Positions 1-64,000 of a stretch of 64,000 nt of DNA are shown here, in pieces. The DNA is taken from assembly GCF_030269305.1 (NCBI RefSeq), contig NZ_BSTC01000001.1, forward strand, positions 695,467 through 759,466, in the 5' to 3' direction. The notes under the pieces are model-generated. The model was not told where the DNA came from. It ran no database searches and worked only from the letters and a program-made list of their open reading frames with translations. The first letter of the stretch is position 1; the number at the start of each line of letters is the position of its first letter. The translations under genes and the position numbers were made by a program. The DNA is from Kineosporia sp. NBRC 101731 (GTDB lineage: Bacteria; Actinomycetota; Actinomycetes; Actinomycetales; Kineosporiaceae).

Positions 1-228
1 CTCTACCCCGATGAGTTCAGGTGCAGATCGAGCTCTACCCCGATCAACTCGTTGTCCGTAGTCCTGGCGGCAGGTGGCCGTCCCGTCAGGCCCGGCCAGC
101 GCCATGTTGATCGCCTGCGGGTCGGTGTCGGCCCAGCACGAACTACGCAGCACGGTCTCGGGTCGAAGCGGCTTTCGGCCATGTCCGGGGCCAGGTGCAC
201 CAGGTCCATCCAGCTTCGTCGCTCGTGA
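1..228. other. Left edge without a supportable gene
   Basis: No convincing coding frame was found here. The 12-mer CTCTACCCCGAT occurs twice (1-12 and 33-44), so the edge may be the end of a short direct-repeat tract. The minus strand is open across most of the stretch, but its translation matches nothing I recognise and changes character part way, as a decayed gene would. An in-frame stop at 226-228 separates it from the Fic-like remnant that follows. Confidence 0.4.
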
Positions 229-624
229 ATCGCGCGCAAGAACGACTACTACCGGCTGCTGCGAGCGGTCACCGCCGAGGAGGCGTGGATCGATTGGATC
301 CTGCACGTGCTCGAGGTGGTCCGGGAGTCGGCGACCTCGACGACGCGGAAGATCGCAGCCATTCGTACGTGCCAGGAGGACATCGCGGAGAGGGCCCGTA
401 CGGCCACTCCGGGCGGGTGTGACGCCCATTTCCGGGCCGTGCTTTTCGAGCAGCCTTACTGCCGCATCAGTGCCGTGGCGGAGAGATGTGCCGGCTCGCG
501 CCCAACCGCCTTGTCCTGGCTGCATGCCCTGGTCGCGGCGGGGCTACTCAGTGATGTCAAGGTCGGCCGTGAAGTTCTCTTCGTCAACCATGAGTTCCTC
601 GACGTGCTGATCCGCCCTGAGTGA
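229..624 (+). pseudogene. Fic-family protein, C-terminal remnant
   Basis: Fic proteins transfer AMP or another nucleotide phosphate to a target protein. The reading frame from 229 to 624 matches only the C-terminal part of a bacterial Fic protein: the NDYYRLLRAV segment, the helix around WIDWIL, and a winged-helix tail (ISAVAERCAGSRPTALSWLHAL... then VGREVLFVN). The catalytic HPFxxGNGR motif and the whole Fic core are missing, because the frame meets a stop at 226-228 and no upstream frame continues the family. The first ATG inside is at 307 and would give a 105-residue product. I read it as a decayed gene. A truncated but translated winged-helix protein is possible. A perfect hairpin follows at 656-685. 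Confidence 0.6.
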
Positions 625-655
625 GCTCCCAGGTGGGGTCACGCCGGTTCCCGAG

Positions 656-685
656 CCCCGTTGACGCGGTAACGCGTCAACGGGG
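656..685. terminator. Bidirectional terminator hairpin
   Basis: A perfect 13-bp stem (656-668 with 673-685) closes on a GTAA loop. It sits between the Fic remnant and the oppositely oriented azoreductase gene, so it can end transcription from both sides. Confidence 0.7.
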
Positions 686-694
686 GGCAGGGAT

Positions 695-1330
695 TTACAG
701 CGCTCCGAGTGCCTTACCGGCTTCCCGGGCGGTCTCGAGGGCCTGGGTGTGCATGGCCGTGGCCATGTCCGCGAACCGGTCGAACTCCGGCAGCGTGCCG
801 ACGAGGGTGAACTCGCGCTCGATCACGGTCAGGTCGGCGCCCCAGACATCGGCGAGGATCCGCCGCATGAACGGGGTGGCGTGGTCCCAGCCGGCGCGCG
901 GGGTGCCTTCGCCGTAGGCCCCGCCGCGGGCCGTCACCAGCACGGCCTTCTTGCCCTCGAGGAACCGCTGCCCATGGGCGCGCGGGTCGGTCCAGACCAG
1001 GTCGCCGTAGGTCTTGAAGTGCTGTGAGACGCCGTAGTTGTACAGCGGCACGGCAAACAGCAGGGCATCGGCGGCGAGCAGTTCGTCGACCAGGGTCGCC
1101 GCCAGCGCGCGGGCCTGCCGATGGGCCGGGGTGTGCTCGGACTCCGGCGACAGGTTGGCGTCGACGGCCAGGCCCCAGGCATCGGCCGGGAGCACGTCGA
1201 CCCCGACGTGACGTCGCTCGATCCGGTCGTCCGGGTGGGCGGCGAGCCACTCCTGCTCGACGATGTCGCCGATCTCCCGGGTGGCCGAACCCTGCGGGCG
1301 GATGCTGGCGTCGAGGCGGAACAGAGTCAT
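695..1330 (-). CDS. FMN-dependent NAD(P)H azoreductase/quinone reductase
   Basis: Flavodoxin-fold oxidoreductase of the AzoR family. These enzymes use FMN and NAD(P)H for two-electron reduction of quinones and azo compounds in the cytoplasm. The N-terminus MTLFRLDASIRPQGS carries the phosphate-binding Ser-rich loop. The middle segment ALLFAVPLYNYGVSQHFKTY is the usual flavin-contact region, and VLVTARGGAYGEGTP matches the second flavin loop. The length (211 residues) is normal. I chose the ATG at 1330 because AAAGGA lies just upstream, and the longer TTG start has no such site. The gene diverges from a MarR gene across two palindromes (1346-1390), the same layout as quinone-stress loci of other bacteria. 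Control by that MarR protein is inferred from this. Confidence 0.85.
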   Translation of the reverse strand: MTLFRLDASIRPQGSATREIGDIVEQEWLAAHPDDRIERRHVGVDVLPADAWGLAVDANLSPESEHTPAHRQARALAATLVDELLAADALLFAVPLYNYGVSQHFKTYGDLVWTDPRAHGQRFLEGKKAVLVTARGGAYGEGTPRAGWDHATPFMRRILADVWGADLTVIEREFTLVGTLPEFDRFADMATAMHTQALETAREAGKALGAL

Positions 1331-1345
1331 GATCGTCCTTTCTGG

Positions 1346-1390
1346 TTTCAAGATTGAAATGAAGCTAGCAGCTATAGTTCAATCTTGAAA
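1346..1390. promoter_or_regulatory. Twin MarR-type operators between azoR and marR
   Basis: TTTCAAGATTGAAA at 1346-1359 is a 6-2-6 inverted repeat. TTCAATCTTGAA at 1378-1389 is its inverted copy. Their centres are about 31 bp apart, close to three helical turns. A TATAGT box (1374-1379) abuts the second copy on the plus strand and could be the marR -10. A related palindrome precedes the dioxygenase gene (13667-13678). Confidence 0.65.
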
Positions 1391-1448
1391 TGACGGGCCG
1401 GTCACGTCACCGGTGGGGCGGACGGATCCCCGCCGTACGCTGAAGGTC

Positions 1449-1919
1449 ATGGGCGAACCGCGGTGGCTGGATCATGACGAGGAAGAGGCCTGGCTGGCTC
1501 TGGTCCGGCTGATGTTCAAGTTGCCGGCTGCCCTCGATGCCCAGCTGCTGCGCGACGCCGGGCTGAACCTGTTCGAGTACCTCGTGCTCAGCATGCTGTC
1601 GATGGAGGCGAACCGGACGCTGGGGCTCAGCGAGCTCGCCACCCTCGTCAGTGGTTCCCCGTCGCGGCTGTCGAACGTGATCAAGCGGCTCGAGAAGCGT
1701 GGCCTGGTCAACCGTGAACCGGACCCGGCCAACGCCCGTTACGCCCACGCAGTGCTGACCGACGCCGGTTACGAACTCGTCGTCGGTGCCGCACCCGGTC
1801 ATGTTGCTGCCGTGCGGCGGTTCGTGATCGACGGACTGAACGGTGACCAGGTCAGGGCCCTGCGGGAGGTCGGCTACCAGGTGGCGGACAACGTCGACGC
1901 CCCCGACCGGAAGGCCTGA
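1449..1919 (+). CDS. MarR-family transcriptional regulator
   Basis: Winged-helix MarR repressor of 156 residues. The N-terminal EPRWLDHDEEEAWLALVR is typical of actinobacterial MarR proteins. The recognition-helix region is LSELATLVSGSPSRLSNVIKRL, followed by the wing EPDPANARYAHAVLTDAGYE. No Cys occurs in the body, so a Cys-based quinone sensor as in YodB is unlikely, and ligand binding in the dimer cleft is the alternative. The start at ATG 1449 follows GAAGG closely. A GTG at 1413 is possible but adds residues outside the family. The gene shares a control region with the divergent azoreductase and probably represses both. Confidence 0.85.
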   Translation: MGEPRWLDHDEEEAWLALVRLMFKLPAALDAQLLRDAGLNLFEYLVLSMLSMEANRTLGLSELATLVSGSPSRLSNVIKRLEKRGLVNREPDPANARYAHAVLTDAGYELVVGAAPGHVAAVRRFVIDGLNGDQVRALREVGYQVADNVDAPDRKA

Positions 1920-1973
1920 CAGCGATGCGGTCCTCGAACGGCGGTGCGCCGGGAATGCCCTATCGTCGCGGTC

Positions 1974-2534
1974 GTGGATGAGGATGACGCCGTCACTCAG
2001 TGGACACCCGCGGCTCGGGACCGGTACGTGGCTGCCACGGCAGCGCTCCTGGAGACATTGAACGCGCACACCGGCCTGGTGGCGGCCCGGGTCGGGCGGC
2101 AGGCGGAGATGCCGGCGTACATCGACTCGGCGCAGCGGCTTCAGCAGGCCCTGGATGCGTTGACCGAGGCGGAGTTCGATGTCTGCGGTTCGTTCCCGTT
2201 CGCCCTCCGGGACGAGGACGATGACGATTTCGAGCCAGAGGACGACGAGGCTCCCGGCGCGCTCCTGAGGGTCGAACACCGGGCCGAGTTCGAGATTCTC
2301 GACGAGGCTGCGCTGGTCGAGGCCGGGCGTGCGGCCTACCTGACCTCCTGGCCCGACGATGTGGAGGAGGACGCCCGTCTGGCGGTCAGCGGTGCTGCCC
2401 AGGCTGTCGGCCAGCTCATCCACACCCATGGCTGGCAGTTCTTCGAGAACGGCACCGATGCGCTGGCTCCCCGCAGCAGCGAGACCGTGATCGAGCAGGA
2501 TGCCGCCGAGCCCGAACGCGACGGAACTCGATGA
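1974..2534 (+). CDS. Hypothetical acidic protein
   Basis: I do not recognise a family. The product is about 186 residues, soluble and strongly acidic, with an Asp/Glu cluster around the middle (RDEDDDDFEPEDDE). It has a helical N-terminal half with the segment QRLQQALDALTEAEFDVCGSF, and no signal peptide or membrane segment. Two GTG starts (1944 and 1974) are possible and neither has a clear ribosome-binding site. I prefer 1974 because it gives the natural N-terminus VDEDDAVTQW. Codon use fits a real gene. It follows marR by about 50 bases on the same strand and may be read through from it, but nothing links the functions. Confidence 0.65.
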   Translation: MDEDDAVTQWTPAARDRYVAATAALLETLNAHTGLVAARVGRQAEMPAYIDSAQRLQQALDALTEAEFDVCGSFPFALRDEDDDDFEPEDDEAPGALLRVEHRAEFEILDEAALVEAGRAAYLTSWPDDVEEDARLAVSGAAQAVGQLIHTHGWQFFENGTDALAPRSSETVIEQDAAEPERDGTR

Positions 2535-2588
2535 CCCGGTAAGACACGCCTTCGGGACCAATCCGCCGGCACCGTTCGCGCCGAACCT

Positions 2589-2608
2589 CCGCTGATTCCA
2601 ATCAGCGG
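2589..2608. promoter_or_regulatory. Hairpin directly upstream of a Shine-Dalgarno site
   Basis: A perfect 9-bp stem with a CC turn (2589-2597 with 2600-2608) ends two bases before the AGGAGG site (2610-2615) of the molybdoenzyme gene. It may terminate the upstream gene or influence ribosome access. The sequence alone cannot decide. Confidence 0.4.
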
Positions 2609-2624
2609 CAGGAGGCGACAGACC

Positions 2625-4148
2625 ATGACGGCGATCGGTACGTCGCGAAAGAGCGGTCTGGTGCAGGGTGCGGTGTCCGGTCTGGTGGCGGCCGGGCTCG
2701 CACTCGGGGTCGCCGAACTGGTCGCGGGAGTGATCGGCCGGGCCGTAGCACCCGCCATCGTTGTCGGCGGTGCCGCGATCGACCGAACTCCTCGATGGCT
2801 CAAGGAGTTCGCCATCGAACAGTTCGGGGAGAACGACAAGAAGGTGCTGCTGACAGGCATCTTCGTCACCGTGGCCCTGCTTGCGGCAGTTGTCGGAGCT
2901 CTGGCGACGCGTTTTCGGCGGATCGGTCTAGCGGGTGCCGCCCTGCTCGGGCTCGTCGCGGCGGCGGCTGCTCTCACCCGACCGCAGGCGCGGCCGATCG
3001 ACGTCGTGCCCTCGCTGGTGGCGGCCCTCGTCGCCGTCGCCGGGCTGGCACTTCTGCTGAAGAACCCGTCGGAGAGACCGGATCGGTCTCGACGGGCCGT
3101 TCTGGTCACGGCGGTTCTGGCGGCCGCGGCCGTGGCCTCCGGGGTGGCCGGCCGGTCTCTGCAGAATCTTCGCACCAACGTCGCGGCCTCTCGCAAGGCC
3201 CTGAAACTCCCGGTTCCCGGCCGCCCGGCCGAGGCACTCCCGGACGGGGCGATGCTGAAGGTCGAGGGCGTGAGCAGCTTCTACACCGCGCCCGCCGACT
3301 TCTACCGGGTCGACACCGCACTGTCGGTGCCGCGGCTGACCACTGATGACTGGCAGCTCAAGATCCACGGAATGGTCGGCCAGGAGATTACTCTCGACTT
3401 CGACGACCTGCTCGCGCGGCCGATCGTGGAGCACGACATCACGATGACCTGCGTGTCCAACGAGGTCGGGGGCAGTCTGCTCGGCACCGCTCGCTGGCTC
3501 GGCGTCGAACTGGCCCCGCTGCTGCGGGAGGCGGGCGTGGATCCGGCCTCCGACCAGCTGGTGGGCACATCGGTGGACGGGATGACCATCGGGACCCCGG
3601 TCTCGGCCGTCATGGACGGCCGGGCGGCCCTGCTGGCCATCGCGATGAACGGTGAGCCGCTGCTGCCGGAACACGGATTTCCGTGCCGGATGGTCGTCCC
3701 CGGCCTGTACGGCTACGTCAGCGCCACCAAATGGCTCGTTGATCTTGAGCTCTCGCGGTTCGACGCGTTCGATCCGTACTGGGTCCGGCGGGGCTGGGAC
3801 CAGCAGGCGCCGATCAAGACCAGTTCGCGCATCGACACGCCGCGTCCGCTGGCCCGGGTCAAGCCCGGCACGGTGGCCGTTGCCGGGGTGGCCTGGGCTC
3901 AGCAGCGGGGTATTTCGCAGGTCGAGGTGCGTGTCGACGGCGGTTCCTGGCAGAAGGCCAGGCTTTCCACGGCCGTGAACGACGACCTGTGGCGCCAGTG
4001 GGTCTGGGAGTGGGACGCGACGTCCGGCTCACACACGCTTCAGGTGCGGGCCGTGGACGGCGAGGGGGAGATCCAGGTCGAGGACCGGGCCGAGCCCTTC
4101 CCCAACGGTTCGTCGGGCTGGCAGTCGATTGTGGTCACCGTCGCCTGA
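2625..4148 (+). CDS. Membrane-anchored sulfite-oxidase-like molybdopterin oxidoreductase
   Basis: Molybdenum-cofactor enzyme of the sulfite oxidase/YedY superfamily, 507 residues. The N-terminal third has about five hydrophobic helices (residues ~15-40, 72-92, 97-117, 125-147, 160-178), placing the catalytic part outside the membrane. The Oxidored_molyb domain spans roughly residues 210-400 and keeps the cofactor-ligating Cys276 in MTCVSNEVGG, plus the GLYGYVSATKW segment. A C-terminal Mo-co dimerisation domain (about 410-507) has the pattern VRVDGGSWQKARL. A strong AGGAGG site sets the ATG at 2625. A fasciclin lipoprotein gene follows within 100 bases, a pairing common in actinobacteria. The natural substrate is unknown: sulfite oxidation or repair of oxidised methionine are family possibilities. 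Confidence 0.9.
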   Translation: MTAIGTSRKSGLVQGAVSGLVAAGLALGVAELVAGVIGRAVAPAIVVGGAAIDRTPRWLKEFAIEQFGENDKKVLLTGIFVTVALLAAVVGALATRFRRIGLAGAALLGLVAAAAALTRPQARPIDVVPSLVAALVAVAGLALLLKNPSERPDRSRRAVLVTAVLAAAAVASGVAGRSLQNLRTNVAASRKALKLPVPGRPAEALPDGAMLKVEGVSSFYTAPADFYRVDTALSVPRLTTDDWQLKIHGMVGQEITLDFDDLLARPIVEHDITMTCVSNEVGGSLLGTARWLGVELAPLLREAGVDPASDQLVGTSVDGMTIGTPVSAVMDGRAALLAIAMNGEPLLPEHGFPCRMVVPGLYGYVSATKWLVDLELSRFDAFDPYWVRRGWDQQAPIKTSSRIDTPRPLARVKPGTVAVAGVAWAQQRGISQVEVRVDGGSWQKARLSTAVNDDLWRQWVWEWDATSGSHTLQVRAVDGEGEIQVEDRAEPFPNGSSGWQSIVVTVA

Positions 4149-4244
4149 TCCGCGAAAAAGACTTTCAGAAAAACCAATCCACCCGCGGTAGGGCCCCGAA
4201 CCACCAGCAGACAGTTGAACATCCTCCGAGGAAAGGCAACTACC

Positions 4245-4919
4245 ATGAACGTTTCGATGCGCAAGTTCTTCATCGCCGGTATCGCTCTCACCGCCACCGC
4301 GGGCCTGGCCGCCTGTGGCAGCGACAGTGACGGCAGCACCGACGCCGCGTCGGGCGGGTCGACCGGCATGAGCACGACGAGCGCCGCGAGCCCGTCGATG
4401 ACCACCGGTTCGGCCATGGACACCGAGATGGTCGGCTCCGGCTGCGCGGCCTACGCCGAGCAGGTTCCGGACGGTGCCGGTTCCGTGTCCGGGATGGCAG
4501 CGGACCCGGTGGCCACGGCCGCCGGAAACAACCCGCTGCTCAAGACTCTGACCGCAGCGGTCTCGGGTCAGCTGAACCCGGATGTCGACCTGGTGGACAC
4601 CCTCAATGGTGGCGAGTTCACGGTGTTCGCACCGGTTGACGATGCCTTCGCCAAGGTTCCGGCCAAGACGCTGGACTCTTTGAAGACCGACAGCAAGACC
4701 CTGACCGACATTCTGACGTACCACGTGGTGGCGGGACAGCTCTCGCCCAGCGACGTGGTGGGTGAGCAGAAGACCGTCGAGGGTAAGAACGTCGACGTCA
4801 CCGGATCTGGCGACGACCTCAAGGTGAACGGTGCCAGCGTGATCTGCGGCGGTGTGAAGACCGCCAACGCCACCGTCTACCTGATCGACGAGGTGCTCAG
4901 CCCGGCCGACGCCAAGTAA
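4245..4919 (+). CDS. Fasciclin-domain lipoprotein
   Basis: Secreted lipoprotein of 224 residues. The signal peptide ends in the lipobox GLAAC, so the mature protein is tethered by Cys to the outer face of the membrane. A Ser/Thr/Met-rich spacer (about residues 25-65) precedes a single FAS1 domain with both hallmark blocks: [15 protein letters not shown] (H1) and [10 protein letters not shown] (H2). FAS1 domains mediate adhesion or protein contacts. Two Cys in the mature region (GSGCAAY and VICGG) could form a disulfide. The start at ATG 4245 follows GAGGAAAGG. The 96-base gap to the molybdoenzyme suggests one operon, and the protein may be its surface partner, which is inference from position. 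Confidence 0.9.
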
Positions 4920-4927
4920 CACCATCC

Positions 4928-4967
4928 GACCGGGGCCCCGAGCAGCACGCTGCTCGGGGCCCCGGTC
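4928..4967. terminator. Strong bidirectional terminator
   Basis: A perfect 19-bp inverted repeat (4928-4946 with 4949-4967) lies between the convergent fasciclin and HAF-repeat genes. Confidence 0.85.
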
Positions 4968-4979
4968 GTGGGCGGACGA

Positions 4980-6029
4980 TCAGGAACAGGTCCAGGTGGC
5001 CGGCGCCGGGTCGTAACCGATGTCGTCCACGGAGGACTGGCTGTACCCGATCACCGTGCCGTTCTCGGTCACGTCGCTGACGCTGCTGTAGCCGCCCTCG
5101 ATGTAGTTCGGCAGCCGGGTGACGGTTCCGGCGCTCCACACCGCGGCCTGCCCGAGGTAACCGCCCGTGGGGGAGCCCGCCACCAGCCCGCTGTCATTGA
5201 CCACGTGCCCACTGAAGGTGGCCGGCAGAACAGTGCTGGATGCGTCTTTCAGCAGCACCGTGACCTGATCGGTCGCACCCGACGGGGTGCCCCCGGCCAG
5301 GATGTACGGGCCGGCGGCGCTCCGGGCGGAGGAGTCCTGGAACGCCTTCATCCCGTCGACCGGTGAAAGGCCCCCCTTGATGGTGCCCTTCACCGCACGG
5401 GGGACCCCGTACTCCGGGTCGTCGGTCGTGGTGCCGATGAGTGTGCCCGACTCGGTGATGTCGGTCAGGACCAGGCTGCCGTCACCGGCGCCGAGGTCGT
5501 GGTACTTCTTCGGGGAGTCGGCCGACCAGACGATGCCGTGGTTGTACCCGTCGAACTCGGCATAGCCCGCGACGACGCCCTGGTCGTTGATCGACCGCGC
5601 GGTGGCGGAGGACGCCCCCTTCGGAAGAGCCAGCTCGACGACCTTGCCCTTCACCACGAGGTACGGACGATTGTCGGTGAGGTCGTTGGCGAGGATCACG
5701 CCGTCAGCATTGACATCTACGCTCTGGGAGCGCTTTCCGCTCGGTGAGTCGAGAACGGTGACCTTGTCGTCCTGCCAGAGCAGGGCGCGGGTGCCGTGGC
5801 CGCTGTCGCCGGAGCCGACGAAGACATCGTCGTTCCCCGCGCTCGGCCAGACATCGGTGAAGCCCTTCGGGGTCTCATGGATCTTGATGGTCCAGGTGCA
5901 GCCGGCCGAGGGACGGGCGGCTTCGGGAGTGGTCGCGAAGGCGGATGCGGTGGCGGAAGCGGCGATCAGGCCGGCCGCCGCCAAAACGACTGCAATACGG
6001 GTGGGAACGCGAGAGAAGGCAAAACGCAT
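4980..6029 (-). CDS. Secreted HAF-repeat-like beta-propeller protein
   Basis: Exported protein of 349 residues with a Sec signal peptide (MRFAFSRVPTRIAV... cleaved after ASAFA). The mature part consists of repeated blocks in which a Gly/Asn turn is followed by a short strand: VDVNADGVILAND, RSINDQGVVAGYA, TDITESGTLIGTT, HVVNDSGLVAGSP and SDVTENGTVIGYS. This is the pattern of HAF-type extracellular repeats, likely a beta-propeller. One Cys near the mature N-terminus (GCTWT) and one at the C-terminus (TWTCS) could close the ring by a disulfide. No catalytic residues are recognised. The ATG at 6029 was chosen because it begins the signal peptide; the longer frame adds unrelated residues. Confidence 0.8.
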   Translation of the reverse strand: MRFAFSRVPTRIAVVLAAAGLIAASATASAFATTPEAARPSAGCTWTIKIHETPKGFTDVWPSAGNDDVFVGSGDSGHGTRALLWQDDKVTVLDSPSGKRSQSVDVNADGVILANDLTDNRPYLVVKGKVVELALPKGASSATARSINDQGVVAGYAEFDGYNHGIVWSADSPKKYHDLGAGDGSLVLTDITESGTLIGTTTDDPEYGVPRAVKGTIKGGLSPVDGMKAFQDSSARSAAGPYILAGGTPSGATDQVTVLLKDASSTVLPATFSGHVVNDSGLVAGSPTGGYLGQAAVWSAGTVTRLPNYIEGGYSSVSDVTENGTVIGYSQSSVDDIGYDPAPATWTCS

Positions 6030-6198
6030 GGTGATCCCCAGGGAAGTGCTGGAAGCAAGTGCCCGACCGGGCATTGCCTACCTTAACCGGGTGGTTCGCG
6101 ACTTTCCCGGATTTTGCCGTTCCGTGACCTGTCGGCGTGTCACCGAAGACATCTAGTGGGAAGGCGGTTTCGAGCTCACCGGAACTGCCGGTCGCCGG

Positions 6199-6873
6199 TC
6201 AGCAGGGGCGGCCGGCGACGATCGCGGGGATGGGCGACCGGTCGGCCACCCAGGCCGAGCAGGCCGGGGAGATCCAGGAGGTCACCCGCACCGCGGCGTC
6301 GTGGTCGTCCATGAGGTTCCGGCGGTGGATCGGCTCATGGTGGGCAGCTCGATTGCGCAGGTACTGCAGTTTCTGTAAGGAACGATCAACTTCGATCCGC
6401 CGGTTGGTCAGGTTGCTGGGACTGAGCGGAAAAGCATGGCCGATGGCGGGTGTCCACAGAGCTGTCAGATAGCGCGAAGCGGTGAGATAACGCCAGAAGC
6501 CGAGGGTGAGCTCGGCGATCACCTTGCCGTGAAGTTCGCGGTCTCGGTAGTGGCGGGTGGCGCGCTCCCTCGCCTGGACGAGATCGCGCCGGCCCTGTTG
6601 GTCCAGTGGCGCAACGTCGAACCAGGATTGTCCGCGATGCCTCTGATCGGCCCACCTTCGCAATTGCTGGTCCATTGCATTCCGCACGATGACCTCTACC
6701 ATCGCGGCGGTCGTCATTGCGGCTGCAGAGGCTCGGATGTTCCACTCATAGAGGGCAAAGGCAAGTTCCGGATTGCCTTGAGCCGCCAGCTCGTAGGACT
6801 CCAGGCGCTCGGTGGTCAGGTGCTGGCGAATAATGCGGTGGTCCCACCGTGCTGCCGCCGTATCGATTGACAT
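6199..6873 (-). CDS. Abi-family HEPN protein (abortive infection-like)
   Basis: Protein of 224 residues matching the Abi_2/Abi-like group, which belongs to the HEPN nucleases that act in phage abortive infection and toxin systems. Diagnostic parts are the N-terminal LYEWNIRASAAAM segment, FWRYLTASRY, the block LSPSNLTNRRIEVDRSLQKL, and the catalytic HEPN motif R173-N-R-A-A-H178 followed by HEP. The motif is intact, so RNA cleavage is plausible. The ATG at 6873 has AAGGG upstream. No antitoxin, methylase or second defence gene adjoins it: it stands alone between secreted-protein genes. Its codons look less GC-biased than its neighbours (visual impression, not computed), which suggests acquisition. 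Confidence 0.8.
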   Translation of the reverse strand: MSIDTAAARWDHRIIRQHLTTERLESYELAAQGNPELAFALYEWNIRASAAAMTTAAMVEVIVRNAMDQQLRRWADQRHRGQSWFDVAPLDQQGRRDLVQARERATRHYRDRELHGKVIAELTLGFWRYLTASRYLTALWTPAIGHAFPLSPSNLTNRRIEVDRSLQKLQYLRNRAAHHEPIHRRNLMDDHDAAVRVTSWISPACSAWVADRSPIPAIVAGRPC

Positions 6874-7216
6874 CGTCACGCCCTTCTGCGACTCTTTTAG
6901 AGAAGACCCCGGAACGATCACTGGCCTCGGCTACATCGCCGGGGTTACGCCTTTTGCGAGTTCTTTCGGGCATCGGCCCGGTAGAACCATCGCGTACGGT
7001 CAGACACATCCATGACCATGGTGTGGGGTCCCCAAGATCCGGACCGAGCCGGCCTCGGTCATCCCACCTTCAGCCTGAACAGGCGATTCGCGTCCTATGG
7101 GAGAGCGCTTCATCCCGGCGCGTCAGTGAGGTCGATGCACTCTCGGTGCAGTCGTTCGGGGAGGGCGGTCCTGCGCCTGCCGCAGGAGGTCGAGGGCTCC
7201 TGCGGCAGTTCGGGAA
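6874..7216. other. Intergenic stretch upstream of the Abi gene
   Basis: About 340 bases with no gene I can support. The part next to 6873 must hold the Abi promoter. A small palindrome GACCGAG..CTCGGTC lies near 7040-7058, and the far end holds the terminator at 7177-7208. Confidence 0.5.
7177..7208 (-). terminator. Terminator hairpin
   Basis: A perfect 12-bp stem (7177-7188 with 7197-7208) and 8-base loop lie just downstream of the stop codon of the minus-strand gene at 7217. Confidence 0.7.
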
Positions 7217-7849
7217 TCAGCCGGCCGTGACCGCGGAGGTGCGCGTGGCGGTGGTCGAGGTGCCGCCGAACACCGCACGCCACTGGCGCTTGGCGCTCTT
7301 CTTCGTCAGCTTGAACGTGCCGTTCTTCGCCGTCGTGACGGTGCCGGCGCTGACCCACTGACCGGTGGTCGTCTTGTACTCGATGCGGACCTTCTGGCCC
7401 GAGACGGCCGAGTAGGTGCCGTAGCCGAAGTTGACGCGCTTCAGCGTGCCGGTCACGGTGCGCTTGCCGTTGCCGATGTTCGTCGCCTTGGCACTGAGCA
7501 CCGAGCCCCGCAGCAGTCGGAAACTGGTGCTGCACTCGCCGGTTCCGCGGGTCACCTTGACGGCGTGCAAGCCGGCGTCGGAGTTCAGGTAGAACTTGGG
7601 GCTCATCTGAACGATCGCCGCGCTGTAATCAGGGTCCTTGACGGCGAAGACGAAGAGGTCGCTGATCTCGATCATCCACTCGGTGCTACCCGCGACGCCG
7701 AACTTCACGTTCTTGGCCTTGGTGTACAGCGTGGCCGACGTCGGGGTGATGGTGCAGGAGGAGGCCGCCTGGGCCGGGGCGATCGGACCCAGCAGGGCCA
7801 GGGCGGCGCCGGCGACGACAGTGCCGGCAAGAAGACGAAGGCTTTTCAC
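7217..7849 (-). CDS. Secreted protein with immunoglobulin-like C-terminal repeat
   Basis: Exported protein of 210 residues. The Sec signal peptide ends at APAQA-AS. The mature part has two Cys (SSCTIT and GECSTS) that probably pair. The C-terminal half has the pattern GKRTVTGTLKRV, VSGQKVRIEYKTTTGQW, VTTAKNGTFKLTKK and WRAVFGGTSTT, which is the strand layout of the small beta-sandwich units often found in secreted actinobacterial proteins of unknown role. The 18188-19090 product ends in a similar way (VKLQFKAKNE...). No enzyme motif is visible. The ATG at 7849 begins the signal peptide. A terminator follows the stop. Confidence 0.75.
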   Translation of the reverse strand: MKSLRLLAGTVVAGAALALLGPIAPAQAASSCTITPTSATLYTKAKNVKFGVAGSTEWMIEISDLFVFAVKDPDYSAAIVQMSPKFYLNSDAGLHAVKVTRGTGECSTSFRLLRGSVLSAKATNIGNGKRTVTGTLKRVNFGYGTYSAVSGQKVRIEYKTTTGQWVSAGTVTTAKNGTFKLTKKSAKRQWRAVFGGTSTTATRTSAVTAG

Positions 7850-7939
7850 AGAAAGCAGCGTATGGACCGGTAGTTCAAGTTTCAGGCTTCTTGTCGCGAA
7901 CGTGATCTTGAACCGCGAAAGCTTAGGGATAAGTGCGGT

Positions 7940-8419
7940 TTAGTCCTGGGGCTCGTCTTCTTCCTCGAGCGCCGTCTCCAGCACCTGGAGCACCTCGTCG
8001 AGGTAGTCGGTCCAGTCCTTGTCATCGGGCAGGAAGGCGGACAGCAGCCAGCCGCCCAGGGCGAAGCCGGTGATGGCCACATCGCCGGGGGTCATCACGT
8101 CGAGAACGGCCTGCTCGCCCAGCGCGGCGCTCATGTAGGTGCGCACCAGCTCGGCGGAGACCAGTGACCAGTCCTCCTGGGTCTGCGCGAAGTCGTCGGC
8201 GAGGTCGTCGATCTGCTTCGGCTCGGGCACGTCACCGTCGTGCATGTCCTGCAGGATCACGGCGGTGACATTGATGGCGAGCTGGAACGCGCCGATGGTG
8301 AAGTCGTCCCCGCGATCCAGGATGGCCTCGATCGCCGCGTCGAAGTCGTCCGGCTCTTCCGCCACCGAGGCCGCGAAACCCTCGCGGACGGCGGCTTCCA
8401 GGGTGCTGTCGATCGTCAC
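7940..8419 (-). CDS. Hypothetical acidic protein
   Basis: Soluble protein of 159 residues that I do not recognise. It is rich in Asp/Glu (ends LETALEEEDEPQD), predicted mostly helical, with a hydrophobic stretch GDVAITGFALGGWLLSAFLP near residues 115-135 that is short for a membrane span. There are no Cys or His clusters. A GTG start at 8419 is supported by AGGAGA seven bases upstream. It may share a transcript with the lipoprotein gene just upstream (8482-8865), 62 bases away. Confidence 0.75.
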   Translation of the reverse strand: MTIDSTLEAAVREGFAASVAEEPDDFDAAIEAILDRGDDFTIGAFQLAINVTAVILQDMHDGDVPEPKQIDDLADDFAQTQEDWSLVSAELVRTYMSAALGEQAVLDVMTPGDVAITGFALGGWLLSAFLPDDKDWTDYLDEVLQVLETALEEEDEPQD

Positions 8420-8481
8420 GGACCGTCTCCTGCGTTTGTCTGGACTACCTGAGCGCCGCCCACGTTAGTCCCCGGCCCGGC

Positions 8482-8865
8482 TCAGGGCACGGGGGAGGTG
8501 GCGGAGAGTCTCGCGACCGTTCGGGCGTGCCGGCCCCACCGCACCTCGATGTCCGTGGACGCGTCCGGCCGGGGGAGTTGTGTCAGGCCCCCGTAGGTCT
8601 TCTGCCCGGCGTCGAAGGCGCTCGCCCCGACCTCGCGGTAGAGGCTCGCGCTGTAGAACCGCCAGGTCGCGTCCGGGTGGCCACCCAGGCAGTACCCGTC
8701 GGTGAGGATGGTCCGGGTCGTCGGGTCCTGGCAGACGGCGACGAAGGCCAGGCTGAGCGTCGCCGCCGGGTCGGGCTGTGTTCCCTGGGCGGTCGCGCAG
8801 CCGAACAGCACGATGGTGGACGCGGTGGCCAGCAGCGCGTACAGGCCGCGTCGAGCGGCGGTCAT
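8482..8865 (-). CDS. Small lipoprotein of unknown function
   Basis: A 127-residue protein with a lipoprotein signal: charged start MTAARRG, hydrophobic core, then lipobox VLFGC at about residue 23. The mature part is about 105 residues with two Cys (VAVCQD and GYCLGG) and the segment WRFYSASLYREVG. It contains no known domain. GGAGGA precedes the ATG at 8865. It probably sits on the outer face of the membrane. Confidence 0.75.
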   Translation of the reverse strand: MTAARRGLYALLATASTIVLFGCATAQGTQPDPAATLSLAFVAVCQDPTTRTILTDGYCLGGHPDATWRFYSASLYREVGASAFDAGQKTYGGLTQLPRPDASTDIEVRWGRHARTVARLSATSPVP

Positions 8866-8984
8866 GGAAATCCTCCGGGCCCTGCCGGGCGGTCCCTGTG
8901 TCCCGGTCCGGACAACGTTCGCACAGGGACATTAGGTACGTCTCGGGCCGGGAGTGAATTATCGGACCGGGTGGGTGGCGTCAG

Positions 8985-9893
8985 TCACAGGCCGGCTCCG
9001 GTCGATGCGCCCAGTTCGGCCAGCACCGCCTGGATCGCCGGGCTGGCGTTCGCACTGCGCCGCCAGGCCGCGTAGACCTCGCGCTTGGGAACACGTTTCA
9101 GCGGCAGGGCGACCAGGTCCGCGCGCAGCGGCGGCCGGGCCAGCCGCGGGATCAGCGCGATCACCGAACCGGACGCCACCAGGGACAGCTGGGTGCTGAA
9201 GTCGTCGATCAGGTGCCGCACGTCGGGATCCCCGTCGGCCCCGGCGAACAGCCGCCGGAACCACTGGTGGCACACCGTCCCGGGCGGGCTCGTGACCCAG
9301 GCGTGCCCGGCCAGGTCGGCAACGGTCAGCGGACGGTCGAGGGCGACGAGCGGATGGGACCGATGAAGGACGACGTCCCCGACATCGGTGTGGATGTGCC
9401 GTTGGATCACGGACGGGGGAAGCGCGACCGGGAGCCCGTCGGCGTCATGGGTCAGCGCCAGGTCGGCAGTGCCGGCCTCCACGCTGTGCAGGGCCTGGTC
9501 CGGGTCTTGCTCGCTGATGTGCAGGAAGAGCTCGGGGCAGCGAACGGCCAGGTCCGACACTGCGGGTGCGAGCAGACCGCGCACGCCCGTCGAGAAGGCG
9601 ACCACCCGCAGGGTGCCCTGCGGGGCGCCGTCGGCCACTGACCGGGCCGCCTCGGCGCAGTGCTCCAGCGCCTGGAAGACCTCGGGGGCCGAATCGACCA
9701 CCGCCTGACCGGCCGGAGTGAGCACGACACCGCGCCCCGCCGGGGCCAGCACCGGCACGCCGACCTCCCGCTCCAGGCGCTTGATCTGCTGTGACACTGC
9801 CGAGGCGGTGAAACCCAGCTCCTCCGCGGCCCGCGCCAGGGTTCCCAGCGCAGCCACCGAACGCAACGCCCGCAGGGAGCTCACATCGATCAT
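8985..9893 (-). CDS. LysR-family transcriptional regulator
   Basis: LysR-type regulator of 302 residues. The N-terminal helix-turn-helix is textbook (LRALRSVAALGTLARAAEELGFTASAVSQQIKRLE, residues about 6-40), followed by the linker helix and a two-lobed effector-binding domain (about 90-295). It is transcribed divergently from dapA, with 73 bases between the start codons, the classical position for a LysR regulator that controls its neighbour and itself. The effector might therefore be lysine or a related metabolite, by analogy with ArgP/LysG. That is inference from position only. ATG 9893 is chosen over the TTG one codon upstream. Confidence 0.9.
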   Translation of the reverse strand: MIDVSSLRALRSVAALGTLARAAEELGFTASAVSQQIKRLEREVGVPVLAPAGRGVVLTPAGQAVVDSAPEVFQALEHCAEAARSVADGAPQGTLRVVAFSTGVRGLLAPAVSDLAVRCPELFLHISEQDPDQALHSVEAGTADLALTHDADGLPVALPPSVIQRHIHTDVGDVVLHRSHPLVALDRPLTVADLAGHAWVTSPPGTVCHQWFRRLFAGADGDPDVRHLIDDFSTQLSLVASGSVIALIPRLARPPLRADLVALPLKRVPKREVYAAWRRSANASPAIQAVLAELGASTGAGL

Positions 9894-9966
9894 CAAGTCA
9901 GATTACGCAATAGTGCCAAGAAACCTTCGCTGGACCACAGGCATGATCGGGGCGAGGATCAATCCC

Positions 9967-10878
9967 ATGGCCACCGACCGCGTTCCCGCTGATCTGCTCT
10001 TCGGCTCCAACATCGTCGCCATGGTGACCCCCATGACGCCGGACGGCTCCATCGACGACGCCGCGGTCGCGAACCTGGTCGACCACCTGCTCAGCGCCGG
10101 CTGCGACGGCATCGTGGTCGGCGGCACCACCGGCGAGGCCCCCACCCTGAGCGACCACGAGGCCAACGAGCTCGTGCGCCGGGTGAAGTCCCTGGTGCAG
10201 GGGCAGGCTCCGGTCATCGCCGGCGTCGGCACCTACGACACCGCCGCCACCGTGCGCCGCGCCCAGGAGGCCGAGGCCGCCGGGGCCGACGCCCTGCTGC
10301 TGGTGACGCCCTACTACAACCGTCCCACCCAGGCCGGCGTGGTGGCCCACAGCACGAAGGTGGCCGACGCCACCCCCCTCCCGGTGATGCTCTACGACAT
10401 TCCCGGGCGCACCGGCCTGGCTCTCACCTCGTCCACCATTGTCGAACTGGCCGCCCACCCGCGGATCCAGGCGATCAAGGACGCGAAGGGCGACCTCTTC
10501 GAGGCGATGACGATCATGACGCGGACCGGGCTGGCCTATTACTGCGGCATCGACGAACTGAACCTGCCCTACCTCGCCAGCGGCGCCACCGGAGTGGTCA
10601 GCGTCGTCGGCAACGTGGCGGCCGACCGCAACGCCGAACTGATCCGCGCCGTGCGCAAGAGTGACCTCGACCGGGCCCAGGACGTCATGCGCGACCTGAT
10701 CCCCCTGACCGATGCCCTGATGCGCACCTCGTCGGGGGCCATCATGGCCAAGGCCGCGCTCGCCGAACTGGGCGTGATCCCCCATGCCACCGTGCGTCTC
10801 CCGCTGATGGAGTCACCGGCCGAAGATCTGACGAAGCTGCGCAACGCCCTGCGCACGGTGGCCGTGCCGGTCGCCTGA
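9967..10878 (+). CDS. dapA: 4-hydroxy-tetrahydrodipicolinate synthase
   Basis: Class I aldolase that condenses pyruvate with aspartate semialdehyde, the first committed step to diaminopimelate and lysine. The (beta/alpha)8 barrel is complete at 303 residues. Visible active-site parts are GGTTGEAPTL (the Thr-Thr pair), the catalytic Tyr in VTPYYNRPTQAG, the pyruvate-binding Schiff-base Lys171 in AIKDAKGD, and GATGVVSVVGN near the C-terminus. GAGGA upstream supports ATG 9967, and the longer frame to 9718 is not credible because it runs into the LysR gene. Actinobacteria often carry more than one dapA-like gene, so this may be a paralogue acting on another 2-keto acid. Confidence 0.93.
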   Translation: MATDRVPADLLFGSNIVAMVTPMTPDGSIDDAAVANLVDHLLSAGCDGIVVGGTTGEAPTLSDHEANELVRRVKSLVQGQAPVIAGVGTYDTAATVRRAQEAEAAGADALLLVTPYYNRPTQAGVVAHSTKVADATPLPVMLYDIPGRTGLALTSSTIVELAAHPRIQAIKDAKGDLFEAMTIMTRTGLAYYCGIDELNLPYLASGATGVVSVVGNVAADRNAELIRAVRKSDLDRAQDVMRDLIPLTDALMRTSSGAIMAKAALAELGVIPHATVRLPLMESPAEDLTKLRNALRTVAVPVA

Positions 10879-10920
10879 TCGTCGTGTGATCAGGCTGCCG
10901 GCGTTCGGAAGGACGATCAG
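10875..10920. terminator. Hairpin between convergent dapA and PH-domain gene
   Basis: CTGATCGTC (10875-10883) pairs with GACGATCAG (10912-10920). The arms overlap both stop codons. Confidence 0.5.
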
Positions 10921-11294
10921 CCCAGCACGTAGGTGGCGATCAGCTGGCTGATCGCGCGGATGTCGACGCGGCCCTTGAACTCGAACCGGATGTTGCCGAC
11001 CGTGCTGAACCACAGGTCGAGCTCGGCGTCGAGGTCGAAAGTGCCGGCGGTCTCGATCGAGAACACCTGAATCTTGTTGTAGGGCAGCGTGGTGAAGTCT
11101 TTCTTCTTGCCGGTCATGCCCTGCACGTTCACCGCGATGATGCGCTTGTCGGTGAACGCGACGAAGTCACGCACGGTCTTGAAGGTCCACAGCAACTGCT
11201 CGCCCGGGACCAGGATGGGCCCGACGTGCTTCTCCACGTCACCGGGCGAGCACTCGCTGAGCCGGAACACCGAATCTGTCGCAAAGTCGATCAT
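10917..11294 (-). CDS. Bacterial PH-domain protein
   Basis: Single-domain protein of 125 residues matching the bacterial pleckstrin-homology family (bPH, YvbH-like). The hallmarks are LVPGEQLLWTFKTVRDFVAFTDKRIIAVNVQG with the following TTLPYNKIQVFSIETAG block. These domains form ring-like oligomers, and their role is poorly known, possibly protein or lipid binding at the membrane. It starts nine bases after the stop of the upstream hydrolase gene on the same strand, so the two are probably co-transcribed. Confidence 0.85.
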   Translation of the reverse strand: MIDFATDSVFRLSECSPGDVEKHVGPILVPGEQLLWTFKTVRDFVAFTDKRIIAVNVQGMTGKKKDFTTLPYNKIQVFSIETAGTFDLDAELDLWFSTVGNIRFEFKGRVDIRAISQLIATYVLG

Positions 11295-11303
11295 TCAGGC
11301 AGT

Positions 11304-12611
11304 TTAGGGCCGTTTCACATACAGGCGGTCGCCGGTGTACTCCAGCTTCACCACGCCGGACACCGCCGCGTCGTCCACCCGGGACGTGTTCGAGTAGTAC
11401 CCGCCGGCCGGGTTCAGGAAGAACGTGCCCCACAGCTGGCCGGTGTGGTCGGTGAAGAAGTTGTTGTGCCCGATGCCCACGCCGGCGGTGTAGCGCTCGG
11501 AGTACGGGCCCTCGAGCTTGTCCGCGACGGCCACCACCGTGTCGTACTGGTACTGCTTGCGGCCGCCCTGGTCCGGCTCGTAGGAGTATCGAGGGCTGCC
11601 GTCGGCGTCGAGCGAGGTCCAGTCCCAGGCGGCCAGTAGCAGGTGGTACTTCTTGCCGTACTTGAAGACGTAGGCGCCCTCCAGGTAAGGCTCCACGCCC
11701 CAGGGGGTTTCCTTGAACTCCGCGAGGGTCTCGATGGTCTCCAGGTCGTCCGAGTAGCGCGCGTAGAGATGGTTGTGCAGGATCAGCCAGGCCTTCTTGC
11801 CTTCGGTGAACATGCCACCGTCGATGTGGAAGTAGACGGTCGGGTCGATCCAGTCCGGGCCACCGACGGTCTCGCCGTAGGGCTTCTCCAGATTGCCCTT
11901 GGCCACCCGGTACGGGCCCTCGACGCCACCCTCGCTGATGAGGGTGAACGTGCCGACCTTCTTCGAGTGGTCGCCCATGCATGCCACGATGTACCACTTA
12001 CCCTGGAAATAATGTATTTCCGGGGCCCAGACGTTGCCACGCTTACCGAATTGGCCGTCGTCCTCCCACCACTCCTGCCAGGGGGCGACCACCGTTCGGC
12101 CGGCGGTGTTCTCGGTGACGAACTCCGGCGACCAGACCTTGCCCTTGTCTGCACCGGGTCGAATCTTGCTGGTGTCGGCCAGCTTCCAAGGACCCTTCAG
12201 TGATCGGGCGGTCCAGACGAAGATGCCGTCGTTGTAAGGGCCCGGCCCGGGCAGGCCTTCGGCGTTCGTGGTGCCGGTGGCGACGTAGAGCGGCCGGCCG
12301 TCGACGACGAAGCAGTTGACGTAGGTGTCCCGCATCCAGACCCGGCCGAGTTCCTCGTCGCGGGGCCGGAGTTCGAGATCGAGGACGAAGGAGTTGTCTT
12401 CTCGGGGCCACAGCTGAGGTCTCGGGTCGGCCCGGCCGTAGGGCTGCGGGTCGGGCCAGTTCGCGGGGCCTCGCGCCGACGTGGCGGGGGTCGCTGCCGA
12501 AGCGGTTGCTGATGCCGAAGTCACTGGTAAAGCAGCAATTCCCAGGGCTCCGGTGGCTCCGGCGAGAAGGGAGCGCCGCCCCAGGGGCAGCTGGTCACCG
12601 AGTCGGGTCAT
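11304..12611 (-). CDS. Tat-exported GH43-like glycoside hydrolase
   Basis: Secreted enzyme of 435 residues with a Tat signal (RRSLLAGATGALG, residues about 12-24) and an Ala/Thr-rich cleavage region. The mature part has five-bladed propeller features of glycoside hydrolase clan GH43/GH-F: paired segments such as NVWAPEIHYFQGKWYIVAC, WIDPTVYFHIDGG, EGAYVFKYGKKYHLLLA and GIGHNNFFTDHTGQLWG. These enzymes act on arabinans, xylans or galactans. The substrate cannot be told here. ATG 12611 follows GGAGG. A LacI-type operator at 12677-12690 suggests sugar induction. Confidence 0.85.
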   Translation of the reverse strand: MTRLGDQLPLGRRSLLAGATGALGIAALPVTSASATASAATPATSARGPANWPDPQPYGRADPRPQLWPREDNSFVLDLELRPRDEELGRVWMRDTYVNCFVVDGRPLYVATGTTNAEGLPGPGPYNDGIFVWTARSLKGPWKLADTSKIRPGADKGKVWSPEFVTENTAGRTVVAPWQEWWEDDGQFGKRGNVWAPEIHYFQGKWYIVACMGDHSKKVGTFTLISEGGVEGPYRVAKGNLEKPYGETVGGPDWIDPTVYFHIDGGMFTEGKKAWLILHNHLYARYSDDLETIETLAEFKETPWGVEPYLEGAYVFKYGKKYHLLLAAWDWTSLDADGSPRYSYEPDQGGRKQYQYDTVVAVADKLEGPYSERYTAGVGIGHNNFFTDHTGQLWGTFFLNPAGGYYSNTSRVDDAAVSGVVKLEYTGDRLYVKRP

Positions 12612-12676
12612 AGGTCCACGGCCTCCTTCATGAGTGCCGACGACGTTGCCGGGCACGGTGAAGACGCTATGTCAGA

Positions 12677-12690
12677 CCAAAGCGTTTTGC
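12677..12690. promoter_or_regulatory. LacI-family operator and promoter of the GH43-like gene
   Basis: On the minus strand GCAAAACGCTTTGG contains the AAnCGnTT core typical of LacI-family sites. It overlaps a possible -35 (TTGCAA), with TAGCGT 17 bases downstream as -10. No lacI gene lies in this window, so the repressor would act in trans. Confidence 0.45.
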
Positions 12691-12710
12691 AACGATGGAA
12701 ACGAAATGTG

Positions 12711-12737
12711 ACGGTCCGCTCGGATCGAGCGGACCGT
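12711..12737 (-). terminator. Terminator of the dioxygenase gene
   Basis: A perfect 11-bp stem (12711-12721 with 12727-12737) and 5-base loop lie 17 bases beyond the stop of the minus-strand dioxygenase gene. Confidence 0.7.
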
Positions 12738-12753
12738 CGTCCTCAATGACCCG

Positions 12754-13620
12754 TCAGGCCATCTGGACCGAACGGATCGAGTTCCCCATCACCATTCTGC
12801 CGAAGGCACTTTCAATGCTCTGGCCAGGGTCTGAGGCTGCGCCGAGGGTGAGCAGGAGGGGTACGAAGTGGTCGGCTGTGGGGTGGGCCACCCGAACACC
12901 AGGGGCTTTGGTCCGGTAATCCACCAGCGAGTCCACGTCACCGCGGGCCATCGCGTCGACCGCCCACTCGTCGAAGGCCTGAGTGTGCCCGACCAGCCCG
13001 GGATCCCGGAACACCGCGAAGCTGTGGGTCATGAAGCCCGAGCCGATGACCAGGTAGCCCTCCTCGCGCAGGGAGCGCAGCCGCACGCCCAGGTCCAGCA
13101 GGGCCGAGGGGTCGAGACTCGGCATGCTGAGCTGGATCACGGGAACGTCGGCGGCCGGGTACATGGCCATCATCGGGATGAACGCGCCGTGGTCGAGGCC
13201 GCGGTCGACGAACTGGTGCAGCGGCGTGGTGTCGGCCAGGGTGCCCGCGACCTGGTGGGCGAGGGCGGTGGCGTCGGGCGAGCGGTACTTCAGCGTGTAG
13301 TAGCGCGGGTGGAATCCGCCGAAGTCGTAGTAGAGCTCAGTGCCCTCGGCCGATCCGGAGATGGCCAGCGGGGCGTTCTCCCAGTGGGCCGACACGATCA
13401 CGATGCCGCGCGGCTTGGGCATCTTCTGGCCCCAGTCGAACAGGTCGCGCAGCCAGGCCGGGTCGTCAAGGGTGGGCGGTGCCCCGTGGCTGACGAACAG
13501 GGAGGGCAGGGGGCCGTCGGAGGGCTGCCAGGTGCGCTGGGCCCGGGCCTGCGGGAGCACATCGGCCAGGAGCTGGTCATAAGCGCCGGCCGGGACGGAG
13601 GGGTGGAACGGATCGGACAC
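12754..13620 (-). CDS. Class III extradiol ring-cleavage dioxygenase (DODA/YgiD type)
   Basis: Non-haem iron (or zinc) protein of the LigB/DODA superfamily, 288 residues. Metal-ligand His residues are visible in LFVSHGAPPTL, VIVSAHWEN, LDHGAFIPMMAMYP and SGFMTHSF. Relatives open catechol rings, for example DOPA dioxygenase, and in Gram-positive bacteria similar enzymes belong to quinone-stress regulons. GTG 13620 has GGAG upstream. A palindrome related to those at the azoreductase/MarR locus lies about 47 bases upstream (13667-13678), so it may be regulated by the same MarR protein although the two loci are 11 kb apart. A terminator follows. Confidence 0.9.
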   Translation of the reverse strand: MSDPFHPSVPAGAYDQLLADVLPQARAQRTWQPSDGPLPSLFVSHGAPPTLDDPAWLRDLFDWGQKMPKPRGIVIVSAHWENAPLAISGSAEGTELYYDFGGFHPRYYTLKYRSPDATALAHQVAGTLADTTPLHQFVDRGLDHGAFIPMMAMYPAADVPVIQLSMPSLDPSALLDLGVRLRSLREEGYLVIGSGFMTHSFAVFRDPGLVGHTQAFDEWAVDAMARGDVDSLVDYRTKAPGVRVAHPTADHFVPLLLTLGAASDPGQSIESAFGRMVMGNSIRSVQMA

Positions 13621-13666
13621 GGCGGCAACTCCAGCGACGCGGTGGCAGGGACCCGTCCAGCATAAC

Positions 13667-13683
13667 TTGAATCTTCAACTATA
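13667..13683. promoter_or_regulatory. Putative MarR operator of the dioxygenase gene
   Basis: TTGAATCTTCAA (13667-13678) is a 5-2-5 inverted repeat. On the minus strand it is preceded directly by TATAGT, exactly as the second palindrome at 1374-1389 is preceded by TATAGT. The half-site order is inverted relative to that locus. Confidence 0.5.
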
Positions 13684-13792
13684 TGCGATGGGCTGGACGG
13701 CTCCTACGTATCGTGATCTTCGGTCACGCCTCCGGACCCGTGCACCCCTGCCTCCGGGCAGCATTCAGCTCACTGCTCTACGCTTTCCGGGC

Positions 13793-13987
13793 ATGAGCGA
13801 GTCGTCACCGAGCACAGAGCAGATCGAGCAGGCCATGGAGGTCCTGGCGGCCGCGAAGCCGGAGGACCTGCCGTTCGACTTCGTGTACCGCCTGCGAGCG
13901 TGGCACGAACAAGAGGTGCTGAGACTCGACGTCAAACAGGATCCCGCCAAGGGCTACGACTGGTTCGCCGGGATGAACACGCCTTAG
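13793..13987 (+). CDS. Small hypothetical protein
   Basis: A 64-residue soluble protein: MSESSPSTEQIEQAMEVLAA at the start, then AKPEDLPFDFVYRLRAWHEQEVL and a C-terminal GYDWFAGMNTP. It is probably a short helical protein and I recognise no family. No ribosome-binding site precedes ATG 13793, and a leaderless message is possible. The protein-like composition (balanced charges, aromatic residues) is the main reason to call it. Confidence 0.5.
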   Translation: MSESSPSTEQIEQAMEVLAAAKPEDLPFDFVYRLRAWHEQEVLRLDVKQDPAKGYDWFAGMNTP

Positions 13988-14175
13988 AAGCGCACATCCT
14001 CGGGTACCAGTGGGACGGCGATGGGCCAGTAGCCGTCCCAGTCCCAGTTCCGGTGCCTGCACCTCCAGTCGTATTCGAGCCGTCGCGGCCAGAGGTACTC
14101 CGCACAGATCGCGAAGCCACAGATCGCGAAGGTGCCTGTCGCCAGGAGAACGCACGTCAGAAATGCTGCCGCCAC
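13984..14175 (-). CDS. Small single-span membrane protein
   Basis: A 63-residue product with one N-terminal hydrophobic helix (about residues 2-26, AAAFLTCVLLATGTFAICGF). A Trp/Arg-rich tail follows (YLWPRRLEYDWRCRHRNWDWDGYWP). GTG 14175 has GGGAG nine bases upstream. It converges on and overlaps the plus-strand small gene by 4 bases. Function unknown. A chance ORF cannot be excluded, though the Trp-rich tail is unusual. Confidence 0.45.
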   Translation of the reverse strand: MAAAFLTCVLLATGTFAICGFAICAEYLWPRRLEYDWRCRHRNWDWDGYWPIAVPLVPEDVRF

Positions 14176-14557
14176 GGTGTCCGCTCCCTTCGGAAAGCGG
14201 TGGAGGCGGACATGAAAACAGCGGGCCGGGCATCCTCGGGGGATGTCCGGCCCGCTGCGTGTCACCCGAACTGCGGGCTTAAGGCAGGACTCGTCCGGGT
14301 GCCGGTCGGGCAAAAGAGGCTCGCCCCGGCTCCGACCAGCCGGGGCGAGCGAACAGGGCGGTCCCGCCATGGGAGGGGGCACGGCGGGACCGGCTGCTCA
14401 GGGCGTCGTCATGGAGGTAGCGACACCCTGAGCAGGAAGCGACGCGGCTTCGTGGCCGACGGAACCGCATCTCCTCAGGGCCTCAGTCGTTCCGGCCCGG
14501 CCAAAGGTTGCCCGCAATCTTGAGAAAGATTTTGCGGACGACGAGGAGGCCGCCGGA
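14176..14557. other. Non-coding stretch packed with hairpins
   Basis: About 380 bases with no convincing gene but a run of stem-loops: 14219-14257 (17-bp stem with one G-U), 14319-14350 (13-bp perfect, 6-base loop), 14359-14392 (10-bp perfect), 14396-14433 (8-bp), and the terminator-like 14512-14537. One or two can be terminators for flanking genes. The rest may be a structured RNA or stacked terminators. Confidence 0.55.
14512..14537 (-). terminator. Terminator of the sigma/anti-sigma operon
   Basis: A stem of about 10 bp with a 2-base bulge (CCGCAATCTT with AAGATTTTGCGG) lies 20 bases past the stop of the minus-strand gene at 14558. Confidence 0.55.
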
Positions 14558-15541
14558 TCAGCTCGAGGAAGCTGTTGCTGCGAGGAGGTGCACCGGTCCA
14601 CGCCCGCTGGACAGGTTGATCGTCGTCTCACCGGAGTGCGACGGGATCGTGATGTTGACGACGTACCCGGCGTCCGAGCCCAGCTCGACGCGCTGCTGCT
14701 TGAGATCCTGCCCGGTCACCGCCACGTTCATCAGGTTGCCGGTGTACAGCGTCACCGTGCGGGCCGCCTCGGAGGCGTTCACCGTCACCACGGCACCGTC
14801 GGTCTGCAGCCAGCGGGTGGTGCCGTCCCGATCCTGCTCGGGCGCACCGCCGGTCCAGGACAGCTTGAACGGCCCGTCCACGCTGGTGGCCGAGGCCGGC
14901 GCGGTGAAGTTCAGCAGTGGGCTGGACGCCGCGGACTTCTTCCGGACCGTCCGCAGGTCGTTGCGGGTGCCGATGGCCAGCCAGTCCTCGTCGGCGGCGC
15001 TCAGCATCAGCTGCTGCCCGTTCGCCATCGTGGTGACCTCGATCGTCGCCTGGGTCAGGCCCGAGGCGTTGCCGCTGGTGCCGCCCGTCGAGGAGCCGGT
15101 CGACGAACGGGGCGAACTGGAGGACGGGGTGCCCGGGTCGGTCTTGCCGCCCGCGTCCGGGGTGCTGGTGTCCTTCGAGGTCGAGACGCCGTCCGGCGTC
15201 TGCTCCTTCTCGGACTCCTGCGTCACGGTCGGGTTCGGGGCCGACGACGTCGCCGGGTCGCTCGGTGACTGGAAGGTCGGCACGTTCACCGGAATGGTGG
15301 ACGGGGTCTGGTTGGAGGCCGGTGCCATCTGCGAGACCGCAGCGGTCACACCCCCGCCGACCAGCAGTGCGGCCGCCGCGGAGAGCAGCACGGGCCGCTT
15401 GCGGGGAACTTCCTCCACACGTCGACGCAGTGGCACGACCTTGGGACGGCTGTCTTCCATCCGCCGGCGGATCGCCACCACGTCCGGCTCGTGATCCGCG
15501 CCTAGTCCCCTGAGAGCTTTGAGCAGTTCATCCTCGGGCAC
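14558..15541 (-). CDS. Putative membrane anti-sigma factor
   Basis: Protein of 327 residues with one central membrane span. The cytoplasmic N-terminus (about residues 1-48) contains LLKALRGLGADHEPDVVAIRRRM, a small helical region as in actinobacterial proteins encoded beside SigE-family sigma factors. A membrane helix (about 50-70, VLLSAAAALLVGGGVTAAV) is followed by a long Ser/Thr/Pro/Gly-rich linker (75-165) and a folded outer domain (about 165-327). There is no HxxxCxxC zinc motif, so it is not a ZAS-type anti-sigma. The gene lies three bases after the sigma gene stop with a GTG start, strong evidence for coupling. It probably holds the sigma factor inactive until an envelope signal arrives (inference). 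Confidence 0.7.
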   Translation of the reverse strand: MPEDELLKALRGLGADHEPDVVAIRRRMEDSRPKVVPLRRRVEEVPRKRPVLLSAAAALLVGGGVTAAVSQMAPASNQTPSTIPVNVPTFQSPSDPATSSAPNPTVTQESEKEQTPDGVSTSKDTSTPDAGGKTDPGTPSSSSPRSSTGSSTGGTSGNASGLTQATIEVTTMANGQQLMLSAADEDWLAIGTRNDLRTVRKKSAASSPLLNFTAPASATSVDGPFKLSWTGGAPEQDRDGTTRWLQTDGAVVTVNASEAARTVTLYTGNLMNVAVTGQDLKQQRVELGSDAGYVVNITIPSHSGETTINLSSGRGPVHLLAATASSS

Positions 15542-15544
15542 GGA

Positions 15545-16135
15545 TCACGCCTCCTTCCTGGTAGTCCTGGCCGAGGCCGCCGAGGCGGCCACTCGACCTG
15601 GATCCAACTGACTACGCAGCTGGGCAAGGCCTTTGGATGTCTGACTCTTGACCGTACCCAGACTGATACCGAGTGTTCGGGCGACCTCTTCCTCCGGCAG
15701 GTCGAGTACGTGGCGCATCACTACGCACGCTCGCCGCCCCGGGGGCAGCGCGAGCACGGCAGCCTGCAGATCTACCGCTCCACCGATGTCCGGCGGGTGG
15801 TAGAACCACTTCGTGAGCGGGGTCATCAGGCGATGTCGCTGACGATCCCGCACAGCCGTGCGCACACGTTCCACGGACAGGTTCACCACGATCTTGCGCA
15901 CGTAGGCGAGCGGACTGTCCGCCCCCTGCACGCGATCCCAGTGTTCCCAGGCCGAAGCCAGGGCCTCCCCGACCACGTCGTCCGACTCAGCCCGGTTGCC
16001 GGTCATGCTGTAGGCCAGCCGGGCCAGCTCACGGTGATGACGACGGAAGAAGTCCTCGAACTCTGCCTTGGCGCTGGCGTTACCAGCCACGTTGCCGAGT
16101 CGGGACGGACTTCCTGCCGCCCAGGGTTTGCTCAT
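15545..16135 (-). CDS. SigE-family ECF RNA polymerase sigma factor
   Basis: ECF sigma factor of 196 residues. Region 2 is FEDFFRRHHRELARLAYSMTGNRAESDDVVGEALASAW, the pattern of the SigE family (TIGR02983-like). Region 4 is VLALPPGRRACVVMRHVLDLPEEEVARTLGISLGTVKSQTSKGL, a clear helix-turn-helix. ATG 16135 begins with MSKPWAAG and has GGAG at a somewhat long spacing. It is the first gene of a two-gene operon with the membrane protein that probably inhibits it, and it diverges from a TPR gene. Its target promoters are unknown. Confidence 0.9.
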   Translation of the reverse strand: MSKPWAAGSPSRLGNVAGNASAKAEFEDFFRRHHRELARLAYSMTGNRAESDDVVGEALASAWEHWDRVQGADSPLAYVRKIVVNLSVERVRTAVRDRQRHRLMTPLTKWFYHPPDIGGAVDLQAAVLALPPGRRACVVMRHVLDLPEEEVARTLGISLGTVKSQTSKGLAQLRSQLDPGRVAASAASARTTRKEA

Positions 16136-16352
16136 CCGTGGAGCCGTCTCCTTGTCCTGGTCAGAGCCGTGCGAGAGGCTCCCGAATGCCCGCGGGCGCC
16201 TCTCGTACGTGCTGTCAGTCGGGCTGGGGCAAGCAAAGGTTGCCCTGTCTGCAGCGAAATTATGTTTTGCCGGTGATAAGCCCGTGTGACGGGGGTGCCC
16301 GGAGGAGGGAACGGCCCCGCCCGGAGGGAGCAGCTCTGGCAGGATCGGGCCC

Positions 16353-18131
16353 GTGGGGGATTCGGGGGCGATGACACCGGGTGACGGGTTCACAGAGGTA
16401 TTCGTGCTGGCCCGGCAGACGGCGCGGGAACAGGCGGGCAGTGAGCCGGTCGATGCCTTCCTCGGGGTGCTCTCCTATCTCCATCCCGTCGGTCTGGGCC
16501 CGGAGCTGCTCGCCCACCTCCCGGATCTGGGCGCGGCGGCGGAGGCTCTGATCGCCTCCGGCGCGCTGCTGCGGGACGAGACCACGGGCGCGGTGCGTAT
16601 CCCCCCGTCGCCGGCCCGGGTGCTGCGGGATATGGACCTGATGGGGAACACCGCCCGGAGACGTCTCGACGGGCTCGCCGGGGTGATCTCCACCCTGGTG
16701 GCGAGGGCACCGGGCGATCCCACGACGGCGCTGGAACTGACCCGGCACGCGCTGGCTCTGTGGAAGCGGTCACTGGAGGCCGTCGCCGCCGGGCACGACG
16801 GTGCGGTGGACGCCATGGAGAGGGTCGGCCGGGCCACCACCGAGGCCGTCACCCACCTGCAGTCGGCCGGCGAACCGGCGCGGGCCGTCGAGGCCGGCCG
16901 CGAGGTGCTCACCGGGTGCCGGTCGCTGCTGGGCGACGACCATCCGGTCACCCTGGCCGCCGCCAGTCGTCTCGGCAGTCTGTTGCTGTCTACGGGGGAC
17001 GCGGGTCAGGCCGCCGATCTTCTGGCTCCCGTGCTGGCGGCGCGGCCCGACTCCCAGGACATCGCCCAGCCCGAGCTCATCACCATGACCCACAACCTGG
17101 CCTTCGCCCGGGGTGCGGCCGGGCGCACGGACGAGGCCATACCGCTGTACGAGAAGGCGTTCGCCGCGAGCAGCGCGGTGTACGGCGGCGAGCATCCGAT
17201 CAGCCTGACCATTCTCGGGAACCTGGCCGAGAGCTACCGGGCGATCGGTGACTACGGCCGGGCGATCCCGCTGCTGCGGCAGGTGCTGGAAGAACGGCAG
17301 GCGGCGCTCGGCGGGGACCACCCGGACACTCTCACCGCGGCGAACAACCTGGTCGGGGCCTACAGCGACCTGGACGGGACGGCCGTACCGGTCAGCGTGT
17401 TCCGGAAGATCTACACCGACCGGGCCCGGGTGCTCGGAGAAGAGCACCCGAACACGCTGATCTCCCAGAGCAACCTGGCCAGTGCCCATCAGCGGGCGGG
17501 TGACCTGCCCACGGCGATCACGCTGATGAAGCAGGTGCTCCGGATCCGCCGCACGAAACTCGGCCCGGGCCATCCGGACACGCTCACGGTGATGAGTAAC
17601 CTCAGCGCTGCCTACGCCGACACCGGGAAGGTCTTCCGCGGGTACCGGCTCTGCCGCCGGGTGGTGGCCGGGCGCAGCGCCGCGCTGGGCGAGAAACATC
17701 CGGACACCCTGCTCGCCATGAACAATCTGGCCCAGGCCCACCTCGCCGTGGGCCGGACGAAGGCCGCGCTCAACCTGCACGCCCGCGTGCTCAGCGACCG
17801 GCACGCCCTGCTCGGTGGCGACCACCTCGACACCCTGGCCTCGATGAACAATCTGGCCTCGGCCCTGAACCGGGCCGGTCACCCGGCCGACGCGCGTCCC
17901 CTGCACGAACGCGCCCTGAAGGGCCGGCGGCGCGTTCTCGGCCCCACCCACGTGGACACCCTGGCGTCGCTGAACAACCTGGCGTTCTCTCACCAGGGTC
18001 TGGGCGAGATGCCACGGGCGCTGGAACTTTTTGAGGAGGCGCTGGACGGGGCCCGGCGGACGCTGGGTGATCGGCACCCGGTGACGCAGAAGTTCGAGAC
18101 GAATCTGCGCCGGGCCCGGGACACGTCCTGA
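16353..18131 (+). CDS. Kinesin-light-chain-type tetratricopeptide repeat protein
   Basis: Soluble scaffold protein of about 592 residues made almost wholly of 42-residue TPR units of the kinesin light chain type. Each unit has the signature G-x-x-H-P-x-T-L...NNLA: GDDHPVTL, GGEHPISL, GGDHPDTL, GEEHPNTL, GPGHPDTL, GEKHPDTL, GGDHLDTL, GPTHVDTL and a last GDRHPVTQ. The N-terminal 150 residues lack repeats (LTRHALALWKRSLEAV) and may be a capping or winged-helix region. In actinobacteria such repeats often follow an NB-ARC ATPase; here no P-loop is present. GTG 16353 has AGGA eight bases upstream. It is transcribed away from the sigma operon. Confidence 0.85.
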   Translation: MGDSGAMTPGDGFTEVFVLARQTAREQAGSEPVDAFLGVLSYLHPVGLGPELLAHLPDLGAAAEALIASGALLRDETTGAVRIPPSPARVLRDMDLMGNTARRRLDGLAGVISTLVARAPGDPTTALELTRHALALWKRSLEAVAAGHDGAVDAMERVGRATTEAVTHLQSAGEPARAVEAGREVLTGCRSLLGDDHPVTLAAASRLGSLLLSTGDAGQAADLLAPVLAARPDSQDIAQPELITMTHNLAFARGAAGRTDEAIPLYEKAFAASSAVYGGEHPISLTILGNLAESYRAIGDYGRAIPLLRQVLEERQAALGGDHPDTLTAANNLVGAYSDLDGTAVPVSVFRKIYTDRARVLGEEHPNTLISQSNLASAHQRAGDLPTAITLMKQVLRIRRTKLGPGHPDTLTVMSNLSAAYADTGKVFRGYRLCRRVVAGRSAALGEKHPDTLLAMNNLAQAHLAVGRTKAALNLHARVLSDRHALLGGDHLDTLASMNNLASALNRAGHPADARPLHERALKGRRRVLGPTHVDTLASLNNLAFSHQGLGEMPRALELFEEALDGARRTLGDRHPVTQKFETNLRRARDTS

Positions 18132-18142
18132 GCCGGTCCGGA

Positions 18143-18174
18143 CGGACGGCGGAAGAGAGACTTTCCGCCGTCCG
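18143..18174. terminator. Bidirectional terminator
   Basis: A perfect 12-bp stem (18143-18154 with 18163-18174) and 8-base loop lie between convergent genes. Confidence 0.75.
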
Positions 18175-18187
18175 CCGGTGCGGGAGG

Positions 18188-19090
18188 TCAGCGGGTTACG
18201 GTGACCTTGGCCGAGTTCGAGGTGCTCGGCGAGCTCTTGTCGTCGCCGGGGTAGGAGAAGCGGAAGCTGCCCGAGCGCTTGGCGTTGATCGTGACGGAGA
18301 TCTGGTCCTGGCCCGGGGCAATGGTGCGCACCGTGCGGAACCTCGTCTCGTTCTTCGCCTTGAACTGGAGTTTGACCGTGGGTCGGTAGGTTTCGAACGT
18401 GCCGGTGTCCCAGTCGGCCCGGCTCAGATCGCCGGTCAGGGTGAGTTCTCCACCCTGCTCGACCGTGGCCCCGGAGGCCTTGAAGGTCGAGTTCCAGCCG
18501 GTCTCGCGCAGCAGGGCGAAGCCGGTGGTGACATTGTCGCGGCCGCTCGATGTCGACGTGCAGTTACCGTCGTCGTCGCAGTCGAACGACGTGTCGTCGT
18601 CGCGGTCGTTGCCGTTGGCGTCGTCGAACGCATACACGTAGGCGTTCTGCGTGCCGGCCATCTGGTTGCCCCGGAACTGCTCGGTGCCGACCAGATCGAA
18701 CGTGGTCGAGCCGTCGGGGCAGGTGAGTGAGGCCGGCCCGGTGTATTTGTAGGTGCAGGCGCCGAACCAGCCCACGTGACTGCCCCGGTACAACTCCCCG
18801 GTGACGGCCCACTTCATGGCGTGTTCGGAGTCGTCGCAGTCGGTGGCGACGTCGAACTGCACGGTCACCGGTTTCACGCCGGCCGTCACCGCGGTCGGGG
18901 CGACGTCGGTGATCGAGCAGTCATCCCCGTCCGCGACCGCTTTGTTCATCGATTTAGCGATTTTTTCCAAGGGTTTCGGCGATCTCGACGTCTGTTCCGC
19001 CGGTGCGGCCTGAGCCGTGGCCGGCGTGATCAGGCCGATCGTGAGCGCTGTGGCGGCGCCGAGCATGATGCGTAACGAACGAGTCTGCAT
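18188..19090 (-). CDS. Secreted protein of unknown function
   Basis: Exported protein of 300 residues with Sec signal peptide MQTRSLRIMLGAATALTIGL... ending ATAQA-AP. The mature protein has six Cys (DDCSI, TDCDD, GACTY, LTCPD, SFDCD and GNCTS), enough for three disulfides. It has an Asp-rich loop around DDANGNDRDDDTSFDCDDDGNC that looks like a calcium-binding turn, and a C-terminal beta-sandwich-like repeat ending SNSAKVTVTR. No enzyme signature is present. The ATG at 19090 starts the signal peptide. A 14-bp perfect palindrome lies about 100 bases upstream (19187-19200). Confidence 0.75.
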   Translation of the reverse strand: MQTRSLRIMLGAATALTIGLITPATAQAAPAEQTSRSPKPLEKIAKSMNKAVADGDDCSITDVAPTAVTAGVKPVTVQFDVATDCDDSEHAMKWAVTGELYRGSHVGWFGACTYKYTGPASLTCPDGSTTFDLVGTEQFRGNQMAGTQNAYVYAFDDANGNDRDDDTSFDCDDDGNCTSTSSGRDNVTTGFALLRETGWNSTFKASGATVEQGGELTLTGDLSRADWDTGTFETYRPTVKLQFKAKNETRFRTVRTIAPGQDQISVTINAKRSGSFRFSYPGDDKSSPSTSNSAKVTVTR

Positions 19091-19186
19091 GCGTAGTCCC
19101 AGTCGGAAGACGACGTCTGGCTGGCCCATCATGGCTCACATCGACTGCACGATGCTCGCACGCGGCGTGTTCGATGCCGGCGTGAT

Positions 19187-19200
19187 GAAACTTAAGTTTC
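19187..19200. promoter_or_regulatory. Perfect 14-bp palindrome, possible operator
   Basis: GAAACTTAAGTTTC is fully self-complementary and AT-rich in a GC-rich background. It lies upstream of the secreted-protein gene starting at 19090. No matching second copy was seen in the window. Confidence 0.35.
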
Positions 19201-19267
19201 CTTTGGGGAATTGGTTAACTGTTGAGGTCGTCGATCTGGCCGACATGAATCGCTGTAAAACCGGTGG

Positions 19268-19301
19268 GGACGCCGCTGAGCTGCGGCCGACAGCGGCGTC
19301 C
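19268..19301 (-). terminator. Terminator of the copper/DyP cluster
   Basis: A perfect 11-bp stem (19268-19278 with 19291-19301) and 12-base loop lie just past the stop of the peroxidase gene. Confidence 0.7.
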
Positions 19302-19312
19302 TCCATTTTCGG

Positions 19313-20524
19313 TCAGCCGACCAGGGCCTCACCGATGTACTCACCCTCGGTGCAGCCCGGGGGCACCACGAACGCGGCCGAGCCCACGTGCGTGATCCAG
19401 ATGTTCATCGCGTCGGACTCGGCCAGCCGCTCCTGGACCGGTACGAACGAAGCTGCCGCATCTTTCTGATACGCGGCAAAAAGCAGACCGCAGTCCGGCT
19501 TTCCGTCCGATCCCGGACCGTCGTCGTAACTGAACCCGCGCCGCAGCATGCGCTCGGTGGGGGTGCGGGCCGTGGCCCGCACCACGTGGGCCTCGGCCGC
19601 GACGACGGGAAATCCCTGGCCGTCGACGGCGGCGGTGTCCGGATCGTCTTTCTCCGCACCGCCGGTCACCGGGCTACCATCGGAAAGCCTCCGGGCGGTG
19701 GCCATTTCCTTGGCCGGCCGACCGAGATCGTCCCAGGTGTCGACATCCATGCGGATGCGCCGGAACACCAGCATGCTGCCGCCCTTCAGCCAGCCCGGGC
19801 CGTCCGACCACACCGTGGACCCGAAATCCTCGGTGCCGGAAGCAGGATTGGCCGTACCGTCGCGCTGCCCCATCAGGTTCCGGGGCGTGGTACCGGCCGG
19901 TTCGCTGTCCCGCGCGGGGTTGAAGCCCGTCTGGCACCAGCGCACCGAGGCCAGATCGCGGGAATCGCGCACCAGACGGCGCAGGGCGTACGACAGGGGA
20001 ACCGCGTCGTCACTGCACACCTGGAGCAGCACGTCGCCGCCCGACCAGCGGTCCTCGAGCCGGTCGGTGGCGAACGCCGGCAGATGGCGGATGACCTCGG
20101 GGCAGTCGTCGCCCCGCCCGATCGCGTCGAACAGCCCAGGGCCGAAACCGAACGTCACGGTCAGCCGGGACGGCAGGGCCGGGATCTCCGGGTCGTTCCC
20201 GGCCAGGGGCGCCCGTCCCGCCGTCAGTCTCGCGGCGTCGTCGGTGAGAAGCCGCAGCAGGCGCTGCACGTGCGAACGGTCGGCTCCGGGTTTCAGGTCC
20301 AGCGCCAGGAATCGTGCATGGGCCTGCGCCCCGGTGGCGATCCCGGCCTGATGAGCTCCGTAAAAGGGGACGACCTGTGCACCTTTGGCTTCCGCCGTCA
20401 CCACCGGTTCGGTGTCGGTCCCGGACAGGGCCAGGGTGGCCGCGGCGCCGGCCAGACCTCCGCCCGCCAGCGTGGCGCCGCCCCCGAGCAGGAGGCGGCG
20501 CCGGCTCAGAGGAGGCTGGATCAC
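19313..20524 (-). CDS. Tat-exported DyP-type haem peroxidase
   Basis: Dye-decolorising peroxidase of 403 residues, exported by Tat (SRRRLLLGGGATLAGG at the N-terminus) together with its haem. The family motif appears as GQRDG with catalytic Asp222, and the proximal haem ligand is His313 in AEAHVVRAT. The nearby RRGFSYDDG supplies the distal Arg region. In Streptomyces lividans the homologue DtpA, encoded beside a PCuAC chaperone, acts in copper trafficking and maturation of a copper oxidase. The same partnership is seen here: the GTG start overlaps the stop of the PCuAC gene (GTGA), so the two are translationally coupled. An EfeB-like iron role is the alternative, but no efeU/efeO lies nearby. 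Confidence 0.9.
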   Translation of the reverse strand: MIQPPLSRRRLLLGGGATLAGGGLAGAAATLALSGTDTEPVVTAEAKGAQVVPFYGAHQAGIATGAQAHARFLALDLKPGADRSHVQRLLRLLTDDAARLTAGRAPLAGNDPEIPALPSRLTVTFGFGPGLFDAIGRGDDCPEVIRHLPAFATDRLEDRWSGGDVLLQVCSDDAVPLSYALRRLVRDSRDLASVRWCQTGFNPARDSEPAGTTPRNLMGQRDGTANPASGTEDFGSTVWSDGPGWLKGGSMLVFRRIRMDVDTWDDLGRPAKEMATARRLSDGSPVTGGAEKDDPDTAAVDGQGFPVVAAEAHVVRATARTPTERMLRRGFSYDDGPGSDGKPDCGLLFAAYQKDAAASFVPVQERLAESDAMNIWITHVGSAAFVVPPGCTEGEYIGEALVG

Positions 20525-21084
20525 TCCATGCCGTCCATGTCGTCGTACTTCTCCTCGCCGGCCGAGGTGGTCTTGGCCAGCGCGGTGAAGTCCTCGGTCG
20601 AGCCGTCGTCGAGGGTCAGGCGCACCGTGACCTGGTCACCGGCCTCGATCGACTTCGCCAGATCGAGCACCATCACGTGGTCGCCACCGGGCGCGAGCTC
20701 GTGCTTCGACCCGGCCTTCACCACGAAACCACCCTCCTTCTTCTGCATCACCATCGAGCCGTCGACCATGGCCATCTCGTGCAGTTCGGCGGTGCTGGAG
20801 GCCGAGGTCTTCGCCGACTGCACCGTGACGTCGGTGGTGCCGGTGTTCTCGAGCGTGCCGAAGACCGCGGTCATCCCGGCCTTGGTGTCGGCCGTCTTCA
20901 CCCACGGGTCGACGACGGTCAGGCTGTCGGCGCCGGTGCTGGTGATCTCACCACCGACGGCCTTCACCCCGGCGGTGGCGGCGGCGGACGATCCACCGGC
21001 GCAGGCGGACAGGGTGGTCACCACAGACAGGGCGGCCAGGGTGGTGGCTGCGAGGGCGAGGCGCTTGCTCTGGTACTGGGGCAT
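20521..21084 (-). CDS. PCuAC-type copper chaperone lipoprotein
   Basis: Periplasmic-type copper chaperone (DUF461/PCuAC) of 187 residues, anchored by the lipobox TLSAC. The copper-binding pattern H-x-M ... M ... H-x-M is complete: LHEMAMVDG, then Met-rich VMQKK, and GGDHVMVL. A His/Asp/Met-rich C-terminal tail (EEKYDDMDGME) may add copper sites. It delivers Cu(I), typically to cytochrome oxidase or other cuproenzymes on the outer face. It is encoded upstream of and overlapping the DyP gene. Confidence 0.9.
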   Translation of the reverse strand: MPQYQSKRLALAATTLAALSVVTTLSACAGGSSAAATAGVKAVGGEITSTGADSLTVVDPWVKTADTKAGMTAVFGTLENTGTTDVTVQSAKTSASSTAELHEMAMVDGSMVMQKKEGGFVVKAGSKHELAPGGDHVMVLDLAKSIEAGDQVTVRLTLDDGSTEDFTALAKTTSAGEEKYDDMDGME

Positions 21085-21199
21085 GACGAAGTAACTCCTC
21101 GGGCGCTGAAGGAACGCCGATGCCGCACCATGGCCGCGAAAGGGTCAGGGGCACCGGCGAAGGGTGAACGTTCCGGCTGTGGGCAGCCAGACCTGCGAA

Positions 21200-21832
21200 T
21201 CAGGCGAAAATCGCCGGAGAACGCGGTGGGCCACGGCGCCCGACGGCACCGGTGAGGGGTTCGGGCCGGAGCGGGGCAGTGCGGCGCGAGGCGGTACGGC
21301 GTAGCCGGGCCCGCACCGGCAAGGGCCGGAAGCGGGCGGGAAGCTTCGGGAAGATCCACGAAAGCATGCGCCACAGAGCGGTTTCGCCCTTGCTCAGGAG
21401 AAGGCCGAGCAGGGCGGCGGCGCTCAGGTGGGCGAGGACCATCAGAGGCGAACTGCCGGCCATGGTCATCGCCGGGTTGTCCTGGCAGACCAGAGATCCC
21501 GGGTGGGCCATACCGGGATGGCTCAGGTGGGAAGACATCTGCGCGCAGTCGGCCGCCGGGCCGAACTGCCCGAACAACCAGTGCAGTGCGGTCTGGACCG
21601 CGACCATCGCGGTACCGACAGCCGCTGGTCGGTGCAGCTTTCCGGCGCTGAGCACGGCTACCGGGGCCAGGAGCAGGCCCAGCCCGGCCAACAGGATCGG
21701 GGAGGGCGCGGTGCCACCGGCGAGAAGGTGGGCCACGGCGGCGAGAGAGACGGCGCAGGCCGAGAAGGCCCCGGCGCGCAACACCCGGAGCTTGCCCTCG
21801 ACGAGCTGTCGCTCGGCAGCCCGCGTACTCAC
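21200..21832 (-). CDS. Membrane protein of the copper cluster
   Basis: Integral membrane protein of 210 residues with about four spans (residues ~18-38, 44-64, 70-90, 128-148). A loop between spans 3 and 4 carries several Met, His and Cys residues (DCAQMSSHLSHPGMAHPG, then VCQDNPAMTM), a plausible metal-binding surface facing outward. The C-terminus is Arg/Pro-rich and cytoplasmic. I know no characterised family member, but similar proteins are encoded next to PCuAC chaperones in actinobacteria. GTG 21832 begins the frame. The gene precedes the PCuAC gene by about 115 bases on the same strand, suggesting a shared role in copper handling. Confidence 0.7.
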   Translation of the reverse strand: MSTRAAERQLVEGKLRVLRAGAFSACAVSLAAVAHLLAGGTAPSPILLAGLGLLLAPVAVLSAGKLHRPAAVGTAMVAVQTALHWLFGQFGPAADCAQMSSHLSHPGMAHPGSLVCQDNPAMTMAGSSPLMVLAHLSAAALLGLLLSKGETALWRMLSWIFPKLPARFRPLPVRARLRRTASRRTAPLRPEPLTGAVGRRGPPRSPAIFA

Positions 21833-21885
21833 GCGTTCAGGATAGCCAGAGTCTTCCGGTCCCTGCTGCCGGGCAGTTCGCTCGT

Positions 21886-22212
21886 TCAGGATTCGATCAG
21901 GATGTCCGGGGCGGCGTGCGGCCGGGTGACGCCGTCGACGAGGATCACCGAGCCCGAGCTGTTACGGGTGCGCAGCGGCAGGATGGAACGGTAGGCGGGA
22001 GAGTCGTACCAGTCCCGGGCGGCCTGAAGGCCCGGGAACGAGATCACCACGATGTCTCCCGCCCAGGTCTCTTCCAGCGCAAACACCCGCGCGCCGTGCA
22101 CCAGGAACTGGCCTCCGAAGGGCTCCAGCGTGCTGTCGATGCGGTGCAGGTACTCGATCACTTCGTCGTTCATGGTGACGTCGGTGAGGTGGGCGATGGC
22201 GTAAGCGGTCAT
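21886..22212 (-). CDS. DUF1330 family protein
   Basis: Small cytoplasmic protein of 108 residues with the dimeric alpha/beta barrel pattern of DUF1330: MTAYAIAHLTDV at the start, EPFGGQFLVHGARVFALE, then IVVISFPGLQAARDWYDSPAYRSILPLR. The family has no established reaction. A 7-3-7 palindrome (22249-22265) lies about 40 bases upstream of its start and may be an operator. Confidence 0.85.
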   Translation of the reverse strand: MTAYAIAHLTDVTMNDEVIEYLHRIDSTLEPFGGQFLVHGARVFALEETWAGDIVVISFPGLQAARDWYDSPAYRSILPLRTRNSSGSVILVDGVTRPHAAPDILIES

Positions 22213-22248
22213 GAGGACGACGCTAGGTGTCGGTGCGGCCGCCCGGCG

Positions 22249-22265
22249 ATGACCTCACAGGTCAT
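22249..22265. promoter_or_regulatory. Palindrome upstream of DUF1330 gene
   Basis: ATGACCT-CAC-AGGTCAT is a perfect 7-3-7 inverted repeat 37 bases from the DUF1330 start codon. The cognate regulator is unknown. Confidence 0.4.
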
Positions 22266-22461
22266 GTGAACGGTACGGATCTCCGGTGAGGCTGCCCTGC
22301 GGAATTCGCCGGGAGGTTGCCGAATCGCCCCGCCGAAAGAACTGAATTTTCGGTTCCTTCGGCCCGGGGATCGTCGGTAATGCCCGGAATGAATAAGGGA
22401 AGTGGTTGCTTGGCTAATTTTCACATGCCATCTGAGCTGCGGTGATGATTTCTTTCGAGAT

Positions 22462-22505
22462 GTAGGGGAGCATTACCTAACGGGGATGAGGCAAGGTTTA
22501 CCTCG
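22462..22505. promoter_or_regulatory. Two DtxR/IdeR-like iron boxes
   Basis: Compared by eye with the 19-bp consensus TTAGGTTAGGCTAACCTAA, the minus strand of 22462-22480 matches at 14 positions. The plus strand of 22487-22505 matches at 12. The two boxes start 25 bases apart, about 90-130 bases before the DUF1540 gene. Iron control of that gene is a reasonable but unproven reading. Confidence 0.35.
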
Positions 22506-22593
22506 GCTGTTCCCGTATTGCGGGGCGGGGAATTATCTGGTCCTCTTCGGTTAAGCAATGTCCCGGAGAACGCCTGACGGAAAGAAGTTGGTC

Positions 22594-22887
22594 ATGACCA
22601 CCATGCCCGCAGTGAGTGAGTGCTCGGTCGACGGTTGCGGCTACAACCACGACGGGTGTCACGCCTTCGCCATCACGGTGGCCGGGAGCAACGGCAGCGC
22701 CGACTGCGGCACGTTCATCCCGCTGGCGCGCAAGGGTGGTCTCGACAAGGTGGTCGCGCAGGTGGGCGCCTGTCAGCGTGCCGACTGCTCGTTCAACAGC
22801 GACCTGGAGTGCTCGGCCAGCGGCGTGCGCATCGGCGCGGGCACCGGAAGCGCCGGCGCCAACTGCCTCACGTATCAGCCTGCCTGA
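22594..22887 (+). CDS. Cys-rich protein with two DUF1540 domains
   Basis: A 97-residue cytoplasmic protein with two copies of the small Cys-rich DUF1540 unit: CSVDGCGYNHDGCHAF near the N-terminus and CQRADCSFNSDLECSASG near the C-terminus. A third pair of Cys (ADCGTF and ANCLTY) makes it a likely metal-binding protein. I chose ATG 22594 (MTTMPAV) because AGAAG lies upstream and the family begins here; ATG 22558 is an alternative. The preceding DtxR-like boxes hint that iron status controls it. Confidence 0.8.
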   Translation: MTTMPAVSECSVDGCGYNHDGCHAFAITVAGSNGSADCGTFIPLARKGGLDKVVAQVGACQRADCSFNSDLECSASGVRIGAGTGSAGANCLTYQPA

Positions 22888-23052
22888 CATCGCGGACACC
22901 ACTGACATCACTGACGTCACCGATGCGCCTGCGGGCGCTCGTCCTGGGGTGACCCCGGCGCCGTCTCGGCGCCCATGGGGTTACCCCAGCGTCGTTTTGC
23001 CTGGCTGGAGGCACTGACATCAAGACGTCGCCACTCATGACGTCAATCGACT

Positions 23053-23081
23053 AGACAGTGACGCCACTGTGGCGTCATAGT
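23053..23081 (+). promoter_or_regulatory. Promoter with operator in its spacer, RHH/DUF4097/ABC operon
   Basis: TAGACA (23053-23058) and CATAGT (23076-23081) are 17 bases apart and resemble -35 and -10 boxes. The spacer is filled by TGACGCCACTGTGGCGTCA (23059-23077), an 8-3-8 perfect palindrome. Transcription would begin near 23088-23089, on the ATG of the next gene. Further TGACRTCA-like half-sites occur at about 22885, 22903, 22912, 23015 and 23038. Confidence 0.6.
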
Positions 23082-23088
23082 GATGCAC

Positions 23089-23631
23089 ATGGACGTCACC
23101 GCATACACCGCCCGCCTCCACCGGGATCTGTACGCCGCCGGCGAGGTGGGCGGCGAGGAGACCCTGGCTGTCGCCGGGCACATGGCCAATGCTCTGGACT
23201 CCTCGATCCGGCTCGTGCTGCTGGACGCGCTGGTCGAGGCGGCCGGGGAGATCACCGAGAACCTGAGCCCCGGCTCGGTCGAGGTTCGTCTGCTCGGCCG
23301 GGAGGTGCAGTTCGCCGTGACGCCCCCGATCGCCGCGCCGGTCGAACCCGTCCAGCCCGCTGCGGCATCACTCCCGCCGACCCCGCAGAGCGGTACGGAG
23401 GAGCCGGAAGACGACGGTGGCACCGCCCGGCTCAGTCTGCGTCTGCCCGAACGTCTCAAGTCCCGGGTCGAGGAGGCCGCCTCGGCCTCCGGGCTCTCCG
23501 TGAACGCCTGGCTGGTGCGCTCGATCGCCTCGTTGGTCGATGCGCCCCCCGCCGCGCCGGTCCCGCCCGCAGCCCCGCCGGTCCCGCCCGTCGTGGGTCT
23601 GGGGCAGCGGCGCTCCGGCTGGGTCCGCTGA
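23089..23631 (+). CDS. HicB/Arc-like ribbon-helix-helix regulator
   Basis: Protein of 180 residues whose C-terminal part holds a ribbon-helix-helix DNA-binding unit: ARLSLRLPERLKSRVEEAASASGLSVNAWLVRSIASLV (about residues 114-151), followed by a Pro-rich tail. The N-terminal part (DVTAYTARLHRDLYAAGEVGGEET) is a helical region common to homologues annotated as HicB-family antitoxins, although no HicA toxin is adjacent. I chose ATG 23089 because the promoter places the transcript start there, which predicts a leaderless message. The GTG at 23080 lies inside the -10. It most likely represses its own operon through the palindrome at 23059-23077. Confidence 0.75.
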   Translation: MDVTAYTARLHRDLYAAGEVGGEETLAVAGHMANALDSSIRLVLLDALVEAAGEITENLSPGSVEVRLLGREVQFAVTPPIAAPVEPVQPAAASLPPTPQSGTEEPEDDGGTARLSLRLPERLKSRVEEAASASGLSVNAWLVRSIASLVDAPPAAPVPPAAPPVPPVVGLGQRRSGWVR

Positions 23632-23702
23632 CCTCTTTGTCACGGCCGTAACGGCCGTCCCGCACCACTTTTACTCGCGCACCGCTCTCACCTGGAGTCG
23701 TC

Positions 23703-24557
23703 ATGCCCGAATTCAGCACCCCTGAGCCCATTCACGCCTTGATTGACATCGGTGGCCTCTCTCTCACCGTGCACGCCGTCGAGGGTGGTACCAGCACCTC
23801 GGTCGAGGTGAGCCCGCACAACCCCCGGCGTGCGGTGGACGTCGAGCACGCCCGTAACACCAGCGTCTCGCTCGTGGGGGGCCGTCTCACCCTCCGCTCC
23901 CCGCGCAGTACCAAGGCCCGGCTGAAGAATCTCTTCGGTTCCTCGGAACGGGTCGACGTGGTGCTCACCCTTCCCGCCGGCTCGAAGCTGGAGATGCGGG
24001 GATGGGGCGACGTCAGCTCGGAGGGTCTGCTCGGCGACGTCGACCTCAGCACCGGGATGGGTGACGTGAACCTGGAGGAGGTCGCCGACATCCGGGCGAA
24101 GACCGGGATGGGCGATGTCCGCGTGACCTGCGTGCGGGGCACCGCCGACCTGCGGACCTCGGCCGGATCGGTCTCGGTCGGCCAGGCCCAGGGTGAGATG
24201 ACGGCGAAGACCTCGGCCGGCGACGTAAGGATCGAGGAAAGTCATTCGCTGGCAAGGCTTTCCACTTCGGCCGGGGACGTGAGGGTGCAGCGGGCCCTGG
24301 CCGGCATCGAGGCCCGGACCTCGGCCGGTGACGTGCGACTGGGATCGGTGAGCAGCGGCCGGATCACCGCCAACACCTCGTACGGGCAGCTGGAGATCGG
24401 CATCGCCCACGGCACGGCCGCCTGGCTCGACGTCAACGCCCGCCACGGCGTGGTCCGTAGCGCTCTCGAAGACATCGACGGACCGGGCGATTCCGAGCTC
24501 ACCGTCGAGATCCACGCGACCACCGGATACGGCGACATCGTGCTACGCCGGGCCTGA
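23703..24557 (+). CDS. DUF4097 beta-helix protein
   Basis: A 284-residue protein of the DUF4097/adhesin-like group, built from short beta-helix coils. The repeated unit TSAGDVR occurs again and again (RTSAGSVSVG, KTSAGDVRIE, STSAGDVRVQ, RTSAGDVRLG), preceded by STGMGDVNLE and KTGMGDVRVT. There is no signal peptide or membrane segment, so it is probably cytoplasmic despite the adhesin-like fold. GGAG precedes ATG 23703. It sits between the RHH regulator and the ABC transporter genes in one direction. Homologous clusters in Streptomyces have the same order, which suggests a conserved but undefined role with the transporter. Confidence 0.8.
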   Translation: MPEFSTPEPIHALIDIGGLSLTVHAVEGGTSTSVEVSPHNPRRAVDVEHARNTSVSLVGGRLTLRSPRSTKARLKNLFGSSERVDVVLTLPAGSKLEMRGWGDVSSEGLLGDVDLSTGMGDVNLEEVADIRAKTGMGDVRVTCVRGTADLRTSAGSVSVGQAQGEMTAKTSAGDVRIEESHSLARLSTSAGDVRVQRALAGIEARTSAGDVRLGSVSSGRITANTSYGQLEIGIAHGTAAWLDVNARHGVVRSALEDIDGPGDSELTVEIHATTGYGDIVLRRA

Positions 24558-24592
24558 ACACCTACCGGACATCAGTGAACGAGGAGCGCACC

Positions 24593-25597
24593 ATGACCGT
24601 TCCACCCGTTCCATCCGTCCCCGCCGTCCCGGGAACCGGACGTCCCGGCGAACTCGGGATCGACGTCCGCAATCTGTGCAAGAAGTTCGGCGACCGCGTC
24701 GTGCTCGACGGCATCGACCTCGCTGTGCCGCGGGGCACCGTCTTAGCCCTGCTCGGGCCGAACGGCGCCGGGAAGACGACCACCGTCAACATCCTTTCCA
24801 CCCTGCTGTCACCCGACGCCGGGACCGTCCGGATCGCCGGGCACGATCTGGCCGCCGAACCGGCCCGGGTGCGTTCGTCGATCGGGGTCACCGGTCAGTT
24901 CGCCGCGATCGACGACCTTCTCACCGGCGCCGAGAACCTCGTGCTGATGGGGCGCCTGCATCATCTGGACCGGTCCGAGATCCGTCGCCGCAGTGAGACC
25001 CTGCTGGCGCAGTTCGGGCTCACCGAGGTCGGTGGAAAACTCCCCACCACCTATTCCGGTGGCATGCGGCGCCGGCTCGACCTGGCGATGGGTCTCATGG
25101 GCCGGCCGGACGTGGTCTTCCTCGACGAACCCACCACCGGTCTCGACCCCCGCAGCCGACGGGAAATGTGGGACGTCGTGCGTGAGTTGGTCGCGGGCGG
25201 GGTCACGGTGCTGCTCACCACCCAGTACCTGGAGGAGGCCGATCAGCTCGCCGACCGGATCGCCCTGCTCGACGGCGGGCGGATCGTGGCGCAGGGCACC
25301 GCGGCCGAGCTCAAGCGGCTCATCCCCGGTGGGCGCATCACCTTGCGGTTCGCCGACGCCCAGGCGCTGGGGCGGGCCGAGTCTCTCCTGAACACCATTG
25401 CCGCCAAACCCGAAGAGCTGAGCCTCGACGTGGTCGGGGCCGCAGACGTTCCCCAGGTACGGGATCTGCTGAACCGTCTGGACGCCGAGCGGATTCCGGT
25501 GAACGACATCGTGCTGCACACCCCCGATCTGGATGACGTCTTCCTCGCCCTCACCGGGCGTCCTCAGGCCGGGCCGACCCTGGAGGCATCGAGATGA
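24593..25597 (+). CDS. ABC transporter ATP-binding protein, DrrA type
   Basis: ATPase of 334 residues of the daunorubicin-resistance (DrrA) type. Walker A is GPNGAGKTTT, the signature is YSGGMRRR, and Walker B is VVFLDEPTTGLD, all intact. The C-terminal DUF4162-like extension (HTPDLDDVFLALTG) is typical. GAGGAG precedes ATG 24593. The stop overlaps the permease start (ATGA), so both subunits are made together. It probably drives export of a hydrophobic compound or lipid; the substrate is unknown. Confidence 0.92.
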   Translation: MTVPPVPSVPAVPGTGRPGELGIDVRNLCKKFGDRVVLDGIDLAVPRGTVLALLGPNGAGKTTTVNILSTLLSPDAGTVRIAGHDLAAEPARVRSSIGVTGQFAAIDDLLTGAENLVLMGRLHHLDRSEIRRRSETLLAQFGLTEVGGKLPTTYSGGMRRRLDLAMGLMGRPDVVFLDEPTTGLDPRSRREMWDVVRELVAGGVTVLLTTQYLEEADQLADRIALLDGGRIVAQGTAAELKRLIPGGRITLRFADAQALGRAESLLNTIAAKPEELSLDVVGAADVPQVRDLLNRLDAERIPVNDIVLHTPDLDDVFLALTGRPQAGPTLEASR

Positions 25598-26382
25598 GCA
25601 CCGCGATCACCGACTCCGTCACCATGTTCACCCGGCAGACCCGGCGTCTGTCGCGATACCCCGAGCTGACCGTGATCGTGCTCACGGTGCCGATCGTGTT
25701 CCTCCTGCTGTTCGCGTTCGTCTTCGGTGGCACTCTCGGGGCGGGGCTGAACTCGGGGGCTACCGGCGATCGGGGCGACTACGTCAACTACGTCATGCCC
25801 GGGATCCTGCTCATGACCATCAGCATGGTCGCGGCCGGCACCTCCACCGGTGTCACCCAGGACATGACCACCGGCATCATGGCGCGTTTCCGCACCCTGT
25901 CGATCTCGCCGGGATCGGTGCTCACCGGTCACGCCCTGGCCTCCGTCGTGCAGAGCCTGATCTCGCTGGTGATCGTGATCGTGGTCGGCCTGCTCATCGG
26001 ATTCCGGCCGGGGGCCGATCTTCTCGGCTGGCTCGGGGCGATGGTCCTGCTGGCCGGTCTGTCGCTGGCCATCGCCTGGCTGGCCGTCGCCGGTGGTCTG
26101 ATCGCGCGCTCGGTGGAGACCGCGAGTAACTTCTCCGCTCCGCTGACCGTTCTTCCCTTCCTCGGTAGCGGTTTCGTTCCCACCGACTCGATGCCCGGCC
26201 CGCTGGCCTGGTTCGCCGAGTACCAGCCGTTCACACCGATCATGGACACCCTGCGGGCCCTGATGCTCGGCACTCCCCTCGGGGCGGGCACCGCCGCGGC
26301 CGCGGCGGGATGGTGCGTCGCGCTGACAGCGATCGGATATGCCTGGTCCCGGCGTGTCTACGCCCGTCCCCGCCGCGTCTGA
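25594..26382 (+). CDS. ABC-2 type transporter permease, DrrB type
   Basis: Membrane subunit of 262 residues with six predicted spans, starting with the cytoplasmic MFTRQTRRLSRYPE. It matches the ABC-2/DrrB family in its MPGILLMTISMVAAGT and FSAPLTVLPFLGSGFVPTDSMP segments. The latter is the conserved C-terminal permease motif. It overlaps the ATPase gene by 4 bases. It ends the four-gene RHH-DUF4097-ABC operon, followed by a hairpin at 26538-26586. Confidence 0.9.
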   Translation: MSTAITDSVTMFTRQTRRLSRYPELTVIVLTVPIVFLLLFAFVFGGTLGAGLNSGATGDRGDYVNYVMPGILLMTISMVAAGTSTGVTQDMTTGIMARFRTLSISPGSVLTGHALASVVQSLISLVIVIVVGLLIGFRPGADLLGWLGAMVLLAGLSLAIAWLAVAGGLIARSVETASNFSAPLTVLPFLGSGFVPTDSMPGPLAWFAEYQPFTPIMDTLRALMLGTPLGAGTAAAAAGWCVALTAIGYAWSRRVYARPRRV

Positions 26383-26843
26383 CGCATCCTGGTCAAGGTT
26401 TCCGGTCGTACGGATCCGATGCGCGCAAGGTCTGAACCGGCGGTGCGCCCACCGCCGAGTGCCCGAGGCCCTGACTGAGACGTTCGGCCGACCCGCCTCC
26501 CATTACCCCCTTCAGCAACGTTCCGTAAACAGCATCGCCCCGCGTTCCCGTGTCGGCCGGTCGTGCCGCGCGGCCGGAACGCGGGGTTCTATGCGTTTTG
26601 CCCGGGGCACTATCCGCCGGCCCGCCGGATTTGTCGCCCAACGGAAACTGTTGTGCTCGAACCTCTTACCGACTGTCCCAGAGGAGGGGGACAAGTGGTT
26701 GATGGGTCGTGCGGGGTGGCTACGGGGTGCTGGTGGAGGGGGCCGATCAGGTGCGCCGAGCAGGGGATACCGACTACTCTCCACACTTGAAAGAACACGA
26801 TCCGTGTTTGAGGTCGGATCGCGGGATGCGGGAAGGAGGGGGC
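26383..26843. other. Long intergenic region before the GGDEF-EAL gene
   Basis: About 460 bases without a credible gene. It holds the ABC operon terminator and the leader of the 1999-residue signalling protein. I looked for a c-di-GMP or other riboswitch in 26650-26843 and could not identify a known class. Confidence 0.5.
26538..26586 (+). terminator. Terminator of the ABC operon
   Basis: An 11-bp stem (CCCCGCGTTCC 26538-26548 with 26576-26586) encloses a GC-rich loop with further pairing. Confidence 0.6.
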
Positions 26844-29800
26844 ATGACGCTCCTGCATGGCGGTGGCGCCAAGGGCGCCGGAAGGCAGCGCGGCAATCGG
26901 CAACGTACCGCCGATGCCGATCCTGGTCCTGCCCTGCGCTCTCTCCTTCCGAGGAACGTCGAAGAGGACGAGTCCGCGCAGGAGCAGGTGACGACCGAGG
27001 CCGGTCTCGTCACCCGGACCCCACGGGGAGCTGAGGGAGAAGCTGGACGTGAGCACACCGAACAGCCCTCTGGGGGCTCGTCCGGTGTTGATCGTGACGC
27101 TGTTACCGCTGCGCGCCCAGATTCGGGTGATCTCACCTGGGCCGAGATGGTGAGCGGACGGTCGGGGGGCCGGCGGGGTGCGCGGTCCGTCCCGCGCCTG
27201 GAGATGGGAAGCAAGTACCGGTTGCAGTTCGGCCGCTCGGAGCAGGCTCGCTCCGAGGCCGGCCCCGTGACAGATCCGACCGTTCACCCTGGTGCGAATG
27301 TTGTTGCTGGTGAGGATGGTCGGGGTGGATCGGTGGTCGCGCCCGACCGGGCCGCGGACCATGCCGATTCGCCGGCTGACTCTGCCCCTGACGTGATGGA
27401 TGTGTCTGGTGGGCTCCATCACCGCGCTGGGCCGCGGGGTGGGGATCCGGCGGGTGGGGGATCGGGACGTGTGGGGCAGTCGCTGCCCAGGGCATCGACC
27501 GGATACCTACCGAATGACGCAGTCACTGCGGACGAGAACGACCACCGGAGCAGGACCGGCTCGGCCACCGAGGTCGGGCCTGGCGGAACGGATTTCGGGG
27601 ACATGAGTGGCTGGGGTGCCGCTGATGTGGGCCCGGGTGTGGCCGGGAACGGTGTGGCCGGGAACGGTGTGGCGGCTGACGGCCTGGCTGGGGCCGTTGA
27701 GGTCGGTGTCAGCCTGGCGGGCGCCGGTACGACGGGGCCTTCTCCGACCGGTGCTTCCGGAGACGGGTCTGTCTTCGATGGAGCGCCCTCGACCGCACCG
27801 CCTTCTGCCGAACTGCCCACGGACGCACGGCCGAGCGCCGCCACGGGGTCGCCGGCAGCTACTGAATCGTTCGCCGGGGCTGGATCTCACCCGGCCGCGG
27901 AACTGCGTTCGGGCGCGAATTTCCCTATCGCCGCTGATCTCCCCGCGCCCACTGATCTTCCCGCGCCCACTGATCTCCCCATCGTCACCGATCTACATGC
28001 CGCCACTGATCTACACGCCGCCGTTGACCTTCGGGCGGCTCCTGCATCACGCACCCTCACCGGCCCGAGTGTGGCCGGTGCGATGACGGCGAAGGTTGAC
28101 CATGTTCTCGCTCGCGATCACGCAGAAATTCCCGGTGGGGGTCTGCCTGATCACGAACGGGGTGATGGGGCGCTGCCGTCGAGCGTGGGCGGTCGCCGTA
28201 GTCGGGGATCGTGGGCAGAGAACGCATCGTCCACCGACCCGAGGCTTGATCTCTCCGGGCCGGGCGCGGGACTGCCCGCTGAGTCTGAACCGCACACCAT
28301 GACCGGATCGGATCCGGCCGGCCCGTCGCTTCCTGAATGGTCCTCTGACATCGATCCTTCCCGAGTCAACAAGTCAGCTGATCCGGAAGCGTCCAGCATT
28401 GACGAGTTGTCGGTGGTCGACGAACTGCCCGTGGTGGAAGACGCCGTGACCCTGGACGCGGCGCTGCACCGGATCGCGGATGCCGGGCCGACCTCAGCCG
28501 AGGTACTCCAGGAGCTGGTGCGCGACGCCGGTCTGCTGATGGACGCCCCGACGCGGATCGCCAGCGTCGTCAACGACCGGCTGATCTGGACGGCGGCCTA
28601 CGGTGACGAATCGGTCGAGCTGGGTTCTGAGGTTCTGCTGGAGAACACCGCCTGCGGGGCAGCCTGGGGGACAGCGCTGATCCAGCACGTGGCCGCCGTT
28701 GATCCGGAGAGCGATTCTGCTGGCGTCGAGCTGAATACCGAGTGCTGTGGTTCGGCGGCGGCGGTGCTGGCGGTTCCGTTGCTACGCGCGGCGCCGGCGG
28801 GATCAGGGCGGCACGCGAGCATCACCCGCGAAGTGCTGGCTGTGCTGGCCTTCACCGCGGACCGGCCGGGTTGGTTCACCGATGAGGACATCGAGGCCAC
28901 GGCCGATCTGGCCGAGGTGGCCGGTGAGCGGATCGCCACGCTCGAAGAGGATGAACTCGAAGAGGATGAAGACGACCTGGTCGCCCGCGGGGCCGCTGAG
29001 CCCGGGACGGCCGGACCGCAGGCGCGGCTGGAATCGTGGCTGGCGGAGCGGCAGCAGGCCGGGGGCGTCGCAGCCGAAGCGGTGCGCGAGCCGGCCGGCG
29101 AGGGTTTCGACCGGTGGTTCACGCCGAACGTGCCCAGCACTGCCTACGAGCCGGACAACCCGGCGGCATCAGCGGTTTTCGGTGCACTGGCGGCAGCCGA
29201 GGAGTCCGGGCCGGAGCGGGTCGTCGCATCGCCCGACGGTCGGCAGGACTATCGACACGATCCCTTCGGCCTGTTCACCCCGCAGCAGCGGGAGTACCAG
29301 GCCGAGTTCCAGAGCGATCCAGTCGAAGGTCAGAACGATGAGCGGGAAAGGGTTTCCGCGTTCGACCAGCTCTTCGACCAGGCCGCTTCCGACCGGCAAG
29401 ACGCTTCCGACCGATCGATCTCGACCGCCGGCACCTTCGACTGGAGCGATGATCAGTCTCTCGACGAGGCGCTGAACCCGGAGGACGACGTCGACGAGGA
29501 GGACACGTCGGCCGGTTCGATGCTCGGTGGGAGCGATCCGGAGGAAACATCTTCCGGTCCGTTCGGGATGTCGGTTCCGAGAGGCGAGCGTCGCGCCCGC
29601 CGGGAGCGTGACCGTGCGGCACACCTGGAGGACGAGGATCTCATCGGGCAGTCCGTCACCGGACAGCAGACTGAGGTGGGCCAGCCGGTCGAAGCGAGCC
29701 GGTTGACGGAGAGCACCGCCCATCGGTTGGTCGAACCCGTTCAGCAGGTGGACGCGGGTCGGCCCGGCGGACCAGGACCGGAACCGGGTGCCGGATCACC

Positions 29801-32800
29801 GGCCGGTGCCGAGGAGCGGTCTGAGACCGGCCAGCAGTTCGAGACCGGCCAGCAGTTCGAGCTTGGCCGGTCGACCGAGACCAGTGGATCCTCCGCAGCC
29901 GGGCCGCGCAGTGATGCCGTTGAACAGCGCAGCCTTGCCGAGGAACAGAGTTCGGTCGGCCAGTGGGTCGAGGCCCCGCGTCGTTCCATGGCCAGGCGCG
30001 CAGCCGAAGGCCGGCAACAGCGAGAAGCCCGGCAGCCGGATTCCGCCTCGCGGACGGGTGCCGGCCAGCAGCCGGAGGTCGGACAGCAGGTCGATGCAGG
30101 CTCGGTGTCGGGCTCGGTATCACCGTCCACGGCGACCGGACCGTTCTCGCCGGTGGCTCAGACATCGGCCGCCGACTGCCGGACGTCCACCGGCACCGGC
30201 CAGTTCGAGGCGGTCGAGGTCGATGACACCGGGGCTCTCGAGGTCGGGACCCTCGATGCCGGAAGCTTCGCCGCCGCGTCCACCGGGTCCATCGGGCCTG
30301 CCGGGTCCACCGAGCCTGCTGAGCGTTCTGAGGCGAAGGTGTCCGCGGCTGATGTCGTTGCGGCTGGTGACGAGGCCCCGGACGAGGTCTGGGTGCGTGA
30401 CCAGGTGCTCGATCTGAACACCGAGACCGCGGGTGAGGAACCGGGCTGGGCCGGTCAGAACACCAACCGGAGCATCGCCCCGACCGCCATCCACGCACGT
30501 CTGGCCGAGATGCGCGGAAACCCGCGAGTCGTCAATCGGGTCAACGGTTCTCCGGAGCTGCGTCAGGATCTTGGGCTTGAGCTGCTCACGCCTCCCACCG
30601 GCAGCCGGATGCCCCCGACCGGGGGAGGCCGGGGATCCGGCGCCGCACTGTTCGGGGGCTCTCTTCCTGTCGACGACCGGCGGATGCCGGGCCCGCGCAA
30701 CCGTCGTGAACGTCCACCATCGGGTTCGGCTCTGTCGATCTCGATGCCCTCGGCCGACAGCATGGGGCTGTGGCAGTGGGACGCCGTGAGCAACGCCGTG
30801 ACCTGGTCGTCGCCGGTGGCCCGTCTGCTGGGGATGCCCGCCGACGTGGAGCTGGACCTGGGCACCGTCCGGTCGGTGCTGGCGGGTGCCGATCGGGGCC
30901 GGTTCGACGTGGCGGTGCAGGCGATCCGCAGTGGCCGAGGCGTCGCCGGGGCACTGCGCCTGCGCACCCGGGACGGGCAGGCCAAGCACGCCTACGCCTG
31001 GAGCGAGGTGCGACGCGACGACAAGGGCAACCTGCTGGGGGCCTGGGGCGGCGTCGTCGACATCACCGCGTTCGAACGGGACGCCGATGCGCTGCGCTCC
31101 GGCCTGGCCGGGTTGCGGGCAGCGCAGGAACTGGCGGGTCTGGCCACCTGGGAATGGCGACCGGAGACCTCGGAACTCATCTGGTCGGACGAGATGTACC
31201 GCCTGGTGGGTGTTTCCGCGGAGAATTTCGATCCTGACCTGGACCGCTGGCATGCCTTCGTCCACCCCGACGACCTGGATCGGGCCCGCCGGGTGGACGT
31301 GGACCTCGACCCGCAGGGCTTTGAGGACGAGTGTGTCGAGACGTTCCGGCTGATCGGTACCGGCGGCGAGATCCGGCACGTGCAGTCGTGGGCGACGCCG
31401 GGACGGGCGCCCGACGGCACGATCACCGCGGTCTACGGTGCGACGATCGACGTGACCCGTCAGGTGCGCGACCGGATCGAGCTGGAGCGGGTCGCGGCCA
31501 CCGACCCGGTGACCGGGCTGGGCAATCGGGCCTCTTACGAGCGGAGGCTGCAGCTGCTGCTGCGGGCCACCGGACCGACCCCGGGTGCCAACGAGAATGC
31601 CCTCAGCGTGGTGCTTCTCGATCTCGACCGGTTCAAGGTCGTGAACGACAGCCTGGGTCACGAGACCGGTGACCGGCTGCTGATCGAGGTGGCCCGCCGC
31701 CTGGTCGCGGTGGTGCCGGACGGTTCGCTGATCGCCCGGATGAGCGGTGACGAGTTCGTGGTCGTGGTCCCGGCGGGCTGGTCGCAGGCCCGGGTGGTGG
31801 GCCTCGCCCAGACGATGCTGGAGGCCCTGCGGGCACCCTACGTGCTGCCGGGATCGGGTGAGGTGCTGATCTGCCCGGGCAGCGTGGGCATCTCGAGCAA
31901 CCGGGGGCGCCCGGGCTCGACCGGTGCCGACCTCCTGCGTGAGGCCGACATCGCCCTGCACCAGGCGAAGGATTCCGGTCGCGACGGCTATGCGGTGTTC
32001 GACGAGGCCCTGCGGGAAGGGGTGCGCGAGCGCCGCCGCACCGAGCAGCGGTTGCGGATGGCCCTGGCCGACCGGGGTCTGACCCTGGAGTACCAGCCGA
32101 TCATCAACCTGAGCACGAACCGGATCATCGGGGCGGAGGCGCTGGTGCGTCTTGTGGACCCGCAGGGCGGCGAGCATCTGCTGGCTCCCGGCCAGTTCCT
32201 CGACATTGCCGAGAAGACCGGCCTGATCGTGGAGGTCGATACCTGGGTGATCAACGAGGTGATCGCGCAACTGCGGTCGTGGTCGGAGAACGCGGAGGAT
32301 CTGCGGGCTGCTGATGCGCGGATCGGTGACCAGACAGGTCGGGGGCAGGTCACGCCGCCGTGGCTGGCGATCAACCTGTCGGCCCGTTCCACCGAGCACC
32401 CGGGCCTGGCGTTCCACCTGATCGACGCGGTGCGCCGGGGTGACTTCGGCCCGGAGAAGCTGAAGGTGGAGCTGACCGAGCAGGCGTTCGCCAACGCCGA
32501 CCCGGCGGTGGACCGAGCGCTGAAGGAGCTGATCTCGGCGGGGATCGGGGTCGGGATCGACGATTTCGGTTCGGGTCGGTCGGGTCTGGCCGGGCTGCAG
32601 CGGTACAGCTTCGACTTCATGAAGATCGACCGCTCGTTCGTCACGCCGGTCGGCGAGGACTCCCGCGCCGACGCGGTGGTGACAGCCATCGTCGATCTCG
32701 CCCACGCCCACGGGATGCGCGTGATCGCCGAGGGGGTGGAGTCCGGCCGGCAGGCGCGGCGCCTGCGGGAGATCGGCTGTGACTACGCGCAGGGTTATCA

Positions 32801-32843
32801 CTTCGGCAGACCCGGTGACGTTTCACGCATCATCCGCGGATAA
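26844..32843 (+). CDS. Giant GAF-PAS-PAS-GGDEF-EAL c-di-GMP signalling protein
   Basis: A 1999-residue soluble protein. Residues 1 to about 530 are disordered and repetitive. A GAF-like domain lies at about 535-705, a second disordered acidic and Gln/Thr-rich region at about 705-1300, then two PAS folds (about 1307-1412 and 1415-1545; WEWRPETSELIWSDEMYRLVG). GGDEF follows (about 1552-1715) and EAL (about 1732-1995). The GGDEF loop reads SGDEF (residues 1634-1638), which is active in some cyclases. The metal-binding LLDLDRFKVVNDSLGH is intact. The EAL domain keeps EALVR (from 1765), ELTE, DDFGSG, FMKIDRSF, EGVE and QGYHFGRP, so phosphodiesterase activity is expected. AAGGAGG fixes ATG 26844. 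There is no membrane span. The length is far above the family norm because of the linkers, which also contain a palindromic element (28113-28155). Confidence 0.88.
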   Translation: MTLLHGGGAKGAGRQRGNRQRTADADPGPALRSLLPRNVEEDESAQEQVTTEAGLVTRTPRGAEGEAGREHTEQPSGGSSGVDRDAVTAARPDSGDLTWAEMVSGRSGGRRGARSVPRLEMGSKYRLQFGRSEQARSEAGPVTDPTVHPGANVVAGEDGRGGSVVAPDRAADHADSPADSAPDVMDVSGGLHHRAGPRGGDPAGGGSGRVGQSLPRASTGYLPNDAVTADENDHRSRTGSATEVGPGGTDFGDMSGWGAADVGPGVAGNGVAGNGVAADGLAGAVEVGVSLAGAGTTGPSPTGASGDGSVFDGAPSTAPPSAELPTDARPSAATGSPAATESFAGAGSHPAAELRSGANFPIAADLPAPTDLPAPTDLPIVTDLHAATDLHAAVDLRAAPASRTLTGPSVAGAMTAKVDHVLARDHAEIPGGGLPDHERGDGALPSSVGGRRSRGSWAENASSTDPRLDLSGPGAGLPAESEPHTMTGSDPAGPSLPEWSSDIDPSRVNKSADPEASSIDELSVVDELPVVEDAVTLDAALHRIADAGPTSAEVLQELVRDAGLLMDAPTRIASVVNDRLIWTAAYGDESVELGSEVLLENTACGAAWGTALIQHVAAVDPESDSAGVELNTECCGSAAAVLAVPLLRAAPAGSGRHASITREVLAVLAFTADRPGWFTDEDIEATADLAEVAGERIATLEEDELEEDEDDLVARGAAEPGTAGPQARLESWLAERQQAGGVAAEAVREPAGEGFDRWFTPNVPSTAYEPDNPAASAVFGALAAAEESGPERVVASPDGRQDYRHDPFGLFTPQQREYQAEFQSDPVEGQNDERERVSAFDQLFDQAASDRQDASDRSISTAGTFDWSDDQSLDEALNPEDDVDEEDTSAGSMLGGSDPEETSSGPFGMSVPRGERRARRERDRAAHLEDEDLIGQSVTGQQTEVGQPVEASRLTESTAHRLVEPVQQVDAGRPGGPGPEPGAGSPAGAEERSETGQQFETGQQFELGRSTETSGSSAAGPRSDAVEQRSLAEEQSSVGQWVEAPRRSMARRAAEGRQQREARQPDSASRTGAGQQPEVGQQVDAGSVSGSVSPSTATGPFSPVAQTSAADCRTSTGTGQFEAVEVDDTGALEVGTLDAGSFAAASTGSIGPAGSTEPAERSEAKVSAADVVAAGDEAPDEVWVRDQVLDLNTETAGEEPGWAGQNTNRSIAPTAIHARLAEMRGNPRVVNRVNGSPELRQDLGLELLTPPTGSRMPPTGGGRGSGAALFGGSLPVDDRRMPGPRNRRERPPSGSALSISMPSADSMGLWQWDAVSNAVTWSSPVARLLGMPADVELDLGTVRSVLAGADRGRFDVAVQAIRSGRGVAGALRLRTRDGQAKHAYAWSEVRRDDKGNLLGAWGGVVDITAFERDADALRSGLAGLRAAQELAGLATWEWRPETSELIWSDEMYRLVGVSAENFDPDLDRWHAFVHPDDLDRARRVDVDLDPQGFEDECVETFRLIGTGGEIRHVQSWATPGRAPDGTITAVYGATIDVTRQVRDRIELERVAATDPVTGLGNRASYERRLQLLLRATGPTPGANENALSVVLLDLDRFKVVNDSLGHETGDRLLIEVARRLVAVVPDGSLIARMSGDEFVVVVPAGWSQARVVGLAQTMLEALRAPYVLPGSGEVLICPGSVGISSNRGRPGSTGADLLREADIALHQAKDSGRDGYAVFDEALREGVRERRRTEQRLRMALADRGLTLEYQPIINLSTNRIIGAEALVRLVDPQGGEHLLAPGQFLDIAEKTGLIVEVDTWVINEVIAQLRSWSENAEDLRAADARIGDQTGRGQVTPPWLAINLSARSTEHPGLAFHLIDAVRRGDFGPEKLKVELTEQAFANADPAVDRALKELISAGIGVGIDDFGSGRSGLAGLQRYSFDFMKIDRSFVTPVGEDSRADAVVTAIVDLAHAHGMRVIAEGVESGRQARRLREIGCDYAQGYHFGRPGDVSRIIRG
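27636..27674 (+). repeat. 15-bp tandem repeat in coding sequence
   Basis: GGTGTGGCCGGGAAC is present twice and in part a third time, encoding GVAGN units in the disordered N-terminal region of the GGDEF-EAL protein. Confidence 0.8.
27942..28031 (+). repeat. 18-bp tandem repeat in coding sequence
   Basis: Five 18-bp units encode the hexapeptide series PAPTDL, PAPTDL, PIVTDL, HAATDL and HAAVDL. The first two units differ at one base, the later ones have diverged, which suggests recent slippage growth of the linker. Confidence 0.85.
28113..28155 (+). repeat. Dispersed GATCA palindrome, copy A (inside a gene)
   Basis: Arms 28113-28126 and 28142-28155 pair at 12 of 14 positions around a 15-base loop. 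It belongs to the same family as 42641-42723, 44828-44881 and 62545-62608. It is translated in frame within the linker of the GGDEF-EAL protein as RDHAEIPGGGLPDHERG. Confidence 0.65.
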
Positions 32844-32985
32844 CCTCATCACCCTGCGCCCCGGGTGCACTCCGCATACCCTGTTCACCTGGGCAATCAA
32901 GGAGCAGCCGGGCGGTGCTCGCACTGTGGGCTTCCGTCGGTGGCGAACTGACGGGTGACGTGGTCGCGGGGAGGTATCGAGCGCG

Positions 32986-35115
32986 GTGTCGTGGTCGGCC
33001 TGGTTGGTCTGCGCTCTGGTGGCCGGCGGCGTCGGTTACCTGTCGCTGGCCGGGTTCGTCTGGGCCAATCGCCAGGGCATCGGCAGCCGCCCGCTGGTGG
33101 TCATGCTGCTCGCGGTCAAGGTCTGGTCGATCTGTTACGCCCTGGAGCTGAGCAGCACCTCCCCCGAGGTCGCCCAATGGTGGTCGGCGCTCAAGTACTT
33201 CGGCGTCGTGGCCCTGCCGCCGGCGCTGTGGAGCTTCGTCTTCGCCTACACCGGGCGTGGGCGGATGACACGAAGATCCACGATCCTGCTGACGATCCAC
33301 CCGGTCGTCATGATGACCCTCCTCCTGATGCCCGTGACGCGTCCTCTGATCCAGGACTATTCAGACACCAGCCGGGTGCTCAACGCCCAGGTGCCCGGAG
33401 CCGGTCCGCTGTTCTGGCCGCACGCGGTCTACGTCTACGTGCTGATGCTGGGCGCCGACTTCGTGCTGATGGCCCGCCTGACCAAGATCGCCCCGCCCTA
33501 CCGCCGCCAGGGCGCACTCCTGATCGCAGCGTCGTTGCTGCCCTGCTTCGGCAACGTGCTCTGGAACGCCGGCCTGTTCCGGGCCGGGATGGTCGACCCC
33601 ACGCCGTTCCTCTTCGGCATCACCGCGGTGGTGCTGGTCTGGGGCTTCTTCCGGCTGCGCCTGCTCGACCTCACGCCGGTCGCCCGCGGCATCGTGATCG
33701 AGCAGATGAACGACGGCGTGCTGGTGCTCGACGTGTACGGCCGGGTGGTCGACGCGAACGCCGCCGCGGCCTCGATCATCAGCTTCCCTCGCCGGGCCAT
33801 GATCGGCCGCTACGTGGTGGACGTGGTGCCCGGTCTGGCCACGGTGCTGGAGAAGCTGGAGGTCGGCTCGGCCGTCGACACGGTCGAGGACGAGGTGCTG
33901 ATCTACCCGGCTCCCGGCGCCGATACCGCCGAGGAGATCCTGCCCGGTTTCTGGGGAGGGCTCTTCACCCGGCCCGAGCCGGCCGGGCCCGAGAAACCAC
34001 TGCGTCTCACCGGGCGTCCGCTGAAGGTTGTGGACCGCGAGATCGACCGTCACACGGACCCTTCGGGGCTCCCGGGGCCCACCGGACAGGACCGGCACCG
34101 GGAGCGGACAGGGGAGCAGCTCGTCCTGGGGCCACCACGCGACGTAGCCGTCTCGATGACCTGGGTGACCGACCCGGTCGGCCGGCAGATCGCGCGGCTG
34201 GTGGTGCTGCGCGACGTGACCGAGCGCAACCGCACCGAGCGGCAACTGCGTGAGCTGCTGAACGAGCAGACCCGTCTGTCCGAGACCCTGCGCCAGAGTC
34301 TGCGTCCCGCGTCCTTGCCCCAGTTGCCCGCCCTGCGGTTCGCCGCCCGGTCGGTGCCCTCGGCGCGGGGCGAGGGTGTGGGTGGTGACTTCTACGACGT
34401 GCACCCGGCCGGCGGTGGTGAGTCCGCGTTCGTGCTCGGCGATGTCTCCGGCAAGGGGGTGCACGCGGCCGTGGTCACCTCGATGGCCCGCTACACCGTG
34501 CGCACCCTGAGCGCCCAGGGCTGGACCCCGAGCGAGGTGCTGCGGCAGCTCAACCGGGCTCTGCAGACCCCGGACGACCTGGAACGGTTCTGCACGGTGG
34601 TCTACGGGCTGGTCAACGATCCCGGGCCGGACGAGCGGCGGATCCGCGTGACGCTCAGCCTGGGTGGCCACCCACCGCCGCTGCTGCGACGGCACCGCGA
34701 CGGGTCGGTGCACACGGTCGGGCGTCCCGGCACGGCACTGGGGCTGCTGCCGTCGGTGGACATTCACGAGGTGGTGGTCGATCTCGAAGCAGGGGACGTC
34801 CTGCTCGCCTACACGGACGGGGTCACCGAGGCGCGGGTCGGCGACGAGCAGTTCGGTGAGAAACGTCTGGCCGAGGTGCTGGCGGCCGTGCCCCGCGGCA
34901 TCGGCCCGGCCTGGCCGTCGCCGGCCTGGCGGCGTGAACACCCCGAGTACGAGCGCAATCCGTGGACCGACCAGGCCGGCCAGAGCGAGCAGGGCGGGCC
35001 CGGTCATCCGGCGACCCAGCTGGCCGATGCCGTCGCGGATTCCGTGCTGGCCGCGGTGCGGTCGTTCGCGCCGGAACGCGACGACGTGGCGCTTCTGGTG
35101 CTGGCGGCGACTTAG
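32986..35115 (+). CDS. 7TM-PAS-PP2C (SpoIIE-like) membrane phosphatase
   Basis: A 709-residue protein. Residues 1-230 hold seven membrane spans resembling the histidine-kinase N-terminal 7TM sensor region (SLAGFVWANRQGIGS, WWSALKYFGVVALPPALWSF). A PAS-like domain follows (about 238-420, MNDGVLVLDVYGRVVDANAAA), with an internal Pro/Gly/Arg linker. The C-terminal PP2C-type phosphatase domain (about 450-709) has the metal-binding GVGGDFYDV and VLGDVSGKGVHAA, then LSLGGHPPPLL and AYTDGVTEAR. Such proteins dephosphorylate anti-anti-sigma (STAS) proteins in partner-switching pathways. None is encoded nearby. GTG 32986 has GGGAGG upstream. It follows the GGDEF-EAL gene by 142 bases. Confidence 0.88.
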   Translation: MSWSAWLVCALVAGGVGYLSLAGFVWANRQGIGSRPLVVMLLAVKVWSICYALELSSTSPEVAQWWSALKYFGVVALPPALWSFVFAYTGRGRMTRRSTILLTIHPVVMMTLLLMPVTRPLIQDYSDTSRVLNAQVPGAGPLFWPHAVYVYVLMLGADFVLMARLTKIAPPYRRQGALLIAASLLPCFGNVLWNAGLFRAGMVDPTPFLFGITAVVLVWGFFRLRLLDLTPVARGIVIEQMNDGVLVLDVYGRVVDANAAAASIISFPRRAMIGRYVVDVVPGLATVLEKLEVGSAVDTVEDEVLIYPAPGADTAEEILPGFWGGLFTRPEPAGPEKPLRLTGRPLKVVDREIDRHTDPSGLPGPTGQDRHRERTGEQLVLGPPRDVAVSMTWVTDPVGRQIARLVVLRDVTERNRTERQLRELLNEQTRLSETLRQSLRPASLPQLPALRFAARSVPSARGEGVGGDFYDVHPAGGGESAFVLGDVSGKGVHAAVVTSMARYTVRTLSAQGWTPSEVLRQLNRALQTPDDLERFCTVVYGLVNDPGPDERRIRVTLSLGGHPPPLLRRHRDGSVHTVGRPGTALGLLPSVDIHEVVVDLEAGDVLLAYTDGVTEARVGDEQFGEKRLAEVLAAVPRGIGPAWPSPAWRREHPEYERNPWTDQAGQSEQGGPGHPATQLADAVADSVLAAVRSFAPERDDVALLVLAAT

Positions 35116-35194
35116 GGCGCGTTTTGGAAGTCCATGCCTACTGCGGGGCACCCGGTGGCCGCCTGGCGGCACCGACTTCCAAAACACGCCCTAA
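35112..35194. terminator. Long palindrome carrying both stop codons
   Basis: 21-base arms (35112-35132 and 35174-35194) pair at all but one position around a 41-base loop. The TAG stop of the phosphatase gene and the TAG stop of the convergent kinase gene both lie inside the arms. It probably acts as a bidirectional terminator. Confidence 0.75.
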
Positions 35195-36843
35195 GGCCGG
35201 ATGACCGGGATTCCCTTGGGTTGCGTGACCGCGTCCACCGGGATGTCCGTAGGCGGCAGCGCCGCGTAGGGCTCGTCGTCCATCGGCTCGTAGAGGTCTT
35301 CGGGTGGCTCGGCCGGCAACCGCACCGAGAAACAGGTGCGGCCGGGCTGACTGGTCACGTCGACCTGACCCTCGTGGGCGAGCACCACGGCCGACACGAT
35401 GGACAGCCCCAGGCCGGTGCTGCCCGCCGTTCGTGAACGCGAGTTGTCGCCGCGGGCGAACCGGTTGAACACCTCGGGCAGCAGATCGGGCGCGATGCCC
35501 GGCCCGTTGTCGGTGATCGTGAGCAGGGCCACGGGAGCGCCCTGTTCGCTGGTCACCATCCGTAGCGCGGCCTCCACGACGGTGCCGGGAGGGGTGTGCA
35601 CCCGGGCGTTGGCCATCAGGTTCACCACCACCTGGTGCAGCTGCGCCTCGTCACCGGTCACCACGACCGGTACGTCCGGCAGATTCAGTTGCCAACGGTG
35701 GGTGGGTCCGGCCGCGTGCGCGTCGCTGACGGTGTTGACCAGCAGATCCGTGAGATCGACCGGGTCCTTGGCGGTGGGCCGGCCCTCGTCCAGCCGGGCG
35801 AGCAGTAACAGCTCCTCCACCAGTCCGCTCATCCGGATCGCCTCGGACTCCACCCGGCTCAGCGAATGCGCGACCTCGGGCGGGACGTGCTGCCCGGTAC
35901 GGCGGGTGAGTTCGGCGTAACCGCGGATCGAGGCCAGCGGGGTGCGCAGCTCATGACTGGCATCGGCCACGAACCGGCGCATCCGGGCCTCGCTGGCGTT
36001 ACGCGCCTGCAGGGCGTTGTCGACGTGGCCCAGCAGCGTGTTCAGGGCAGACCCGACCTGTCCGACCTCGGTGGCCGGATCGGTGTCCTGCTCCGGAACC
36101 CGGGTGGGGAGAGCGGTCTTGCCCTCGTGCAGGGGCAGTTCCTTGACGCCGGAGGCCACTTCGGCCAGCCGGTTGAGCGGCCGCAGGGTACGTCGCACGA
36201 TCAGCCCACCGACGAAGGCGACCGTGAGCAGCCCGAAGATGCTCACCGCGATGACCGCGGCGGTCAGGCGCCACACCGCGGCCTGCACCGAACTCAGGGG
36301 CAGACCGGTGACCAGGGTGACGTCCTCGCCGTCGCGCTGGATCACCAGACCGATCACCCGGTACTTGCCCAGGTCGTCGCCGAGATCCACGGTGTGGGGC
36401 CGGCGGTCGGCGGGAACTGTGCTGACGACGGTCTGCTGGGCGCCGGTCAGCGCCACCCTCTCACCGGTGGCGTTGAGAACGGCGGCGACGCTGACCGTTC
36501 CGTCGGCCTTGATCTCCGCGCCGAGCGTGTCCTCACCCTGGCCGGGAGCGTTCAGGAAGCCGGGACCAGGCCCGGTGACGTTCGACGGCCGGTTCTCGGA
36601 CGGAGACCGGCCGGCGAATTCACGGGAACGCCGCACCGCGGAGGTGAGCTGGTTGTCCAGCCGCTCCTCCAGGAACACCTGCAGCGAGAACACGGCGACC
36701 AGGCCGATGACGATGCTGATCGTCGCGGTGAGGGCGATCGACAGCAGGACCAGGCGCCGACGCAGCGTGGTGCGCCCTCTACGCCCCCTGAGCGAGGGCT
36801 TCGCGTCGGCGTGCCTGGACCTGCGGGAGCTGACCGACCTCAT
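35191..36843 (-). CDS. OmpR-system sensor histidine kinase
   Basis: Membrane sensor kinase of 550 residues. Two spans (about 31-53 and 193-215) flank an extracytoplasmic domain of about 140 residues. HAMP follows (RRTLRPLNRLAEVASGV), then HisKA with phospho-acceptor His297 in FVADASHELRTPLASIRGY, and HATPase_c with N box NLMANARVH, G1 DNGPGIA and G2 GSTGLGLSI. The C-terminal tail is Pro/Asp-rich. The gene is downstream of its response regulator on the same strand with 15 bases between. The pair diverges from a MacAB-like efflux operon and probably controls it, as in antibiotic or envelope-stress systems. Confidence 0.9.
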   Translation of the reverse strand: MRSVSSRRSRHADAKPSLRGRRGRTTLRRRLVLLSIALTATISIVIGLVAVFSLQVFLEERLDNQLTSAVRRSREFAGRSPSENRPSNVTGPGPGFLNAPGQGEDTLGAEIKADGTVSVAAVLNATGERVALTGAQQTVVSTVPADRRPHTVDLGDDLGKYRVIGLVIQRDGEDVTLVTGLPLSSVQAAVWRLTAAVIAVSIFGLLTVAFVGGLIVRRTLRPLNRLAEVASGVKELPLHEGKTALPTRVPEQDTDPATEVGQVGSALNTLLGHVDNALQARNASEARMRRFVADASHELRTPLASIRGYAELTRRTGQHVPPEVAHSLSRVESEAIRMSGLVEELLLLARLDEGRPTAKDPVDLTDLLVNTVSDAHAAGPTHRWQLNLPDVPVVVTGDEAQLHQVVVNLMANARVHTPPGTVVEAALRMVTSEQGAPVALLTITDNGPGIAPDLLPEVFNRFARGDNSRSRTAGSTGLGLSIVSAVVLAHEGQVDVTSQPGRTCFSVRLPAEPPEDLYEPMDDEPYAALPPTDIPVDAVTQPKGIPVIRP

Positions 36844-36858
36844 CCGTAGGGGATCGGG

Positions 36859-37581
36859 TCAGGCGGCGGCGGGTTTGAGCACGTAGCCCGCACCGCGCAC
36901 CGTGTGGATCATCGGGGGACGACCTGCGTCGATCTTCTTACGCAGGTAGGAGATGTACAGCTCGACCACGTTGGCCTGGCCGCCGAAGTCGTAGTTCCAC
37001 ACCCGGTCGAGAATCTGGGCCTTGCTCAGTACCCGCCGCGGATTGCGCATCAGGTACCGCAGCAGCTCGAACTCGGTGGCCGTCAGCTTCACCGTGGCCC
37101 CGTCGCGGGAGACCTCGTGGCTGTCCTCGTCGAGGATCAGGTCCCCGACCGTCAGCTGCGCGTCCGGCGGCTGGGCGGCCAGGCTGGTGCGGCGGATCAG
37201 CCCACGCAGCCGGGCCACCACCTCTTCCAGGCTGAAGGGCTTGGTCACGTAGTCATCGCCACCGGCGGTGATACCGGCGATGCGGTCCTCCACCGAGTCG
37301 CGGGCGGTGAGGAAAAGAACCGGGATGTCCCGGTCGTCCTCGCGGAGACGACGAAGCACGTTGAGACCGTCGATGTCGGGCAGCATCACATCGAGCACGA
37401 CGGCGTCGGGGCGCCAGTCGCGAGCCTCCTTGACGGCGGTGTTGCCGTCGGGAGCGGAACGGACCTGCCAGCCCTCGTAACGCAGAGCCATGGTCAGCAG
37501 GTCGGTGAGAGTGCGTTCATCGTCCACCACAAGCACGCGAACGGGCGCGCCGTTGGGGTGGCGTAGGGGGGCGGTCGTCAC
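36859..37581 (-). CDS. OmpR-family response regulator
   Basis: Response regulator of 240 residues. The receiver domain has the acidic pair VVDDERT, phospho-acceptor Asp64 in VVLDVMLPDIDG, LTAR and the conserved Lys in YVTKPFSLEE. The C-terminal winged helix has the OmpR pattern KLTATEFELLRYLMRNPRRVLSKAQIL, then VELYISYLRKKID and HTVRGAGYVL. I place the start at GTG 37581 (VTTAPLRHPNG); no strong ribosome site precedes it, and the longer frame to 37788 is not family-like. CTGTGA direct repeats 46 bases upstream (37627-37643) are a likely binding site for this regulator. Confidence 0.88.
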   Translation of the reverse strand: MTTAPLRHPNGAPVRVLVVDDERTLTDLLTMALRYEGWQVRSAPDGNTAVKEARDWRPDAVVLDVMLPDIDGLNVLRRLREDDRDIPVLFLTARDSVEDRIAGITAGGDDYVTKPFSLEEVVARLRGLIRRTSLAAQPPDAQLTVGDLILDEDSHEVSRDGATVKLTATEFELLRYLMRNPRRVLSKAQILDRVWNYDFGGQANVVELYISYLRKKIDAGRPPMIHTVRGAGYVLKPAAA

Positions 37582-37626
37582 AGGAATCAAGCTGGTCGCC
37601 AAAGCTGAACGACAGCCCCCGTATAT

Positions 37627-37643
37627 CTGTGAAAAGCCTGTGA
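37627..37643. promoter_or_regulatory. OmpR-type direct repeat
   Basis: CTGTGA at 37627-37632 and again at 37638-37643 form a direct repeat with 11-bp period, the spacing of OmpR/PhoB boxes. It lies in the 288-base region between the response regulator gene and the divergent efflux operon. Confidence 0.45.
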
Positions 37644-37869
37644 GCGTGTCCGGAGCGGGGATGTATGTCCAGGTCAGGGCCATTTGCCCGATCATCATGG
37701 CTGATTCATAGCGTGACCACAGCCCGCGCGCAGCGGTTTCCGCGACGGTGTGGCGTCCGCTGAACCGCCAGTGCGCCCAAAAGGCCACCGGATAAGGAGA
37801 TACGAGCTTGAATCTGGGTTTTGGGCTGTACGTCCCACGGGCCGTACGGGCAACGGGGACGGCAACGCG

Positions 37870-39330
37870 GTGAGTGACGCTACCTCACCCTCCCCCGGTC
37901 GCAAGGGCAAGGCTCTTCTGCGCAACCACTGGCTGAACCTCGGTCTCCTCGTGGTGCTGGTGGCGATCGTCGTGATCGCCTACCTCACCGTCGGCACCTC
38001 CGATGCCAGCACCGCCACCACCAGCCGCACGGCGACCGTCTCCACGGGTAACGTCACGGCCTCCGTCAGTGGTTCCGGCAACCTGGCGAGCTCGCGCAGC
38101 TCCTCCCTGTCCTTCGGTGCCTCCGGCACCGTCACCGCCGTCAAGGTCAAGGTCGGCGACAAGGTCAAGAAGAACCAGATCCTGGCCACCATCGACACCG
38201 CCGCCGCACAGCGGGAACTCGCCTCCGCCAAGGCCTCCCTGGCCTCCGCGCAGGCCTCCTACGACGACCTCACCGAGGGTCAGAGCTCCGCCGAGAAGGA
38301 GGTGGACTCGCTGGCCCTGGAGACCGCCCAGGACTCGGTCGACTCCGCCCAGGACTCGGTCGACTCCGCGACCACCCAGCTGGCCTCGGACAAGGCGGAC
38401 GGCGCCCCCTCCGCCACCATCAAGAAGGACAAGGAGACGCTCGCCCAGGCGCGCTCGCAGCTCACCTCGGCCAAGTCGCAGCTGGCGCAGAAGAAGGTGG
38501 ACATCGAGAAGAACCAGGAAGGTGCCACCGCCGCGCAGCTCGCCGAGGCGAAGGTCAGCATCGCCTCCGCCGAGGTCAGCGTGGAGGACGCCAAGGACGC
38601 CCTGGCCGACACCCGGCTGCGGGCGCCGTTCGCCGGCACGATCCTCACGGTCGGTGGCGAGGTCGGTGACAGCGTGAGTTCGGGCTCCTCCTCGTCCTCC
38701 TCCGGGAGCGGTACCAGTAGCGCCACCGGCACCGACTCGTCCTCGAGTACCAGCAGTTCCAGTTCTTCCAGCAGCGCGTTCATCAGCCTGGCCGCCACCA
38801 GCAAGATGACGGTCACGGCGAGCATCGCCGAGGCCGACATCGGTTCGGTGAAGACCGGTCAGGACGCCGAGATCACGCTCTCCGCCAGCGACGAGACGAT
38901 GAGCGGCACCGTCAGCGAGATCTCGCCGGAGGGCACCACCAGCAGCAACGTGGTGCAGTACGAGGTGACGATCACGGTCACCGACCCGGTCTCCACCGCC
39001 CGGCTCGGCGCGTCGGTCAGCGTGGTCATCACCACCGGTTCCGCGGAAGACGTTCTGGTGCTGCAGACCTCGGCGATCACCACGACCGGCGACACCAGCA
39101 CGGTCAGCCTGCTGAAGAACGGTGTGGCCACCACCACCGAGGTCGAGATCGGCCTGGAGGGCTCCAGCACCACCGAGATCAAGAGCGGGCTGGCGGCCGG
39201 CGACGAGGTGCAGATTCCCACCACGACCGACGATTCATCCTCCAGCAGCGGCGTTCCCGGATTCGGGAGCAGCGGCGGGTTCGGTGGCGGCAGCGGCGGC
39301 ATGCCTGGTGGAGGCGGTGGCCCGCAGTGA
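37870..39330 (+). CDS. MacA-like membrane fusion (periplasmic adaptor) protein
   Basis: HlyD/MacA-family adaptor of 486 residues. One N-terminal span (about 18-40) anchors it. The lipoyl-like half-motif GASGTVTAVKVKVGDKVKKNQILATID is followed by a long Ala/Ser/Lys coiled-coil hairpin (about 115-255, e.g. AKASLASAQASYDDL) and the second half TRLRAPFAGTILTVGGEVGD. An unusual Ser-rich run (SSGSSSSSSGSGTSSATGTD) interrupts the beta-barrel region. The C-terminus is Gly-rich (GGFGGGSGGMPGGGGGPQ). GTG 37870 is chosen because the longer frame adds non-homologous residues. The stop overlaps the ATPase start (GTGA). Confidence 0.88.
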   Translation: MSDATSPSPGRKGKALLRNHWLNLGLLVVLVAIVVIAYLTVGTSDASTATTSRTATVSTGNVTASVSGSGNLASSRSSSLSFGASGTVTAVKVKVGDKVKKNQILATIDTAAAQRELASAKASLASAQASYDDLTEGQSSAEKEVDSLALETAQDSVDSAQDSVDSATTQLASDKADGAPSATIKKDKETLAQARSQLTSAKSQLAQKKVDIEKNQEGATAAQLAEAKVSIASAEVSVEDAKDALADTRLRAPFAGTILTVGGEVGDSVSSGSSSSSSGSGTSSATGTDSSSSTSSSSSSSSAFISLAATSKMTVTASIAEADIGSVKTGQDAEITLSASDETMSGTVSEISPEGTTSSNVVQYEVTITVTDPVSTARLGASVSVVITTGSAEDVLVLQTSAITTTGDTSTVSLLKNGVATTTEVEIGLEGSSTTEIKSGLAAGDEVQIPTTTDDSSSSSGVPGFGSSGGFGGGSGGMPGGGGGPQ

Positions 39331-40088
39331 CCGAGACAGTACCTCCGCCGGTGGCCGCGAGGACCGCGAGCCGTCCGGTCATCGAGGTGCGTTCCCTGCG
39401 GAAGACCTACGGCCTGGGCGACACCGAGGTGCACGCCCTGGCCGGGGTCGACCTGGTGGTCCAGACCGGTGACTACGTGGCGATCATGGGAGCCTCCGGC
39501 TCGGGAAAGTCCACACTGATGAACATCATCGGTTGCCTGGACGTGCCCACCCAGGGTCGTTACCTGCTCGATGGTGTCGACACCCGGCGGCTGAACGAGC
39601 GCAGTCAGGCCCTGGTGCGTAACCGCAAGATCGGCTTCATCTTCCAGTCGTTCAACCTGATCGCCCGGACCTCGGCGACGGCCAATGTCGAGCTACCGAT
39701 GGCCTACGGCGGGGTGAAGGCCGCCGAACGTCGTGTGCGGGCCCGTGCGGCCCTGGAACGGGTCGGTCTGGGGGACCGGCTGGACCACATCCCCTCCCAG
39801 CTCTCCGGCGGTCAGCAGCAGCGGGTGGCGGTGGCCCGGGCGATCGTGACGAACCCGGTGCTCCTGCTCGCCGACGAGCCCACCGGTGCGCTCGACAGTC
39901 GCAGCACGGCCGACATCCTCAACCTGTTCGACGATCTCAGCATGGCCGGGCGCACCCTCTGTGTGATCACCCATGAGGACGATGTGGCCGCCCGGGCCAA
40001 GCGCGTGATCCGGTTGCGGGACGGGCAGATCGTGATGGACGAGCGGGTCGCGGGCATCACCGACCCACCTCCGGGGGTTTCCCGATGA
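39327..40088 (+). CDS. MacB-type ABC transporter ATP-binding protein
   Basis: ATPase of 253 residues of the LolD/MacB group. Walker A is GASGSGKST, the Q-loop region FIFQSFNLI, the signature LSGGQQQRVAVARA and Walker B LLLADEPTGALD, with the H-loop His in VITHEDD. It is separate from its permease, as in Gram-positive MacB systems. Both neighbours overlap by 4 bases, so adaptor, ATPase and permease are translationally coupled. Confidence 0.93.
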   Translation: MTETVPPPVAARTASRPVIEVRSLRKTYGLGDTEVHALAGVDLVVQTGDYVAIMGASGSGKSTLMNIIGCLDVPTQGRYLLDGVDTRRLNERSQALVRNRKIGFIFQSFNLIARTSATANVELPMAYGGVKAAERRVRARAALERVGLGDRLDHIPSQLSGGQQQRVAVARAIVTNPVLLLADEPTGALDSRSTADILNLFDDLSMAGRTLCVITHEDDVAARAKRVIRLRDGQIVMDERVAGITDPPPGVSR

Positions 40089-41374
40089 GCCGGTTCGCCG
40101 AGGCCGCCCGGTTCGCCGTCCGCGGGGTCCTGGGCAACAAGATGCGTTCTGCACTGACCACTCTCGGCATCCTCATCGGGGTCGCGTCGGTGATCATCCT
40201 GGTCTCGGTGGGTACCGGGTCCAGTGCCGCGGTGGCCGATCAGATCTCGTCCCTGGGAAGTAACACCCTGACGGTCTCGAGCAGTCAGGGCGGCACGGGT
40301 GGACGCGGTGGCGGCGGAGGTGGCGGGGGAGGCTTCCCCGGTGGTGGCGGAGGCGGCGGTTCGGTCGACTCCGGTACCCAGACGAGTGTCGCGGAACTGA
40401 CCGAGGACGACGCCGGTTCGCTGCTCGACGACGAGCTGGCACCCGACGTGAAGGCGGTCGCCCCGACCGTCGCGGCCAGTTCGGTGACGGCCACCTACAC
40501 CGGTGCCAGCCACGACGTCACCACGTTCACCGGCACCACCCCGAGCTACCTGGCCATCAACGACTGGAAGGTGTCGAAGGGATCGGCGTTCACCGACTCC
40601 GACTACACCGACCGCAAGCGGGTGGCCCTGGTCGGCGTCAGCGTGGCCGAGGATCTGGCCGGCGGTGACGGCAGTGACGTGCTCGACCAGACCGTGCAGT
40701 TCAACGGGGTCGAGTTCAGCGTGGTCGGGATCCTGGCCGAGAAGGGCACCAGCGGCAATACCGACCAGGACGACGTGGTGATCGCACCGCTCACGGCGGT
40801 GCAGGACACCCTGACCGGTTACGGCTCGGTCGACTCGATCACCGTGCAGGCCACCTCGGCCGAGACGGTGGACGCGGCGCAGTCGGAGGTCGAGGACATC
40901 CTCAACTCCCGGCACAAGACCACATCGGACGACGCGGATTTCAGCGTCTCGAACGCCTCGAGTTTCCTCGAGGCGGCGACCAGCACCACCGACACACTGA
41001 CCGTGCTGCTCGCCGCGGTGGCCGCGATCTCGCTGCTGGTCGGCGGGATCGGCGTCATGAACATCATGCTGGTCACGGTGACCGAGCGGACCCGGGAGAT
41101 CGGCATCCGTAAGGCCATCGGGGCGCAGAAGTTCGACATCGTCAGCCAGTTCCTGGTCGAGGCCGTGCTGCTGTCGGTCTTCGGCGGTCTGATGGGCGTG
41201 CTGATCGGGGTCGTCGGCAGTCAGTTCACGATCGTCGGCGTGAAGCCGGTGATCGAGCCGTACTCGGTCGTGCTGTCCTTCGCTGTCTCCGTGCTCATCG
41301 GGCTGTTCTTCGGCCTCTACCCGGCGAACAGGGCGGCGTCGCTGCGCCCGATCGACGCCCTCCGATACGAGTGA
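40085..41374 (+). CDS. MacB-type ABC transporter permease
   Basis: Permease of 429 residues with the MacB/FtsX topology: one N-terminal span (about 20-42), a large outer domain, and three C-terminal spans (about 305-325, 352-377, 392-412). The FtsX signature VGGIGVMNIMLVTVTERTREIGIRKAIGA is intact. The outer domain carries a Gly-rich run near its start (GGRGGGGGGGGGFPGGGGGG, residues about 74-93) not usual for the family. MacB systems transmit force across the membrane to expel peptides or antibiotics. Confidence 0.92.
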   Translation: MSRFAEAARFAVRGVLGNKMRSALTTLGILIGVASVIILVSVGTGSSAAVADQISSLGSNTLTVSSSQGGTGGRGGGGGGGGGFPGGGGGGGSVDSGTQTSVAELTEDDAGSLLDDELAPDVKAVAPTVAASSVTATYTGASHDVTTFTGTTPSYLAINDWKVSKGSAFTDSDYTDRKRVALVGVSVAEDLAGGDGSDVLDQTVQFNGVEFSVVGILAEKGTSGNTDQDDVVIAPLTAVQDTLTGYGSVDSITVQATSAETVDAAQSEVEDILNSRHKTTSDDADFSVSNASSFLEAATSTTDTLTVLLAAVAAISLLVGGIGVMNIMLVTVTERTREIGIRKAIGAQKFDIVSQFLVEAVLLSVFGGLMGVLIGVVGSQFTIVGVKPVIEPYSVVLSFAVSVLIGLFFGLYPANRAASLRPIDALRYE

Positions 41375-41427
41375 ACCGCCACCAGCCGGCCCGCAGGATC
41401 GGCCGAGCACAACAGGAGCAGACCGCT

Positions 41428-42099
41428 GTGACCGCTGATTCGACGTCACCCGCCGGGATCGACCGGACCGCTCTGCAACCGGGAGTTCCTTCTCGCGAAC
41501 AGGTTCCGTACGACCGGAACTGGGACGGCGCCCCGATCCAGCCGGCCGACGACGACCTGGACCTGCTGGCCGAGAGCAACCGCCGGATGGGAAAGGTCAC
41601 GATCGCCCTGATGGCCGCGGTGCTCGCGGGCCTGGCCTTCATCGGTGGTGTGGCGGTGCAGAAGCAGTTCGGTAGCGCCTCGGGCGGTTCGCCCGGCGGT
41701 GGGATGTCGGCGATGGGTGGTGGACAGTCGCGGGGCGGCTACGGCCAGTCCGGCGGAATGCCCGGTGGTGGTGGCGGTTACGGTGGCGGGTTCGGTGCCC
41801 AGAGCGGTGCTCAGAGCGGTGCTCAGAGTGGCGCCGCCGGGGGGTCGGCAGGCTCCTCGGGGAACCAGGCGTCCACCAGCCCGGTGGTCGTCGGCACCGT
41901 GACCAAGGTGTCGGGCCGCACGCTCACGGTGAAGAACTTCTCGGGTACGGCCGTGACCGTGAAAGTGCCTCAGGGAACCACGGTCACCGACTCGTCCGCC
42001 ACGGCGCTCTCCGGCCTGGCCCAGGGCGTCTCGGTGTCGGTGGTGGGTACGAAGGCGGACAACGGTGTCGTCACGGCGACGAGCATCACCGCCTCCTAA
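41428..42099 (+). CDS. Membrane-anchored DUF5666-like protein
   Basis: A 223-residue protein with one membrane span (about 59-80, VTIALMAAVLAGLAFIGG) and an extracellular Gly/Gln/Ser-rich linker (GGMPGGGGGYGGGFG, then AQSGAQSGAQSGAA). The C-terminal beta domain matches the DUF5666 pattern: VVGTVTKVSGRTLTVKN, VKVPQGTTVTDSS and VSVVGTKADNGVVTATSI. GTG 41428 has AGGAG nine bases upstream and is preferred over a GTG at 41371 that overlaps the permease stop. It is the fourth gene of the efflux operon and probably an accessory of the transporter. Confidence 0.8.
   Translation: MTADSTSPAGIDRTALQPGVPSREQVPYDRNWDGAPIQPADDDLDLLAESNRRMGKVTIALMAAVLAGLAFIGGVAVQKQFGSASGGSPGGGMSAMGGGQSRGGYGQSGGMPGGGGGYGGGFGAQSGAQSGAQSGAAGGSAGSSGNQASTSPVVVGTVTKVSGRTLTVKNFSGTAVTVKVPQGTTVTDSSATALSGLAQGVSVSVVGTKADNGVVTATSITAS
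41797..41832 (+). repeat. 12-bp tandem repeat in coding sequence
   Basis: Three near-identical units GCNCAGAGYGGY encode AQSG repeats in the linker of the DUF5666-like protein. Confidence 0.8.
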
Positions 42100-42139
42100 G
42101 AGTTTTCGTTCTCGGATGACGGAAGAAGGAGCAATACCG

Positions 42140-42622
42140 ATGGTTCGCAACCGCAGAACCCTGACCGCGGTGGCAATCGCCCCGATGATCGCGCTGACGC
42201 TGGCCGCCTGTGGGGGAGGCTCGTCGGGTTCGACCTCGTCCGCGGCGTCCGCGACAGCGGCCGGGCCCGGCGGTGGCGGCGGTGGCAACGGCCAGTTCCA
42301 GCAGATTCAGGAATGTCTGACGGCGGCCGGTATCGACCTGCCGACCCCGAGCGGCACGCAGAACGGCACACCCGGCGCCATGCCGACCGACCGGCCGACC
42401 GACATGCCCACCGCGGGTTCGTCCGACCGCCCGACCGACATGCCCAGCGCCGGTGCGAGCGGCGGCCCGGGTGGGGGTGGCGGCATGGGTGGTGGCATGG
42501 GTGGTGGCATGAGCGAGGTCCTCCAGGACGAGGACGCCCAGGCCGCACTCAAGGCCTGCGGCATCGAGCTCTCCACCGCAGCCCCCACGGCAACCCCCAC
42601 GGCAACGGCCACCGCGAGCTGA
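42140..42622 (+). CDS. Gly/Met-rich lipoprotein of the efflux operon
   Basis: A 160-residue lipoprotein (lipobox LTLAAC at about residue 24). The mature part has a Gly run, the segment FQQIQECLTAAGIDLPTP, two copies of a TDRPTDMP-type repeat (TDRPTDMPTAG and SDRPTDMPSAG), a Met/Gly run (GGGMGGGMGGGM), then DAQAALKACGIELST. The two segments ECLTAAGIDL and KACGIEL resemble each other, each with one Cys, and may pair by a disulfide. AAGGAG precedes ATG 42140. As the last gene of the MacAB-like operon it may guard the extracellular side of the exporter. Function is otherwise unknown. Confidence 0.75.
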   Translation: MVRNRRTLTAVAIAPMIALTLAACGGGSSGSTSSAASATAAGPGGGGGGNGQFQQIQECLTAAGIDLPTPSGTQNGTPGAMPTDRPTDMPTAGSSDRPTDMPSAGASGGPGGGGGMGGGMGGGMSEVLQDEDAQAALKACGIELSTAAPTATPTATATAS

Positions 42623-42640
42623 CAACCCCGCTCCACCCTT

Positions 42641-42723
42641 CGTGATCATGCAAAGTGTCCCCGGCGTTCTAGAACTCTGGCACTGAGAGTTCTAGAAGTG
42701 CGGGGACACTTTGCATGATCACG
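42641..42723. repeat. Dispersed GATCA palindrome, copy B (intergenic, terminator-like)
   Basis: The outer arms (42641-42662 and 42702-42723) are 22 bp and perfect. An inner 12-bp perfect stem (42667-42678 with 42686-42697) is nested within. The 83-base hairpin lies between convergent genes and probably terminates both transcripts. Confidence 0.85.
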
Positions 42724-42758
42724 GCAATGATTTTGTGGGGCTCGGCCGCCCCGAGGGT

Positions 42759-43343
42759 TCAGGCCCGGGTGTCGAACAGCAGGCCGTCCTGCAGCACCGA
42801 GGCCAGGGTCGAGGAGCTGACGCCGGCGTTGTCGGCCAGGTCGGCCAGGCTGGTGCCGTTCTGCAGGCTGCTGAGCAGCGAGGTGGAGTCGGTGTCCAGC
42901 AGCGAGCTCAGGGTGTTCAGGGTGCTCTGCTGATCGCTGGTCAGGGTGCCGCTGAGCAGGCCGGTCGTGCTGTTGGAGGGAGCCGGCGGGGGCGGGGGCG
43001 GAGGGCCCTGGGGGGCGCTGCCACCGCTGGGGCCGCCGACTCCGCCGACCCTGTCGATGATCGAGTCGACGATGCTGTCCGCGTCCGACCGGGAGGCGCC
43101 GTCGGAGGGCATACCGGCCTTCAGGGCCGCCGCCAGATCGTCGCGGGAGACGCCCTGGGTCTTCGCGATGTCGGCCAGGGTCTTGCCGTCCTGCAACTGA
43201 CCGGACAGGTCACTGGTGCTCAGCCCCAGGGCCTGGGCGGCCACGCCGAGCGCACTACCGCTCTGGCTCGGGGCGTTGCGCTGACTCACCAGCGCCTGGG
43301 CGGCCCCGGCCAAGGAGGAACTACTGATCGAGCTGATGGACAT
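42759..43343 (-). CDS. Hypothetical protein with two LADIA-type repeats
   Basis: A 194-residue protein without signal peptide. It has two related units separated by a poly-Pro stretch (GPPPPPPPAP). The N-terminal unit is LQDGKTLADIAKTQGVSRDDLAAALKAG; the C-terminal unit is LQNGTSLADLADNAGVSSSTLASVLQDG. Each looks like a short helix-turn-helix-like fold often seen in pairs in proteins of unknown function. The Ser-rich start MSISSISSSSLAG is reminiscent of exported or surface-associated small proteins. Function not known. ATG 43343 has GGAG upstream. Confidence 0.75.
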   Translation of the reverse strand: MSISSISSSSLAGAAQALVSQRNAPSQSGSALGVAAQALGLSTSDLSGQLQDGKTLADIAKTQGVSRDDLAAALKAGMPSDGASRSDADSIVDSIIDRVGGVGGPSGGSAPQGPPPPPPPAPSNSTTGLLSGTLTSDQQSTLNTLSSLLDTDSTSLLSSLQNGTSLADLADNAGVSSSTLASVLQDGLLFDTRA

Positions 43344-43575
43344 GGCGGTGCAGCTCCCTTCGCGACGACCGAGTCTCGGTGCGTACCGATGAAGTCGTCG
43401 GGCCGGGCCGATTCTTCAGGGATTATGCGGGGCTCACAGTGCCTTCACACCTGTGGGGCGGCGTTTTACTCAGAGGTGGGACGGAATCGCCGCGGGGTAG
43501 AGTTCTAGATCTCACGTAACACGCCGGAAGCATGAGCCGCCGGCTCAGAGCCCACATCGTGCCGACCTACAGCTT

Positions 43576-44820
43576 GTGAGTGTGACTGCAGTGAGCAACA
43601 AGAAGCTTCCCGCCGCCGGCGTCAAGATCCTGCTGCTGGAGAACATCCACCCGGATGCGGTCGCCTCCTTCGAGGCGGTCGGCGCCGAGGTGGTCTCGAT
43701 CGAGCGGGCGTTGGACGAGGACGAGCTGATCGAGCAGGCGGCGGGCGTGCACCTGCTGGGCATCCGCTCCAAGACCAACGTCACCGACCGGGTGCTGGCG
43801 GAGCTTCCCGACCTGCTCGCGATCGGCGCGTTCTGCATCGGTACCAACCAGATCGACGTGGCGGCGGCGCAGAGCCGGGGCGTGGCCGTGTTCAACGCGC
43901 CGTTCTCCAACACCCGCAGCGTGGTCGAGCTGGCCCTGGCCGAGATCATCGCGATGACGCGGCGCCTGACCGAGAAAGACCGCGGCATGCACGCGGGCGT
44001 CTGGGACAAGAGCGCCACCGGTCTGCACGAGGTGCGCGGCCGCAAGCTCGGCATCGTCGGTTACGGCAACATCGGCACCCAGCTCTCCGTGCTCGCCGAG
44101 AACCTGGGCATGGAGGTGCTGTTCTACGACACCGCCGACCGCCTGCCGCTGGGCAACGCCCGGCAGATCCACACCCTCGAAGAGCTGCTGGCCAAGGTCG
44201 ACGTGGTCACGCTGCACGTCGACGGTCGCAAGGGCAACGCCGACTTCTTCGGTGACGAGCAGTTCGCCCTGATGAAGCACGGCGCGATCTTCCTGAACCT
44301 GAGTCGCGGCTTCGTGGTCGACCAGGAGGCGCTGCGCCGCCGCCTGGAGTCGGGGCAGCTGGCCGGTGCCGCGATCGACGTGTTCCCCGAAGAGCCCAAG
44401 GGCCGGGGCGACAAGTTCGTCTCCCCGCTGCAGGGCATGCCCAACGTGATCCTCACGCCGCACATCGGTGGTTCCACCGAGGAGGCGCAGCAGGACATCG
44501 GCCGGTTCGTCGCGGGCAAGCTGCGTGACTACACGATCCACGGCAGCACGGCCCTGAGCATCAACTTCCCGCCGCTGGCCACCCCGGAGCACGAGGCCAC
44601 CCGTCTGGTGCACATCCACCGCAACACCCCGGGCGTGCTGGCCGCGATCAACGGCGTGCTGGCCGAGGAGAAGGTCAACATCGACGGTCAGACCCTGGGC
44701 ACCCGTGGCGACATCGGCTACGTGATCACCGACATCGCCGCCGAGCCCACCGAGCAGGCCATCGAGGCCCTGCGCAACCTGCACGACACGATCCGGGTGC
44801 GTCAGCTCCGCCTCGGCTGA
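43576..44820 (+). CDS. serA: D-3-phosphoglycerate dehydrogenase
   Basis: First enzyme of serine biosynthesis, oxidising 3-phosphoglycerate with NAD+. The 414-residue length is that of the E. coli-like short type with one C-terminal ACT domain (about 340-414, LVHIHRNTPGVLAAINGVLAEE), which binds serine for feedback inhibition. The Rossmann motif is GIVGYGNIGTQLSVLAENLG, and the catalytic residues are recognisable in NLSRGFVVDQEAL (Arg), DVFPEEP (Glu) and LTPHIGGSTEEAQ (His). Three GTG codons (43576, 43582 and 43591) could serve as start. The first is used here. Confidence 0.93.
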   Translation: MSVTAVSNKKLPAAGVKILLLENIHPDAVASFEAVGAEVVSIERALDEDELIEQAAGVHLLGIRSKTNVTDRVLAELPDLLAIGAFCIGTNQIDVAAAQSRGVAVFNAPFSNTRSVVELALAEIIAMTRRLTEKDRGMHAGVWDKSATGLHEVRGRKLGIVGYGNIGTQLSVLAENLGMEVLFYDTADRLPLGNARQIHTLEELLAKVDVVTLHVDGRKGNADFFGDEQFALMKHGAIFLNLSRGFVVDQEALRRRLESGQLAGAAIDVFPEEPKGRGDKFVSPLQGMPNVILTPHIGGSTEEAQQDIGRFVAGKLRDYTIHGSTALSINFPPLATPEHEATRLVHIHRNTPGVLAAINGVLAEEKVNIDGQTLGTRGDIGYVITDIAAEPTEQAIEALRNLHDTIRVRQLRLG

Positions 44821-44827
44821 ACTCCAG

Positions 44828-44881
44828 CAGTTCGTGATCATGCGAACTTTCCCCGGGAAAAGTCCGCATGATCACGAACTG
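44828..44881. repeat. Dispersed GATCA palindrome, copy C (intergenic, terminator-like)
   Basis: Arms 44828-44848 and 44861-44881 pair at 20 of 21 positions. The middle TTTCCCCGGGAAAA extends the pairing, and a T-rich stretch (GGTTTTCTTTT) follows. It lies between the convergent serA and photolyase genes. Confidence 0.85.
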
Positions 44882-44890
44882 GGTTTTCTT

Positions 44891-46261
44891 TTACTTCTTT
44901 CCCCGGGCGGCGAGGAAACGATCGTTTCCCTCCCGCACGTCCACCATCGGCTCGGGGTAATCGAGCTTTTTGCGGACGTCGGGGGGCAGCTTCCAGGGGG
45001 TGTGCACCTTGGGCCCGCCCACCTCGGAGAGCTCCGGCACGTACCGCCGCACGTAGTCGCCCTGGGCGTCGTAGCGCAGGGCCTGGGTGGTCACGTCGAG
45101 CACCCGGTTGAACCGGGAATCGGTGCCGGTGCCGGCCACCCACTGCCAGTTCATGGTGTTGTTCGCGGTGTCGCCGTCGAGCAGGTGGTCGATGAAGTGC
45201 TGGGCACCCCACCGCCAGTCCAGGTACAGCGTCTTGGTGAGGAAGTGCCCGACCACCAGGCGGGCCCGGTTGTGCATCCACCCCTCGTCGAGCAACTGAC
45301 GCATGGCGGCGTCCACCAACGGCCACCCCGTGCGTCCGTTCTTCCACTTCTCGAACTCGCGCTGGGCGTCCGCCCCCGTGCGCCAGCGGTCGTGCCGGGT
45401 GCGGAAGTCCTGGCGGGTCGACGACGGGTGCGCCGCCAGCACCTGATGGTGGAAGTCGCGCCAGGCCACCTGCCGCACGAAGCCCTCGGCGTGCGCGGCC
45501 TGCGTCACCACCTCGAGCGGTGAGAGACAACCGAAGTGCAGGTAGGGGGAGATGCGGCTGGTGCGGTCGCCGGCCAGGTCGTCGTGGCCGTCCTCGTAGT
45601 CTTCGGCGTGCCGGTCGAGCCAGGCCGAGAACAGTTTCCGGCCCGCGCTCTCCCCTCCCCGGGCGAGCGAGGGGGCGGTCGGTCCCGGGCTGATGGAGGA
45701 CGAGGTGGGCACCTTTCCCATCGGCAGTTCCGGCATCGACAGCTCGCGTGGGGGAGCCAGGGGAGAGCGCCGCGGCGCCTTCTCCCACTTGCGGTGGTAC
45801 GGCGTGAACACGGCCATGTGGTTCTTGCCGACCGCCGTCACCTGCCCCGGAGGCACCACGAACAGCGAGTCGTCGTGCACGTGGAGATCGCACTCCAGCG
45901 GTGCGAGGGTCTCGCGCAGCGCGTCTTCGCGGCGCTGGGCGAAGGCGCTCGCGTCACCGGCCATGTGCACGGCCCGCGCCCTCACCGCCTTCGCCACCTT
46001 CGCGACCTCCGAAGCCACCTCGCCCCGGCGGATCACCAGCCCGGCACCCCGCTCCTCCAGACAGGACGCCAGGTCGGCCAGGCTCTCGGCGAGGAACCGG
46101 CCCCGGTTGGGACGGTTGTAGGAACCGTCGAGGATCTTGGGGTCGAGCACGAAGAGCGGCACCACCGGGCCGTCACCGGCCGCCGCGTGCAGGGCCGGGT
46201 TGTCGTGCACCCGCAGGTCCCGGGTGAACAGGACGATGGATGGCGCAGTCTGATCACTCAC
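44891..46261 (-). CDS. phr: Deoxyribodipyrimidine photolyase
   Basis: Class I cyclobutane pyrimidine dimer photolyase of 456 residues. It repairs UV dimers with blue light through FADH-. The antenna-binding N-terminal domain starts VLFTRDLRVHDNPALHAA. The FAD-binding C-terminal half has WRDFHHQVLAAHPS, TGWPLVDAAMRQLLDEGWMHNRARL, WRWGAQHFIDHLLDGDTANN and MNWQWVAGTGTDSRFNR, all diagnostic. The electron-transfer Trp positions appear conserved. GTG 46261 is used as start. Confidence 0.93.
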   Translation of the reverse strand: MSDQTAPSIVLFTRDLRVHDNPALHAAAGDGPVVPLFVLDPKILDGSYNRPNRGRFLAESLADLASCLEERGAGLVIRRGEVASEVAKVAKAVRARAVHMAGDASAFAQRREDALRETLAPLECDLHVHDDSLFVVPPGQVTAVGKNHMAVFTPYHRKWEKAPRRSPLAPPRELSMPELPMGKVPTSSSISPGPTAPSLARGGESAGRKLFSAWLDRHAEDYEDGHDDLAGDRTSRISPYLHFGCLSPLEVVTQAAHAEGFVRQVAWRDFHHQVLAAHPSSTRQDFRTRHDRWRTGADAQREFEKWKNGRTGWPLVDAAMRQLLDEGWMHNRARLVVGHFLTKTLYLDWRWGAQHFIDHLLDGDTANNTMNWQWVAGTGTDSRFNRVLDVTTQALRYDAQGDYVRRYVPELSEVGGPKVHTPWKLPPDVRKKLDYPEPMVDVREGNDRFLAARGKK

Positions 46262-46511
46262 GGCGTCTTTTCTACCGCTCAGCGGAGTGACCCGCCTCTC
46301 AGAACTGGCTCGCGACCTGGGATTTTATGCCCGAAGTCGACGTGGTGCGTGAATGTCGAGCCGCAGGGTGCGGGAGTGCTGGATAACGTCGTCGTTCGAT
46401 GTGTTCAGCCCGGGAACTGCCGTGACGAAGGCGCCGGCGGTCGGCTGACGAGCACCTGACACCTACCCGACCCGCCGCGATCCGTCGTGGGCGGCAACGG
46501 GAAGGAGATAC

Positions 46512-47846
46512 GTGGACCTCGATTTCTGGACCCAACTGCTCCTGGTCGCGGTGGCGGCCGTCGCCGCCGGCGTGATCGCCTGGAGCCTCACCTGGATCGC
46601 CCGGTGGGCCGGCCGGCGCCGGGACTCCGGTGGCCTGCTGGCCATCCACCGGCTGTGCCGCCACCCGTTCATCCTCACCGCGGTGGCGATCGCCGTGGAG
46701 GTGACCCTGCAGGCCATCAACGGCATCAGCCCGGGCTGGACCCGCACCGGTGGGATCGCGGTGATCCTGGCCGCCTGCTGGCTGATCGTCCGATCGCTGC
46801 AGGTGGGCGAGGAGATCCTGTTCTGGCGGCTACGGATGGACGTGGCTGACAACCGCCGGGTCCGTCGACTGCGGACCCAGATCACCCTGGTCCGCCGGGT
46901 GCTCGGGGTGGTGGTGGTCCTGGTCGGGATCGCCGCCGTACTGATGTCGATCCCGCAGATGCGCACGTTCGGGGCCTCGCTGCTGGCCTCGGCCGGTATC
47001 GCGGGAATCCTGGCCGGTCTCGCCGCGCAGACCACGCTGGGCAACATGTTCGCCGGGCTCCAGCTGGCCTTCACCGACGCCGTCCGGATCGACGACGTGG
47101 TGGTGATCGAGGACGAGTGGGGCTGGATCGAGGAGATCACCCTCACCTACGTGGTGGTGCACCTCTGGGACGAACGTCGCCTGGTGCTGCCGACCAGCTG
47201 GTTCACCACGAACCCGTTCCAGAACTGGACGCGCAACGAGGCCCGGGTGCTGGGATCGGTGATTCTCTACCTGGATTACGCCACCCCGCTGACCGAGCTA
47301 CGGCACTACGCGCAGTCCGTCATCGACGCCAACCCGCTGTGGGACCGCCAGGCCTGGGTGCTGCAGGTCGCCGACACCACCGAGACCACGATGGTGGTGC
47401 GGGTGCTGGCCTCCGCCCACGACGGCCCGGCCGCCTGGGACCTGCGGTGCGACATCCGTGAGGCCCTGCTGACCTGGCTGCAGAAGAACCACCCGGAGTC
47501 GCTGCCGGTGCAGCGCAACATCGGTGGCGCCGAGCAGACCTACGCCGACGGTGTGGTCACCTCGAAGGAGGCCGGTCTCAACGGTGCCGTGCGCCCGCAG
47601 CGCGATGAACCGCACCTGCCCGACCCGCAGACCGCCCACCTCGACCTGCAGACGCCCGACCACTCGGGCGAGGACGAGCAGGACGACTGCCTCGACGAGA
47701 GCAAGCCGCTGGGCGAGGCGACCTTCAGCAACTCCGGTACGGAGCGGCCCGCGGAGACGGTGGGCCCGGACGGTGCGCTGACGGACGGCTCACTGGTGGG
47801 AGTGCCGGCCGCGCGCACGCAGGACCGTGGGGCGAAGGTGCGGTAG
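46512..47846 (+). CDS. MscS-family mechanosensitive channel
   Basis: Small-conductance mechanosensitive channel homologue of 444 residues. It has four predicted spans (about 5-25, 50-70, 78-96, 125-145) and the pore helix with the Gly/Ala-rich face LLASAGIAGILAGLAAQTTLGNMFAGLQLAF (about 155-187). The beta domain follows with DVVVIEDEWGWIEEITLTYVVVHLWDERRLVLPTSWFTTNPFQNWTR. A long acidic C-terminal tail (about 350-444) is extra to the family. AAGGAG precedes GTG 46512. The last 57 bases overlap the 3' end of the convergent MFS gene. Confidence 0.9.
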   Translation: MDLDFWTQLLLVAVAAVAAGVIAWSLTWIARWAGRRRDSGGLLAIHRLCRHPFILTAVAIAVEVTLQAINGISPGWTRTGGIAVILAACWLIVRSLQVGEEILFWRLRMDVADNRRVRRLRTQITLVRRVLGVVVVLVGIAAVLMSIPQMRTFGASLLASAGIAGILAGLAAQTTLGNMFAGLQLAFTDAVRIDDVVVIEDEWGWIEEITLTYVVVHLWDERRLVLPTSWFTTNPFQNWTRNEARVLGSVILYLDYATPLTELRHYAQSVIDANPLWDRQAWVLQVADTTETTMVVRVLASAHDGPAAWDLRCDIREALLTWLQKNHPESLPVQRNIGGAEQTYADGVVTSKEAGLNGAVRPQRDEPHLPDPQTAHLDLQTPDHSGEDEQDDCLDESKPLGEATFSNSGTERPAETVGPDGALTDGSLVGVPAARTQDRGAKVR

Positions 47847-49538
47847 CGCCAGCAGTCCGGCCGCCCCGATCAGGCCGGAGGCGGCGATCACGGTGCTGGG
47901 TGCCAGCCACTGGGCCGCCGCCCCGGCCAGCAGGATGGCCAGACTCTGCCCGCCGTAGAGCCCGGCGATCGCGATGCCGAAGGCCCGGGTACGCATGGCC
48001 GGCGGGATGCTCGAGGCGAACTGGGTGTTGGCCACCACCTGGAACGCCTGCCCCAGCCCACAGAGCACGAACATGGCCAGGCTCACCGTCAGACCCGGGC
48101 GCAGCGCGATGACCAGCAACGGAACCGTGCCGACGAGGGCCAGCGGGTACATCAGGCGGGAGGCGGTGCGGGGCGCCGCGAACCGGCCGATCGCCAGCCC
48201 GCCCACCACACTGCCCGCCGCCGCTGCGGCCATGATCAGCCCGACCACGCTGGAGCCGTGGCCCAGCTCGGCGGCGTAGGCGGTCGCGATGGCCTCCGGC
48301 ACGATCGCGTAGGCCGCGCCGACGATCCCCAGCATCAGGGGGAACCAGATCTGCGCGTCACCGCGCACCACGCCCAGCCCCGCGATCATGTCGCCCCACA
48401 CCGAATTGCCTGAGGACGCCTTCCCGCTCGCCTTCCGCTGTACGCGGCGGGCCTGCGCGGCCCGCCGGCCCCGGAGCCGCAGGCGGGAGCGGCGCCGGGT
48501 CGGTGGGGTGTGGTCGTCCGTGCGACTGCGCGGGCCCGGTACCTGAGTAGAAGCACGGGTAGAGGCACTGGTGGAGACACTGGTGCGGGCGACGCGCTGC
48601 ATCACCGGCACGGTCTGCTGACGGCGCTGGAGCGGGACGCCGGGGGTCCGGGCCGGAGGTGGGGCTTCGTCCTCGGCCGGTTCTTCCGGCTGCGCTTCGG
48701 GCTCTTCGTGCTCTTCGGGTTCGGCCTTCGAGGCGGCGGGGGCCGGCCGGGCGACCAGACCCGCCCGCAACAGGGCCGCCGAGACCAGGAAGGTGAAGCA
48801 ATTCAGGGCGAGCACGCCGGGCGCGCTGAGGGCGAGCACCAGTGCGCCACCCACCGCGAAGCCGGCGAGCTGGGCGATCTGGTGCACGGCCTGTCGCAGG
48901 GACATGCCGACCGGATAGGTGTTGCCCGTCAGGATCTGCGCGAGCAGGGCCGAGCGGGCCGCGTCGAACGGGGGTGCGAACATCGCGGCCAGGAACACCA
49001 GCCCGGCGACCCCCAGCGACGGCATGCCCGGTAGGGCGGCGATCGCGATGAGCAGGGCCCGGCCCAGGTCACAGGCCACCATCACCGACCGGCCCGGGAA
49101 CCGCTCGGCCCAGGCCGCCAGCAGCGGACCCCCGAGCAGCCAGGGCACATAGGCGGTGGCGTAGCCGGCGGCGGCGAGCAGCGGCGAACCGCTGTCCTGG
49201 TAGAGCAGCACAGCCACCGCGACGGCGGCGATCTGGTCGCCGATCAGGGAGAACAGGTCCGCGGCGAAGACCGCGCGGAACTCCCGTACCCCGAACACGT
49301 CCCGGTACCGGGACGGTCGATCGTCACCTGCCGAAGCCGATTCGGTTGCCGCTGCTGCTGTCTCGGTCGCCGTCGCTGTCTCGGCCGCGGCGATGGCCTG
49401 CGCGGCAGGCCCTTCCAGCGTGTCCGGGTGGTTCCCGGACTCGCCGGGGTTCACCGGACCCGCGTCACGGTCGGCTTTCCTGCCTCCAGGACCGAAGTCC
49501 TCGAGTTCGATCGGTGGATCTGCCGCTCTCGTCGACAC
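47790..49538 (-). CDS. MFS transporter with a long central cytoplasmic insert
   Basis: Major facilitator protein of 582 residues. An Ala/Thr-rich cytoplasmic N-terminus (1 to about 75) precedes the first six spans starting FRAVFAADLFSLIGDQIAAVAV. A 130-residue linker (about 270-400) between the halves is first acidic (EPEEHEEPEAQPEEPAEDEAP) then basic (RRRSRLRLRGRRAAQARRVQRK). The second six spans follow. It resembles the enterobactin-exporter-like MFS_3 group. Its substrate is unknown. It is divergent from the SARP regulator gene, with four 9-bp direct repeats in the shared region, and may be controlled by it. Confidence 0.85.
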   Translation of the reverse strand: MSTRAADPPIELEDFGPGGRKADRDAGPVNPGESGNHPDTLEGPAAQAIAAAETATATETAAAATESASAGDDRPSRYRDVFGVREFRAVFAADLFSLIGDQIAAVAVAVLLYQDSGSPLLAAAGYATAYVPWLLGGPLLAAWAERFPGRSVMVACDLGRALLIAIAALPGMPSLGVAGLVFLAAMFAPPFDAARSALLAQILTGNTYPVGMSLRQAVHQIAQLAGFAVGGALVLALSAPGVLALNCFTFLVSAALLRAGLVARPAPAASKAEPEEHEEPEAQPEEPAEDEAPPPARTPGVPLQRRQQTVPVMQRVARTSVSTSASTRASTQVPGPRSRTDDHTPPTRRRSRLRLRGRRAAQARRVQRKASGKASSGNSVWGDMIAGLGVVRGDAQIWFPLMLGIVGAAYAIVPEAIATAYAAELGHGSSVVGLIMAAAAAGSVVGGLAIGRFAAPRTASRLMYPLALVGTVPLLVIALRPGLTVSLAMFVLCGLGQAFQVVANTQFASSIPPAMRTRAFGIAIAGLYGGQSLAILLAGAAAQWLAPSTVIAASGLIGAAGLLALPHLRPTVLRARGRHSHQ

Positions 49539-49968
49539 GCCTTGTCGTCTCCCCTGTCACGCCCGCCGTCCTTGCCCGTGGTGCCGCCCTCACAGCGCCC
49601 AGGCCCGCTCGTCATGTTTCTGGTGTTACTGGTGAAACTGGTGGTACTAGTGCCAAAACCGCGACCGGCCCCCATGCCGTGAGGCTGGGGGCAGTGCGCG
49701 TGATTCGTTGCCGTATCTACCAGCACGCTGTCGGTGTCCGGTTCGACACGGAACGGCTTGCTCGTGGGCTCAGCCCCAGGTCTGACCGCGCATCGTGGTG
49801 CACCTCCCCTGAAATCATCCGGCCCCGGTGCTGCCCCGGTGCCTCGATGACGACAAATCTGCTGGGAAGGTCCGACAAGCCACTTAATGACTACTGAACG
49901 CCCTGGTAGAACGCATGAACACGGTGAATGACAGGGCGTTGGACCCAGGTAGCGAATAGGTTCTTTCC
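49539..49968. other. Divergent control region of MFS and SARP genes
   Basis: About 430 bases with no supportable gene. It includes the 9-bp direct repeats at 49620-49655 and a GGGCTCAGCCCCA-type dyad near 49770. Confidence 0.5.
49620..49655. repeat. Four 9-bp direct repeats, possible SARP operator
   Basis: CTGGTGTTA, CTGGTGAAA, CTGGTGGTA and CTAGTGCCA follow each other without gap, about 80 bases upstream of the MFS start and in the intergenic region of the SARP regulator. SARP proteins bind direct repeats, although usually with 11- or 22-bp period. Confidence 0.5.
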
Positions 49969-52900
49969 GTGGCGCACGCATCGCGATCGGACTCCTCCGA
50001 CCGGATCCGGGTCCTGGGACCCGTGGAGATCGTGCGGGCAGGTCGCCCGGTATCGGCCGGCAGCCCCCGCCAGCGTGCCCTGCTCGCATTACTCGCCCTC
50101 TCGGTGGGAGTGGCCGTTCCAGCCTCGCGGCTGATCGACCTGCTCTGGGGTGACACCCCGCCCCCCTCGGCGGGTAATACCGTGCAGGTGTACGTTTCGC
50201 GGCTGCGACGCCTGCTCGCCGCTCCTGGCGAAGTACCTCCATTACGTACGGTATCCGGAATGTATCTCCTTGACCTCCCTCCGGAGGCGATCGACTCGCG
50301 TCGGTTCGAGGAGGCCAGTGAGTCGGGTCGATCCCGTCTCGCCGCAGGTGATCCGGTGGGTGCGGCCCACGAATTACGTTCTGCGTTGCAGTTGTGGCGG
50401 GGGACCACTCTGCCCGATCTGGCCGGGGTGCCGGGCGCGGTGGCGTCGGTGGCCCGGCTGGAGTCCCTCCGGCAGTCCACCATCGCCGACCGCATCGACG
50501 CGGAATCCCTGCTGGGGCGCCATTCCCGGCTCATTCCGGAACTTCAGGACCTGGTCCGGCGACATGCCCTGAACGAGCGGTTCGTCGGGCAGCTGATGAC
50601 CTCGCTGTACTGGGAGGGGCGGCAGGCCGAGGCGCTCGCGGCCTACGCCGCTGCGGCCGGGCGGCTGGGCGACGAACTTGGCATCGACCCAGGTCCGGCG
50701 CTTCGGGAGCTGCACGGGCGATTGCTGCGACAGGAGCTCGGACCGGTCACTCCGGCGCGCGAGACCGATGTGGAATCGCCCAGTTTTGTGGACGGCTGGC
50801 CGCTGCGCCCGGCCCCGGTGCCGCGGGCTGTCCAGGCCTCCCTGCTGACCCAGGGCAGTGACTCCGTGCGACTGGAAGCAGAATTCAATTCGCGGATGGT
50901 GAACCGGCTTTTCCCGGGCCGGATCCCGGGTCCGCGTTCGGGCGGTGCACCGATGCCGATGAGCACGATCCCGGTCCGGCCCCGGGGCGCGCCGGCGGCG
51001 TTGCGGCCCGGCCCGGCGCCGGCACCTCCCGAGTTCCCCGGGGAGGAATCCGGACTCCCGGCGGACCGGCCGCGGTCGTCGGCGGATCCCGGCGGACCGC
51101 CAGTGGTTCCGGGTGGTTCCGGAGCAGTGACCGAATCGCTCTTCACCACGGAAAATCGGACCGACGGCGACGGTGCGGGAGAACAAGGTGCTGGTTCCGC
51201 AGCCGCACCGGCGCCGGCCTCGGGAGATGCCTCCCGGCCAGGAATTTCATTCGTTCCCGGAAGTTCTTTCGGAACCGGGATTTCGTTCGCGAACGGGACG
51301 GGGGTCAGGAGCCGGGCCGGGGGTGTGACGGGAGCAGGGGGCGGCAGCGGGGCCGGGAGCGGATCTGGGGTCGGGAACCGGCGGGTGTCCGGGGCCAGGG
51401 GTTCTTCCGGGGTGGGAAGGGTGACCGGGCCGGGGAACACACCGAGTGCCGGCGCTCACCGTCCCGGCCGGGATCATGCCCGGTTCGGTCAGCTGGTCCC
51501 GAAGCGGCCGGAGACCGATCCCACCATTCCCAACGTTTCGGTCAACCTGGTGCCCCGCCCACCGACGCTCTCGACCGGGCCCGGCGCCCCGGTGCTACCC
51601 GGTATGCCCGGGGTGCCGGACGGCGACGGCCTGGCCGATACCGGCGGGATCCCGGTGATCGGGACCAAGCGCACCGCCTTCGGAACGGCGTTCGGCGCCG
51701 GGACCATCGGCCGCACGGTCGAACTCGGCACGGCGCTGGAGTTGCTGCGGCGCCCGGACGTCCGGTTGGTCACCATCGCCGGACCGGGCGGGGCGGGCAA
51801 GACCCGGCTGGCGGCGCAGGTGGTGGCCCGGCGCCTGGCCGACCGGGCGCGTGATGCGATGTCCGGACCCCGGGTGCTCGTGGTTCCCCTGGGCGGACTC
51901 CATGCCGGAGACAGCACCGGAGACAGTGGCGGGGCCGGGCTGGCCGAGCGCCTGCGGCGGGTGCTGGGCGTGGTGCCGGACTTCCCCGGGGAGGCGCCGC
52001 TCGACACGGTCTGCCGGGCCCTCGCCGCCACCCCCTGCCTGCTGGTGCTGGACGACCTGGAGCTCGGCGGGGCGGTCGAGGCCGGCCAGACCTCCCACCC
52101 ACCGAGGGCAACACGCGGGACCCCCCTTCCGGTTGGGTCCCCGGTCGACACCGTCACCGCACTCATCACCCGGGTCGGGGGCCTGCGCGTGCTCGCCACC
52201 TCCCGGCGTCCGCTCGGCGTGCCGGGGGAGCAGGTGGTCGGCCTCGGCCCGTTGTCCCTGCCGTGGGCCGGGTCCGGGGCCGACGACGTGGACATGGTGC
52301 GCTCGTCCGATGCCGTACGGCTGTTCCGCGACCGGGCCCGGGCGGTGCTGCCGGCCTTCGAGGTGACCGGTGAGAACGCCGGCCCGGTCAGCGAGCTCTG
52401 CCGCGCGCTCGACGGGTTGCCGCTGGCTCTGGAACTGGCCGCTGCGCGCTCGCGGGGCCGGGCCCCGGACCTGATCAGCGCCGAACTGGACGAGGCGCGT
52501 CGACGGCCGGGCGGGATGCTCGGCCCGGTGCTGAGCTGGACCGTGAACCTGCTCGACGACACCGAGCGCCTGGTGCTGAGCCAGCTCTCGGTGTTCGTCG
52601 GGGGCGCCACGCTGGAGGCCGCCGAGTGGGTCTGCGGGCCGGTGCCCGGGCCCGGTCAGGTGATCGACGTGATCGGCCGTCTGGCCGACAAGAACCTGCT
52701 GCTGATCGACGAGACCGGACGGCTGGGCATGCTCTCGCCGGTCCGCGAGTACGCCCGCGGTCTGCTGGCCGCCGATCCCGGGCAGGAGGCGGCCTGCTCC
52801 GACCGGCACGCCGCCTGGTTCGCCGAGTTCGCCGACGCCCTCCCGCCCGTCACCGACCGCTGGCTCGACCCGGCTCCGGTGGCCGCCGGGGCCGGGCCGG

Positions 52901-54021
52901 GCCGGGCGATCGAGTTCGACAACCTGACGTCGGCCGCAGCCCGTGCGCAGGGCCGCGACGGCGAGCTCTTCGCCCGGCTCGTGGTGGCGCTGCTCGATCA
53001 GGGGGCGGGCACCGGGCGCTGGGACCTCGGCGATGCCTCCACGTGGCTGGATCAGGCCCGGGCGGGGCAATCGCACGACCGCACCACGTCCCGGCTGCTG
53101 ATCGCCGGGGGATGCCTGGCCCTGTTCGGCGGGAACCCGCGCCGGGCCCTGGAGATCCTGGCGGACTGTCCGACCTCCGGCGACCCGGTGAACGCAGTCC
53201 GGACGGCGCTCATGCGGGCCGTGGCCGCCCGCAGTCTGGGCCGCAACGAAGAGGCCCTGGCCGAGCTGGAAGGAGCTCTGGATCAGATGAGGGCCGTGCG
53301 GCGCCTGCCGGACACGCTCTGGCACGCGGTCGTCAACACGCTCGCCGACGTGCTGGACGAGCTGGGCCGTACCGCCGCGGCGATCGGTCACTGGCAGCGC
53401 AGCCGGCACCGGGCCGCGGCCGAGGGTGACCCCGCGCGTCTGGCCTACCCGCTGGCCATGCTGGCGCAGGCCGCACAGGACCGCGGCGAGGAACGGCTCT
53501 CGCAGGTACTCATCACCCAGGCCCGCACCGCGGCCGAGAGCGGTGGGCCGGCGATCCGGGCCGCGGTGGCCGTGACCGGTGGCGTACTGGAGTTACGCGG
53601 GGGCGACAGCCGGCAGGCCGTGCAGTCGTTGCGCACCGGCCTGCGCGAGGCTCATCGCGCAGGCCGGTACTTCACCCTGCCGCGTATCGCCGGGCTGCTC
53701 GGGGCGGCCCATAGCGAAGGTGATCCGGAGCGCGCGGCAACACTTCTCGGGGTCAGCTCGGCCTGGTGCGCCGAACGCTCGCTGGTGGTCACCGGCCACC
53801 GCGAACGCGAGATCATCGAACGGGCCGAGAGCGGCCTGACCCGGGCGGCACGGCCCTCGGACACAGTGCGCCGAGCCGCAGCCCGAGGAGCGGCCGTACC
53901 CTTCGGGTCACTGACCGGACTGCTGAGGCTCGACCCGGCCGACCGGACGGAACCGGAAGGCCCGGCCATCTCGGCGAGACTCATCGACCTGACCGGGGAG
54001 GCCCCCCGCGTCCGTACGTGA
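49969..54021 (+). CDS. AfsR/SARP-like transcriptional regulator with NB-ARC domain
   Basis: A 1350-residue regulator. The N-terminal winged helix (about 10-95, IRVLGPVEIVRAGRPVSAG, LIDLLWGDTPPPSAGNTVQVYVSRLRRLL) is followed by the BTAD helical domain (about 100-250). A 320-residue Pro/Gly/Ser-rich disordered linker leads to the NB-ARC ATPase with P-loop GPGGAGKTRLA (from about residue 605), LVLDDLE and a winged-helix/TPR-like C-terminus (about 1010-1260). SARP proteins activate antibiotic or secondary-metabolite genes. None of these lies in the window except the divergent MFS exporter. GTG 49969 is used as start; the long linker is unusual for the family. Confidence 0.88.
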   Translation: MAHASRSDSSDRIRVLGPVEIVRAGRPVSAGSPRQRALLALLALSVGVAVPASRLIDLLWGDTPPPSAGNTVQVYVSRLRRLLAAPGEVPPLRTVSGMYLLDLPPEAIDSRRFEEASESGRSRLAAGDPVGAAHELRSALQLWRGTTLPDLAGVPGAVASVARLESLRQSTIADRIDAESLLGRHSRLIPELQDLVRRHALNERFVGQLMTSLYWEGRQAEALAAYAAAAGRLGDELGIDPGPALRELHGRLLRQELGPVTPARETDVESPSFVDGWPLRPAPVPRAVQASLLTQGSDSVRLEAEFNSRMVNRLFPGRIPGPRSGGAPMPMSTIPVRPRGAPAALRPGPAPAPPEFPGEESGLPADRPRSSADPGGPPVVPGGSGAVTESLFTTENRTDGDGAGEQGAGSAAAPAPASGDASRPGISFVPGSSFGTGISFANGTGVRSRAGGVTGAGGGSGAGSGSGVGNRRVSGARGSSGVGRVTGPGNTPSAGAHRPGRDHARFGQLVPKRPETDPTIPNVSVNLVPRPPTLSTGPGAPVLPGMPGVPDGDGLADTGGIPVIGTKRTAFGTAFGAGTIGRTVELGTALELLRRPDVRLVTIAGPGGAGKTRLAAQVVARRLADRARDAMSGPRVLVVPLGGLHAGDSTGDSGGAGLAERLRRVLGVVPDFPGEAPLDTVCRALAATPCLLVLDDLELGGAVEAGQTSHPPRATRGTPLPVGSPVDTVTALITRVGGLRVLATSRRPLGVPGEQVVGLGPLSLPWAGSGADDVDMVRSSDAVRLFRDRARAVLPAFEVTGENAGPVSELCRALDGLPLALELAAARSRGRAPDLISAELDEARRRPGGMLGPVLSWTVNLLDDTERLVLSQLSVFVGGATLEAAEWVCGPVPGPGQVIDVIGRLADKNLLLIDETGRLGMLSPVREYARGLLAADPGQEAACSDRHAAWFAEFADALPPVTDRWLDPAPVAAGAGPGRAIEFDNLTSAAARAQGRDGELFARLVVALLDQGAGTGRWDLGDASTWLDQARAGQSHDRTTSRLLIAGGCLALFGGNPRRALEILADCPTSGDPVNAVRTALMRAVAARSLGRNEEALAELEGALDQMRAVRRLPDTLWHAVVNTLADVLDELGRTAAAIGHWQRSRHRAAAEGDPARLAYPLAMLAQAAQDRGEERLSQVLITQARTAAESGGPAIRAAVAVTGGVLELRGGDSRQAVQSLRTGLREAHRAGRYFTLPRIAGLLGAAHSEGDPERAATLLGVSSAWCAERSLVVTGHREREIIERAESGLTRAARPSDTVRRAAARGAAVPFGSLTGLLRLDPADRTEPEGPAISARLIDLTGEAPRVRT

Positions 54022-55500
54022 TCAGCTGGAGCGAGGTGCCGTCAGGGGCAGCCGTACCTCGAAAGTCGTTCCCTCGCCGGGAACACTGATCACCTTGATG
54101 TCGCCGCCGTGCCGGTTCACCACGATGCGCCAGACGATGTCGAGACCCAGTCCGGTGCCCTCACCGATCGGCTTGGTGGTGAAGAACGGCTCGAAGATAC
54201 GCCGCTGGATCTCGGGGCTCATGCCGGGGCCGGTGTCGGAGATCGTGACCAGGGCGAAGTCTCCGGCCGAGCCGGTGGTGATCGAGAGTTTGCGCTCGGG
54301 GCGGTCGTTCATCGCGTGGATCGCGTTGTCGATCAGGTTGGTCCAGACCTGGTTCAGTTCGGCCGGATAGGCAGGGATCGCGGGAAGTGACTTGTCGTAG
54401 GTCTTCTCGAGCTTGATCCCGGCGCGCACCTTGCCCCCGAGCATGATCAGGGTGCTGTTCAGGCCCTCGTGCACGTCGACCTGCTGGTGTTCGGCACGGT
54501 CCATCTGTGAGTACTGCTTGGCCGCGTTGATCAGGGTGGCGATGCGATCGGTCGCGTCTTCGATCTCGGCCATCAGCTGCTCGCTCTCGAGCGCGTAGGT
54601 GATCCACTTCAGGCCGGCCTCGAGGTGGGTCTTCGGGATCGAGTCCGAAAGGCCTTCCAGCCATTCCAGGTCGAGCCCGGCGGCGACCCAGACCGGTGCG
54701 AGCTGCCAGGCCGAGGAGACGCCGTGGTCTTCGCACCAGTCGCTGAACTCGTCTTCCAGGTCGTTCGCCTGCATCGGCGTGAGGTGTTTGGTCTTGCCCG
54801 ACTTGGCCTTGGCCGACTGTTCGATCGCGTCTTCCTGCAGCCCGGTCAGTTTCACCAGGGTGTCGGGGTCGACCTTGCCCGAGGCCAGGTGCTTGAGCTT
54901 GCCGCGCATGGCCGCGACCCGCTCGCGCAGGGTGGCGGTGGCCCGCACCGCGGCGGAGGCGGGGTTGTTCAGCTCGTGGGTCAGGCCCGCGGTGAGCCGG
55001 CCCAGGGCGGTGAGCCGTTCCCGCTGACCGACCACCGCGTCCGACGTCCGCAAGCCCGTGAACAGCCCGTCGAGCAGGTGGATCGCCATCGGGAACCACT
55101 CGCTGAGGGCCTGCGCCAGCTCGTCCGCGGGGATGCGGAAGAAGGTGGAGGGCGCGAGGGTGCGCAGCGACGCGGCGTACTGCGACTGGCGCGAGGCCTC
55201 GGTGGCCGAGGCCAGCCAGGCCCAGGTGGCACCGGTGTAGACGCCGGGGCGCTCGGAACGGGAGACCTCGACCTCATGGTCGCCGACCCGGCGCAGCATC
55301 GCCTGATGGCCCTCGACCAGCATGTAGAAGCAGGTCGCGGGCTCGTCGGCGTCGAACACGGTGGCGCCGGCCGGGTAGCGCACGACCTCGCCGTGCTCCG
55401 ACATCCAGCTCAGCTGCTCGGCGTTCAGCTTCTCGAACAGGAAGAAGCGCGACAGCTCAGCCGGAGTGAGCCGTTCCATCGGTTGTTCCGTGGTGGTCAC
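54022..55500 (-). CDS. Cytoplasmic histidine kinase with N-terminal cNMP-binding-like domain
   Basis: A 492-residue kinase with no membrane span. The N-terminus (about 15-135) folds like a cyclic-nucleotide-binding domain (FFLFEKLNAEQLSWMSEHGEVVRYPAGATVFDADEPATCFYML). The dimerisation helix carries His175 in LTHELNNPASAAVRATATL, and the ATPase domain has NLIDNAIHAMND, SDTGPGMSPE and GEGTGLGLDIV. Long helices between them suggest a signalling arm. It lies directly downstream of a receiver-fused flavoprotein gene, 33 bases apart on the same strand, and is very probably its kinase. GTG 55500 has GGAG upstream. Confidence 0.88.
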   Translation of the reverse strand: MTTTEQPMERLTPAELSRFFLFEKLNAEQLSWMSEHGEVVRYPAGATVFDADEPATCFYMLVEGHQAMLRRVGDHEVEVSRSERPGVYTGATWAWLASATEASRQSQYAASLRTLAPSTFFRIPADELAQALSEWFPMAIHLLDGLFTGLRTSDAVVGQRERLTALGRLTAGLTHELNNPASAAVRATATLRERVAAMRGKLKHLASGKVDPDTLVKLTGLQEDAIEQSAKAKSGKTKHLTPMQANDLEDEFSDWCEDHGVSSAWQLAPVWVAAGLDLEWLEGLSDSIPKTHLEAGLKWITYALESEQLMAEIEDATDRIATLINAAKQYSQMDRAEHQQVDVHEGLNSTLIMLGGKVRAGIKLEKTYDKSLPAIPAYPAELNQVWTNLIDNAIHAMNDRPERKLSITTGSAGDFALVTISDTGPGMSPEIQRRIFEPFFTTKPIGEGTGLGLDIVWRIVVNRHGGDIKVISVPGEGTTFEVRLPLTAPRSS

Positions 55501-55533
55501 CGTTACTCCAACGCTTCCCGGGGCACATCAATT

Positions 55534-57192
55534 TCACGGACGGGCGAGATACTGGTGCACGAGCGAGACGGCCATGGCGCCCTCGCCGACGGCCGACGCC
55601 ACCCGCTTGACCGAGGTGGATCGGACGTCACCGGCCACGAACACACCGGGGATGCTCGTCTCCAGCGGGAACGGGTCGCGGGTGGGGGCCCAGCCGGCCG
55701 GGCGCTTCCCGGCGTTCAGCAGATCGGTGCCGGTGAGCAGGAACCCGGCCTCGTCGCGCTCCAGCTCCTGCGGCAGCCAGTCGGTCATCGGGGCGGCCCC
55801 GATGAAGACGAACAGGTGCCCGCAGTCGACGTCCTGCGTGGTGCCGGAGACGTTGTCGCGCAGCACGATCTTCTGCAGGTGCCCGTCACCGTGGACCGAC
55901 GACACCTCGGTGCAGGTGCGCACCTCGATGCGGTCGTTGCCGCGGATCTGCTGGATCAGGTAGTGCGACATCGAGCGCTCCAGGTCGGGCCCACGTACGG
56001 CGAGCGTGACCCTGGCCGCCTGCCGGGAGAAGAACATCGCGGCCTGACCGGCCGAGTTCGCCCCACCGATGATCACCACGTGCTGGTCGGCGCAGGCCTG
56101 CGCCTCGGTCGCCGCCGAGCCGTAGAACACACCCTTGCCCACCATGTCGTCGGCACCGTCGGCCCGCAGCCGCCGGTAGGAGACACCGGTGGCCAGCAGG
56201 ACCGCGTGGGCGGCCACCCGGCGCCCGTCGTCCAGCTCGACGATGCGCTTGGGGCCGTGGGTCTCGAGGCCGACCACCCGGCGGGCGGTGAGCAGCTCCG
56301 CTCCCAGCCGGCTGGCCTGGCGCCGGGCCCGGTCGGTGAGCTGGCCCCCGCTCACGCCCTCGGGGAAGCCCAGGTAGTTCTCGATGCGCGAGCTCTGCCC
56401 GGCCTGACCGCCGGTGACCCGGCCCTCGACCAGCACGGTGCGCAGGCCCTCGGAGGCGCCGTACACGGCGGCGCCCAGCCCGGCCGGCCCGCCGCCGACG
56501 ATGATCAGGTCGTAGAAGTCCTCGGCCGGTGTGGTGGACAGCCCGATCTTGTCGGCCACCTCGCTGAGCGAGGGGTTGAGCAGCACGTCGCCGCCGGCCG
56601 TGAGCAGCACCGGTACGTCGGCCTCTCCTGCGCCGGCCGCCTCCAGCAGCTTGCGGCCTTCCTCGTCCTCCACCGTGTACCAGTGGTAGGGCATGCCGCT
56701 GCGGGCCAGGAAGTCACGCACCTCGTGGGCCTGCGCCGACCAGCGGTGACCGATGATCCGGGTGGACTCGATCTCCGGATCGCCCGCTGCCGCCCAGGTC
56801 TCGAGCATCGAGTCGACCACCGGGTAGAGCTTCTCCTCCGGCGGTTCCCACGGCTTGAGCAGGTAGTGGTCGACGTCGACGACGTTGATCGCCTCGATCG
56901 CGGCGTCGGTGTCGGCGTAGGCGGTCAGCAGGGCCCGGCGGGCCCGGGGGAACAGGTCCATCGCGCGCTCGAGGAACTCGATGCCGTTCATCTCCGGCAT
57001 CCGGTAGTCGGCCAGCAGGACCGCCACGCGATCACCGCGCAACCGGATCTCCTGCAGGGTTTCCAAGGCTTGCGGGCCGGAGTCGGCCCGGACCACGCGG
57101 TACTGTTCGGCGTAGCGACGGCGCAGGTCACGGGCCACCGCCCGGGACACCGACGGGTCGTCGTCGACCGTGAGAAGGATCGGCTTGCTCAC
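55534..57192 (-). CDS. Receiver domain fused to Cys-less glutaredoxin-like and thioredoxin-reductase-like domains
   Basis: A 552-residue fusion. Residues 1 to about 125 are a response-regulator receiver (LLTVDDDPSVSRAV, phospho-acceptor Asp62 in LLADYRMPEMNG, LTAYAD, LLKPWEPPEE). Residues about 137-215 match a glutaredoxin fold (IIGHRWSAQAHEVRDFLARSG, VPVLLTAGGDVLLNPS) but the CPYC site is replaced by a Cys-free SAQA-type sequence. Residues about 225-552 are thioredoxin-reductase-like with FAD motif IIVGGGPAGLGAAVYG, GGQAGQSSRIENYLGFP and NAD(P) motif VVIIGGANSAGQAAMFF. The redox CxxC is absent: the region reads GVFYGSAATEAQACAD. GTG 57192 has AGGAG. It is paired with the next kinase gene. 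It probably works as a phosphorylation-gated flavin oxidoreductase whose electron acceptor is unknown. Confidence 0.85.
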   Translation of the reverse strand: MSKPILLTVDDDPSVSRAVARDLRRRYAEQYRVVRADSGPQALETLQEIRLRGDRVAVLLADYRMPEMNGIEFLERAMDLFPRARRALLTAYADTDAAIEAINVVDVDHYLLKPWEPPEEKLYPVVDSMLETWAAAGDPEIESTRIIGHRWSAQAHEVRDFLARSGMPYHWYTVEDEEGRKLLEAAGAGEADVPVLLTAGGDVLLNPSLSEVADKIGLSTTPAEDFYDLIIVGGGPAGLGAAVYGASEGLRTVLVEGRVTGGQAGQSSRIENYLGFPEGVSGGQLTDRARRQASRLGAELLTARRVVGLETHGPKRIVELDDGRRVAAHAVLLATGVSYRRLRADGADDMVGKGVFYGSAATEAQACADQHVVIIGGANSAGQAAMFFSRQAARVTLAVRGPDLERSMSHYLIQQIRGNDRIEVRTCTEVSSVHGDGHLQKIVLRDNVSGTTQDVDCGHLFVFIGAAPMTDWLPQELERDEAGFLLTGTDLLNAGKRPAGWAPTRDPFPLETSIPGVFVAGDVRSTSVKRVASAVGEGAMAVSLVHQYLARP

Positions 57193-57455
57193 CGGCTGAA
57201 GCTCCTCATGGGTGGGGGGATTCGAGACTAGTTCGCGCATCGTCGCCGGACCAGGTTTTACGCCTGTGGCGCACACCCGAGAACGTCGCGCAGAGTGGGA
57301 ATTGCTCACTCGCGGTTCGTTACGTGAACCGTTACGTGATGTGACCCGCTTTGCCCTCCTGGGCGCGGGCGTGCTCGACTAGTCTCTAGGGCTTGTATGG
57401 GCCTGGTCCGTTCTGGCGCGTTCCGGGCCATGACCTGAACCGACAGGAGTACCGC

Positions 57456-59318
57456 GTGACCGACTGGGACCCTTCTGCCGTGGCCGCCGCGCTGCGTACG
57501 GAGAACCGGTTCTCCGGGGGCTCGGTGGTCGGGGTGCTGGCGATCGGTCACTCCCAGACCCGGATGTGGGTGCTGGAGTCCGAGTCACTGCTGGAAGACG
57601 CGTCTGTCCACGGTGGCGGCCGGGTGTCCGGCAACCCCGCCATCCTCGCCGAGAGCCGGCTCGACGACCTCGGCGGCGAACTGTTCGACCGGATGCTGTT
57701 CGAGCGTGCGACCGAACGGATCACCGAGGTGCCGGGGGCGGACGACGCCTTGGTCGGCCGGCTGCGCGAACCTGCCGGTGAGCCCTGGCGTGGGCTGCAG
57801 CAGCGGCTCTTCCTGCAGGTTCGCCGCGCTCGCGAGGAACTCACCGCCTGGCACAGCGCCACGGTCGAGATCGACGACATCCCCGGCATCACCCCGGACG
57901 GTCCGCTGCGGCTCGACCGCATCGAGCTCGACAACGCCCTGCGCCCGCACGTGCTGCAGATGGCGCGCACCCTGCAGTCCACGATCGAGTCGTCGGGCCA
58001 TCGCCCGGCCACGCTGGACGGCATCTACCTGCTCGGCGACGCGCGCATGCCGCTGATCGTGCGCTCGGTCTATGACGTGCTCGGGGTCAGCCCGACGATG
58101 CTGGGCCAGGACCCGTCCGCCGCCCCCGGCCTGTCCAAGGCCGCCACGCGCACCGCCGCCGGGCGCCCGGTTCCCGGCCCGGGGCAGCCGGCCTCACCGG
58201 CCGACGGGCTGAGCCTGCGGTCCACCCCGAAGGCGAAGGGCAAGAACGGCAAGGTCGTAGCCGGCCTGAGGACGACCTCCGCACCCGTCGATGTCGAGTC
58301 GCCTCCGTCGACGGAGATGTCCGGGAACTGCCTGACCCCGGGCAAGAACGTCGAGGCGGTCCGGCCCGATCCGGAGCTCACCGACACCGGGTCGCTACGC
58401 CTGCTCGGTCACCCGGGTGACGGGTTCGACGTCGAGGCCGCGAGCGTCGGCTCGGCGCAGAAGAACCGTCGTCGCCTGCTGGTGCCGGCCGCCGGGGGTG
58501 CGGTCGTGATGGTGGCCGCCTCCCTGATCGTCGCGGGGCTGGTGCACAACAACACGCTGCCGACCCCGACGAAGACCGAACGGGTGCAGGCGGCCTCGGC
58601 GACCATCACGCCCACCACGCCCCCGGCCACGCCGTCCGTCCTGCCTCCGGTGGAGAGCCTGCGGGCCCGCCCGGTCGGCATCTCGATCACCCTGAACTGG
58701 GCCGAGGTGCCCGGGGCCGAGCAGTACTCGGTGTACCGCGACCAGGGCACGAAGGCCGAGGAGGTGCGCACGGCGACCGTCCCCCAGCTGACCGACCGGC
58801 CCGGTGACGGCCGCGTGCACACCTACACGGTGGTGGCGCTGGACGCCGACGAGGTCGAGGGTGAGCCCGGTGAAGCGGTCGCGGCGAAGGCCGCCACGCC
58901 GTACGGCAAGCTGCAGAACATCGCCAGCGCCTGGACCGGCATCGTGCCCGCCCGGCCTGGTCTCAAGGGCAGCTCCGGCCAGATCTGCCGGGCGAAACCG
59001 GGCAAGGCCGCGGGCGCGGCCGGGAGCATCGTCTGCCGGTACCCGGGCAAGCTCACGGTCACGGTGTTCACCTACAGCTCCGAGGCCGCGACCGGCCGCC
59101 GGTACAAGGTCCTGCGCGCGATGAAGGGCGTTGCCAGCGGTGGCTGGAAGGCCGACGGCGACACCGGGCGGTTGCTCGTCGGGGGCCCTCGGAACGCGCC
59201 GTGGCGCTGGTGGACCTACGAGTCCTCGCCGACCACCGTGGTGCAGGCGAACTGGCCGGGCCACACCTCCGCCCAGCTCGCCACCTGGGCGAAGAAGCGG
59301 ATGCCCTTCCACCGCTGA
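57456..59318 (+). CDS. Hsp70-like domain / membrane span / FN3 protein
   Basis: A 620-residue protein of unusual architecture. Residues 1 to about 220 resemble the second half of an Hsp70/actin-like ATPase domain (RLDDLGGELFDRMLFERATERI, LFLQVRRAREELTAWHSATVEID, LDGIYLLGDARMPLIVRSVYDVLG), without the N-terminal phosphate-1 loop. A Pro/Gly linker leads to one membrane span (about 347-370, LLVPAAGGAVVMVAASLIVAGLV). The outer part has an FN3 domain (about 400-480, ISITLNWAEVPGAEQYSVYRD) and a C-terminal domain with two Cys (GQICRAK, SIVCRYPG). GTG 57456 has AGGAG. Function unknown: it may couple cell-surface sensing to a chaperone-like partner. Confidence 0.75.
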   Translation: MTDWDPSAVAAALRTENRFSGGSVVGVLAIGHSQTRMWVLESESLLEDASVHGGGRVSGNPAILAESRLDDLGGELFDRMLFERATERITEVPGADDALVGRLREPAGEPWRGLQQRLFLQVRRAREELTAWHSATVEIDDIPGITPDGPLRLDRIELDNALRPHVLQMARTLQSTIESSGHRPATLDGIYLLGDARMPLIVRSVYDVLGVSPTMLGQDPSAAPGLSKAATRTAAGRPVPGPGQPASPADGLSLRSTPKAKGKNGKVVAGLRTTSAPVDVESPPSTEMSGNCLTPGKNVEAVRPDPELTDTGSLRLLGHPGDGFDVEAASVGSAQKNRRRLLVPAAGGAVVMVAASLIVAGLVHNNTLPTPTKTERVQAASATITPTTPPATPSVLPPVESLRARPVGISITLNWAEVPGAEQYSVYRDQGTKAEEVRTATVPQLTDRPGDGRVHTYTVVALDADEVEGEPGEAVAAKAATPYGKLQNIASAWTGIVPARPGLKGSSGQICRAKPGKAAGAAGSIVCRYPGKLTVTVFTYSSEAATGRRYKVLRAMKGVASGGWKADGDTGRLLVGGPRNAPWRWWTYESSPTTVVQANWPGHTSAQLATWAKKRMPFHR

Positions 59319-59493
59319 GGCGGCCCGGGGCACGACCGTTCGTCGCGGCGGACCACGGGGGAGGGCATTCGGGTGAGCCGGGACCGACGATCTTGGGTGG
59401 GTACGCCGCCGAGTCGATCTTGCGTCCATGGACTGGGGTCAACCTCGGGTGCGGCCTTGCCTCATGGGCATGCTGGAATCCGGAGAGGGAACA

Positions 59494-61008
59494 GTGGATG
59501 CCCGGATCCAGCACGCCCTGGACGTGCTGGTGGAAGAGCTCGGGGTGGACACCGCGTTCGTGAACCGGTTCCGGCGGGGTCTGTGTCACATCACCCACCG
59601 GTCAGGGCTTCCGCTGGCTGACGAGCTGCAGGCACCCAAGACGGTGGACAGCACGATCTGCCGGCTGGTCGCGGCCGGGGAACTGGAAGCGCTGGTCCCC
59701 GACACCGGGGTGCATCCGGTCCTGGCGGGTCATCCCGACGTCCGACGGATCGGCATCACCTCCTACGCCGGCGTTCCGCTGGTGGTCGACGGGGACATCG
59801 TGGGCGCGGTGTGTGCGGTCGCGGCAGACCCGGTGCCGGGCTGGAGCGACCGGGATGCCGACCGGCTGGCCACCGTCGGGGAGTTCATCGGCCGGGTCCT
59901 GACCTCCGCCGAACGGCCCGGGCCGAGTGATTCCGGGGGATCCGGCACCCACGAAGCCGGGGCGGCCGGGGCGCCGTTGCCGGATCTGGCCGACCTGGCG
60001 CAGACAGTGGCCGGCAGTCGTGACCTGGAGTCGCTGACCCGGCCCCTGCTGGAAGTTCTGCAGTCCAGCACCGGGCTGGAGTCGACCTACCTGACGTTCG
60101 TGGACTGGGTCGGTGACCGGCAGCAGATCGTGTACTCGCTCAACGTCGGTGAACTCGACATCCCGGAAGGGCTGACCGTGCCGTGGAGCGACACCCTGTG
60201 CCAGAGGTCCCTGGACGCCGGAATCCCTTACACCGCTGATGTTCCCTCATTGTGGGGGGACAGCGAGGCGGCTAGGCAGCTGGGGATCCGCACCTACGTC
60301 AGCGTGCCGATCACCGATGCCGACCAGGCCGTCATCGGCACCCTGTGCGGAGCCGGTACCGCCAGTGTCGACCTGCAGAAGCAGCACCTGGGCACCATGC
60401 AGCTGTTCTCCCGGGTCCTGGCCGAGGAGATCAGCCGGGAACGGGCCGAGCACCGCGAGCGGGCCCGGGCCGAAGCACTGGCCCAGCGCACCCGTTCACT
60501 CTGGCGCGAGGACACGGTCGACGCCCTGACCGGGTTGCACAACCGGACCGGGATCCAGGAGTGGCTCACCACGGCGATCGAGACCCTGGAGACGGGCCGT
60601 GAGCAGCTGGCGATCGCGTTCTTCGACATCGACGACCTCACCACGGTCAACGACGTCTACGGCTCCGAGATCGGCGACGACGTCCTGCGCTGCCTGGCGG
60701 CCGCGCTGAGGAACGCCGGACGCCCGGGCGATCTGCAGGGGCGCTGGGGCGGCGACGAGTTCGTCGCCGCAGCCGTTCTCGCACCCAGCGACGCCTCGTT
60801 CGGGAACTGGACCCACCAACAGCAGATGGCCGCCAAATGGTTCTACCAGACGCCTGACCGATTCACCGGCCCTCATCAGACGGGCGGACATACGGTCCAC
60901 GCGTCCCTCGGCGCCATCACGGTCGTCGAGACGGCCACCAGCCCCGAACACGCCCTGCAGGTGGCCGAGCAGGCCATGAGCCGGCACAAGGCCCGTAGCT
61001 CGGCCTAA
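59494..61008 (+). CDS. GAF-GAF-GGDEF diguanylate cyclase
   Basis: Cytoplasmic protein of 504 residues. The first GAF (about 5-140, AFVNRFRRGLCHITHRSG, ITSYAGVPLVVDGDIVGAVCAVA) and the second GAF (about 170-320, LGIRTYVSVPITDADQAVIGTLCGAG) precede a GGDEF domain (about 345-504). The catalytic loop is an intact GGDEF (RWGGDEFVAAA), with the metal site FFDIDDLTTVNDVYG and the LTGLHNRTGI start motif. It should make c-di-GMP; there is no RxxD inhibitory site immediately before the loop. GTG 59494 is preferred because GGAGAGGG precedes it; ATG 59428 or 59470 would add a short N-terminus. Confidence 0.9.
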   Translation: MDARIQHALDVLVEELGVDTAFVNRFRRGLCHITHRSGLPLADELQAPKTVDSTICRLVAAGELEALVPDTGVHPVLAGHPDVRRIGITSYAGVPLVVDGDIVGAVCAVAADPVPGWSDRDADRLATVGEFIGRVLTSAERPGPSDSGGSGTHEAGAAGAPLPDLADLAQTVAGSRDLESLTRPLLEVLQSSTGLESTYLTFVDWVGDRQQIVYSLNVGELDIPEGLTVPWSDTLCQRSLDAGIPYTADVPSLWGDSEAARQLGIRTYVSVPITDADQAVIGTLCGAGTASVDLQKQHLGTMQLFSRVLAEEISRERAEHRERARAEALAQRTRSLWREDTVDALTGLHNRTGIQEWLTTAIETLETGREQLAIAFFDIDDLTTVNDVYGSEIGDDVLRCLAAALRNAGRPGDLQGRWGGDEFVAAAVLAPSDASFGNWTHQQQMAAKWFYQTPDRFTGPHQTGGHTVHASLGAITVVETATSPEHALQVAEQAMSRHKARSSA

Positions 61009-61051
61009 GGACTAGGTGTACTGCTATGGCGTGTGGACCTTCTCGACATGC

Positions 61052-63361
61052 TCACCGGATGTGCAGTTCCTCGAAGAGGAGAGACGCCAGAGCTCGGGCG
61101 TACGCGCCGGTGATGTGGTTGTCGTCGCGGTAGACCAGGGTGTTGCCGACCACCACCGGGCAGCTGGTGGCCGTGCAGAACCAGGGCGCGGGGTCGACCA
61201 CCCGGGCGCTCGCCGACCGCACGGCCCGGGCGATGGCGGTGCGCTGCGGTGTTCCGGTCGCCCGGTCGGACGCCTGGGCACAGGCCTGAATGTTCCTCGG
61301 GTTCTGCGAGAGGCACTCGGGCACATCGGTCTTCGCCCTCGGGGAATCGGCCAGGAAGGCCACGTCGGTGCCCCCGGCGAGCAGCGTCGAGACGGTCCTG
61401 GCCCAGCCCGTGGCCCAGGTGGCGTCCACGTCGGAGGCTGATCCGACCAGGTCGAGGTGGTCGGCGATCGAGGTCGTCACCACCAGGTCCGGTTTCAGCG
61501 CGTGGATGCGGGCGATGCTGTTCGCCCGCCAGGTGTTGCAGGTGCGGTAGTCGCCCCGGAAGGTCTCGGCGTAGACGTGCACCTGTGCGGGGGTGCACAT
61601 CACCTTGGTGAAGACGGCCAGGCGCCAACGGTTTTCGCGAGCCAGGGCGTTCAGGGCCGGGTACCACTGCGCGGCGTGCGAGTCGCCGAAGAGCACCACG
61701 GTCTTCCGGGGCCGGGCGCTGCCGAGCGACTCGCAGCGTTTGGGCGTGCGGGTAGCGGCCACGGCCACGAAGCAGCCGTTGCCGGAGATCGCGGGCTCGT
61801 CGCCCGAGGCCTTCTGGAGTGAGGGCTCCAGGTTGCGGGGGAGAACCGTGACGCGGGTGGCGGTGTCCAGTCGTCGGGCCAGCTGCTGGTGCCGTTGTGA
61901 GGGTGGTCCCTGCAGGTTCAGGCCCGCGGCCAGTCCTTCGCCCTGCGTCTGCCGGGCAGGCAGGGCCGGGGCCAGCACGGCGAGGGCGACGGTGACGGCG
62001 GTCAGGGCGGCGGCGAGAACCCCGGCCTGCCAGGGCCGTGCCCGTAACTGCTCGTGGTGCCGCAGCGGCTGCTCGACCAGGGTATACCCGGCGCAGGCCA
62101 GGCCCAGTGCCACCAGGGCAACGAGAAGTTTTTCATAGGTGCTGATCTCGCGCTCCAGGAGATAGGGCGCGATGATCAGGGCGGGCCAGTGCCAGAGGTA
62201 GATCGAGTACGACCGGGCCCCGACGAACTGCAGCAACGGCAGGGACAGCACCCGTCCGGGTCCGGCCCGGCCGGCGATGATCACGGCCACGGTGCCCAGC
62301 ACCGGGATCGCCGCGGACCATCCCGGGAACGGCGTTGAGCTGTCGAAAGTAACCGCGGCATAAGCAATAGCGCTCAGTCCACCCCAGCGCAGAGCGACCG
62401 CACCCCGGCCCAGGGCGCGGGCGGCCCGGCCCGAGACGTCGGCGACCTGGCCCGGGACGTCGGCGGCCCGGCCTGCGGTGTCGGTGACCCGGCCCGGTGC
62501 CGCCGTGACCGTGTGCCCCCGAGGTGCGCCCCTCGTCCCCTGTTCGTGATCAGGCAAACCTTCCCCGCCGACCGTTCCGGAACTCGGGGGAGTTTTTGCC
62601 TGATCACGCAAGAGCTGGGGGATGACCAGGGCCAGGAGAGCTCCGGCGCCCAGTTCCCAGACCCGGGTCGGTGCGCCGAAATAGGCTGCCACCGAATCCG
62701 TCTGACTGGTCACCAGGGAGTCGGCGAACGAGAGGGCGATCAGGGTCGTGAGCAGGGCCGCGAAGGCCGCCCGGCGTCGCAGCAGCACCAGGCAGACCAG
62801 GGCAAGCAGGGGGATGGCGAGGTAGAACTGCTCCTCGACCGCCAGCGACCAGAAATGCTGCAGCGGGGAGGGGGAGGCACCGGCCGAGCGGTAGTCGTTT
62901 CCGACCTGGATCAGGCGCACGTTGAGCACATAACCGGCCGAGGCCACGGCGTCCCAGGCGATGGCCCGCAGGCGCAGCGGCGGCAGCCAGATCCAGGCGG
63001 CGGCCAGGGTGCACACCAGCACCAGGCTCGCGGCCGGCAGCAGGCGCAGTGCCCGCAGTGCGTAGAAACGGCCGATCCGTAACCGTCCGGTGTCCGCGAC
63101 CTCGCGCGCCAGGTGTGAGGTGATGAGAAACCCGGAGATCACGAAGAAGACGTCCACCCCGACGTAGCCGCCGGTGAAAGTCTTTATCCCACAGTGGTAG
63201 AGCACCACCAGCAGAACGGCCAGGGCGCGCAGGCCCTCGATGTCCGTACGGAAGCCCGGGCGGGGCGCGGGTCTCACGTCGTCCGTCGTGGTGATCCGCA
63301 ACCCTCGCGCCGGGACCGCTTCGATCTCGACATTGCTCACCCGGTTCGGATCGGCACCCAC
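61052..63361 (-). CDS. Acyltransferase-3/SGNH membrane protein (OafA-like)
   Basis: A 769-residue membrane protein of the OafA/YrhL type. The acyltransferase-3 domain (about 38-430, FRTDIEGLRALAVLLVVLYHCG, GVDVFFVISGFLITSHLARE, QHFWSLAVEEQFYLAIPL) has about ten spans. The C-terminal SGNH-like domain lies outside (about 520-769), with the catalytic block LFGDSHAAQWYPALNAL and DDNHITGAYARAL. Such proteins acetylate or otherwise acylate cell-surface sugars. A loop of about 70 residues between two spans (around residues 250-325) is not in the family and contains a palindromic element and a 21-bp tandem repeat. The GTG at 63361 is used; GTG 63340 is an alternative. Confidence 0.88.
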   Translation of the reverse strand: MGADPNRVSNVEIEAVPARGLRITTTDDVRPAPRPGFRTDIEGLRALAVLLVVLYHCGIKTFTGGYVGVDVFFVISGFLITSHLAREVADTGRLRIGRFYALRALRLLPAASLVLVCTLAAAWIWLPPLRLRAIAWDAVASAGYVLNVRLIQVGNDYRSAGASPSPLQHFWSLAVEEQFYLAIPLLALVCLVLLRRRAAFAALLTTLIALSFADSLVTSQTDSVAAYFGAPTRVWELGAGALLALVIPQLLRDQAKTPPSSGTVGGEGLPDHEQGTRGAPRGHTVTAAPGRVTDTAGRAADVPGQVADVSGRAARALGRGAVALRWGGLSAIAYAAVTFDSSTPFPGWSAAIPVLGTVAVIIAGRAGPGRVLSLPLLQFVGARSYSIYLWHWPALIIAPYLLEREISTYEKLLVALVALGLACAGYTLVEQPLRHHEQLRARPWQAGVLAAALTAVTVALAVLAPALPARQTQGEGLAAGLNLQGPPSQRHQQLARRLDTATRVTVLPRNLEPSLQKASGDEPAISGNGCFVAVAATRTPKRCESLGSARPRKTVVLFGDSHAAQWYPALNALARENRWRLAVFTKVMCTPAQVHVYAETFRGDYRTCNTWRANSIARIHALKPDLVVTTSIADHLDLVGSASDVDATWATGWARTVSTLLAGGTDVAFLADSPRAKTDVPECLSQNPRNIQACAQASDRATGTPQRTAIARAVRSASARVVDPAPWFCTATSCPVVVGNTLVYRDDNHITGAYARALASLLFEELHIR
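62421..62504 (-). repeat. 21-bp tandem repeat in coding sequence
   Basis: Four diverged 21-bp units encode the 7-residue series GRVTDTA, GRAADVP, GQVADVS and GRAARAL in the inserted loop of the acyltransferase. Confidence 0.8.
62545..62608 (-). repeat. Dispersed GATCA palindrome, copy D (inside a gene)
   Basis: A perfect 14-bp outer stem (62545-62558 with 62595-62608) encloses an inner palindrome GTTCCGGAAC (62574-62583). It is translated in frame in the acyltransferase as RDQAKTPPSSG...GLPDHEQG, close to the copy A peptide. Confidence 0.8.
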
Positions 63362-63480
63362 GGGTGCCCACTGACGTCCACCGTTCGGCCCAGATCGCTT
63401 ACAGCTGATCCTCAGACAGCGCGCCGAACCCTCCCAGCCAGGCAGCCCAGAGTTGAGCCAACGACCTGGAGGAGACCTCG

Positions 63481-63744
63481 ATGAACGCTCGCGACACCGC
63501 CCGCCGCACCACGGTGGCCGTGACCTCGGGCCTGGCCGTGGCCGCCCTCGCCACCACCGCCACGGTGGCTCTGGTGGTGGCCCGCGCCGACGGCGCCGAC
63601 GCCACCACGACGACGACCACGTCCACCGGCGATTCCTCCAGCACCGACACCCAAGACCAAAGTCAGTCAGACACCGGCAGCTCCGGCAGTTCGGGCATCA
63701 GCCCCGGCAGCGGTTCCGCCGACGCCACTTCTGGAGGTTCGTGA
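63481..63744 (+). CDS. Small Thr/Ser-rich exported protein
   Basis: An 87-residue protein. The charged start MNARDTARRTT is followed by a hydrophobic helix (about 12-35, VAVTSGLAVAALATTATVALVV) and a low-complexity tail of Thr, Ser, Asp and Gly. It is a signal-anchor or secreted peptide. GGAGGAG precedes ATG 63481. The stop TGA overlaps the ApbE start (TGATG), so translation is coupled. A role beside ApbE is possible but not shown. Confidence 0.65.
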   Translation: MNARDTARRTTVAVTSGLAVAALATTATVALVVARADGADATTTTTTSTGDSSSTDTQDQSQSDTGSSGSSGISPGSGSADATSGGS

Positions 63745-64000
63745 TGCCCCTGCTGGAGACCCTTCCCGTGCGTGACACCGTGCGTCAGTGGCCGGTCTGG
63801 AGCACTACGGCCCGGGTGGTCGTCACCGATGCCGCGGTCGCCGACGAGGCGCAGGAGATCGTGCGGCAGCAGCTGAACGAGGTCGACGAGGCCTGCAGCC
63901 GGTTCCGCGACGACAGCGAGATTACCCGGATTCAGGAGCTTTCCACCGGGAACCGCCCGGTCACCGTCTCCCCGCTGCTGGCCGTGCTGCTGGGCGCGGC
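63744..64000 (+). CDS. ApbE-family FAD:protein FMN transferase, N-terminal part
   Basis: The gene runs off the right edge. The 85 visible residues start MPLLETLPVRDTVRQWPVWS and contain the ApbE N-terminal hallmark NEVDEACSRFRDDSEITRIQEL followed by VTVSPLLAVLLGAA. ApbE attaches FMN to a Thr of target flavoproteins on the outer face of the membrane, typically in NQR/RNF or FMN-binding-domain proteins. The ATG at 63744 overlaps the stop of the previous small gene. Since only the start is seen, the catalytic Asp/His region cannot be checked. Confidence 0.85.
   Translation, partial: MPLLETLPVRDTVRQWPVWSTTARVVVTDAAVADEAQEIVRQQLNEVDEACSRFRDDSEITRIQELSTGNRPVTVSPLLAVLLGA

Follow-up and report, generated by a model that had tools for sequence, protein, structure and literature searches.

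The window analysed here, a stretch of 64,000 nucleotides at C1:695467-759466 of the Kineosporia sp. NBRC 101731 genome (G000), holds four copies of a palindromic element, two of them inside genes and two between convergent genes. Copy A (28111..28157, plus strand, 47 bp) is translated in the N-terminal linker (RDHAEIPGGGLPDHER) of a PAS-GGDEF-EAL protein encoded at 26844..32843 on the plus strand, and has a counterpart in the sister genome G002. This gene begins with the start MTLLHG[GS]GA at window position 26844, found in all five congeners read, and because the conserved start lies upstream of A the copy is placed inside the gene. Copy D (62543..62610, minus strand, 68 bp) is translated in a loop (RDQAKTPPSSGTVGGEGLPDHEQ) of a 769-residue Acyl_transf_3 plus SGNH protein encoded at 61052..63361 on the minus strand. 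Both remaining copies lie between convergent gene ends, B (42639..42725) being of an 87-bp type with two GTTCTAGAA cores and C (44831..44878) of a 48-bp type. An inverted repeat of different sequence, with 42-nt arms at 79%, also occurs between convergent gene ends, at 35111-35195.

A first-pass annotation had put A in the GGDEF-EAL gene and D in the acyltransferase gene as translated members of one palindrome family, and the peptides it gave are those recovered here (RDHAEIPGGGLPDHERG for A and RDQAKTPPSSGTVGGEGLPDHEQG for D). The common family was borne out when the genome was scanned for further copies, as had been proposed, and many more were found: the core CGTGATCAKGC occurs at 573 sites in the 8.26-Mb genome and GCCTGATCACG 119 times, the reversed-pattern control being 0 in each case. 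Inverted arm pairs numbered 64 in C1:1-1,600,000, against none in the identical sequence read backwards, and a sample of 70 paired copies was drawn from 2.0 Mb (C1 plus part of C2). Three sizes, 48, 87 and 116 bp, are the most frequent, with 16, 18 and 11 of the 70 copies falling in these classes and 25 elsewhere. The 48-bp form consists of TTCGTGATCATGCAAAACCTCCCC and its complement in a perfect or near-perfect palindrome, the 87-bp form has an extra centre with two GTTCTAGAAC palindromes, and the 116-bp form has in addition a 29-bp piece in one arm, the B module, which is itself a hairpin, always nested at the same point of the arm. Paired GTTCTAGAAC palindromes were also seen without outer arms at C1:11044 and 11066. 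By inspection the arms start with TTCGTGATCAKGC, and they show neither of the end tags, GTAG or CGTC, that mark one end of the REP families in the part of PMC3733652 available. The 11-bp core is common to several families of the order.

Comparison with G002 gives some indication of how these forms arose. Five B-bearing G000 copies (C1:598209, 636054, 638932, 663294 and 805854; four of 110-116 bp and one of 93 bp) have the 87-bp form at the orthologous G002 sites, and none of 26 G002 copies in 360 kb exceeds 88 bp, 13 of them measuring 87-88 bp; a weak B-module match with 6 mismatches was found in G002 contig C45. Most likely, therefore, the B module was added in the G000 lineage, within elements that already existed. 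The copy at C1:808257 is absent at its G002 counterpart, the flanks of that at C1:904407 were not located in G002, and a clean empty site was not seen for any dispersed palindrome.

About 0.8 Mb from the window, on the same contig, there is a cassette (C1 about 1543641-1544830; loci L108 and L321) in which one complete gene lies between two 116-type half-elements, these being exact, unpartnered B-module halves that face each other across it. The gene (C1:1543791-1544750) encodes a nuclease-like protein of 319 residues, for which Pfam returned AbiEi_4 (1.6e-7) together with the MTES_1575 restriction endonuclease (7.5e-7) and AbiEi_1 (0.0013), the latter two below cut-offs, and PADLOC returned AbiEi (9e-19). 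MTES_1575 is a Vsr-type restriction endonuclease according to the part of PMC3710099 available. Residues D243, E254 and D256 are invariant in six aligned members and are the putative catalytic residues, and the architecture as a whole suggests a protein suited both to binding inverted repeats and to cutting.

A search of ten genomes yielded 34 homologue matches, of which seven were close (E 4.5e-72 or better), one each in G000, G002, G013 and G034 and three in G027. All seven close homologues are flanked left and right by the arms, inverted relative to each other, a layout shared by none of the 23 distant homologues with a locus (of 27 distant) and seen at only 7 of 4000 places picked at random in G000. 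There is a single arm per side in the two Kineosporia genomes and there are 2-5 in the other close-homologue genomes; at one close member, L330, a contig end truncates the locus and the arms, missed in the flanking-repeat scan, were placed by a later arm search. When four arm clusters were picked by coordinates alone, one, in G016, held a homologue (E 3.7e-122) between four and three arms. The other three (L352, L354 and L355) were rejected as nuclease loci, no nuclease gene being found in them; L354 (G034 C18:214801-216700) has inverted arms separated by about 1 kb, and no nuclease was found in between.

Where they could be read, the arms beside the gene match those dispersed through the same genome. 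The arm tag of the G016 gene, CACGTTCGCCC, recurs in all three dispersed G016 places read, and that of the G034 gene, CACGCCAG, in most of the dispersed G034 places read, L369 carrying CACGGCAG. The G000 gene has 116-type (B-module) arms and the 116 class accounts for 11 of 70 G000 copies; the G002 gene has 87-type arms and the 116 class for 0 of 26. The two Kineosporia proteins are identical at 294 of 319 residues (dN 0.041, dS 0.227) and the G002 cassette is inverted relative to the same flanks. In G004 the site is empty: in the alignment the ends of the two neighbouring genes are separated by 16 bp and there is no cassette, against a distance of 1238 bp in G000. The close nuclease gene is single-copy in both G000 and G002, and thus does not look self-spreading.

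The number of palindromes and the presence of the gene are not tightly correlated. Core sites number 573, 556, 295, 114 and 70 in five genomes with close homologues, and 23, 55, 71 and 41 in G001, G003, G004 and G005 respectively; in G007, which is without a close homologue, there are 161. In G016 the gene is accompanied by only 40 core sites (9.5 per Mb, against 8.8 in G004 and 6.7 in G003, which are without it), so the gene does not require a palindrome-rich genome.

The explanation that we favour, and regard as probable, is that the palindromes are non-autonomous REPIN- or MITE-like repeats belonging to a small element that is mobile (or homing), the full version of which consists of two palindrome halves with, between them, the gene that encodes the AbiEi-like plus Vsr-like PD-(D/E)XK nuclease. 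Bacterial palindromic repeats are usually attributed to RAYT-type tyrosine transposases, or no agent is named. A RAYT was rejected as the agent in this case, since Y1_Tnp (PF01797) had no match in G000 or G002; among the nine genomes searched it was likewise without a match in G001, G003, G004, G007, G013 and G034, and had one in G005. A plasmid or phage origin was also rejected. The 87-bp form had no DNA match, tblastn with the nuclease returned no phage and five weak plasmid-collection records at 26-37% identity, and none of 48 pattern matches in viral contigs was a relative.

Genes called with a simple gene finder take up 0.845 of C1 and, in the part of C2 read, 0.815 of the sequence, yet just 3 of the 70 paired copies in 2.0 Mb lie within genes: D and a copy in an IcmF gene by the gene finder (2 of 64 in C1), and A by its conserved start. 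Open 5' extensions of called genes contain six C1 copies, A among them, and the other five were excluded from the in-gene count. As many as 44 of the 64 C1 copies are within 60 bp of the 3' end of a gene, compared with 16% of random intergenic positions, and only four are near a 5' end alone. Among the 61 of 64 C1 copies that could be placed, 28 fall in 108 convergent gaps and 8 in 228 divergent gaps. The hairpins fold strongly (median -49 kcal/mol for 70 copies), and at some orthologous sites, such as C1:785598, both arms have changed together. A run of at least four Ts follows within 15 nt of 10 of 64 gene-directed hairpin ends, compared with 11 of 775 control places, and on the strength of this excess some copies may terminate transcription.

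The proximity to 3' ends, the crowding into convergent gaps, the strong folding, the covarying arms and the T-runs all favour a rival explanation in which the palindromes are purely functional hairpins, either terminators or 3'-end RNA stabilisers under selection, and the nuclease gene merely happens to lie between two of them. The T-run count and the low density of sites in G016 give more weight to the terminator alternative and less to the idea of the nuclease as source. We nevertheless think it unlikely that selection on hairpins is the whole explanation, as 54 of the 64 ends have no T-run, one 11-bp core is common to several families of the order, the arm arrays to the left and right of the nuclease gene are oppositely oriented, the arm tags are common to the gene and the dispersed copies, the cassette site can be empty and some copies are within coding regions. 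AbiEi proteins bind inverted repeats, and this, together with the AbiEi-like N-terminal region, would suit a second alternative in which the protein acts in repression or defence and its regulon of binding sites is made up of the dispersed palindromes. The sites follow stop codons and are not at promoters (four of the 64 lie near a 5' end only), a binding site needs no palindrome of 48-116 bp and the in-gene copies would go unexplained, all of which makes a regulon very improbable.

Of the in-gene copies, D is present in the G002 orthologue and absent in four congeners (G001, G003, G004 and G005). A peptide counterpart of A is present in G002 and none was found in the four other congeners, although in these the linker does not align and the absence at A is therefore weaker evidence than that at D. 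The IcmF copy (C1:825813-825860, 48 bp, 24-bp arms differing at one position) reads SVIMQNLPGEVLHDHE, with SVIRQNLPGEVSPDHE as the G002 counterpart; the insert is absent in G001, G003, G004, G005 and G009, and alignment to the solved IcmF structure 4xc6 leaves a 12-residue gap at the insertion point. Between G000 and G002 the IcmF insert differs in 5 of 16 codons (2 synonymous) and its 60-codon flanks in 21 and 18. The A, D and IcmF copies are all shared with G002, and they predate the split of the two sister species.

There are also traces of the element in ABC proteins. A double ATPase (C1:510398-511918) has an eroded piece, GEVLHDHERG, in a variable linker, which is absent in G002 and four congeners, and a second ATPase (C1:539186-540925) has tandem LPDHGRG-like units in a linker that is longer than in G001, the element-derived GE..PDHGRG units being tandemly expanded at C1:540034-540157. 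The peptide class [LSV][PH]DH[EGQ][RQH], picked after the peptides had been seen, has 8 matches in called open frames, a count that none of the 719 other class orders reaches (mean over all orders 0.89), and these include one probably untranslated 5' extension, one from the G002 IcmF and two in one ABC protein.

The recurrence of nearly the same peptide had been pointed out, and whilst A and D do share a frame and a peptide as described, the sharing is mostly forced by TGA in the arms. Worked out from the sequence, each arm has a TGA in one of three frames, such that elements with the arms TTCGTGATCA and TGATCACGAA have two stop-free frames if their length is 2 mod 3 and one if it is 0 or 1 mod 3. 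Those of 0 mod 3 are open only as FVIxQ...LxDHE, those of 1 mod 3 only as RDxA...CLIT and those of 2 mod 3 in two ways; A (47) and D (68) are 2 mod 3 and the IcmF copy (48) is 0 mod 3. Since the arm stops leave just one or two frames, the recurring peptide needs no common function, and the shared frame was rejected as strong evidence. Coding was likewise rejected as the main function: a six-frame search with the 48-bp-type peptide gave 137 genome matches, and none was convincingly in a gene among those inspected (12 loci at 11 places, with a further 7 and 1); L305 is in an open frame that precedes a probable start and at L297 there is overlap with the 3' end of a called gene.

Comparison of orthologues across the genus, which had been suggested as a check, found the D and IcmF inserts missing from congeners other than G002, in keeping with the proposal that A and D occupy loops or linkers absent from the families; the case holds for D and is weaker for A. 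That insertion is tolerated in unrelated proteins stands for linkers with uninserted orthologues, the in-gene copies being exceptional at 3 of 70, and the emphasis on coding by analogy with the Rickettsia palindromic elements was not upheld, given the gene coverage and the concentration near 3' ends. Selfish DNA of that Rickettsia type, with in-frame insertion as its main feature and spread by an agent unrelated to the nuclease, would account for D and IcmF in frame with uninserted orthologues and for A in frame, and is the least probable of the three alternatives because so few paired copies are in genes and because of the association with the nuclease. It looks as though a REP/REPIN-like element has, on rare occasions, inserted in frame and been tolerated. 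As translated intragenic palindromes are reported from other bacteria in the parts of PMC3733652 and PMC10969869 available, the in-frame copies are fresh instances of an already known phenomenon.

A REPIN-like family linked to an AbiEi-Vsr nuclease, and not to a tyrosine transposase, is the parsimonious account, and mobilisation might proceed as follows. The AbiEi-like N-terminal module would bind the inverted arms and the nuclease domain would cut the hairpin or an arm; repair or re-insertion would then spread or convert copies, mostly into the permissive stretches that follow stop codons, in which the hairpins could double as terminators. The rare copy within a gene would survive only if a stop-free frame fits and the peptide lands in a linker.

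A wider pattern is hinted at by the distant homologues, six of the 23 being flanked by other inverted repeats with a score of 25 or more. Five of these (L331 from G034, L339 from G013, L326, L340 and L344) compare with shuffled maxima of 14 or less at all loci, and the sixth, L333, scores 30 in a wider window against a shuffled maximum of 11; the three in G007 (L326, L340 and L333) each lie between two full hairpins. L338 and L350 score 18 and 20, six more exceed the shuffles by at most 4 and nine of the 23 have nothing above the shuffles. It may be that actinobacterial AbiEi-Vsr nucleases spread palindromes in general, as an enzyme class that has so far gone unrecognised. Every subfamily would then lie between hairpin repeats of a family of its own and propagate or convert them without HUH chemistry, now and then giving a host protein a new peptide linker; we consider the case for and against this to be evenly balanced.

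The closest parallel is with the REP/REPIN-RAYT systems. As far as the available parts of PMC3116915 and PMC3733652 go, these too comprise hairpin-forming inverted doublets in hundreds of copies beside the 3' ends of convergent or codirectional genes (the latter source placing REPs of other bacteria after stop codons), with a single-copy enzyme gene adjoining the same repeats and, in some species, translated intragenic copies; RAYTs, like the Kineosporia nuclease gene, do not look self-spreading. The enzyme is different, a RAYT being a Y1/HUH tyrosine transposase and the Kineosporia protein AbiEi-like plus Vsr-like PD-(D/E)XK, and so is the setting, the Kineosporia-type family being actinobacterial and the main text of PMC3733652, as far as available, containing none of the actinobacterial terms searched for. 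The Rickettsia palindromic elements, in the part of PMC10969869 available, resemble the family in that palindromic DNA is translated in frame in unrelated proteins, but in Kineosporia the copies inside genes amount to a few per cent and there is an associated nuclease gene. As in prokaryotic MITEs, little separates the inverted arms at the two ends and there is a related form that bears a gene, here the cassette, but the Kineosporia element is without a recognised transposase and no target-site duplication was evident by eye, either at the cassette or where G002 is without a copy. DUF559/MTES_1575 Vsr-like nucleases and AbiEi antitoxins are alike in domain content and differ in that no association with dispersed palindromes was seen among the literature matches listed. 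No title among those listed matches ties palindromes to AbiEi, DUF559 or MTES_1575 proteins, and the nuclease link is the part of these results without precedent among them.

The copies in IcmF, the acyltransferase and the GGDEF-EAL protein provide natural examples of protein segments born from a DNA repeat. More broadly, a palindrome family is here tied, across several families of one order, to an enzyme type that is not a RAYT, and the link between arms and nuclease offers a testable candidate for the spread of such repeats, besides suggesting what a group of nuclease-like proteins of unknown function may do.
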